Of a stretch of 34,579 nucleotides of DNA, positions 1 through 34,579 are shown piece after piece. Below the pieces are notes generated by a model that worked only from the letters and a program-made list of their open reading frames with translations, did no database searches and was not told the origin of the DNA. Each line of letters begins with the position of its first letter. Positions within the stretch are counted from its first letter, which is position 1. The translations under genes were made by a program, and so were the position numbers. The DNA comes from Treponema sp. (GTDB taxonomy: Bacteria; Spirochaetota; Spirochaetia; Treponematales; Breznakiellaceae): contig JAITUR010000073.1 in the NCBI GenBank assembly GCA_031286205.1, positions 1 through 34,579 on the forward strand, given 5' to 3'.

Positions 1-545
1 TTTTCGTTAATACCGCCATCAACGGCTATTTTATAAGAAAGCCCCGTTTTTTCTCTTATTTCTGCCAGTTTTTTAACTTTTTCCAGACATTCAGGGATAA
101 GCTTCTGCCCGCCATAACCGGGGGGAACAGTCATAATAAGCACTAAATCGGCATGGGGTAAGATTTCATCCAAAACATCGGTCGGTGTTTCCGGTTTTAT
201 GCTTATTCCGGGACTTACCCCCAATTCTTTTATTTCTTTTAGGAGCTTTACAGGGTCTCTATGGGCTTCGTAATGAAAAGTAATGCCATTTGCCCCTGCT
301 TCGGCAAACTCTTTAATATGGCGTTCCGGGTTAATAATCATAAGATGAGTGTCAAAATATAGCCTTGTACGGCCCCGAAGGGAACGGAATAAAGCCGGGC
401 CAAAAGTCAGATTTTGCACAAATGAACCATCCATGACATCAAGATGAAGCCATGTCGCCCCAGAGGCATCGATTTCGGCAATGGCCTTGCCAAATTCGGC
501 AAAATCTGCTGATAAAATTGACGGTGAAACGATGGTTTTGATCAT
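1..545 (-). CDS. rpe: Ribulose-phosphate 3-epimerase, C-terminus cut by window edge
   Basis: This enzyme interconverts ribulose 5-phosphate and xylulose 5-phosphate in the cytoplasmic pentose phosphate pathway. The 181 visible codons begin MIKTIVSPSILSADF and include the HLDVMDG strand (His34, Asp36), THLMI (His67) and VDGGI (Asp176), which supply the metal-binding and acid/base residues of the family's TIM barrel. About 40 C-terminal residues lie beyond base 1. The phosphate-loop motif, usually TVNPGFGGQ, reads TVPPGYGGQ here. The ATG at 545 has no Shine-Dalgarno site; instead a strong promoter (-35 at 576-581, -10 at 553-558) puts transcription start about one base before it. It is divergent from the TPR gene. 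Identification is secure from the family motifs. Confidence 0.96.
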   Translation of the reverse strand, partial: MIKTIVSPSILSADFAEFGKAIAEIDASGATWLHLDVMDGSFVQNLTFGPALFRSLRGRTRLYFDTHLMIINPERHIKEFAEAGANGITFHYEAHRDPVKLLKEIKELGVSPGISIKPETPTDVLDEILPHADLVLIMTVPPGYGGQKLIPECLEKVKKLAEIREKTGLSYKIAVDGGINE

Positions 546-581
546 TTTTCCCATAATACATTTTTAGGATACTATTGTCAA
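546..581 (-). promoter_or_regulatory. rpe promoter, near-leaderless
   Basis: On the minus strand TTGACA (576-581), a 17-base spacer and TATTAT (553-558) are followed by 7 bases and the ATG at 545. The predicted +1 is about 546, so the leader is about one base. The -35 box shares five bases with the -35 box of the divergent TPR promoter, because TTGTCAA reads as a -35 on both strands. Confidence 0.75.
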
Positions 582-602
582 ACCCCAAAAAAATGCTATA
601 CT
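575..602 (+). promoter_or_regulatory. Promoter of the TPR-greA-VWA operon
   Basis: TTGTCA (575-580), a 16-base spacer and TATACT (597-602), preceded by an extended -10 TGC. The predicted +1 near 609 leaves a leader of about five bases before the ATG at 614. No Shine-Dalgarno sequence is present. Confidence 0.7.
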
Positions 603-613
603 AAACTGATACA

Positions 614-1555
614 ATGGAAAAAAGCCAGGCTGTAGGGCTGTTAAAAAACGCCTATGAAAAACTAAGGGCTGCTGACGCGGAAACGGCCTATGTTCTTTTG
701 GAACAGGCTTTAGACCATGACTTTGAAAACGAAGAAATCAAGCATGCGCTTAAATGCGTCCATTGGTGGCTTGATAATTCCAGGAGGCTGGACGACACAA
801 TAAAAAATAACTATGAAAAAGGGGGATATTTAATATCGCTTTTTAAGAAGTATTATATTTTTTTAGGACAGCTTGATGACATCTATGATCAATGTCAGTA
901 CTCTGTCCGTTATTTTGTTTACTCAAGAGCGCTTTCTTATTTCGAAAAGCTTTTGAATATTCAAGCCAATCAGCAGGATCCCGGGCTTTTGCTTTTGGTT
1001 GGCCGTTGTTACAAGGGACTTGGCAATTATGACGAAGCCTTAAGTTTTCTTGAACAGGCTTTATATCTAAAAAGAGATAATGCCGAAGTCCTTGCCGAAG
1101 TTGCGGATGTTAACGCGCTTTTAGCGGAAACAAAAACCGCAAAAACATTGTTCAGGGAAGCATTTTTCCTTGATCCATCGATTATAGAAATAAAATCTTT
1201 GGAGTCGGCACTTATTATTAACCTTCGTGACGAAGTAGAAAAACTTGGTTACAAAGACGAAGAGTTAAACGCCTGGATACCTGTTTACGGGTATTTAATG
1301 GGAGTTTTTTCCGTAAAGCGGGCATTAAAACAAATGGAGGCAGGAAGGCTTAAACAATCAATTTTTGCTTTGGAGGCTGAGTATGAAGCAAATCCGTCCA
1401 GGCGGGCAATTCTTAAACCACGGCTTCTGAATCATTATTTTTGGCTTATTGATCATTATGAAAATTCCGGCGAGGATCCGCAGTTAATAGAGGAAACCTT
1501 GCTTAAAATAAAAGTTACAGATTCGGAAATACACAAGATGTATTCCGGAAATTAA
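614..1555 (+). CDS. Tetratricopeptide-repeat protein, function unknown
   Basis: A 313-residue, probably cytoplasmic protein with no signal peptide or membrane segment. Residues about 95-190 carry TPR-type helical hairpins, for example the segment LLLVGRCYKGLGNYDEALS with the usual small/aromatic spacing, followed by a second unit ending in LDPS. Such repeats mediate protein-protein contacts; partner and role cannot be read from sequence. It is the first gene of a + strand set: greA follows after 30 bases and the VWA gene 12 bases after that. This order suggests a function linked to the GreA fusion, which also has a helical repeat-like N-terminus. The start lies about five bases after the predicted transcription start, with no ribosome-binding site. 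Confidence 0.85.
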   Translation: MEKSQAVGLLKNAYEKLRAADAETAYVLLEQALDHDFENEEIKHALKCVHWWLDNSRRLDDTIKNNYEKGGYLISLFKKYYIFLGQLDDIYDQCQYSVRYFVYSRALSYFEKLLNIQANQQDPGLLLLVGRCYKGLGNYDEALSFLEQALYLKRDNAEVLAEVADVNALLAETKTAKTLFREAFFLDPSIIEIKSLESALIINLRDEVEKLGYKDEELNAWIPVYGYLMGVFSVKRALKQMEAGRLKQSIFALEAEYEANPSRRAILKPRLLNHYFWLIDHYENSGEDPQLIEETLLKIKVTDSEIHKMYSGN

Positions 1556-1585
1556 AATAAGTTTGAAGGATGGGAGTATATATTT

Positions 1586-4282
1586 ATGGATCATGCACTG
1601 TTAAAAAATTTAAACGAAACTTTAAACGAGGAAAAGTGGACTCGTGCTACCCTTAGCAATTATTCTACCAGTCAATTTAAAGAACTGGATGATATTCTTA
1701 AAGCAGCACGCGCTGAAAAAATTATCGACGAACTAAAAAAGAACTGCGACGAACATTTATCGCATACCAGGAACAGCATTATTGCCCTTTATTTATCCGG
1801 CATGATTGCTCTTTCCCGCCAAATAATTGACGATGCCGCAATTGTAAATTTAGTATCGATATTTTTGGATAATCATAAATGGGGCATTGTAAAATATCTT
1901 TGCGAAAGAATTCTGGATCATGGCGAATCTAAGTTCGCGCTCCGCACTTTGGTTGACTGTTATAAAAACGATAACGAAGAAGAAAAAACATTCGAAGTAC
2001 TGGAAAGACTTGTAAAAGTTGATTTTGAAGAAGCAGAAATAACAAAATCGCTTGCCGAACATTACGAAAAACAGGGCAACAAGGAAAAAGCAATTGATTT
2101 TTACAAAAAATCCATGCACCGCTATATTAATAAATCCAATTTTTCCAATGTAAAAGAAATTTGGGAAAAACTCCTTGTTATCAATGTAGAAGATATAGAT
2201 TTCTTTTTGCATATTCAGAAGAAGATAGCAAAAACCATAAGCGAGGATAAGGCCGTTATATTGCTTAACGAACTTTATGTAAAATACAAAAATTTAGATA
2301 CCGATATTGCAATAAACATATTAAAAATAGCCCTTGAATACGACGGCAAAGATATGCAATGCCGCAGGGAAATTATTGACTGCTACAGAAAAAAATACGC
2401 GTCTCATTCTCAACTGGAAGAATATATCAGAATATCCAACCTGTCGCAGAATTACCGCGATGTTCATCAGGCAATTGCGGGCTTCGAAAAGCACATAGCG
2501 TTTGACAAAGGTAATTATGTGTATCACAGAACATGGGGTGTTGGGCGTATTGCAAAAATAAAGGGCGATGATATTCAAATTGATTTTTCCAAAAAACGCG
2601 GACATTCAATGTCGCTTAAAATGGCTGTTGGAGCCCTTGCTACACTTTCCAAAGATCATATATGGGTATTAAAAGCAACCAAGAAAAAAGAAGAACTGCG
2701 TTTAATGATAAAGGACAAAGAAGAAAATATTATTTGGGCGCTTAAAACAGTTATAAAAAGTTTTGGAAATGCCTGTGATATGAAAAGAATAAAAGCCGAG
2801 CTCTCCCCTGCTCTTTTATCTTCCGGCGAATGGGCTACATGGAATTCCAAGGCACGCGATATTTTAAAATCCAACCCGGATTTTGGATTAAGCGCGGATA
2901 ACAGCGATGTATTTACGGTAAGAGACAGGCCAATAGAAGTAGCGGAAAAAATCTACAATGAATTTACCGCACAGAAAAACTTTTACGATAAAGTATCCAG
3001 TATTAGAGATTATGTTAACAATAAAAAAGCCGGCGCGGATTCCGAATACTTTTTGGAAATGCTGTCTTATTTTACATCGATACTGCGAAGCAAGCAAAAT
3101 CCGGAACAGATGGCGGCTTCGTATCTTTTAATTAATGAAATAGCATCGAACAAAAATTATTCTCATTTTAAATCCGAGCTAAAAATAAGTTTCGAAGAAG
3201 TGTTTTCTAATATTAAAAATGTAACGACACTTTTTAAGAACTTAAAAGATTTACGGCTAAAAACAGAGTTCCTTTCCAACATAAAGCAGTATATAAACGA
3301 ATGGCCGGATATTTATACCAAACTGTTCCCCTACTCCCAACTGCCCATTATTACGGAAAAACTGGAAGAAGGCGGCTATAAAGACAAACTTTCCGCAATG
3401 TGTATAGACTGCTTCGAAAATCTCCGCGAAAACCGCGAAGCTGCCGTCTGGCTTTATAAAAATTCCAGAGAAACAGACTGGTTTAAGGCGGCAAAACTTG
3501 GCACGGAAAAACTTCTTATAAGCCTTGTCCGTGTTTTGGATATTACTTACAGAGATATAGAAAACAACAAAGACACAGTAGAAAACAGAAAAATTAATAA
3601 GCTGGTGCACAATATTCTTTTTAAAGACGGCGAAGTTAAATCGTTTTTAGATAGAGCGAACGAAGACGCAATTATTAGGATCTTTACTTTTATAAATGAT
3701 GTTAAAGACCTTGACCCGCAGGATAAACTTAATCTGCGTTCCAAGATATTGGATAAACATCCCAACTTTAAGTTCTTCGATGAAGCAGAAACAAAGGTTT
3801 CCAGAGGTCTTATTGTTACTCATGCAATGTTCGATGTAAAAAAGAAACAGCTTGCGCATATCATGGAAGTAGAAGTCCCCGCAAACTCCAAGGATATAGA
3901 ATATGCCTTGTCTTTGGGAGATTTACGGGAAAATGCGGAATACAAAGCTGCAAAAGAGAAGCAAGATCAGCTTAACTCGCAGGTTGCAAAACTTAAAGGA
4001 GAAATCGAAAGAGCCCAAATTTTCGATCCAAAGTCGATCGGTACTATTACAAAGGCAGGCTTTGGAACAAAAGTTACCATGCGCAACGAAACCGCCGGAA
4101 AACAGGAAGAATTTACTATATTGGGCCCCTGGGAATCTGACCCCAATAATAATATTATTTCCTATCTTTCTCCGATTGGAAGTGCTATACTTAATAAGAC
4201 GGAAGGAGAAAAGTTCGATTTTGTAATGGATAACGGAGAAAAGGTTTCATATCTTGTAGAAAAGATACAGGCAGCAATATAG
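1586..4282 (+). CDS. greA: GreA transcription elongation factor with long helical N-terminal extension
   Basis: An 898-residue fusion. Residues about 745-898 are a full GreA: an N-terminal coiled coil with the conserved core GDLRENAEYKAAKE (near 776-789), then an FKBP-like C-terminal domain. GreA inserts its coil into the RNA polymerase secondary channel and stimulates transcript cleavage in backtracked complexes. Residues 1-300 are TPR-like alpha helices. Residues about 308-352 (VYHRTWGVGRIAKIKGDDI and following) look like a small beta-barrel of CarD/Tudor type; that part is inference. Residues 355-740 are helical and unassigned. Free-standing GreA is about 158 residues, so this is more than five times normal, as I recall for other treponemes. 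A GGGAG Shine-Dalgarno site lies about 10 bases before the ATG. Confidence 0.93.
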   Translation: MDHALLKNLNETLNEEKWTRATLSNYSTSQFKELDDILKAARAEKIIDELKKNCDEHLSHTRNSIIALYLSGMIALSRQIIDDAAIVNLVSIFLDNHKWGIVKYLCERILDHGESKFALRTLVDCYKNDNEEEKTFEVLERLVKVDFEEAEITKSLAEHYEKQGNKEKAIDFYKKSMHRYINKSNFSNVKEIWEKLLVINVEDIDFFLHIQKKIAKTISEDKAVILLNELYVKYKNLDTDIAINILKIALEYDGKDMQCRREIIDCYRKKYASHSQLEEYIRISNLSQNYRDVHQAIAGFEKHIAFDKGNYVYHRTWGVGRIAKIKGDDIQIDFSKKRGHSMSLKMAVGALATLSKDHIWVLKATKKKEELRLMIKDKEENIIWALKTVIKSFGNACDMKRIKAELSPALLSSGEWATWNSKARDILKSNPDFGLSADNSDVFTVRDRPIEVAEKIYNEFTAQKNFYDKVSSIRDYVNNKKAGADSEYFLEMLSYFTSILRSKQNPEQMAASYLLINEIASNKNYSHFKSELKISFEEVFSNIKNVTTLFKNLKDLRLKTEFLSNIKQYINEWPDIYTKLFPYSQLPIITEKLEEGGYKDKLSAMCIDCFENLRENREAAVWLYKNSRETDWFKAAKLGTEKLLISLVRVLDITYRDIENNKDTVENRKINKLVHNILFKDGEVKSFLDRANEDAIIRIFTFINDVKDLDPQDKLNLRSKILDKHPNFKFFDEAETKVSRGLIVTHAMFDVKKKQLAHIMEVEVPANSKDIEYALSLGDLRENAEYKAAKEKQDQLNSQVAKLKGEIERAQIFDPKSIGTITKAGFGTKVTMRNETAGKQEEFTILGPWESDPNNNIISYLSPIGSAILNKTEGEKFDFVMDNGEKVSYLVEKIQAAI

Positions 4283-4294
4283 AAAGAGGTAAAT

Positions 4295-5812
4295 ATGAAT
4301 AGGATTGGATTGGCGTTAATATTAATAATTTTCGCGGTATTTATTGTCCACGGGCAAAATCAGAGTTCCAGCCCAATAGACCTTGTTTTGCTTTTAGATA
4401 CTTCGACAGGCATGAGTTCGTCCTACGATAATGTAAATAATTACATTACCGGCGGTTTTCTTACAGAATTTCTTCGTGTCGGCGATACCTTTCATTTAAT
4501 TTCATTTTCACAAGCTCCAAAATTGGATGTAGCGCGCAGAATTTCTGCCACAGGAGATGTAGAAACAATTATTGGAAGAATGATGCTTCAGTACCCGATA
4601 GAAAGAGGAAGCAATATACAGGCAGCGCTTACATATGTCGAACAATATGTTTCCGCTCTTCCTTCCCGCCCCAAAAAAATAGTTCTTGTAAGTACAGGAA
4701 CCAATGATACCGCAAATTTAGTAGCGGCTTCCAGTCAGAGGCTTTCTTCCAGAAATACCACCATTGATTTTGTCAGGGTTACACCGGGACAGCCCATTAC
4801 AAATGTTCCAAGCTCCGGCCGCGCACAGCCGCAAAGACAGGGAGCAGCCGATATTGCAAGGCAGCCGGGAACAGCCGATACTTTACGCGGCGACCAGGGT
4901 TTTACTGCCGGTCAGGGCGTAGCAGACAGTACTACTCCGGGTGCAGGTGTAACAGGTGACAGTTGGAGTACTGCGGACGGCAGAATTACTGACGGCATTG
5001 CAGATGGCAGAACTACTACAGACGGCTGGTCTTTAGATGGAACTGGAACTACAGAGGACAGGATTGCTGCAGATGGAATTGCAGTTGATACTGAAGGTAC
5101 TGAAACAGATAGCTGGTCGACAACATTGCCTGCTCCGGATTCATTATCTGAAAAATCAGGCGTGTTTAATTTTTCGTCTTCTTTACCGTGGATTATTGGT
5201 CTTATTCTTCTTTTACTTTTAATTATTGGTATTATTATTTTATTGTCTTCCCGCCGTCTTGGTTCCAGCCCCAACCGAGTTATGGCGCAAGTTGCTTCCG
5301 GCGGTCATGACGGTACAAGAGAAAGAGTCGATCACAGCAAAGATTTGGCAAGATACGCGGCGGGTCAAAGCAGAAGAACAACTCCTTATTCTGACAGACC
5401 GTACAAACCGGATACCGCAGCTCCTGTTGTAATTAATCCGCATGGTCCGCTTCTTCTTAATTTATTTGTAGAAGATCAAAATACGCGTATTGGCAAGCGT
5501 AATATACATTCGTTAAAATCAGGTTATAACCTTTCTGTCGGCGGCGGCAAGGCCGACGGTTTCCTTATTTTCCTTGTTCCAATTCCGCCGCATATTGGAG
5601 AGCTTCGCAGAAGCGGCAGTCAGCTTTCGTTTATTCCAAAAAAGGCAAGGTACTTCCCGGATCTTGGATCCAACGAGCTTAGGGATTGTCTGAACAAAAC
5701 CATCAGAATTATTTCGGATAAAAACTACGAGCTTAGATTCAGGTTTGAAATGTATGAAGACCCACTAGTTACGCTAAACAGGATGTTAAATTCAATTAAA
5801 GTTCCGGGATAA
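4295..5812 (+). CDS. Membrane-anchored von Willebrand factor A domain protein
   Basis: A 505-residue envelope protein. A signal peptide (1-20, ending VHG) is followed by a VWA domain (about 28-165). A linker of about 130 residues, rich in Thr, Ser, Gly and Asp, leads to a transmembrane helix (297-318) and a C-terminal domain of about 185 residues. Predicted topology puts the VWA domain in the periplasm and the C-terminus in the cytoplasm. The metal site is degenerate: DTSTG (35-39) replaces DxSxS, the threonine position is Ser106, and the usual late aspartate is Thr134 (STGTND). The C-terminal part, with LKSGYNLSVGGG and beta-rich spacing, is faintly like an FHA domain; I hold that weakly. 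AGAGG lies close before the ATG and the gene follows greA by 12 bases. Confidence 0.85.
   Translation: MNRIGLALILIIFAVFIVHGQNQSSSPIDLVLLLDTSTGMSSSYDNVNNYITGGFLTEFLRVGDTFHLISFSQAPKLDVARRISATGDVETIIGRMMLQYPIERGSNIQAALTYVEQYVSALPSRPKKIVLVSTGTNDTANLVAASSQRLSSRNTTIDFVRVTPGQPITNVPSSGRAQPQRQGAADIARQPGTADTLRGDQGFTAGQGVADSTTPGAGVTGDSWSTADGRITDGIADGRTTTDGWSLDGTGTTEDRIAADGIAVDTEGTETDSWSTTLPAPDSLSEKSGVFNFSSSLPWIIGLILLLLLIIGIIILLSSRRLGSSPNRVMAQVASGGHDGTRERVDHSKDLARYAAGQSRRTTPYSDRPYKPDTAAPVVINPHGPLLLNLFVEDQNTRIGKRNIHSLKSGYNLSVGGGKADGFLIFLVPIPPHIGELRRSGSQLSFIPKKARYFPDLGSNELRDCLNKTIRIISDKNYELRFRFEMYEDPLVTLNRMLNSIKVPG
4976..5098 (+). repeat. DG-rich degenerate repeat inside the VWA linker
   Basis: Codons for residues about 228-268 encode closely spaced Asp-Gly pairs (ADG, TDG, ADG, TDG, LDG, ADG) separated by 3-9 residues rich in Thr, Ile and Arg. 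At DNA level gac/gat-ggc/gga recurs with variable spacing. It looks like a decayed tandem array within a flexible linker rather than a folded domain. Confidence 0.6.
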
Positions 5813-5819
5813 TTCTTCG

Positions 5820-5825
5820 GATAAT
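5820..5825 (+). promoter_or_regulatory. Possible internal promoter -10 box before pyrC
   Basis: GATAAT lies 8 bases before the ATG at 5834, which would give a leader of about two bases. The -35 is weak (TTAAAG at 5796-5801, 18-base spacer). Because pyrC follows the VWA gene by only 21 bases, it could also be co-transcribed. No Shine-Dalgarno site is visible, which favours a leaderless start. Confidence 0.4.
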
Positions 5826-5833
5826 TTAAATTT

Positions 5834-7120
5834 ATGGCGTACGATCTTATACTTCGTAATGGAACCCTTGTAACCTCTAAAGAAACCTATAAAAGCGATA
5901 TAGGAGTTAAAAACGGTAAAATTGCCTTTATTGGCAAGATTCAAAGCGACACAAATAATAATAGTACAAATATTGATATGTCCGGTTTATATATTTTGCC
6001 CGGTATTATCGACGCTCATGTGCATTTTCGCGAGCCGGGGTTAACTCATAAAGAAGATTTTATAACAGGCAGCATGGCAGCAGCAGCCGGCGGAATTACT
6101 TTTATTGCCGATATGCCGAATACCATACCGCCAACATTTTCTGTAAACGAATTTAATAAAAAATACAATTTAGCACGGGAAAAATCCTGCATAGACTTTG
6201 GACTTTTTGCTTTATTAACCAACGATAATACGGACGAAATTCCCGGGCTTGTAAAAGCAGGCGCTTTTGGATTTAAGGTATTTCTTGGTACTTCTACCGG
6301 AAATCTTTTGCCTCCTTCGCCGGCAGTATTAACCGAACAGCTTCGTATATGTACTTCTTTTGGCAAAAGAACCGGTTTCCACGCGGAAACAAGCGAAATA
6401 AACGAAGCCGATACGGAAAAATTAAAAAAATTAGAACACAGTCCGCCCTATGGTAAAATTTTAAACGATGCAAGACCAATACAATCGGAAATTTTGGCTA
6501 TTAAAAAAGCTGTTGATTTTGCCCGTGAAGCAAATGCAATGATTCATATTCACCATGTAACATGCAAAGAAGGTGTCGAAATTATATCAAACGCAAAAAA
6601 AGAAGGTATAAATGTAACCGCGGAAACCTGCCCCCATTATCTTTTTTTAAACGCGGAAAACAGCTCGTATAAATGTTATCCGCCAATAAGGCGCGAAGAA
6701 CACCGCGCCGCTCTATGGCAGGCGGTAAAACACGGCGATATCGATATGATTGCGACAGACCATGCTCCTCATACACTGGAAGAAAAATCGCTTTCGTTAT
6801 GGGAAGCGCCCGCAGGCCTTGCAGGAGTCGAAACACTTGTTAACTTAATGTTAAACGAGGTTAACAAAGGAACTATAACCCTGAATGATTTTGTCCGTCT
6901 ATGCAGCGAACAGCCCGCTAAAATTTGGGGAATAAAAAATAAGGGAGAACTGTCAGTTGCCTCGGATGCGGATTTTACCATTGTAAATATGAATAAAAAA
7001 GTAAAAATAAATTATTTAGAAATGAAATCTAAAAGTAAAACCACGCCATATAATGGCTGGGAATTAAAGGGCTCTTCTGTTGCGACAATTGTCCGCGGAA
7101 ATTTTATATCTTATAATTAA
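5834..7120 (+). CDS. pyrC: Dihydroorotase
   Basis: Catalyses the reversible cyclisation of N-carbamoyl-L-aspartate to dihydroorotate, the third step of pyrimidine synthesis, in the cytoplasm. The 428-residue length is normal. Metal-binding residues of the amidohydrolase barrel are visible: DAHVHFREPG (His62, His64), GFKVFLG (Lys148, the likely carbamylated bridge), His183, HIHHVT (His240/241) and ATDHAPHTLEEK (Asp309). The last motif and PYNGWELKG near the C-terminus are typical of dihydroorotase. The Lys148 context resembles hydantoinases and allantoinases, so a related cyclic amidohydrolase activity is the main alternative. The gene ends tail-to-tail with comF, overlapping it by four bases (TTAA). 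Confidence 0.88.
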   Translation: MAYDLILRNGTLVTSKETYKSDIGVKNGKIAFIGKIQSDTNNNSTNIDMSGLYILPGIIDAHVHFREPGLTHKEDFITGSMAAAAGGITFIADMPNTIPPTFSVNEFNKKYNLAREKSCIDFGLFALLTNDNTDEIPGLVKAGAFGFKVFLGTSTGNLLPPSPAVLTEQLRICTSFGKRTGFHAETSEINEADTEKLKKLEHSPPYGKILNDARPIQSEILAIKKAVDFAREANAMIHIHHVTCKEGVEIISNAKKEGINVTAETCPHYLFLNAENSSYKCYPPIRREEHRAALWQAVKHGDIDMIATDHAPHTLEEKSLSLWEAPAGLAGVETLVNLMLNEVNKGTITLNDFVRLCSEQPAKIWGIKNKGELSVASDADFTIVNMNKKVKINYLEMKSKSKTTPYNGWELKGSSVATIVRGNFISYN

Positions 7121-7824
7121 TCGTAAAAAAGACATATTCCATATACTTTTTCCGCGCCATTTTGCTTAAGGACAGAGGCGCATACTTCCATTGTAGATCC
7201 GGTAGTAAAAACATCATCTATAACCAGGGCGGTTTTTGGCGCTTGTATATTTTTATTGCAATAAATACGGCCTTTTAGATTTTCTATTCGTTCTTCCCGG
7301 TTTAGTTCTTTTTGAATACTGGATTTTTTTCGTTTTAAGCAGCGGCAAACAGACTTTGCCGGTTTTTTTAATTTTTTAACCAGATAGTCTACTTGATCCC
7401 AGCCGGTTTCCTTTTTTTTACCCGGTCTTGGCGGAACAGGAACTATGATTGCGTCATTTAACTCTGCTTTATTAATAATGTCCAGTATTTTTTCCGCAAA
7501 ATATTCTGCTAACGGCAGTTTTTTTAAAAATTTATATTTAGTCAATAATTCTTTGTATTTACCTGTGTATGGAAAAAGAGCCCAAATACGGTCGTAAGAT
7601 ACTTCGCTTTTTCTGCACGAAAGACAGGTATTAATTTCCGATACAAGAGGTTTTCCGCATTTATTGCATCTTTCTCCTTCTATGTAGACCAACGATTCTT
7701 TACAATTCATACAAAGACCATACTTAATTTCGTCTGCATTTAATAAATTATCATTGCACAATGCACAGTCAGACGGAAATAAATAATTTTTAATTAACAA
7801 TAAAATATTTTGTCTCATATGCAT
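7117..7824 (-). CDS. comF: ComF-family phosphoribosyltransferase-like protein
   Basis: A 235-residue protein with an N-terminal zinc-binding region of four CxxC pairs (Cys20/23, 38/41, 53/56, 67/70) and a type I phosphoribosyltransferase domain whose PRPP loop reads ALVIDDVFTTGST (199-211). ComF proteins are linked to DNA uptake in competent bacteria, but many non-competent species have one, so the exact role here is unknown. It is the last gene of the tamB operon. Its ATG at 7824 overlaps the mutS stop by one base (TAATG), which implies translational coupling; a second in-frame ATG at 7818 is an alternative start. No Shine-Dalgarno site is visible for either. Confidence 0.85.
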   Translation of the reverse strand: MHMRQNILLLIKNYLFPSDCALCNDNLLNADEIKYGLCMNCKESLVYIEGERCNKCGKPLVSEINTCLSCRKSEVSYDRIWALFPYTGKYKELLTKYKFLKKLPLAEYFAEKILDIINKAELNDAIIVPVPPRPGKKKETGWDQVDYLVKKLKKPAKSVCRCLKRKKSSIQKELNREERIENLKGRIYCNKNIQAPKTALVIDDVFTTGSTMEVCASVLKQNGAEKVYGICLFYD

Positions 7825-10376
7825 TAATCAAATAAATCGGGTTGATTCTCTCCGGTGTTTTTTACAGTTTTTTTTACTTTATTCGTATTGCGAGGTTCGT
7901 CACTCTCACTTTTCTGAATAATTTTCTCGCTATGAAAGGTTGTAGTCAGATCTTTATCCCTCTCTTTTAAGCGCGCCATAATTTCCGAAGCTCTTTTTAA
8001 AATTGTATCGGGAATTCCTGCAAGTTTTGCAACATGGATTCCGTAAGATTCGGCTGCCGGTCCTTCTTTAATTTTTCTTAAAAATATAATTTTTTCGCCT
8101 TTATCCAGAACTTCCATAGAACGGTTTGCAAGACGGCTATGGTTTAAAAGCGAAAGCTCGTGGAAGTGCGTTGCAAAAAGAGTGCGGCATCCAAGACGAT
8201 TTAATAATTCTTCGCTTACTGCCCACGCAATAGATAAGCCGTCATTTGTTGCTGTTCCCCTGCCCACTTCGTCCATAATTACCAGACTTTTTTCTGTTGC
8301 TGAATTTAAAATAAAAGCGGTCTCGTTCATTTCTACAAGGAATGTGGATTCCCCGCGGGCAAGATTGTCGGAAGCGCCTACACGGCAATAAATACGATCG
8401 CATATACCTATTACCGCTTTACCGGCAGGAACAAAACTGCCTGCCTGAGCCATAATTGTAATAAGCGCAGCAGATCGTAAATAAGTGGACTTACCCGCCA
8501 TATTTGGACCTGTTATCATGGCAAAAGATACATTTTCCGTGTCCAGCAATATATTGTTTGGAATATATTCGCCGCGGTTTAGGTGGGCTTCTACAACAGG
8601 ATGTCTTCCATCGTAAATTTCCAGTTTCCCGCTGTTTTCTAAAACAGGCCGCTGCCAATTTCGAATAGAAGCTGCCTGCGCCATGCTTTGAGCAACATCA
8701 ATTTTAGAAAGCAGACGGGCGGCAGACGCAAGATGGTTAAGCTCTTTTTTTGCGGTTTCCCTTATTTGCATAAAAATATCTTTTTCCAGATCCACTACCC
8801 TTGCAGACGCATTGTTTATTTCTGTTTCCAGAGCCGCAAGCCGGTCTGTAGAAAATCTTTCCGCGCCTAAAACTCCCTGTCTTCGTATAAAATGCTGCGG
8901 TACTCTTGTTAATTGTGTTGTTGTAACTTCAAAGTAGTAGCCAATCATCCGGTTATATTTAATTTTTAAATTGGAAATTCCCGTAATCTGCCGTTCTTCT
9001 TCCAGATAATCTTCCAGTATTTTTCTTGCATTATTCTGAAGATCTTTTAATTTATCTAGTTCATCGTTATAGCCCGGCTTAATTAAATTGCCCTCGCTTA
9101 GAAGAATAGACGGCTCTTCTATTATGGATACTTCCAGTAATTCCTGAATTTTTTTTGTGTTTTCCTGTCCGGAATTTGATATTTCAGATAACGGAATAAT
9201 TGTTATTTCTTTGTTTATTTCGTGATAATTAGACAAAGCTTTTTTAATTGCCAGCATATCCCTGCCATGCGCTTTATCCATTGCAAGCCTGGAGCAAAGG
9301 CGTTCTAAATCCGGGGTATTACCCAATTTTTCCCGCAAAAAAGTTAATGTGTTCCGTTCGTTAAAAAAACTTTCTACCAAATCTAAACGGTTATTGATTT
9401 TTTTAATATCTCTAAGTGGATGTAAAATATATCTTTTTAAGAGTCTTCTGCCCATTGCGGTTTTTGTTTCGTCCAAAACTTCCAAAAGAGAAAATTTTAC
9501 TTCTCCATCTCTTTGATTCTTTAAAAGCTCCAGATTACGCTGACTAGATTCGTCTATTCCCAAATATTCGCTGTCTTTATAAACATTAATTTTTCGTATA
9601 TGCGGAAGCAGGCTTTTGGAAGTAGTATCCAAATATTCCAGTAAAATACCGGCGGATATTATTTCTATACTATCCTCCTGTAACCCAAAACCTTTAAGGT
9701 TTGCAACACCAAACTGCTTTTCCAGTCTTTCTTTTGCCTTAAACGAATCGAAAAGCCAGTCCGACCATTTGTTTATTACAATACCGCCTCTGTCATTAAT
9801 TGCAGTATTTATGGATTCGTCTTCCAGTACGGATTCCGGAACAAGTATTTCTTTTATGGATAATCTTTCCAATTCCTGCTTAAGCATTTCTGTAGCTTGT
9901 ATTGGAAAACTTGTAGAATAAAAATCTCCTGCAGAAATATCTATATAAGAAAAAGAAATCTTTTTATTGTTTTCTGTATTATCAATATACATACACGCAA
10001 GATAATTACTTGTACTGTTATCCAGGTAATCTTCGTCTACTGTTGTGCCGGGTGTAATTATTTCTACTACATCTCTTTCTACAATTTTATTTTTACCGGG
10101 AGCGGATAATTGTTCGCATATAGCGATTTTTTTTCCGTGTTTTAACAGGCGGGATATATATGTCCTTGCGGAATGATGCGGAACGCCGCACATTGGAAGG
10201 CCATTTCTTGCTGTAAGCGTTAAATTAAGAAGCGAAGATACTTCTATGGCATCTTCGGCGAACATTTCATAAAAGTCGCCCAAACGGAAAAAGAGTATAT
10301 TATTTTTATGATCCTTTTTTATGCGCCTGTACTGTTCAATCATTGGACTTGCGGCAATGTTTTTGGGCGCATCCAT
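7824..10376 (-). CDS. mutS: DNA mismatch repair protein MutS
   Basis: An 850-residue ATPase that recognises mismatches and small loops and recruits MutL. The mismatch-reading motif FYEMF (Phe35, Glu37) is intact. Connector, lever and clamp regions span about 120-560. The ATPase has Walker A GPNMAGKST (623-631) and Walker B DEVGRGTATNDG (702-713). The protein ends in DLFD, like the C-terminal tails of other MutS1 proteins. Length and motif order are those of MutS1, not MutS2 (no Smr domain). GAGGT lies about 9 bases before the ATG. The stop overlaps comF by one base and skp ends 7 bases upstream, so it is part of the envelope operon. Confidence 0.98.
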   Translation of the reverse strand: MDAPKNIAASPMIEQYRRIKKDHKNNILFFRLGDFYEMFAEDAIEVSSLLNLTLTARNGLPMCGVPHHSARTYISRLLKHGKKIAICEQLSAPGKNKIVERDVVEIITPGTTVDEDYLDNSTSNYLACMYIDNTENNKKISFSYIDISAGDFYSTSFPIQATEMLKQELERLSIKEILVPESVLEDESINTAINDRGGIVINKWSDWLFDSFKAKERLEKQFGVANLKGFGLQEDSIEIISAGILLEYLDTTSKSLLPHIRKINVYKDSEYLGIDESSQRNLELLKNQRDGEVKFSLLEVLDETKTAMGRRLLKRYILHPLRDIKKINNRLDLVESFFNERNTLTFLREKLGNTPDLERLCSRLAMDKAHGRDMLAIKKALSNYHEINKEITIIPLSEISNSGQENTKKIQELLEVSIIEEPSILLSEGNLIKPGYNDELDKLKDLQNNARKILEDYLEEERQITGISNLKIKYNRMIGYYFEVTTTQLTRVPQHFIRRQGVLGAERFSTDRLAALETEINNASARVVDLEKDIFMQIRETAKKELNHLASAARLLSKIDVAQSMAQAASIRNWQRPVLENSGKLEIYDGRHPVVEAHLNRGEYIPNNILLDTENVSFAMITGPNMAGKSTYLRSAALITIMAQAGSFVPAGKAVIGICDRIYCRVGASDNLARGESTFLVEMNETAFILNSATEKSLVIMDEVGRGTATNDGLSIAWAVSEELLNRLGCRTLFATHFHELSLLNHSRLANRSMEVLDKGEKIIFLRKIKEGPAAESYGIHVAKLAGIPDTILKRASEIMARLKERDKDLTTTFHSEKIIQKSESDEPRNTNKVKKTVKNTGENQPDLFD

Positions 10377-10383
10377 TTTTTAT

Positions 10384-10914
10384 TTACCTCGAGGATTTAG
10401 CCCGTAAACTTTGAATAAGTTTGTCTGTTATATCAATTGTAGGATTATACCAAACTATACTGTTGTTTGCCTTAATATCCATAACTATGCTAAAACCTTC
10501 GCTTTCTGCAATAAACCGGATTTCATCGTTAACCTGGGTTAAAAAAGAGCCGGATACCATAAGATTTCTTCTTTGATTTTCCAGAATAGCGGTTTGTGCC
10601 TGGAAATATTCCCTTAAAGATTCTGTTTGATTATTAATTTGAACTTCCAGCCTATTAACCTGGCTAGTATTGTTGCTTTCTCTGGCTTCTTCCAGGCGCA
10701 CCTTTAATTCGTTAATGCTGTTTTGCCGCCTGTTAACCTCGGTCTGAACCCTATTGCTTCGATCTTCGAATTCCCTTACAGCGCGGGATTCCCTAAAAAA
10801 TTCCTGATAAACCCGTGGAAGATCGACAACACATACTCTTGTAAGGTGCTGGCCATGTACTGCCGTTATAAGCAATACGCTTAAAAATAATAAAATAAAT
10901 GTCCTCTTTAACAT
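10384..10914 (-). CDS. skp: Periplasmic chaperone Skp/OmpH
   Basis: A 176-residue periplasmic protein with a signal peptide (1-21, ending VHG). A short beta segment (VCVVDLPRVYQE) is followed by a long charged coiled coil (about 45-120) and a C-terminal beta part (FSIVMDIK). This is the Skp tentacle-and-body plan. Skp holds unfolded outer-membrane proteins on the way to the Bam complex. It sits 9 bases after bamA and 7 before mutS, which supports the assignment. AGGAG lies just before the ATG. Confidence 0.93.
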   Translation of the reverse strand: MLKRTFILLFLSVLLITAVHGQHLTRVCVVDLPRVYQEFFRESRAVREFEDRSNRVQTEVNRRQNSINELKVRLEEARESNNTSQVNRLEVQINNQTESLREYFQAQTAILENQRRNLMVSGSFLTQVNDEIRFIAESEGFSIVMDIKANNSIVWYNPTIDITDKLIQSLRAKSSR

Positions 10915-10923
10915 AAACCACTC

Positions 10924-13488
10924 CTAATATGACATTGCAAATGAAATTACCAAATCCATACCCATCCATGCTTCCGACGGATTATTCCAGTCGCCTCCAA
11001 ATAAAGCACCATGCTGCCATTCAAACTTATTATCTACAAACTTAAATCTTTTTGCAAGGCTTAAACGAATTGGAAATTGAGGTATTGTAAAGCGCAAACC
11101 GCCGCCGTAACTGAATCTTAAATTATTTAAGGTAAAGTTGGAATTTCCTTCGTCATCATTTCCAAAATAATAACCTTCCTTTCTTTCTACACCCGCCATA
11201 TCAAAGAAAAGATCAAATGCCAAAATACCGCGTACAACCGGGAAACGAAGTTCTACCCAGCTGTCCAACAATAAAAGACCTTTTTTACGATATTCATCAT
11301 TTCCCCAGCCTCTTCCGGTAAACATACCGTCAATAGCAAGTTTACTGGCATCTTCTATTGGGATTTGTGTTGTATCAGTGCCCCGCCAGGGCTGAGGCAG
11401 TATAAACGATAATCCCGCATGAAAAGCCACAACACACTTAAAGCTCCAGCTATCAGTCCATTTTACAGGGAAATCGAATAATGTATGAAAGATCTGAAAC
11501 TTGGAATCTGTACGGACATAATGTTCTACTTCTTCGTTAAAGAATCCGTTTAAGCTTGCCCTTTGATTAAAATAATAACCACGGGAAGGATCGTAAAAAA
11601 TATCTCTCTGATCAAGCGAGAAAGCAAGCCAGAATATGTTCCTTGGGGTCCAATTATCTTTTCTTGCTCTTAATGTAGGATCAAAAGGTCTTAAAATATC
11701 ATCATACGAATTATATATCCAGCCAATTCTAAGACCGCCATTTACCCCGATATTTCCCAAAGGCGGAACTCGCCATCTATAACCTGTAGACAGCCCGACA
11801 GATATATACCATTGATCATAGTTCATTAAATATTCTCTGGCGGGATTACCATAAGCCCTGAATTCCTCCCAGCTGGAAAAACCATCAGGGAATGCATACG
11901 GCTCATTTACTTCTCCCGTCCATCTGTAATTATTATCTGTAGTAGCAAGTCTTTTTTTATAACTTGCAGATAAATCCGCACCTAACGAAAGCGGAAGACC
12001 AAAAACCCATCTATGAAGATAATTAACTGATAAATCAAAAGAATCGACAACCGTGGAATTTAAAGAAATTCCCAATTCATTTCCGCTTCCCGCGATATTT
12101 TTGTCCGTCCATTCAAACATACCCGATATTGGAAAGGTTTCCGGATCCGCGGAACCGGAAAAAGTTATACCAAGCTGAATTGTTGTTGTCATCTGCTCTT
12201 CTACGGTAAAAACTAAATCCATAAGGTTTTCAGAGCTTCCCTGTAAAGTATCGGGAATTATCATGGAAAAATACTGCAGATTATAAAGGTTTCTCATGGC
12301 ATCCATTACTTTTTCTTTGGAAAAAACATCGCCGGGTTCCAGCGGAATTTCCCTTAAAATAACTTCTGTTTTAGTTTTTTCGTTGCCAACAATAACTAAA
12401 TGTTCTATATATGCCCTGCTTCTTTCTGTAATATAAAATGTGTATGACAATGTATTTGTCTGCAAATTTTTATCCGCGACTCTGTTCATCGAGTTAAAAA
12501 TGTATCCATTTTCAAAATAAAGATCCGCAACACGCTGTAAATCCATTTCTATTTTTGTCGTGTTTACGACATCGCCTACTTTAGATGTTACAAGCTTGTC
12601 CAGCCGTTCGGTAGAAAATATTTCGTTTCCCTCGAAAGTTATGCCGCCAAAACGGAATTCCTCTCCTTCTTCTATTAAGAAAGTAAGTATTAGATTTGTG
12701 CCCTTATCGTCGGAACCGTAAGTTCGCGTAACATCTCTTACTGCCGCGTCTATATAACCGCGATCATGGTAATATTTTGTAATTGCCGCCCTGTCAGCGA
12801 TAAGTTTTGTCTCCTGGAAAGCTCCGTCGTTTACAAGTGTTCTTGCCTTTAAGGAAATTTGGCTTCTTAAAGTGTTGGCTGTAAATCTGGAATTGCCCTG
12901 AAAATCAATTCTTATTATGGAAATTTTCTCGTTTTCTGTAATTCTAAAATTAATGGTAATACCGTCTTGCGCAATATTTTCTTCTATGGTAACAGATGCG
13001 TTAGGATAACCTTTTTCTATGTATTTTTGATTGATTGCTTCGATGTCGGATCGTAATCTTGCCTGATTATAAATATCGCCAATTTTTGTAAAGATCGCTT
13101 CGTTAAGTTCATGGCGGCGTACGCCGGAATTTCCGACAAAATTAATTCGCCTTACAATTGGTCTTTCTACTACGGTAAACCTGATTATAACTTCCGATCC
13201 TTCAGGATTTGCCCTAACCGTATTTGTTTCTATATTTTCGAAATATTCAAGCGCGTACAATTTGCCAAGAATTTCCCAAAAAATTATGTCATTAAATGAC
13301 TGACCCTTGTACGGATTCATAAGGGCTTCCAGCTCTGAAGCTTGTATATTTTTTAAACCCGAAAAAACAATATCTTTTATAGGTTTATTGTAGTACCAAT
13401 CATCTTGGGAAAAACTTAATACCGGTGCCATAAAGAATAATATTAGTGATACAACTGCTACTGTCGACGCAAAACTCTTAACTTTCAT
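10924..13488 (-). CDS. bamA: Outer-membrane assembly factor BamA
   Basis: An 854-residue Omp85 protein that folds beta-barrel proteins into the outer membrane. A signal peptide (1-28) is followed by about five POTRA domains (about 33-430), with typical openings such as VKGLKNI-like IVFSGLKNIQ and ITFEGNEIFS, and then a beta-barrel of about 400 residues ending in an aromatic residue (SFAMSY). The barrel contains the loop segment GRGWGNDEYR, the place of the conserved barrel-lumen motif. Length is close to that recalled for T. pallidum Tp92. GGAG precedes the ATG. It follows tamB by 37 bases. Confidence 0.96.
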   Translation of the reverse strand: MKVKSFASTVAVVSLILFFMAPVLSFSQDDWYYNKPIKDIVFSGLKNIQASELEALMNPYKGQSFNDIIFWEILGKLYALEYFENIETNTVRANPEGSEVIIRFTVVERPIVRRINFVGNSGVRRHELNEAIFTKIGDIYNQARLRSDIEAINQKYIEKGYPNASVTIEENIAQDGITINFRITENEKISIIRIDFQGNSRFTANTLRSQISLKARTLVNDGAFQETKLIADRAAITKYYHDRGYIDAAVRDVTRTYGSDDKGTNLILTFLIEEGEEFRFGGITFEGNEIFSTERLDKLVTSKVGDVVNTTKIEMDLQRVADLYFENGYIFNSMNRVADKNLQTNTLSYTFYITERSRAYIEHLVIVGNEKTKTEVILREIPLEPGDVFSKEKVMDAMRNLYNLQYFSMIIPDTLQGSSENLMDLVFTVEEQMTTTIQLGITFSGSADPETFPISGMFEWTDKNIAGSGNELGISLNSTVVDSFDLSVNYLHRWVFGLPLSLGADLSASYKKRLATTDNNYRWTGEVNEPYAFPDGFSSWEEFRAYGNPAREYLMNYDQWYISVGLSTGYRWRVPPLGNIGVNGGLRIGWIYNSYDDILRPFDPTLRARKDNWTPRNIFWLAFSLDQRDIFYDPSRGYYFNQRASLNGFFNEEVEHYVRTDSKFQIFHTLFDFPVKWTDSWSFKCVVAFHAGLSFILPQPWRGTDTTQIPIEDASKLAIDGMFTGRGWGNDEYRKKGLLLLDSWVELRFPVVRGILAFDLFFDMAGVERKEGYYFGNDDEGNSNFTLNNLRFSYGGGLRFTIPQFPIRLSLAKRFKFVDNKFEWQHGALFGGDWNNPSEAWMGMDLVISFAMSY

Positions 13489-13525
13489 TTAAACTCCATA
13501 AATTGTAAAATAACTAACTGCCAAA

Positions 13526-16500
13526 CTAGAATGACTTACTCCAGCTAAGAGTAATAGAATTGTCTGTTATAAACCAATTTTGCGGGTTAGACGGGAAAAT
13601 ATCCCATCTAATATTTACAAATGGCGTTCTCCATTCAATTCCAATATCGATATTCGGCTCTAAGGCGATACCTCTTAAAATTACACTGTTTTCATCATAC
13701 TTCATAGTTAATGTTCCCTGAATAAACATATCCTGACCTATGTACTTACCTATAGAAACAGTTGTATTATCTAAATAGTTACCCATACGGGCAGCATCAA
13801 CAGGTGATGCCCCTGCCCCTGTCACAGGTTCCGTTCCGGCAGTAAAAAACCCCTGTTCTACAGCTCCTTCGACTATGAAATTTTGAACAATTCTTGTTCT
13901 AAAGCTTAGCAGGTCTAAGTTCAGAAAATCTCTTACCTGCTTTTCAATTTGCCTTAAAATCATACTTTGCCCTAAAAAATCATATCTGGCTATAACCTGT
14001 CCCACAATATCAGTTGTCGAATTCAACAAGAACCGCTGAGCCACTTCCGGATTGTTCGAATCCTGGATATTATAATTCTGCCCTAAAAGAGAATATATTT
14101 CAAGCTGAGTTAAGCTGGGACTTGCCTCAAAACGGGGTTCAAAGCTGAGTAAAGGCTGGTTTTCTACAATAAGCGAGATTATTACAGGGCCTGAATCCAC
14201 CCTGTCGCGAATTTCCGCCCTTGCTGTAATACGCGGGTTAAAATCATTTTCATTTTCTCTTAAAACAAGGGTTCCCTGACGGATATAGAAATTTCTGTCC
14301 AAATAATTAAGTTCCCCGGATCTTATATTAATATCGCTTACAATCGAGAATTGCTGTGCCAGGGTATCCGCTGTTATCGAAATAACAGTTCCCATTTCCG
14401 GGTTAGCCTTGATTAAAGGGGTTGTTTTATCCGGCCAAAAGAATTCGACTGTGGAGCCTGTTGTTATTTTAAAATCGACTATAGAGTGCATTTCCGGCTC
14501 TTCCTGCTCATCACCGGATTGATCGATCATAATATAACCCATTTCCGTATTATTAACAACAATATCGCCTTTAATTTCGATTAAATTATCATCTCCAATC
14601 TGAGTAACAAGGCTGAGAGTTCCCGAAGCATCCCCCTCCGCGATAACTCCCACTATATCAATGGCATACGGAATCGGCGTTTCTGCGGGTATATTTATAT
14701 CAATACCGATATTTCTAGGTGCCCAGAATTCAAAGCGGAACCAGCCGCTTGCAGTCCCGCCCCCCAGCCCGCAAACTGTAAAAACCGGACCAAAAGTCAT
14801 TTCGTAGCCTTCTGCAGTAATATTAAATGGAACCGGGCGTATATCATTTGCTACATAACTGGGAACCTGCATATTAAAACTGGTTCCTCTGGCAACCCCA
14901 AAAAATTCAGGGTTTAACACGGGACCCCTTATATCGACTTTCCCAATAATATAACCGCCGCTAAAACCAATTTCATTTTCTGCGGCTGTAACCGATGTCC
15001 ATAATGATTTCATATCAATAAAGAAATAACTGCAATGGGCATCCAGCATTAAATCTTTGCTAAGCGTTCCCGCAATAGAGCCTCTGATTGGCAGGGGGGC
15101 AGAAAGTCCAAGATAAAAGTTTCCTAAATTATCCATTTCCAGCCTTAACATTTCGTCTATTCCGCCGGAAACAGAAAGCGCTCCGTTATTGCCCGAAAAA
15201 ACAAACTCCGTATCTTTATATAAAATATCTCCGTAATGAAAATTATCAAAAACAAGCTGGCCGTCAAATAAATTTAAAGCATTTGTAATATTGATCCAGG
15301 AATCCGTCTTTTTAAAGTCGGCATTAAATTTTGCCTGAATATCAATAATTTTATCCAGTACAAAACCGTTAATGTTTGCCTGAAATTCCGCAAAACTTTC
15401 TGTTCTGTTTATTTGAATAATTGGAATTACGGCATTAATTTCTTGATAATCTATTTTTAAATTATGTACGGCAAGCTCATTATTTGTAAAATAGATTCCG
15501 CCCGAAGCCTGAATATCGCCTTTATTTAAGTTTGTATAAAACGACGAAATATTTATATCCGCATTAAACGAATCGATAGAATCCCATGTAATGTCCGCTT
15601 CTGCGCTGGCAAGCATTGTATTTCTACCCTTAAATAATCTGTTAATATGCATATTCGAAATTTCTGTATTTAACCTGAAAGTTTTATTTTTTAACATTCC
15701 GTCAAAGAAATAAGATTCGCCTTTATCCATGCCGTCCGTCATATTAATATAAAACTGAAGATAAGAAAAATCCGGATCCCAGGAAAAATCCGCATTGCCA
15801 AAAAGAAGCCCCAAACTGTCATTAAATAAAATTTCCCTAAAACTCGCGCCATCCTGATCCGCAGAACCTGTTATCCTAAAGTTGACATCTCCTTCCCTGG
15901 AATTAATATCGGATATTTCAAAAAAAGCTACATCCACAGACCAAAATTCATAATTGTTGAATCTTAAAGTTGTATAAAAGTTTAAATATAAAAGCGATGA
16001 ATCTACGGGTATAGGATAATTTATTCCTTCGACATACCCCGAAAGGGCTCCGGTATTGGAAACATTCCCGTAAACATGAAGCCCGTTTGGATCGCGTATA
16101 ATTAATGTTGTTCTATCCAGCAATTGTCCGTCGACATTCCACGATGTATCCTGATAACTTGCGTTTACGGTAAATCTTATATCCATCGAATTGTAAAACA
16201 TGGAACTTGCCGAAATTAAAAGCTCGTCATTATCCAAATAAAAAACACCATGACTAAGATTAAATTGCCTGTCTGTTCCGGATAACGACAATTTTCCCAG
16301 TACAGTATCGTTTTTAATAATTATATTTGGGGCATTATAAATCATATTTTTAAAATTAGAGGAAAAATAAATTTCCGTATCTAATTTATTATTGTTTAAT
16401 TGATTAAGAACAAAGTCTGGAAGCGATATAAAATTTACAAATGGGCGAAACATTCCGGTAAGGGTAAAAAACGAAAATGAGTCTAAGTTTAGCATGGCAT

Positions 16501-18007
16501 CCAGCTGTCCCGGTTTACGGTTAATAACGGCATCGACATAAGCAAAACTATTATCTTTGGATGCAACTTGTCCTAAAATTACAATATCTTTTTCCGCCGA
16601 ATATAAATTAACCGAAAGTTCGTCCATAACAATACTGCCCATTAAAAAATCATTTGCAGATATGCGGATATTGTCATCGTTGCTTGTAATTTCCAAATTT
16701 GCGTTAATGCTGTCTTTGCCTGTAAAACTGAAATTATTAAAATTAATATTACCCTGCGGCTTTACAGGATTAAGCTGCATATTTCCGGATGCGTTTATAT
16801 TGCCCTGAAAGAATCCGGCTTTTACGGTAGCTTCCGAAGCATTAATGTAAAATTCATTTAAAAAAAGATTATCGCTGCCGCCGTATGCACGGACAGAAAA
16901 ACCGTCATTGTCATCTCCGCCTTTATAATCAACGGAATAATTTAACACGCCGTTTTCGTCTCTTGAAAATTTAAAATTACCCGACACAGCAATATCCAAA
17001 AGATGGCTTGCATTAGATAAATAATCATAAAAATTTATGCTTGATCCTATAACATAATCACTCATGTTAAGATATGCTTTTACAGTACCTGTCTCTAAAT
17101 TATGCTGAAAAGAATAATCGATATCCTGTTCGCCAAGTATTTGCTCTATCGATAACGTTCTATCTTTATATTTTAATAAAATGTTAACGGGCTTTAAGGA
17201 AAAAATATTTACAAGATTGGTTTGCTGCAAAGATACATTCCTGAAAAATACAATAGGGCTTCTTGTATTTCTTTGTTCGGAACAAACAATAGACGAAAGA
17301 ACTATGTCCGCGTTTGCCGTATTTAAATTTGATGCACTTATGCTTTTAATATCGACATTGGTATTAAAAATAATGGATCTGTCGCTAAAGCCGGAGTATC
17401 TTATTTCCGCATCAAAAGAGGAATCGAAAAGAATATCTTCGCGGTCTCCTTTAATGTCGATATTCATGCCGTCGATTTTATAAACAAAGCTGCCGTCAAC
17501 CAAAAGCAAAGAACAGTTTCGCATAACATAGTTAACACTTTTGGGCAAATACTCCGCAATTTGCTGAACTATAATTTTATCGCTTGACTGTTTTTCGTTC
17601 TGATTAAGATTAAATCCTGTAAAAATATCCATATCTCTTTGAAGATCCATTCTTAAAATGGGGCGATCTATATTTATTGTGTGAATGGCGGATTTGTTTC
17701 CTGTAATTAATTTTGGCAGCGAAAAGCGAATACTTGCACGCGATACGGTAAAAAAGGATCTACCCTCTTTATAAAATCTTAAATTTCTAATTTCGAAAGA
17801 GCCAAAAAACGCGGGACGGATGGAAGAGTATCTAATTTCCAATCCTGCGGCATCTTCCATGTTTTTTATAATATCATTGCGGATATTGCTCATTGCGCTG
17901 CCCAAGGCATACTGAATGGGCTGCAGTAAAATGGCGGAAATGCCTATTAAACCGCAAAAAACGAGAATTTTTAAGTAAATTGAGCGGGGCGATGCTTTAA
18001 ATGACAT
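13526..18007 (-). CDS. tamB: TamB-like inner-membrane/periplasmic lipid transfer protein
   Basis: A 1,493-residue AsmA/TamB-superfamily protein. One N-terminal membrane helix (about 12-34) anchors a long periplasmic stretch of beta strands with alternating hydrophobic residues, as expected for the hydrophobic groove that bridges the two membranes and moves phospholipid. The C-terminal 350 residues form the TamB (formerly DUF490) domain, with SLLGQN and a final aromatic residue (SWSKSF). It is the first gene of the operon with bamA and skp, matching its functional link with Omp85 proteins. AGAAGG abuts the ATG directly, too close to act as a Shine-Dalgarno site. A -10 box 9 bases upstream suggests a leader of about three bases. 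Confidence 0.93.
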   Translation of the reverse strand: MSFKASPRSIYLKILVFCGLIGISAILLQPIQYALGSAMSNIRNDIIKNMEDAAGLEIRYSSIRPAFFGSFEIRNLRFYKEGRSFFTVSRASIRFSLPKLITGNKSAIHTINIDRPILRMDLQRDMDIFTGFNLNQNEKQSSDKIIVQQIAEYLPKSVNYVMRNCSLLLVDGSFVYKIDGMNIDIKGDREDILFDSSFDAEIRYSGFSDRSIIFNTNVDIKSISASNLNTANADIVLSSIVCSEQRNTRSPIVFFRNVSLQQTNLVNIFSLKPVNILLKYKDRTLSIEQILGEQDIDYSFQHNLETGTVKAYLNMSDYVIGSSINFYDYLSNASHLLDIAVSGNFKFSRDENGVLNYSVDYKGGDDNDGFSVRAYGGSDNLFLNEFYINASEATVKAGFFQGNINASGNMQLNPVKPQGNINFNNFSFTGKDSINANLEITSNDDNIRISANDFLMGSIVMDELSVNLYSAEKDIVILGQVASKDNSFAYVDAVINRKPGQLDAMLNLDSFSFFTLTGMFRPFVNFISLPDFVLNQLNNNKLDTEIYFSSNFKNMIYNAPNIIIKNDTVLGKLSLSGTDRQFNLSHGVFYLDNDELLISASSMFYNSMDIRFTVNASYQDTSWNVDGQLLDRTTLIIRDPNGLHVYGNVSNTGALSGYVEGINYPIPVDSSLLYLNFYTTLRFNNYEFWSVDVAFFEISDINSREGDVNFRITGSADQDGASFREILFNDSLGLLFGNADFSWDPDFSYLQFYINMTDGMDKGESYFFDGMLKNKTFRLNTEISNMHINRLFKGRNTMLASAEADITWDSIDSFNADINISSFYTNLNKGDIQASGGIYFTNNELAVHNLKIDYQEINAVIPIIQINRTESFAEFQANINGFVLDKIIDIQAKFNADFKKTDSWINITNALNLFDGQLVFDNFHYGDILYKDTEFVFSGNNGALSVSGGIDEMLRLEMDNLGNFYLGLSAPLPIRGSIAGTLSKDLMLDAHCSYFFIDMKSLWTSVTAAENEIGFSGGYIIGKVDIRGPVLNPEFFGVARGTSFNMQVPSYVANDIRPVPFNITAEGYEMTFGPVFTVCGLGGGTASGWFRFEFWAPRNIGIDINIPAETPIPYAIDIVGVIAEGDASGTLSLVTQIGDDNLIEIKGDIVVNNTEMGYIMIDQSGDEQEEPEMHSIVDFKITTGSTVEFFWPDKTTPLIKANPEMGTVISITADTLAQQFSIVSDINIRSGELNYLDRNFYIRQGTLVLRENENDFNPRITARAEIRDRVDSGPVIISLIVENQPLLSFEPRFEASPSLTQLEIYSLLGQNYNIQDSNNPEVAQRFLLNSTTDIVGQVIARYDFLGQSMILRQIEKQVRDFLNLDLLSFRTRIVQNFIVEGAVEQGFFTAGTEPVTGAGASPVDAARMGNYLDNTTVSIGKYIGQDMFIQGTLTMKYDENSVILRGIALEPNIDIGIEWRTPFVNIRWDIFPSNPQNWFITDNSITLSWSKSF

Positions 18008-18009
18008 CC

Positions 18010-18022
18010 TTCTATAATTATA
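18010..18022 (-). promoter_or_regulatory. tamB operon promoter, near-leaderless
   Basis: On the minus strand a perfect TATAAT (18017-18022) with an extended -10 TGT lies 9 bases before the ATG at 18007. Predicted +1 is about 18010, giving a three-base leader. The -35 is poor (TGTCTT at 17-base spacing), so the extended -10 probably compensates. Confidence 0.65.
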
Positions 18023-18030
18023 ACATTTAT

Positions 18031-18059
18031 TTGCCTAAAAAGACACAATATGGTATAAC
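18031..18059 (+). promoter_or_regulatory. tmk promoter, leaderless
   Basis: TTGCCT (18031-18036), a 17-base spacer and TATAAC (18054-18059) with extended -10 TGG. Six bases separate the -10 from the ATG, which puts +1 on the A of the start codon at 18066. It is divergent from the tamB promoter within a 58-base gap. Confidence 0.75.
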
Positions 18060-18065
18060 TAATCG

Positions 18066-18692
18066 ATGGATATTATACAAAATTTCGTAGTCTTCGAGGG
18101 AGCAGATGGCAGCGGGACTACGACTCAGCTTAATATGCTTGCGGATCGCTTTACAAAAACATCTAAAACCGCGTTTTTTCCAACTTTTGAGCCTACCGGC
18201 GGGGCTATAGGCAAGTTAATTCGTTCCGCTCTTAAAAACGAGGCGGTTTTTGACCCAAAAGCCCTCTGCTATCTTTTTGCCGCAGACCGTGTGGAGCACC
18301 TTTTTAGTAATAACGGTATTTTAGAACGAACCAATAGGGGGGAATTTGTAGTCAGCGACAGATATTCAATTTCCTCTCTGGTTTATCAGGGTATTGAGTG
18401 CGGCGATGAACTCCCTGCCGAGCTAAACAAGGATTTTCCCGCCCCCGAAATTACCATTTTTTTTGATCTTAAACCGGACATTGCCAAAGAAAGAATGAAA
18501 GCAAGAACTTCTTTAGAAATTTACGAATACCTGGAGTTTCAAAACAAAGTCTATGCCAAATACCTGGCTGTTCTGGAAAAGTATGCCGCTTTGGGCGCAA
18601 GGGTGGAAATTATAGACGCGTCAGAACCCGCAGAAATTGTGCATGACAAGGTATGGAGCATTTTGTCTCAAATGCCGATATTTAAAATATAG
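18066..18692 (+). CDS. tmk: Thymidylate kinase with an altered P-loop
   Basis: Phosphorylates dTMP to dTDP for DNA synthesis. The 208-residue protein has family motifs FEPTGG (41-46), FAADRVEHL (71-79), SDRYSISSLVYQG (97-109) and a LID region near ARTSLEIYEYLEF. The P-loop is FEGADGSGTTTQ (10-21): the usual Walker A lysine after GSG is Thr18 (codon ACT). Reaching threonine ACT from either lysine codon takes two base changes, so a single sequencing error is unlikely. Either phosphate binding is supported by another residue or activity differs; the rest of the active site looks intact. Its stop overlaps the next gene's GTG by one base. Confidence 0.92.
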   Translation: MDIIQNFVVFEGADGSGTTTQLNMLADRFTKTSKTAFFPTFEPTGGAIGKLIRSALKNEAVFDPKALCYLFAADRVEHLFSNNGILERTNRGEFVVSDRYSISSLVYQGIECGDELPAELNKDFPAPEITIFFDLKPDIAKERMKARTSLEIYEYLEFQNKVYAKYLAVLEKYAALGARVEIIDASEPAEIVHDKVWSILSQMPIFKI

Positions 18693-19300
18693 TGAAAACC
18701 CTCTTTAAGACAGTTATTATCCTCGTTTTTGCGGGCATTGCTTTTCCTGCCAACAGTTATTATGTAACTTACAAGGAGCAGTATTACAGGCTTTTTCATA
18801 TTCATCATAATCAGAACCCGGATGACACTATGGAAAATATTTACTGGCTGGAAAAAGCAATTAAAGCGCCATTTTGCAATCCCCTCTTTGCCCTTGCATT
18901 GATAGAAACTGAAACTCAATGGGAAAAGTATCGATACCTTTTTAATATGCATTTACATATCAAACTTATAGAACAATATATGTTCCTGGGCAACAAATGG
19001 AATAAAAGGCGGGCGTATTTTTACAATGCCCCGTGGAGAGATCAAAATTTGGAAAGTTTGGAAATAGCCGAAAATTGTTTCCGCACCGCTCTTTATTATT
19101 GGGACGAAGCTATAGCCTGGGCGGAAAAAGCCAACGAAAGAAGATTTAGGTGGATGAATCTGGAAAGGGTTCAGTTTTGGGAAGATGAAGCATTCAGAAT
19201 AGAGAACGGCACGCTTAATTACGGCAGAACAATACGCAGAGAATTGGCATCATTACAGCAGGTAAGGGAAAGATTCCAGGCAATGGATACTGTGTATTAG
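18692..19300 (+). CDS. Secreted protein of unknown function, coupled to tmk
   Basis: A 202-residue protein with a signal peptide (about 1-22, ending PANS) and a mature part rich in Trp, Tyr, Arg and Glu that looks mostly helical, with segments such as YYWDEAIAWAEKANERRFRW. I do not recognise a domain; the helical spacing could hide TPR-like or Sel1-like turns, without clear consensus. The start is GTG, overlapping the tmk stop by one base (TAGTG), which implies translational coupling. From memory, a hypothetical gene next to tmk also occurs in other treponemes. A periplasmic or envelope location is inferred from the signal peptide. Confidence 0.8.
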   Translation: MKTLFKTVIILVFAGIAFPANSYYVTYKEQYYRLFHIHHNQNPDDTMENIYWLEKAIKAPFCNPLFALALIETETQWEKYRYLFNMHLHIKLIEQYMFLGNKWNKRRAYFYNAPWRDQNLESLEIAENCFRTALYYWDEAIAWAEKANERRFRWMNLERVQFWEDEAFRIENGTLNYGRTIRRELASLQQVRERFQAMDTVY

Positions 19301-19314
19301 TTGTAATAATTATA

Positions 19315-19323
19315 TGTTATACT
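19315..19323 (+). promoter_or_regulatory. ligA promoter -10 region, leaderless
   Basis: TATACT (19318-19323) with extended -10 TGT (19315-19317) lies six bases before the ATG at 19330, so +1 falls on the A of the start codon. No good -35 is seen at 16-18 bases (TATTAG at 17). No Shine-Dalgarno site is present. Confidence 0.65.
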
Positions 19324-19329
19324 TTACTT

Positions 19330-21282
19330 ATGGACAGAATTGAGGAACTGGAAAAATTAATTCAAAAATACCAAACCTCTTATTATAATGGCGAAGCGGA
19401 AATTTCTGATGATCAATTTGATCTTCTTTGGGATGAGTTAAAATCTCTTTCGCCAAACAGCGCTATTCTAAAAAAGGTTGGCGCAGATAATACCGACGGC
19501 TTCCCAAAAGCAAAGCATATAATTCCAATGGGCTCCCAGGATAAAGCCGCCAACCCGCAGGAATTTATTGCATGGGCAAAAAAACAGGGGTTAAGCAAAT
19601 TTATTGTTCAATTTAAATTGGACGGCGCATCCTTGGAATTACAATACGATAACGGCAAATTAACAAAGGCGGTTACAAGGGGAGATGGAATTATAGGCGA
19701 TGATATAACGGCAAACGCGCGGCGAATGAAGGGTGTTGTTCAAAATTTAGATATTCCGTTTACAGGCGGCATTCGGGGAGAAGTAATAATGACCCATGCC
19801 GTTCATAAAAGCAAATACAGCGACAAGGCAAATTGCCGCAACTGCGCAAACGGACTTATGCGCCGAAAGGACGGCGAAGGGTGCGAAGATTTAACAGTTA
19901 TGGTTTATGATGCTTCCGCCTTAAATAACGACAATTATTTTGAAGATGAAATAAAAAAAATAGAATGGTTAAAAAAACGCAAATTCGAAACAAGCGAAAC
20001 TAAAGTTTTTAATACCGAACAACAAGTTATTGAATACCGCGAACAAATCAGCGCACAGCGCGGCAAACTTCCATTTGATATAGACGGGCTTGTGGTAAAA
20101 GATATAGAAACCGATATGTCGGATCTTCGTAAAGCCCGGCCGGAAAAACAAATTGCTTTTAAGTTCGAGCTGGAAACCGCCTTCAGTATCTTGCGCGAAA
20201 TTGAATGGAGCGAATCGGGGGCTACCTTTACTCCTATTGGGATAATCGATCCGGTGCGCCTTGCGGGAACTACAGTTAAACGGGCAAACCTGAATAACCC
20301 GGATATGATTAGGTCGATGGGATTAAAAATCGGCTCCAGAGTTTCTGTGGTAAAACGCGGGGAGATTATCCCAAAAATAGAAGGCCTTGCACAGCAAAGC
20401 CACCTTGCGCCGGAGACTGCGGATACAGAAATGCAGGAAATTATTTTTCCTAAAACCTGCGGTGTTTGTAATACAGATCTTATTGATGCAGGTACGCGCC
20501 TTTATTGCCCAAATAGCCAATGCCCAAAAAGACTTTTACACAGACTGGAAAAATGGGTAAGCGTATTGGATATTCGCGAATTGGGAGTAAAGCTGCTGCG
20601 CCAATTATATGAAAAAGAAAGAGTCCGCCATATTCATGAATTTTACAATTTAACAAAAGAAGAACTTTCTGAATATGACAGAATGGGCGAAATTTCCGCC
20701 GCAAAAGTTATCCGGCATATTCAAACAAAACGGGAGTTGTCTCTTGCCGCCTTTGTTGCAGGTTTTAATCTGGAAGGAATTGCCGAAACAACTATGGAAA
20801 AAGCCGCTCTTTCCGGGTTTGACACTCTGGAACTAATCCGCGGCGCGACAGTAGCGGAGTTAGCTGCTATTCACGGCTTTGGCGAAATTACCGCTTCTGT
20901 CATTGTAGACGGGCTTAAAGAATGTGCCGCGCAAATGGATGCTGTACTAAAAACAGGCGTAATTTCCATTGCGCCGCCGCCGCCCAAGGAATCTTTACCC
21001 CTGCGCGGTTTGTCTTTCTGTTTTACCGGCGAATTAAAATCCATAAAACGCGGACAGGCGGAAGAAAAAATAAAAACCCTTGGCGCTCAGGCAAAATCTT
21101 CGGTGGTAAAGGGGCTGTCTTATCTTGTTACAAATGACCCTGAATCCGGATCTTCGAAAAATAAAAAAGCCCTGGAGCTTGGCGTAAAAATAATAGGAGA
21201 AGATGAATTTTTGACAATTATTTCGACTAATGAAATTTCCGACGAAAAATCCAAAAAACCGCTCCAGGGGGAGTTATTTTAA
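19330..21282 (+). CDS. ligA: NAD-dependent DNA ligase
   Basis: Seals 3'-OH/5'-phosphate nicks using NAD+ in replication and repair. The 650-residue length is near the usual 670. The domain order is complete: Ia domain (ISDDQFDLLWDEL, 25-37), adenylation domain with the nucleophile in FKLDGAS (Lys96), TRGDG and GEVIM motifs, OB fold, a Cys4 zinc finger (Cys377, 380, 393, 398), helix-hairpin-helix repeats (about 430-535) and a BRCT domain (about 570-645). Some motifs differ from the commonest LigA forms, for example KLDGAS for KxDGLA. The start is set by the -10 box six bases upstream. The protein ends at 21282 and purL has its own promoter. Confidence 0.96.
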   Translation: MDRIEELEKLIQKYQTSYYNGEAEISDDQFDLLWDELKSLSPNSAILKKVGADNTDGFPKAKHIIPMGSQDKAANPQEFIAWAKKQGLSKFIVQFKLDGASLELQYDNGKLTKAVTRGDGIIGDDITANARRMKGVVQNLDIPFTGGIRGEVIMTHAVHKSKYSDKANCRNCANGLMRRKDGEGCEDLTVMVYDASALNNDNYFEDEIKKIEWLKKRKFETSETKVFNTEQQVIEYREQISAQRGKLPFDIDGLVVKDIETDMSDLRKARPEKQIAFKFELETAFSILREIEWSESGATFTPIGIIDPVRLAGTTVKRANLNNPDMIRSMGLKIGSRVSVVKRGEIIPKIEGLAQQSHLAPETADTEMQEIIFPKTCGVCNTDLIDAGTRLYCPNSQCPKRLLHRLEKWVSVLDIRELGVKLLRQLYEKERVRHIHEFYNLTKEELSEYDRMGEISAAKVIRHIQTKRELSLAAFVAGFNLEGIAETTMEKAALSGFDTLELIRGATVAELAAIHGFGEITASVIVDGLKECAAQMDAVLKTGVISIAPPPPKESLPLRGLSFCFTGELKSIKRGQAEEKIKTLGAQAKSSVVKGLSYLVTNDPESGSSKNKKALELGVKIIGEDEFLTIISTNEISDEKSKKPLQGELF

Positions 21283-21315
21283 TTGCGCGGGTTTCTGGTT
21301 TTTTATTTATCAATT

Positions 21316-21324
21316 TGATACAAT
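21316..21324 (+). promoter_or_regulatory. purL promoter -10 region, leaderless
   Basis: TACAAT (21319-21324) with extended -10 TGA (21316-21318) lies five bases before the ATG at 21330. Predicted +1 coincides with the start codon within one base. The -35 is weak and there is no Shine-Dalgarno site. Confidence 0.6.
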
Positions 21325-21329
21325 AATCC

Positions 21330-24300
21330 ATGAGCGTTTACGAAATCTATGTAGAAAAAAAACCGGAGTATGCCGGAGAAGCCGCATCCATTGCCAATGA
21401 CATAAGGCTTGGCTTGCAGCTTGATAATTTGGACAAGGTAAGAATTATTAACCGGTACTTTGCCGAGGGACTTTCAAAAGAGGATTTTGACGGCGTTAAG
21501 TCTGCCGTTTTTTCGGAGCCCCCTGTCGATATAATTTACGATAAGCTGCCTGACATTGACAATGCCCGGGTATTTGCCGTTGAACTCCTTCCCGGTCAGT
21601 TTGATCAACGCGCCGATTCCTGCGCCCAGTGCATCTCGCTTGCCACAGGGAAAGAACAGCCGGTTATCCGTTATGCAAAAATCTATGCCCTGTATGGAAA
21701 TATTAATGATAATCAATACGAACGCATTAAGGCGTGGATTATAAATCCTGTAGAAAGCCGTCTTGTGGATTTAAAAAAGCCGGATACCTTAAAACTGGAA
21801 TACAATGAGCCGCAAAGTGTAGAAGTCCTTGACGGCTTTATCAATTTAAATGATGAACAACTGAATGAATTACGGCAGAACCTGAAACTGGCAATGGATT
21901 TTGACGACATTAAATTTTGTCAAAATTATTTTAAGGATCAGGAAAAACGCGATCCTAGTATTACAGAAATTCGCGTATTGGACACTTATTGGTCTGATCA
22001 TTGCCGGCATACAACTTTTTTAACCGAGCTAACCGATGTCAAAATCGAAGATGAAGTCATAAATAAAAGTTACAATAATTATCTTGAACTGCGCGCTTCT
22101 TTGGGCAGAAGCGATAAACCTATTACATTGATGGATATCGCGACAATCGGCGTTAGGGCGCTTAAACAAAAAGAACTGCTTGCCGACTTGGACGAATCCG
22201 AAGAAATAAACGCCTGCTCCGTAAAAATCAAGGTTGATATAAACGGCAAGGACGAAGACTGGCTGCTTATGTTTAAAAACGAAACTCATAATCATCCTAC
22301 GGAAATTGAACCCTTTGGAGGCGCGGCAACCTGTCTTGGCGGTGCAATCCGCGACCCGCTCTCCGGACGGGCTTTTGTATATCAGGCTATGCGTATAACG
22401 GGCGCGGGCGATCCATTGCAAGCCGCTGCCCTGCCCGGTAAACTGCCTCAACAAAAAATTTGCCGGACAGCGGCAGAAGGATACAGCTCTTACGGGAATC
22501 AAATTGGGGTTGCAGCAGGACATATAAGCGAGATTTACCATCCGGGGTATGTTGCAAAACGCATGGAACTGGGCGCTGTAATTGGAGCCGCTCCCGCGAT
22601 CAATGTAGTGCGGGAAACGCCCGTTGCAGGCGACATTGTAATATTAGCCGGCGGAAAAACAGGCCGTGACGGAATAGGCGGAGCTACGGGTTCTTCCAAA
22701 TCTCATGATACCGACTCTCTTGTTACCTGCGGAGCCGATGTGCAAAAAGGAAATCCGCCGGAAGAACGAAAAATTCAAAGGCTTTTCCGCAATCCGCAGG
22801 CGGCAAAATTAATTAAAAGGTGCAATGATTTTGGCGCGGGAGGTGTTTCTGTCTCTGTCGGCGAGCTTGCGGACGGGTTATCAATATCATTGGATAAAGT
22901 TCCGGTAAAATACGGCGGGCTTGACGGTACGGAGCTTGCAATTTCGGAAAGCCAGGAACGAATGTCTGTTGTAGTATCAAGATCCGATGCGGAAAAGTTT
23001 ATAGCTTTAGCGGACGAAGAAAACCTGGAAGCCGTAATAATTGCCGAAGTTACGGAAGAACCAAGGCTTGTTATGAATTGGAAAGGCAAAGCTGTTGTAA
23101 ATCTTTGCAGAACTTTTTTAAACAGCAATGGCGCAAAGAAAAAAGCAAAAGCGCAAATACGAACCGCAAAAGACGCAAAACCGCAGTGCTGCAGTAAGAC
23201 AGACAAAGATGAATTTTTTAATCTTATTGGCAGTTTGAATATTTGTTCGCAAAAAGGTTTGGTTGACAGATTTGACTCCAGCGCCGGGGCTGCCACAGTT
23301 TTGGCTCCCTTTGGCGGCAAGTATCAGCTGACACCGGCGCAGAGCATGGCGGCAAAAATCCCCGTCTTAAACGGGGATACAACTACGGTGTCCCTTATGT
23401 CCTGGGGTTTTGATCCGGTGTTATCAAGTGTTAGTCCTTATCATGGCGCAATTTACGCGGTTGTCCACTCTTTGGCAAAGATTATTGCCGCAGGAGGAAG
23501 CAGGAAGAAGTGCTGGTTATCTTTTCAGGAATACTTTGAAAGACTACGAGACGATCCTGCCCGCTGGGGTAAACCGCTGGCTGCCCTGCTCGGCGCTTTA
23601 GATGCCCAACTGGGTCTGGAAATAGCGGCTATCGGCGGCAAGGATTCGATGTCCGGCAGTTTTGAAAATATCGATGTGCCGCCTACACTTGTTTCTTTCG
23701 CTGTTTCTGTAACAAAGATAGATAATATAATTACGCCGGAGTTTAAGGAAAGCGGGAGTTTTGTTTATCTTATTTCACACAGAGCACACAAAGAAACAGA
23801 GAACACAGAGGAATATTTTATTAGTTTATGTAATTTTTTTGATAATGTGGAAAAATTGATCGAAGAAAAAATAATAATTTCCGCATGGGCGGCAGGAAGC
23901 GGCGGAGCCGCGGAGGCAATACCAAAAATGTGTTTTGGAAACAGATTGGGGTTTGCCGCGGAAAAAGAACTTTGTAAATGCAGCGGCTTTTGCGGTTTTA
24001 TTGTGGAAGCAAAAAATGAATTAAACTTAAAACAAGGTATGGAAGCGGAATTATTGGGGCGGACAATCAATCAATATGTACTTAAAACACCGTCGTTTGA
24101 AAGTTTTATGTTTAAGGTGCAATCGGCATGGGAAAATACTCTGGCTCCTGTGTATCCGTATTTAAATAACCAAAAAGCTTCGGACAAGGTAATATCTTCC
24201 CCTGCTTCCTCGAAGATGGCTGTGTCTCCTGCAAAAAACAAAAAATCCCAGCCGCTTTTTATTATTCCGGTTTTCCCCGAAACAAACGGCGAATACGATA

Positions 24301-25049
24301 TAACCAGAGCCGTTGAAGAAGCGGGAGGCAAGGCGCAGGTCTTTATTATACGGAATCTGTCTTCTGCCGCTATAGCGGAAAGCGCAAATAGTTTTGCCAA
24401 ACTGTTACGATCAGCCCAGGGCATGATCATACCCGGCGGATTTTCCGGCTCTGACGAACCTTCAGGTTCGGGCAAGTCCATTGCCGCTTTTCTTCGTACA
24501 GGCGAAGTTTCCGATTCCATAATGAAATTACTTCAAAGGCAAGACGGTCTTATTTGCGGAATCTCCGGCGGCTTTCAGGCTCTTCTTAAATTGGGTCTTG
24601 TTCCTTATGGCGAAATCCGGGACATGACTCCAAACTCGCCGACTCTTACATTTAACACAATCGGAAGGCATCAATCAACATTGGTAAGAACAAAGATTAT
24701 TTCCAATAAATCGCCGTGGCTGTCCCATTTGGAAACCGACGAAATATTTATCGTTCCGGTTTCGCATGGCGAAGGACGGTTTATCGCGAACGAAGATAGT
24801 ATTAAACAGCTTGAAGAAAACGGACAGATAGCCACATTATATGTCGATATTGACGGCAACCCAACCCAGGATATTCGTTATAATCCCGGTAATTCAATGT
24901 ACGCGATAGAGGGGATAACTTCCCCCTGCGGCAGGATATTCGGCAGAATGGCGCATAACGAAAGAATGGTTAACGGTTTATACAAAAATATACCCGATAT
25001 AAAAGTAATGGATATTTTTAAGGGCGCGGTTGATTATTTTAGTGCTTAA
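21330..25049 (+). CDS. purL: Phosphoribosylformylglycinamidine synthase, single-chain form
   Basis: Fourth step of purine synthesis: FGAR plus glutamine and ATP give FGAM. The 1,239-residue protein has the synthase motifs SDHCRHTTF (near 221-229) and NETHNHPTEIEPFGG (near 317-331), two AIRS-like halves and a C-terminal glutamine amidotransferase domain (about 970-1239) that should release ammonia. In that domain the nucleophile motif, normally GxCxGxQ, reads GISGGFQ, with Ser1079 (TCC) in place of cysteine. The SHGEGRF histidine (1146) is kept. Residues 816-828 are encoded by a short repeat that looks inserted in frame. If glutaminase activity is lost, the enzyme would depend on free ammonia. 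The 3' end overlaps purH by 11 bases. Confidence 0.96.
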   Translation: MSVYEIYVEKKPEYAGEAASIANDIRLGLQLDNLDKVRIINRYFAEGLSKEDFDGVKSAVFSEPPVDIIYDKLPDIDNARVFAVELLPGQFDQRADSCAQCISLATGKEQPVIRYAKIYALYGNINDNQYERIKAWIINPVESRLVDLKKPDTLKLEYNEPQSVEVLDGFINLNDEQLNELRQNLKLAMDFDDIKFCQNYFKDQEKRDPSITEIRVLDTYWSDHCRHTTFLTELTDVKIEDEVINKSYNNYLELRASLGRSDKPITLMDIATIGVRALKQKELLADLDESEEINACSVKIKVDINGKDEDWLLMFKNETHNHPTEIEPFGGAATCLGGAIRDPLSGRAFVYQAMRITGAGDPLQAAALPGKLPQQKICRTAAEGYSSYGNQIGVAAGHISEIYHPGYVAKRMELGAVIGAAPAINVVRETPVAGDIVILAGGKTGRDGIGGATGSSKSHDTDSLVTCGADVQKGNPPEERKIQRLFRNPQAAKLIKRCNDFGAGGVSVSVGELADGLSISLDKVPVKYGGLDGTELAISESQERMSVVVSRSDAEKFIALADEENLEAVIIAEVTEEPRLVMNWKGKAVVNLCRTFLNSNGAKKKAKAQIRTAKDAKPQCCSKTDKDEFFNLIGSLNICSQKGLVDRFDSSAGAATVLAPFGGKYQLTPAQSMAAKIPVLNGDTTTVSLMSWGFDPVLSSVSPYHGAIYAVVHSLAKIIAAGGSRKKCWLSFQEYFERLRDDPARWGKPLAALLGALDAQLGLEIAAIGGKDSMSGSFENIDVPPTLVSFAVSVTKIDNIITPEFKESGSFVYLISHRAHKETENTEEYFISLCNFFDNVEKLIEEKIIISAWAAGSGGAAEAIPKMCFGNRLGFAAEKELCKCSGFCGFIVEAKNELNLKQGMEAELLGRTINQYVLKTPSFESFMFKVQSAWENTLAPVYPYLNNQKASDKVISSPASSKMAVSPAKNKKSQPLFIIPVFPETNGEYDITRAVEEAGGKAQVFIIRNLSSAAIAESANSFAKLLRSAQGMIIPGGFSGSDEPSGSGKSIAAFLRTGEVSDSIMKLLQRQDGLICGISGGFQALLKLGLVPYGEIRDMTPNSPTLTFNTIGRHQSTLVRTKIISNKSPWLSHLETDEIFIVPVSHGEGRFIANEDSIKQLEENGQIATLYVDIDGNPTQDIRYNPGNSMYAIEGITSPCGRIFGRMAHNERMVNGLYKNIPDIKVMDIFKGAVDYFSA
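23774..23812 (+). repeat. CACAGAG-type short repeat inside purL
   Basis: About 39 bases built of 8-9-base units ending in AGAG or AAAG: CACACAGAG, CACACAAAG, AAACAGAG, AACACAGAG. They encode residues 816-828 of PurL in frame. From memory, similar CACAGAG-rich dispersed repeats occur between genes in many environmental bacteria; finding one inside a conserved enzyme is unusual. Confidence 0.6.
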
Positions 25050-26685
25050 AATGCCGTGTCCCTGTAAAGACCATCGCTATCCCGTATTTGTCGCACGCCT
25101 CTATCGATAGTTTATCGTTCATTGAACCGCCGGGTTGTATTATGGATTTAATGCCCGCTTTTGCCGCAGCTTCGACAATATCCGCAAACGGAAAAAAAGC
25201 ATCCGAAGCAAGAACCCGCGCGGGAGTATCGCATTTCCAGGGGCTGGAGCCCGTATCAAATGATGATTCTTTTGCGGCTTTAATTACCGCGGCGCTTCGT
25301 TCCAGCGATTGCATGGTCGGCCAAATACGGTTTACCTGTCCGCCTCCAATGCCGGTTGCCGACTGTTCTTTTACTATCATTATGGCGTTTGATTTTACAA
25401 AAGTTACAGCCCTTAATCCAAAAAGCATATCGGCTATGTCGGACGATTCAGGCTGAGCCTTGGTAACAACTTCCCACTTTTCCAAAAGGACTTTGTCGCT
25501 TTGCTGAACAAGCATTCCGCCGTCAACGGCAATGTATTCATGTGTTTCTACAGGAGCTTTTTTTAGTTTGATAATTCTAAGGTTCTTTTTCTTTTTAAGT
25601 ATTTCCAGGGCATCGCTATCAAAGTCCGGAGCGGCAACAATTTCCAAAAAAAGCTCGCCTAGTTTAGCGGCTGTTTTTGCATCAACCTTTGTATTACAGG
25701 CAATTATGCCGCCAAAAATTGATACAGGGTCGCAGGCAAAAACCTTGTTATATGCTTCCAACAGTGTATTTCCCAATGCAATTCCGCAGGGGGTATTGTG
25801 TTTTACCGCTACACAAGAAATTTTTGCGCTATTCTTGCCTTCGTTAACCTCTTTAATTAACTGGTTAACAAGATTTTCTCCTGTTGGAGGGGTATTATCG
25901 GCTTCCAGACCAAAGGCGCAGGCTGCTTTCCATGCCAGATCGAGGTCTTTGATATTATTGTAGCCCAACTCTTTGCCGTGAAGCTGTTCCATGCTTCCAA
26001 GAACGCCGGGGCGATCCGTATTTAGATACAAGGCGGCAGATTGATGGGCATTCTCCCCATAGCGTAAACCCTGCCCCATTTGCATTGATACAGGTAAATA
26101 TTTTGGATATTCATCATTAAGCAAGTACCGCGAAATTGCGGCATCATAGGCGCTTGTAAGGTTAAAAACCTTGCCCGCAAGTTTTCGTTTAAAATCAAGC
26201 GGCACATTATCTGCTTTAAGTCCTTCGATTGTCTGGGCATAATCCGCAGGGTCTGTAAGGACAATTACATCGCGGCAATTTTTTGCGGCGGATCGCAGCA
26301 TACCGGGTCCGCCAATATCAATAAATTCGATGGTTTCTTCCGGGGAGAGTCCTGCCTGCACCTTTTCGAAAAACGGATATAAATTAACACAGACAAGATC
26401 GATTGTTCCAAGGTTTTGTTCTTTTAATGTATCGATATGGCTTTGGACATCGCGGCGGGCAAGTATACCGGCATGGATTGCAGGGTGCAAGGTTTTAACA
26501 CGGCCGTCCAGACATTCAGGGAAGCCGGTTACCGAGGAAACATCGGTTACGGGAATGTTGTTTTCCTGCAGATATTTGGAAGTTCCGCCTGTGGAAAGAA
26601 TTTCCCAGCCTGCGCCGTGCAAATAAGACGCAAGGTCAAGAATACCGTCTTTGTAAAATACGCTGATAAGAGCTCGTTTGTTCAT
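25039..26685 (-). CDS. purH: Bifunctional AICAR formyltransferase/IMP cyclohydrolase
   Basis: The last two steps of purine synthesis to IMP. The 548-residue protein has an N-terminal MGS-like cyclohydrolase domain (about 1-145, with STGGTS and GRVKTLHP) and the C-terminal formyltransferase domain with LRYGENAHQ (207-215) and the catalytic VKHNTPCG (Lys295, His296), ending in GTRHFKH. All usual landmarks are present. It faces purL tail-to-tail with an 11-base overlap of the reading frames, so the two purine genes may affect each other's 3' ends. The ATG at 26685 has no Shine-Dalgarno site; its promoter puts +1 exactly on the start codon. Confidence 0.97.
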   Translation of the reverse strand: MNKRALISVFYKDGILDLASYLHGAGWEILSTGGTSKYLQENNIPVTDVSSVTGFPECLDGRVKTLHPAIHAGILARRDVQSHIDTLKEQNLGTIDLVCVNLYPFFEKVQAGLSPEETIEFIDIGGPGMLRSAAKNCRDVIVLTDPADYAQTIEGLKADNVPLDFKRKLAGKVFNLTSAYDAAISRYLLNDEYPKYLPVSMQMGQGLRYGENAHQSAALYLNTDRPGVLGSMEQLHGKELGYNNIKDLDLAWKAACAFGLEADNTPPTGENLVNQLIKEVNEGKNSAKISCVAVKHNTPCGIALGNTLLEAYNKVFACDPVSIFGGIIACNTKVDAKTAAKLGELFLEIVAAPDFDSDALEILKKKKNLRIIKLKKAPVETHEYIAVDGGMLVQQSDKVLLEKWEVVTKAQPESSDIADMLFGLRAVTFVKSNAIMIVKEQSATGIGGGQVNRIWPTMQSLERSAAVIKAAKESSFDTGSSPWKCDTPARVLASDAFFPFADIVEAAAKAGIKSIIQPGGSMNDKLSIEACDKYGIAMVFTGTRHFKH

Positions 26686-26691
26686 GATCTT

Positions 26692-26720
26692 ATTGTGAAT
26701 TGTTGCATGGTTTTAGTCAA
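26692..26720 (-). promoter_or_regulatory. purH promoter, leaderless
   Basis: On the minus strand TTGACT (26715-26720), a 17-base spacer and CACAAT (26692-26697), then six bases to the ATG. Predicted +1 is base 26685, the A of the start codon. The -35 matches consensus at five of six bases, the -10 at four of six. Confidence 0.6.
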
Positions 26721-26737
26721 TCGGCTTTTAGAGGCAG

Positions 26738-26749
26738 CGAACCCTTGTC
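26738..26749 (+). promoter_or_regulatory. 12-base motif shared with the GH5 upstream region
   Basis: CGAACCCTTGTC lies 81 bases before the GH10 ATG. The identical 12-mer is at 29330-29341, 60 bases before the GH5 ATG. It may be a regulator site common to the two glycosidase genes. A 10-base core also occurs by chance within pyrC coding sequence near 5860. Confidence 0.4.
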
Positions 26750-26765
26750 ATAGTCTTAACTTGCG

Positions 26766-26794
26766 TTGACATTGAATAATTAATGATATATTAT
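26766..26794 (+). promoter_or_regulatory. GH10 gene promoter
   Basis: Consensus TTGACA (26766-26771), a 17-base spacer and TATTAT (26789-26794). Predicted +1 near 26801 lies downstream of the in-frame ATG at 26783, which therefore cannot be the start. The ATG at 26819, preceded by GGGGGA (26809-26814), is used instead. Confidence 0.8.
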
Positions 26795-26818
26795 CATAAA
26801 AAACAATTGGGGGATTCT

Positions 26819-28432
26819 ATGTTTAGAATAAAAGAAAAAATATTGGTTTTTGGAATTATGACAATAATTTGTATATTGTTTACATCGCAGCAAATTATTA
26901 ATAATGTCAACAGTTTTACCGCTGATCCAGGCTCATTCGAAATATTAAACAGTTATCAAGGCAGAAATAATGTATTAAAAGTTGACAGGTCAAAAACAAA
27001 CTGGTATATAGCCAGTTTCCCTCTTGGTCAATATAGAGGGAAAGAGATTTTTATTGAGCTTTCTGCAGATGTAAGGCGTGAAGGATCAGCAGGGGTGTTG
27101 TCTTGGCATGTGAGTAACCCAAATTATCCAATTATTTCTATGCATGAAAATGCCGCACCAGACCAATGGCACTCTATGAAAGGAAAAAAGATAATAACTC
27201 CTGCACAAAACGATTTCAGACTTTATTTAACAAACTGGCAGATGCCTTCGAATACGACTGTTTATATTGCTAACCCTGTTATAACTATTACAGAAGGCAA
27301 TCCTTTGACTCCCGATCTTTCTTTGAGACCTCTTAAAGAGATATATTCAAATGATTTTCACATAGGAAACATCACAGATCAGGATGGAAAAAATATGTCT
27401 GGAAAGTACTTAGATCTTTTGAAACATCATTTTAATATAGTTACTTTTAATGCAGCATATCCTGAGCAGATAGCTCCATCAAGTAAAGGAGGAGCTTATC
27501 AATTTGCAAATGCTGATAATATATTGAATACTGCCTTAATAAATAACTTACAGGTGCATGGTCATGTTCTGGTATGGCATGGAAGTGAATTTGGGGCAGA
27601 ATACGGAAAATGGATGACTGAAGGAACAAGAGAGGAAGTTATTCAAAATATGAATAATCACATAACAACCGTGTTGCGTCATTTTAGAGGCAGGGTTAAC
27701 TCTTGGGATGTCGTAAATGAAGCCCTTAAGCGCGATATTACTAGTGCGGAAGCCCGCAGAGATTGGAGAAGATGTATTATGAATCTGAAAAACGGTGGTT
27801 GGGGTGATAACCTTTGGTATGAAAAATTAGGAGCAGATTACATTGAACTAGCGTTCCGTGCTGCCCGTGCCGCCGATCCTAATGTTACTCTTTATTATAA
27901 TGATGATTTTGCTGATGTTAACATGGCTGAAGTCGGGCGAAAAATGATATTGGATATTAATGACCGCTATAAAAAAGAAACAGGGGGAAACCGTAATCTG
28001 ATTGAAGGAGTAGGAATACAAGGACATTTAGGTTTAGGTTTTAAGGGGAATATAAATGATCCAAATAATGCCATTAATAATATGCGTGCTATTCTTCGGA
28101 AATTTACAGATTTGGGAATTGAAATTGCGATAACAGAACTCGATATACCTATTGGTGGATGGCAAGGTCAAGGACAAGGAAGGGATTCTATTTTATCTGA
28201 AAGAGACGCAATAGCTCAAGCCGTTATATACGCAAGATTATTAAGTTTATTCAGAGAGTTTTCTTCACACATTAAATTTGTTACTTTTTGGGGTATTGAT
28301 GACAGCAATAGCTGGCTTTCTGTTGGTAATCCTACTCTTTTTGACTGGAAATTAAATGCCAAGCCAGCTTTTAATGCTGTAAGCGATCCAGAAGGATTTT
28401 TAAGGCAGCATGGGGGAAGGACAAGGAGATAA
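26819..28432 (+). CDS. Secreted GH10 endo-beta-1,4-xylanase-like enzyme with N-terminal carbohydrate-binding region
   Basis: 537 residues from the ATG at 26819. An N-terminal hydrophobic segment (about 7-22) serves as signal peptide or anchor. A beta-rich module (about 30-160) resembles carbohydrate-binding modules of the CBM4/9/22 type. The GH10 barrel (about 175-537) has HGHVLVWH, the acid/base in WDVVNEA (Glu301) and the nucleophile in ITELDI (Glu440). GH10 enzymes cut xylan by a retaining mechanism. The usual ENxMK motif that lines the xylose subsites is absent: the place reads TFNAAYPEQI. Substrate may therefore differ from plain xylan. It has its own consensus promoter and a Shine-Dalgarno site, unlike the neighbouring housekeeping genes, so transfer is possible. 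Confidence 0.9.
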   Translation: MFRIKEKILVFGIMTIICILFTSQQIINNVNSFTADPGSFEILNSYQGRNNVLKVDRSKTNWYIASFPLGQYRGKEIFIELSADVRREGSAGVLSWHVSNPNYPIISMHENAAPDQWHSMKGKKIITPAQNDFRLYLTNWQMPSNTTVYIANPVITITEGNPLTPDLSLRPLKEIYSNDFHIGNITDQDGKNMSGKYLDLLKHHFNIVTFNAAYPEQIAPSSKGGAYQFANADNILNTALINNLQVHGHVLVWHGSEFGAEYGKWMTEGTREEVIQNMNNHITTVLRHFRGRVNSWDVVNEALKRDITSAEARRDWRRCIMNLKNGGWGDNLWYEKLGADYIELAFRAARAADPNVTLYYNDDFADVNMAEVGRKMILDINDRYKKETGGNRNLIEGVGIQGHLGLGFKGNINDPNNAINNMRAILRKFTDLGIEIAITELDIPIGGWQGQGQGRDSILSERDAIAQAVIYARLLSLFREFSSHIKFVTFWGIDDSNSWLSVGNPTLFDWKLNAKPAFNAVSDPEGFLRQHGGRTRR

Positions 28433-28436
28433 ATTT

Positions 28437-28471
28437 TCACATTATTAGGAAAAAAATAATCTAAAATGTGA
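28437..28471. terminator. Imperfect hairpin between convergent GH10 and doc genes
   Basis: TCACATT (28437-28443) pairs with AATGTGA (28465-28471), with inner ATTA/TAAT pairing across a bulge. A T-rich run follows on the + strand (CTTTTTATTT). It lies in the 56-base gap between two converging genes and could end transcripts from both sides. The stem is interrupted, so this is tentative. Confidence 0.35.
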
Positions 28472-28488
28472 GCAAATTATCTTTTTAT

Positions 28489-28875
28489 TTATACTTTTAT
28501 TGAATGCTTTTCATAAAATTTTATTAATTCATTCTTTTTACAATCACCTTTTGCAACATCCATTATTTTATTATATAACACCTCATCTTTACAATTAAAT
28601 TCATATCCATTTAAATCTAAAAATACCAATGAACTTGCTAATGCTACTCTTTTATTTCCGTCAAAAAATGGATGATTTTGACAAATATGATAAGCATATG
28701 CAGCCGCCATTGCCGGAATAGTTTCATGCAAATACTTTCTATCAAAACTTGATTCAGGCATATAAATTGCAGAACTTAGTAAATTCAAGTCCCTAACACC
28801 ATATGCGCCACCATAATTCCTTATTTGATCTTCAAGTATCAACAATACATCAGATAAAGTTAAAAATTTGATCAT
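28489..28875 (-). CDS. doc: Doc-type (Fic fold) toxin
   Basis: A 128-residue protein of the death-on-curing family. The Fic-type motif HPFFDGNKR (68-76) is complete and matches the HxFxDGNKR form of Doc, which phosphorylates elongation factor Tu and stops translation rather than AMPylating. The family opening LTLSDVLLI and the YAYHICQNHPF helix are also present. The ATG at 28875 follows the antitoxin stop by three bases, with GGTGA about eight bases upstream inside the antitoxin gene's end. Base composition is very AT-rich (11 G/C in 28561-28620), unlike the housekeeping genes around it, which suggests acquisition. Confidence 0.9.
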   Translation of the reverse strand: MIKFLTLSDVLLILEDQIRNYGGAYGVRDLNLLSSAIYMPESSFDRKYLHETIPAMAAAYAYHICQNHPFFDGNKRVALASSLVFLDLNGYEFNCKDEVLYNKIMDVAKGDCKKNELIKFYEKHSIKV

Positions 28876-28878
28876 TAT

Positions 28879-29106
28879 TTATTCACCAAGTTTTTTTAGA
28901 ACAGCACCATATTTTTTATTAATTTTTCCCAGTGAATGTAATATATTTTTTTCCTGTGCATATTCAATTTGAGGCGATATAATAATATTTTTTCCATCAG
29001 TAGTTAATTCAAAAATTGTTTCATTGGTTATTTTTAACATTTCCAGTATTGGTTTATCAATTACCAAGGCAACGCTATTACCATGTTTTATTAACTTTTT
29101 AACCAT
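28879..29106 (-). CDS. AbrB/MazE-type antitoxin
   Basis: A 75-residue protein with an N-terminal swapped-hairpin DNA-binding domain of the AbrB/MazE type (KKLIKHGNSVALVIDKPIL, then a second strand pair ending NIIISP) and a charged C-terminal tail (about 50-75) that would bind and neutralise the toxin. Doc's classic partner is Phd, so this is a mixed pairing, though AbrB-type partners are known for Fic/Doc toxins. AGGAG lies about nine bases before the ATG. Inverted TGTAT/ATACA repeats in the promoter are likely operators for autoregulation by the antitoxin or the complex. Confidence 0.85.
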   Translation of the reverse strand: MVKKLIKHGNSVALVIDKPILEMLKITNETIFELTTDGKNIIISPQIEYAQEKNILHSLGKINKKYGAVLKKLGE

Positions 29107-29136
29107 AAAAATGCTCTCCTAAATCCAATATTTTAC

Positions 29137-29177
29137 TGTATAATTTATCATACAGCTCTATATCTCTATTGTATACA
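29137..29177. promoter_or_regulatory. Candidate operators of the toxin-antitoxin operon
   Basis: Two inverted repeats with the same ends: TGTATACA (29170-29177, perfect, overlapping the -10 box) and TGTATAATTTATCATACA (29137-29154, 14 of 18 positions symmetric, just downstream of +1). Binding here would block polymerase, as expected for antitoxin autoregulation. Confidence 0.5.
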
Positions 29178-29196
29178 TATTGTAGATACTTGTCAA
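29168..29196 (-). promoter_or_regulatory. Promoter of the antitoxin-toxin operon
   Basis: On the minus strand TTGACA (29191-29196), a 17-base spacer and TACAAT (29168-29173). Predicted +1 is about 29161, giving a leader of roughly 54 bases with a Shine-Dalgarno site. Confidence 0.75.
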
Positions 29197-29278
29197 GTGT
29201 CTAATTCTTGGTTTTTATCTTTTATACTTTTTGAAATATATTTGTGGTATGTCGTCTAACAAACATTATGTGAAATGG

Positions 29279-29341
29279 CACCCTTGGTGGTATTATATAA
29301 TATACGAAATAATTGTATAATTAACAATACGAACCCTTGTC
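29279..29341 (+). promoter_or_regulatory. Upstream sites of the GH5 gene
   Basis: CACC-CTT-GGTG (29279-29289) is a short perfect inverted repeat. The AT-only palindrome TATTATATAATA follows at 29291-29302. CGAACCCTTGTC (29330-29341) is identical to the site before the GH10 gene. ACCCTTG occurs in both the first and the last. The rest of 29197-29341 shows no gene. Confidence 0.35.
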
Positions 29342-29371
29342 TTGCCCGTTTATCTTTTAATTATGTATAAT
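29342..29371 (+). promoter_or_regulatory. GH5 gene promoter
   Basis: TTGCCC (29342-29347), an 18-base spacer and perfect TATAAT (29366-29371). Predicted +1 near 29378, so the transcript would begin within the AAGGAG Shine-Dalgarno site (29377-29382) and have a leader of about 12 bases. The in-frame TTG at 29342 overlaps the promoter and is not the start. Confidence 0.6.
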
Positions 29372-29389
29372 ATTATAAGGAGTCTTTTT

Positions 29390-31123
29390 ATGAAAATAAT
29401 TTCCGGAATTTTTAAAATTTTTACACTTGTATCGGCAATCTGTTTTTTCTTGATTGGTTGTCAAAATAATAACAACGATCCCAGACCAAAAAAACCTGAG
29501 CCTATGTCAACAAAAACCGCTATGCAGTATTTTAAAGATGAGGGAATAAATATAGGCATAAATCTTGGTAATACTCTTGATGCTGTCGATAATTGGACAA
29601 GAAAAGATAAACCTGTGGCGGTGGAAGGAGCGTGGGGAGCAGGCAGGGCAACTCAGGAGCATTTTAACGGTTTGGCGGCGCTGGGCTTTAAAATTGTCCG
29701 CATACCCTGTACATGGGTAGGACATATAGGTCCGGCTCCTGATTATAAAATTGATGAAGCAAGGCTGCGCCGCGTCGCCGAAGTAATCGGTTATGCGAAA
29801 AACGCGGGACTTAAAGCATTCATAAATTTACATCATGATGGTAATTCCGGGCAAAACATGGGAGGCTGGCTTGATATTTCCAAAGCGGTTGACGGCGATA
29901 CTTCGATATCCGACAAGTATGAAAAAGTCTGGAAACAAATAGCCGAATATTTTATAAATTACGGCGACTGGCTGATGTTTCAGGGTTTTAACGAAATACA
30001 TGACGGAAGCTGGAAATATACAGGAACACAAGAAGAATACAATGTAATAAATACATGGAATCAAAAGTTTACCGATGCAGTGCGCAGTACCGGCGGCAAT
30101 AATGCCAAACGGTATCTTTTGTATTATGGCTATATGACCAGTCATGAAATTGCATTGGCGGATTATTCAAAGTTTATACTGCCGGCAGACAATATTGGAG
30201 GTTCGGGCAGACAGATTATCGGTTTCCATTATTACCAGCCCGAATTTGCTATACGGTCTATAACACATGAATGGGATAATATGAACGCCAGAAAAAACAT
30301 AGACACGGTATTTTCGGCTTTTAAGAAAAATTTTATAGATAAAGGAATTCCGGTAATTATTGGCGAAAACGGTCCGCTCAGATATAATGATTTTATTGAC
30401 AAAACAGGAGCAAGCTTTAATCCAAATTTTAAACCGGAGAATGTACCTGCCGCAAAGCAAAACAGGTTATTATACATAGATTATATGTACGGAAGAGCAA
30501 GAGAGAATTCTTTGATTCCTTTTTTTTGGGAAAACGGCAATTTCGATGAAGCTTTTAATGAAGGCGATGCGTGTTTATTTGATCGTAAAACAGGCAAGCC
30601 TAATTCCGATGAAAGCGCCGAAGTTATCCGGCATATGTTTGGAGCAATAAACGGCACTATCCCCATTCCTCCGCCCAATCCTAATGCATCTTTTTCATCA
30701 TGGACAGTATATAGTGCAGAAGGTTCAAGAATTACATATACATCAACATCAGGTCGCAATAGAATTCAAGGGACTGTCGGCGAAGGAAGCTGGGCAAATG
30801 TTAATGCCGCTCCAAATGATGCCATGCTGGAAGAATTAAAAACGATGAGAGCCTTATCCTTTATGACAAACGGTAACGAAAAACAATACGCTGTAATATT
30901 TGTAACGCCGGAAACCATTGAAAGCGGCTATAATCATTATAGGTATACTTTTACCGCAGCCGGTTCGGAATCAAGAATAACTGTCAATATACCCGGCGGT
31001 ATTAGACAGTATTGGGGTAAACCCGTGCCTTTTATCCAGGAGAATATTCAGTATATTCAATTTCAACTTGCCGATACAGGCGATTTTGATCTTACCGTTT
31101 GGGATATACGGGTGCATCAATAA
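29390..31123 (+). CDS. GH5 endoglucanase-like lipoprotein
   Basis: 577 residues from the ATG at 29390 (AAGGAG seven bases upstream). A lipoprotein signal with lipobox LIGC (Cys24) anchors it to a membrane, probably the outer one. The GH5 barrel (about 40-410) shows INLGNTLDA, VRIPCTW, LHHDG (His148/149), the acid/base in FNEIHDG (Glu202), the nucleophile in IIGENGP (Glu326) and FFWENG (Trp380). The closest match by motif is the cellulase/xyloglucanase group around GH5_4, not proven. A proline linker (PIPPPNPN) leads to a C-terminal beta-sandwich of about 150 residues, probably a carbohydrate-binding module. GENG replaces the commoner GEFG/GEYG. With the GH10 enzyme it points to plant cell-wall use. 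Confidence 0.92.
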   Translation: MKIISGIFKIFTLVSAICFFLIGCQNNNNDPRPKKPEPMSTKTAMQYFKDEGINIGINLGNTLDAVDNWTRKDKPVAVEGAWGAGRATQEHFNGLAALGFKIVRIPCTWVGHIGPAPDYKIDEARLRRVAEVIGYAKNAGLKAFINLHHDGNSGQNMGGWLDISKAVDGDTSISDKYEKVWKQIAEYFINYGDWLMFQGFNEIHDGSWKYTGTQEEYNVINTWNQKFTDAVRSTGGNNAKRYLLYYGYMTSHEIALADYSKFILPADNIGGSGRQIIGFHYYQPEFAIRSITHEWDNMNARKNIDTVFSAFKKNFIDKGIPVIIGENGPLRYNDFIDKTGASFNPNFKPENVPAAKQNRLLYIDYMYGRARENSLIPFFWENGNFDEAFNEGDACLFDRKTGKPNSDESAEVIRHMFGAINGTIPIPPPNPNASFSSWTVYSAEGSRITYTSTSGRNRIQGTVGEGSWANVNAAPNDAMLEELKTMRALSFMTNGNEKQYAVIFVTPETIESGYNHYRYTFTAAGSESRITVNIPGGIRQYWGKPVPFIQENIQYIQFQLADTGDFDLTVWDIRVHQ

Positions 31124-31229
31124 TGCAGGATTAGACTGTAAAACATGGCGGCTTCTACCGGGTCTACAAAGGTTCCAAAAATGCTCCAAAAAACATCGGG
31201 ACTGAGGTCTTGTTTTCGAAAAGAGCCAC

Positions 31230-31258
31230 TTGACAAGCCCCCTCTTTTTTTGTTAAAT
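31230..31258 (+). promoter_or_regulatory. tRNA-Leu promoter
   Basis: Consensus TTGACA (31230-31235), a 17-base spacer containing a C and a T run, then TTAAAT (31253-31258). Predicted +1 near 31265 is three bases before the mature tRNA. Confidence 0.6.
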
Positions 31259-31267
31259 ATAGGTTAA

Positions 31268-31349
31268 GTGGCCATGGTGGAACTGGTAGACACGCTAGCT
31301 TGAGGTGCTAGTGCCGAAAGGCATGGAAGTTCAAGTCTTCTTGGCCACA
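31268..31349 (+). tRNA. tRNA-Leu, anticodon GAG
   Basis: The 7-base acceptor stem GTGGCCA/TGGCCAC closes a class II tRNA with discriminator A. The anticodon stem CTAGC/GCTAG holds loop TTGAGGT, giving anticodon GAG at 31302-31304 (reads CUC and CUU). The long variable arm TGCC-GAAA-GGCA and the T arm GGAAG-TTCAAGT-CTTCT are typical of tRNA-Leu. The CCA end is not encoded. Confidence 0.95.
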
Positions 31350-31473
31350 TAAATTGGGGAGTATTACTCGAAGTGTCAATTTAATCAAAATAGCTGGAAT
31401 TTTAATTATTGAAGAATTCTTAAAACTTTATTATATTGCATTATTTTACCTCATTTTTGAGAATTATTAACAA

Positions 31474-32460
31474 TCATCTATCCCTGTAAATCTGTGTGAT
31501 AATTTCTTCCATCGGGAGTTCTTTTATGGAAATATCTGAAAATTTAATTTTTCCGGAAAGACTTTCGATAAATTCACTAATAGCGATTTTTGATGTATCA
31601 ACTTCCAGGGTTAATTCCAATGGGGATTTTTTTTCCAGCAACCTGACATTGCCTGAAAAGCCGGTTTCGTTTTCATTAACCGGTTGTTCAAGAACAAGCT
31701 CTACAATCTTTTTTTCGCCAAGGTTTAGCTGTAATTTTTGCAATGTGTCGTCAAAGACTTTTTCCCCATGATTTATGACAATGACATGATTGGCAAGCTG
31801 TTTGACATCTTCCAAATCGTGGGTGGTTAGAATAAACGATGTGCCGGTTTTGTTAATTTTTTGAATAAACTCGCGTATCTTTGCTTTTGCAATTACATCA
31901 AGCCCGATTGTCGGCTCGTCCAGAAAAACAATTTTTGGTTTGTGAAGCATTGCCATAATAAACTCGCATTTCATACGCTCTCCAAGAGACAGTACCCTTG
32001 TTGGTTTGTGCATTACCTCTTCTACCTCAAACATTGCTGCAAGTTCATTAAGGCGCGATTTATAATCGGCGGCGGGAATTCCGTAAATGGCGCGATTCAT
32101 GTTAAAACTGTCAACCGGCGGAATATCCCAAACAAGCTGGGAACGCTGTCCAAATACCGCGCCAATTTCGCGTACATATTTTTTACGGTCGGAGTATGGG
32201 CTAAAGTTCATTGATAAAATTTCGCCGGATGTGGGGTACAATGCGCCGCACAGCATTTTGATTGTTGTAGATTTGCCTGCGCCATTTGGACCCAGTAAAC
32301 AGCAGATAGAGCCCTCCTCTACCTCAAATGACACATTGTCAACAGCATTAACAATTACTTTTTCGCGCTTAAAAAAACCTTTTATAGTTTCGCTAAAACC
32401 GCTGCCGCGCTTGTAGGTAGTATAAGTTTTTGTAAGATTATTAACTTTTATTATGTGCAT
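31474..32460 (-). CDS. ABC transporter ATPase (COG4586-like)
   Basis: A 328-residue nucleotide-binding subunit that powers the two ABC-2 permeases encoded upstream. Walker A GPNGAGKST (57-65), Q-loop Gln105, signature LSLGE (157-161, a variant of LSGGQ), Walker B VFLDEPT (178-184) and the H-loop His214 are all present. The first 45 residues contain an insertion (FSETIKGFFKREKV) characteristic of the COG4586 group, which pairs with COG4587/COG3694 permeases; the substrate of this group is not settled. AAAGGA lies five to six bases before the ATG. The 120-base gap from the permease gene holds three hairpins that could set its expression apart. Confidence 0.92.
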   Translation of the reverse strand: MHIIKVNNLTKTYTTYKRGSGFSETIKGFFKREKVIVNAVDNVSFEVEEGSICCLLGPNGAGKSTTIKMLCGALYPTSGEILSMNFSPYSDRKKYVREIGAVFGQRSQLVWDIPPVDSFNMNRAIYGIPAADYKSRLNELAAMFEVEEVMHKPTRVLSLGERMKCEFIMAMLHKPKIVFLDEPTIGLDVIAKAKIREFIQKINKTGTSFILTTHDLEDVKQLANHVIVINHGEKVFDDTLQKLQLNLGEKKIVELVLEQPVNENETGFSGNVRLLEKKSPLELTLEVDTSKIAISEFIESLSGKIKFSDISIKELPMEEIITQIYRDR

Positions 32461-32472
32461 ATAAATCCTTTA

Positions 32473-32498
32473 CTTATTAAAACTTCAGTTTTAATGAG
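32473..32498. repeat. Hairpin 3, next to the ATPase start
   Basis: Eleven-base arms, one wobble pair, around TTCA: core ATTAAAAC-TTCA-GTTTTAAT on the + strand. It ends 12 bases before the ATPase start codon, so in the mRNA it lies just ahead of the AAAGGA ribosome-binding site. Confidence 0.7.
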
Positions 32499-32516
32499 TT
32501 TTCATATAATTAAAAG

Positions 32517-32541
32517 TATAAAACGGTTTTACCGTTTTATA
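32517..32541. repeat. Hairpin 2 between permease and ATPase genes
   Basis: Perfect 10-base arms TATAAAACGG/CCGTTTTATA around a five-base loop. No long T run follows on either strand, so it does not look like a classic terminator. Confidence 0.8.
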
Positions 32542-32545
32542 CAAA

Positions 32546-32580
32546 GCCATTTTCTAAACTAACCGAGTTTAGAAAATGGC
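32546..32580. repeat. Hairpin 1, directly after the permease stop
   Basis: Perfect 15-base arms GCCATTTTCTAAACT/AGTTTAGAAAATGGC around a five-base loop, starting at the base after the permease stop codon. In the mRNA a short TTTG follows, too weak for a normal terminator; it could be an attenuator, an RNase barrier or a mobile palindrome. Confidence 0.85.
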
Positions 32581-33360
32581 TCAACCGCCAACTCCTTCGT
32601 ATAATTTAACCATATATTGATAAAACCAAATTCCAAAAAACATAAAAAGTACACAGGGAATTACCGCAAAAAATGCGGCAGGCTCCGGTTGTCCAAGGAG
32701 AGCGCTTGCAGGGAAAAAACCAATCATGCCAACCGGAATAACAAATGTCGCAATTCCCTTAATAACCTGCGGGAAGATTGTTATTGGATATTTCCCAAAA
32801 GTCATTATACTGTCAAAAATTTCCGGTATGCGTGAGTTACCTACCCACTTAAACGATGTTGCTGCCATTAACATATTTATTCCCGCCATCACAGCGAAGC
32901 CTGCCGTAAATAAAACCAAAAATTGGGGTATCGCATAAATTGATGCAATACCTGTATGTACAAGCGAAAAACCAAACATAAAACCGCCGCCGATAATTAA
33001 CCCCGCGCTTCCCGGATCAAAATTGGTTGCAATCAGGAAAAACAGCGGATTAAGGGGTTTGAGCAATACAACCTCAAAACTGCCCTCGCGAATACGCCGC
33101 ATCGTTGCCCATAACACATTGCTAAAAGCCATGTTTGCAAAACCCAGTGATAATGTAAAAACAGACTGTATCAAAAGCACTTCGTAAAAATTCCAACCGG
33201 GAAAACTTGCACCCGAACGGTAAATCAAAATCGTTACAAGAGGAAACAGTATGTTAAACCCAAGCGTTATCAGCAATGACAGTACAAAATTAAGCCTGTA
33301 GGTTAAGGCTTCTGCCACTGCTGTGCCAACACAAGTTTTGTAAATTTTTATCCATTTCAT
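32581..33360 (-). CDS. ABC-2 type permease subunit (second)
   Basis: About 259 residues with six predicted membrane helices, for example in segments LNFVLSLLITLGFNILFPLV, LIIGGGFMFGFSLV and FFAVIPCVLFMFFGIWF. It belongs to the integral-membrane ABC-2 group that pairs with COG4586 ATPases. The ATG at 33360 overlaps the upstream permease stop by one base (TGATG) and has GGTGG at good spacing; a GTG at 33363 is also possible. The two permeases probably form a heterodimer. The exported substrate cannot be told from sequence. Confidence 0.88.
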   Translation of the reverse strand: MKWIKIYKTCVGTAVAEALTYRLNFVLSLLITLGFNILFPLVTILIYRSGASFPGWNFYEVLLIQSVFTLSLGFANMAFSNVLWATMRRIREGSFEVVLLKPLNPLFFLIATNFDPGSAGLIIGGGFMFGFSLVHTGIASIYAIPQFLVLFTAGFAVMAGINMLMAATSFKWVGNSRIPEIFDSIMTFGKYPITIFPQVIKGIATFVIPVGMIGFFPASALLGQPEPAAFFAVIPCVLFMFFGIWFYQYMVKLYEGVGG

Positions 33361-34199
33361 CACGCGCCCACCGCTGTAAATTGTTTCATTGCCGCTTTGT
33401 ACATCAGCCCGGAAAGTGTAAACATAACCAAAACCGCTGCTGCCTGAAGTCCCACTATCGCGGGGATAGACAAGTGAATATCACCTAATGAATATTGCCC
33501 AAGAAAAACCATAACAGGGACATACATGGTATATTGGAAAGGTAAGAAAAACTGCGCTGCCTGAAGCGGCATGGGGAAAAACACAAGAGGTATCAACATA
33601 CCGGAAAAAACAGAACTTGCAAGCGCATAAACCGCTCTTAAACCTCTTGTCTGCACAAACCAAAAAGATGCCATTCCAAGACAATAATTTACAAGAAAGT
33701 GCATTATGTATGCAAGCAAGATCGATAAAACCGTCCATCCCAAATACACAGGGCGCATATCAATTTTGAAAATCAAGGTAAAGATCAAAAAACATGGAAC
33801 AAACTCTGTGATAAATCCAAGTATTCTGTGCCCCACTTTTTGAGAAAAAGCAAAAAAGCGGTGATCAAGCGGCCGCAATGAAAAGGTGAGAAACTTACCC
33901 GATTGAATCAACATATCAAGATTCCAATCCGCAAAATCCATCACAAGATAGCCGATTAGCGCGGCTGCGCCAAAGTAACGAATCATTTGTGAAAGCTCCA
34001 TACCGTTCAACGCGCCGCCGCCGCCATATACTGCTGTCCAGATAAAGTACTGCACAGCAAAGTACACGGGACCAACGAAAATCGAAACCATGGAATGCGA
34101 GCGGTAAGCGCCCCACTCTTTGAAAGTGACAAACGCTACCGCTTTGCAGACATCTATTTTTTGTTTTAGCGCTTTCACTTTTACTTTATGCCTGACCAA
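33360..34199 (-). CDS. ABC-2 type permease subunit (first)
   Basis: About 279 residues with a basic cytoplasmic N-terminus and six predicted membrane helices (for instance IFVGPVYFAVQYFIWTAVY and AAVLVMFTLSGLMY). It is the partner of the next permease, with which it shares the TGATG junction. The start is uncertain: TTG at 34199 overlaps the serine hydrolase gene by 19 bases and has no ribosome-binding site, while GTG at 34178 lies two bases after that gene's stop and would suit translational coupling. In either case the hydrolase and transporter genes look like one transcript. Confidence 0.85.
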   Translation of the reverse strand: MVRHKVKVKALKQKIDVCKAVAFVTFKEWGAYRSHSMVSIFVGPVYFAVQYFIWTAVYGGGGALNGMELSQMIRYFGAAALIGYLVMDFADWNLDMLIQSGKFLTFSLRPLDHRFFAFSQKVGHRILGFITEFVPCFLIFTLIFKIDMRPVYLGWTVLSILLAYIMHFLVNYCLGMASFWFVQTRGLRAVYALASSVFSGMLIPLVFFPMPLQAAQFFLPFQYTMYVPVMVFLGQYSLGDIHLSIPAIVGLQAAAVLVMFTLSGLMYKAAMKQFTAVGA

Positions 34200-34579
34200 A
34201 TAATATTCTGTACATTAAAAAGCGCCCTAGACCACCAGCCTTCTTTTGCGAACGGCACTATCCATGCCGCGACAAGTTCTTCTTTTGGGTCGATGTACAG
34301 CGAGCAAGCTCCTGCGCCTTCGTGCATATATGTTCCTTGCGAAAAAGTAAATGCAGGACCGTTTCGCATATCAAAACCAACTCCGTAGAACCTTTGCTTT
34401 TCGTTTGAGCCCCAGCAGTAATTGGGATAGTCAACGGCAATCGTTGTCATTTTTTCGACGGCTTTTCTTCCGAGTACGCGCACGCCATCGAATGTCCCGC
34501 CATAAAGCACCATATTTCCAAAACGGATAAGGTCGTAAGGCGTACCATTTAAGGCGCCGCCGGTACCCGGGATATTAAG
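34181..34579 (-). CDS. Serine hydrolase of the beta-lactamase/penicillin-binding family, N-terminus beyond window
   Basis: The 132 visible C-terminal residues include PGTGGALNGTPYDLIRFGNM, the usual late helix of class C beta-lactamase-like hydrolases, and HEGAGACSLYIDPKEELV, which holds the place of the HxG/KTG active-site motif. The SxxK nucleophile lies outside the window, so activity cannot be judged. Such proteins act on peptidoglycan, D-amino-acid esters or drugs. It is tightly linked to the downstream ABC-2 transporter genes, so the hydrolase and the exporter may serve one pathway. Confidence 0.85.
   Translation of the reverse strand, partial: LNIPGTGGALNGTPYDLIRFGNMVLYGGTFDGVRVLGRKAVEKMTTIAVDYPNYCWGSNEKQRFYGVGFDMRNGPAFTFSQGTYMHEGAGACSLYIDPKEELVAAWIVPFAKEGWWSRALFNVQNIIWSGIK

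Follow-up and report, generated by a model that had tools for sequence, protein, structure and literature searches.

Leaderless genes have been described in spirochaetes before. In the TA-led genes of Zheng 2011 (PMC3160421), about 10 bases separate a -10-like box from the start codon, a Shine-Dalgarno (SD) site is lacking, and there is a link to the first genes of operons, Spirochaetes included; leaderless genes were predicted there for 6 of 18 genomes of Spirochaetes, on average 3.9% (1.8, 6.9) of genes, and at around 20% in Actinobacteria. For Leptospira interrogans, PMC5243855 reports about 440 leaderless mRNAs (leaders of less than 10 bases, by RNA-seq) and quotes 1174 leaderless mRNAs for Deinococcus deserti. 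Leptospira is a spirochaete of a distant lineage and its leaderless mRNAs were measured as RNA, whereas the genes considered here are predicted from sequence alone; in Borrelia burgdorferi, a nearer spirochaete, leaderless mRNAs are stated to be frequent (PMC10618245). According to a figure quoted in PMC9581028, 21.6% of bacterial species are predicted to use leaderless initiation, for which other papers describe a 70S route (PMC4512697) and an IF2 route (PMC10783764).

The stretch of DNA analysed here (the window) comprises positions 1 to 34,579 of contig JAITUR010000073.1, from the assembly GCA_031286205.1 of a Treponema sp. A first-pass annotation had proposed that the first genes of operons in it are leaderless, with a -10-like box abutting the start codon in place of an SD site, and knew of no such description for treponemes. 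The first proposal stands as a strong tendency (30% of 183 first genes in a sample of the genome) and not as a rule. On the second point, leaderless genes are described in spirochaetes as a group, as set out above; for Treponema by name, literature searches on Treponema and spirochaetes (mostly covering less than the full text) found no description of them, and in the passages retrieved two Treponema-titled papers use the word 'leaderless' in another sense. Promoters that abut start codons are real as a strong tendency, and the mode of expression predicted from them is of a known kind.

Promoters and ribosome-binding sites in the window

Upstream regions of the window genes were compared with 400 dinucleotide shuffles per gene, a -10 box being allowed 4 to 12 bases before the start. 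The following features were located, those of the GH10 gene serving as a leadered contrast case.

543..545, minus strand: start codon of rpe (ribulose-phosphate 3-epimerase, PF00834)
553..558, minus strand: rpe -10 box TATTAT, 7 bases before the ATG
576..581, minus strand: rpe -35 box TTGACA, spacer 17, overlapping the -35 box of the TPR gene on the opposite strand
575..580, plus strand: TPR-gene -35 box TTGTCA, from the two-box scan of the window
597..602, plus strand: TPR-gene -10 box TATACT, 11 bases before the ATG at 614
18017..18022, minus strand: tamB -10 box TATAAT, 9 bases before the ATG at 18007 (P = 0.02)
18031..18036, plus strand: tmk -35 box TTGCCT, from the two-box scan of the window
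18054..18059, plus strand: tmk -10 box TATAAC, 6 bases before the ATG at 18066
19318..19323, plus strand: ligA -10 box TATACT, extended (TGt), 6 bases before the ATG at 19330, no -35 box
21319..21324, plus strand: purL -10 box TACAAT, extended (TGa), 5 bases before the ATG at 21330, no -35 box
26692..26697, minus strand: purH -10 box CACAAT, 6 bases before the ATG at 26685
26715..26720, minus strand: purH -35 box TTGACT, spacer 17
26766..26771, plus strand: GH10 -35 box TTGACA
26789..26794, plus strand: GH10 -10 box TATTAT, spacer 17, 24 bases before the ATG at 26819
26809..26813, plus strand: GH10 SD-like GGGGG, before the start at 26819

An abutting two-box promoter is clear at rpe (TTGACA-N17-TATTAT-N7-ATG) and purH (TTGACT-N17-CACAAT-N6-ATG), each with 0 of 400 shuffles as good, and at tmk (TTGCCT-N17-TATAAC-N6-ATG, P = 0.005). 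The -10 boxes proposed for ligA and purL are good ones and have the TG of an extended -10, but stand without a -35 box, and the two-box test is not significant for either (P = 0.34 for ligA, where the test picked another site; P = 0.11 for purL, which with a same-strand gap of 47 bases is not clearly operon-first). At tamB and the TPR gene the box is likewise in place, and the predicted leader is about 2 to 5 bases rather than none (about 5 bases for the TPR gene, TTGTCA-N16-TATACT-N11-ATG, P = 0.003). In sequence, ligA, purL and tamB look like genes with extended -10 promoters lacking a good -35 box. For pyrC (the amidohydrolase gene at 5834, which follows its neighbour after 21 bases) the proposal was not borne out, as GATAAT stands there alone (P = 0.20).

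Internal and accessory genes had mostly been assigned SD sites or stop/start overlaps. GH10 has a promoter 24 bases upstream and GGGGG before its start; SD cores are present at greA, the gene at 4295 (previously VWA), skp, bamA, mutS and the ABC ATPase gene; and the open reading frame coordinates fit the two overlaps claimed for comF (7824) and for the gene after tmk (18692). The GH5 gene, also credited with an SD site, has no SD core at the start used, and neither does the Fic gene. Pfam supports the identities of rpe, the TPR gene, GreA, the amidohydrolase (previously pyrC), a zinc-ribbon protein (comF), MutS, OmpH/Skp, BamA, thymidylate kinase, the NAD ligase, PurL, PurH, GH10, GH5, the ABC ATPase and the Fic protein; the gene at 4295, the gene at 18692 and the tamB-like gene had no Pfam match at 1e-5 and retain the names of the first-pass annotation. 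The GreA protein (1586-4282) is 898 aa long, with its GreA domains confined to residues 743-895 and no Pfam family match at 1e-5 in the long N-terminal part. A Fic/DOC domain protein of 128 aa (28489-28875) lies in the accessory region between GH10 and GH5.

Start-abutting promoters in genome samples

The genome from which the window comes (2.34 Mb in 126 contigs, 94% complete) was sampled in 40 stretches that, with the window, total 532,588 bases (23% of the genome). A second genome of the same genus (G008) was sampled in 20 stretches and one genome from each of four other families of the order (G018, G019, G021, G023) in 19 or 20, the stretches being picked non-randomly, by contig number or even spacing; E. 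coli K-12 and D. deserti plasmid 3 (250 kb each) served as controls. Genes were called from codon usage alone, and the starts are therefore blind to upstream signals (392 genes in the source genome). Blind starts were correct in 29 of the 37 E. coli genes found (39 annotated), and starts placed with signals in 32 of 36. First genes were those with a divergent neighbour or a same-strand gap of at least 100 bases, and internal genes those with a same-strand gap of at most 30; contig-end genes (26 in the source genome) were excluded. Upstream DNA was scored with a fixed sigma-70 matrix of two boxes (based on E. coli frequencies, not trained here) and a generic SD matrix in a three-class mixture, the class shares being the sole fitted quantity and dinucleotide shuffles of the same DNA the null. 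The external matrix was used because a motif-learning mixture model gave shuffled shares as high as real ones (0.343 and 0.345 for first genes of the source genome) and was dropped. No 16S rRNA match was found in the source assembly, and its anti-SD tail is not readable.

With blind starts, 0.296 of 183 first genes in the source genome were predicted to be leaderless (10 shuffles: mean 0.015, maximum 0.051), compared with 0.033 of 119 internal genes; same-strand gaps of 31-99 bases gave 0.257. When starts were chosen jointly with signals, the share was 0.336 vs 0.021 in shuffles. The operon-first, not internal, placement that characterises TA-led genes was thus found in this sample, in which leaderless starts appear general and mostly limited to first genes, though a minority mode among them. 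With the other genomes included, the signal appears in five families, represented by one or two genomes each: 0.198 of 149 first genes in G008, 0.150 of 116 in G018, 0.138 of 165 in G019, 0.207 of 130 in G023 and 0.067 of 195 in G021. The D. deserti plasmid gave 0.120 of 106 and E. coli 0.003 of 101.

Among all scored genes, leaderless predictions make up 20% of 348 in the source genome, 18.7% of 290 in G008, 5.6-12.0% in the other four families and 7.4% in the D. deserti plasmid; in view of the 1174 leaderless mRNAs of D. deserti, the matrix probably underestimates in GC-rich genomes. The level of about 20% here, and of 5.6-12.0% in the other families, is higher than the 3.9% given for Spirochaetes in PMC3160421, but the methods differ and the figures are not strictly comparable. 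When the upstream DNA was shifted by 40 bases, the fit in the source genome was still 0.10, which we read as promoters of leadered genes. First genes with a single possible start gave 0.024 vs a shuffled mean of 0.108 in the source genome, on nine genes, too small a number to decide; the sets in this test comprised 3 to 55 first genes. Inside the window, the genome scan called bamA (13431) leaderless, probably wrongly, and missed tamB.

The position of the best promoter over threshold was considered separately. It ended 4-9 bases upstream of the start codon for 18% of the 123 first genes without SD in the source genome (3% in shuffles), 14% of 94 in G008 (3%), 17% of 77 in G018 (4%), 15% of 86 in G019 (2%), 30% of 71 in G023 (4%) and 7% of 110 in G021 (2%); the controls gave 13% of 71 (shuffles 2%) for D. 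deserti and 2% of 47 (shuffles 3%) for E. coli. The peak in the source genome is at 6 bases (12 of 123); in the D. deserti plasmid the best promoters are at 6 (3 genes) and 9 (4 genes) bases, as here. The stretch from a -10 box to the transcription start usually measures 6-7 bases, and where a box precedes the A of the ATG by this distance, the usual start site falls on that A. Promoters of SD first genes in the source genome are enriched 16-45 bases upstream and none of 60 lies at 4-9 bases, in agreement with the proposal that an abutting box excludes an SD site. Leaders in this genome tend to form two groups, absent or long enough for an SD site; the gap between the groups is less clear in G008. 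All 53 leaderless first genes of the source genome start with ATG vs 111 of 124 SD first genes, a preference that was not significant at 0.05 in the other genomes.

It could be argued that the boxes are AT-rich translation enhancers of the S1 type, or intergenic AT bias, with longer leaders made from upstream promoters. The TANNNT count suggested in the first-pass annotation fits such a reading, as 45 of 183 first genes (25%) have the motif vs a mean of 20% in upstream control windows, but the count is nearly blind here because the upstream DNA is AT-rich. In the passages of PMC5397173 bearing on the matter, AT bias at -20 to -10 does not necessarily denote leaderless mRNA, and the leaderless/S1 component has a negative mean in 6 Spirochaetes. 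Against this stand the near-zero shares in shuffles, internal genes and E. coli, and the upstream partners of the boxes. Among first genes without SD whose start codon is preceded by TANNNT at 4-9 bases, a hexamer that agrees with TTGACA in at least 4 positions occurs at spacer 17 in 12 of 42 genes of the source genome (mean 2.1 at spacings other than 16-18) and in 45 of 137 across the six treponeme genomes pooled (mean 4.45 at other spacings). Such an excess of -35 boxes 17 bases from start-abutting -10 boxes marks the latter as promoters. The peak is at spacer 17 in five of the six genomes and at 18 in G023 (6 of 22, with 4 at 17); it is clear in treponemes, in contrast to the GC-rich D. deserti (1 of 22 at spacer 17). 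The -35 box is found as a property of the group and not at every gene named in the window (ligA, purL and tamB being the exceptions). In 97 genes called leaderless in the source genome and G008, the box is preceded by TnTGn, the extended -10 element, which was no part of the scan's criteria. At -11 to -8, 0-2% of called leaderless genes have G, partly by construction. Together with the conserved two-box promoter of rpe (below), the -35 spacing largely refutes the enhancer or AT-bias reading, which we consider very unlikely.

Conservation and gene content

One set of relatives comprised 23 loci encoding named relatives of the window's GreA protein (identity 62-80%), 21 of them labelled 'Treponema sp.' bins, whose isolate codes we take to denote termite hosts. 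The leaderless share in this set (0.36-0.51) was rejected as a genome estimate, the same genes being repeated, and its 26% of 92 is omitted from the placement figures above. At rpe, two boxes matching at least 9 of 12 positions, of which the -10 box lies 6-9 bases from the start codon, are present in 14 of the 20 relatives with a placed start, out of 23 loci (200 shuffles: mean 0.95, maximum 4); TTGACA is exact in 12 relatives and an SD core occurs in none of the 20. One miss, L023 (36% identical), is probably a paralogue. Of 29 ligA relatives, 15 have the box at 4-9 bases, where five control windows give 0-5, and 5 have an SD core. The TPR box lies at 10-15 bases in 14 of 23 relatives (controls 0-6) and at 4-9 bases in 5 of 23, within the control range, so that this gene is predicted to have a very short leader as a rule; 5 of the 23 relatives have an SD core. 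For tmk, the SD core is absent in 17 of 18 relatives and the strict box is found in 2 of 18, and for purH an SD core is present in 10 of 20 and the box in 2 of 20, indicating that the state of purH differs between relatives. The tamB N-terminus was not found in 20 short tmk loci, where the neighbouring gene may differ. One ligA relative, L188 (G037), begins with GTG, and TATAAT stands 6 bases ahead of that codon, which makes it a possible leaderless start.

These comparisons bear on a second reading, which accepts the promoters and places the true start codons further downstream, leaving ordinary leaders. Start calls are 78-89% right on E. coli, and 6 of 64 leaderless calls in the source genome moved the start by more than 100 bases. 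At rpe and ligA, homology nevertheless puts the start in the same region, with the box, where found, 5-9 bases before it; in most relatives ligA starts four codons upstream of the window's start, and the box tracks that earlier start. As the peak at 6 bases is also not expected from wrong starts, we regard misplaced starts as a very unlikely explanation. Leaderless first genes throughout, the strict form of the original proposal, are extremely unlikely and are refuted as far as prediction goes: in the window, most of the first genes that have no accessory function conform, but the mixture weights among first genes of the source genome are 0.30 leaderless and 0.46 SD, and SD first genes there have their promoters well upstream.

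The divergent rpe and TPR genes share one palindromic -35 site, TTGTCAA/TTGACAA, read on both strands (575-581 in the window; L011-L033), and TTGTCAA precedes the TPR gene in 17 of 23 relatives. Divergent gaps of less than 100 bases, which would follow from leaderless promoters, number 10 of 51 in the source genome, 7 of 32 in G008, 2 of 29 in E. coli and 1 of 26 in D. deserti, all small numbers.

The first-pass annotation had also linked leaderless starts to core genes and SD sites to accessory genes. The link is suggested but not significant: when the samples from the other four families were compared, 14 of 53 leaderless first genes had a homologue there vs 18 of 124 with SD (P = 0.09; P = 0.08 with G008 added). 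Of ten called leaderless genes scanned against Pfam, two had no match; adenylate kinase, PheT, an RNase II-type enzyme, CheR and a solute-binding protein were among the others. Orthologs in different samples tend to agree in state (10 pairs leaderless in both members, 32 in one and 112 in neither; odds ratio 7, P = 0.0004), with the provisos that the pairs are not independent and that the source genome vs G008 is the sole comparison below 0.05 among 15.

Predicted leaderless initiation in Treponematales

We conclude with considerable confidence that ordinary sigma-70 type promoters abut start codons in this genome and would give leaderless or near-leaderless mRNAs of first genes. The placement of the promoters is read directly from the DNA: these housekeeping promoters, often with an extended -10 element (TGnTATAAT) and a -35 box at 17 bases, are so positioned that the 6-7 bases usually separating the -10 box from the first transcribed base run out at the start codon. 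For the 5' ends and the ribosome route we infer the following. Transcription by RNA polymerase would begin on the A of the AUG or no more than about 5 bases from it, the 5'-terminal AUG of the transcript's first gene may be read by the known leaderless route, by 70S ribosomes or by ribosomes loaded with IF2 and initiator tRNA, and later genes of the transcript would use SD sites or stop/start coupling.

We lean, by no great measure, towards the broader view that leaderless initiation is a major and probably ancestral mode in Treponematales, serving roughly one in three transcription units and one in five genes of the genus (two genomes sampled), on the scale reported for Actinobacteria. Promoter and start codon would be kept in register, with single genes switching among leaderless, near-leaderless and SD-led states within the genus (rpe and ligA often leaderless, the TPR gene with a short leader, purH often SD-led). 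If this is true, gene-start callers that expect SD sites would misplace the starts of a sizeable share of first genes here, and the order would offer a diderm setting outside Actinobacteria and Deinococcus for studying leaderless initiation, in which differences gene by gene among close relatives would allow direct tests of how leaders are gained and lost.
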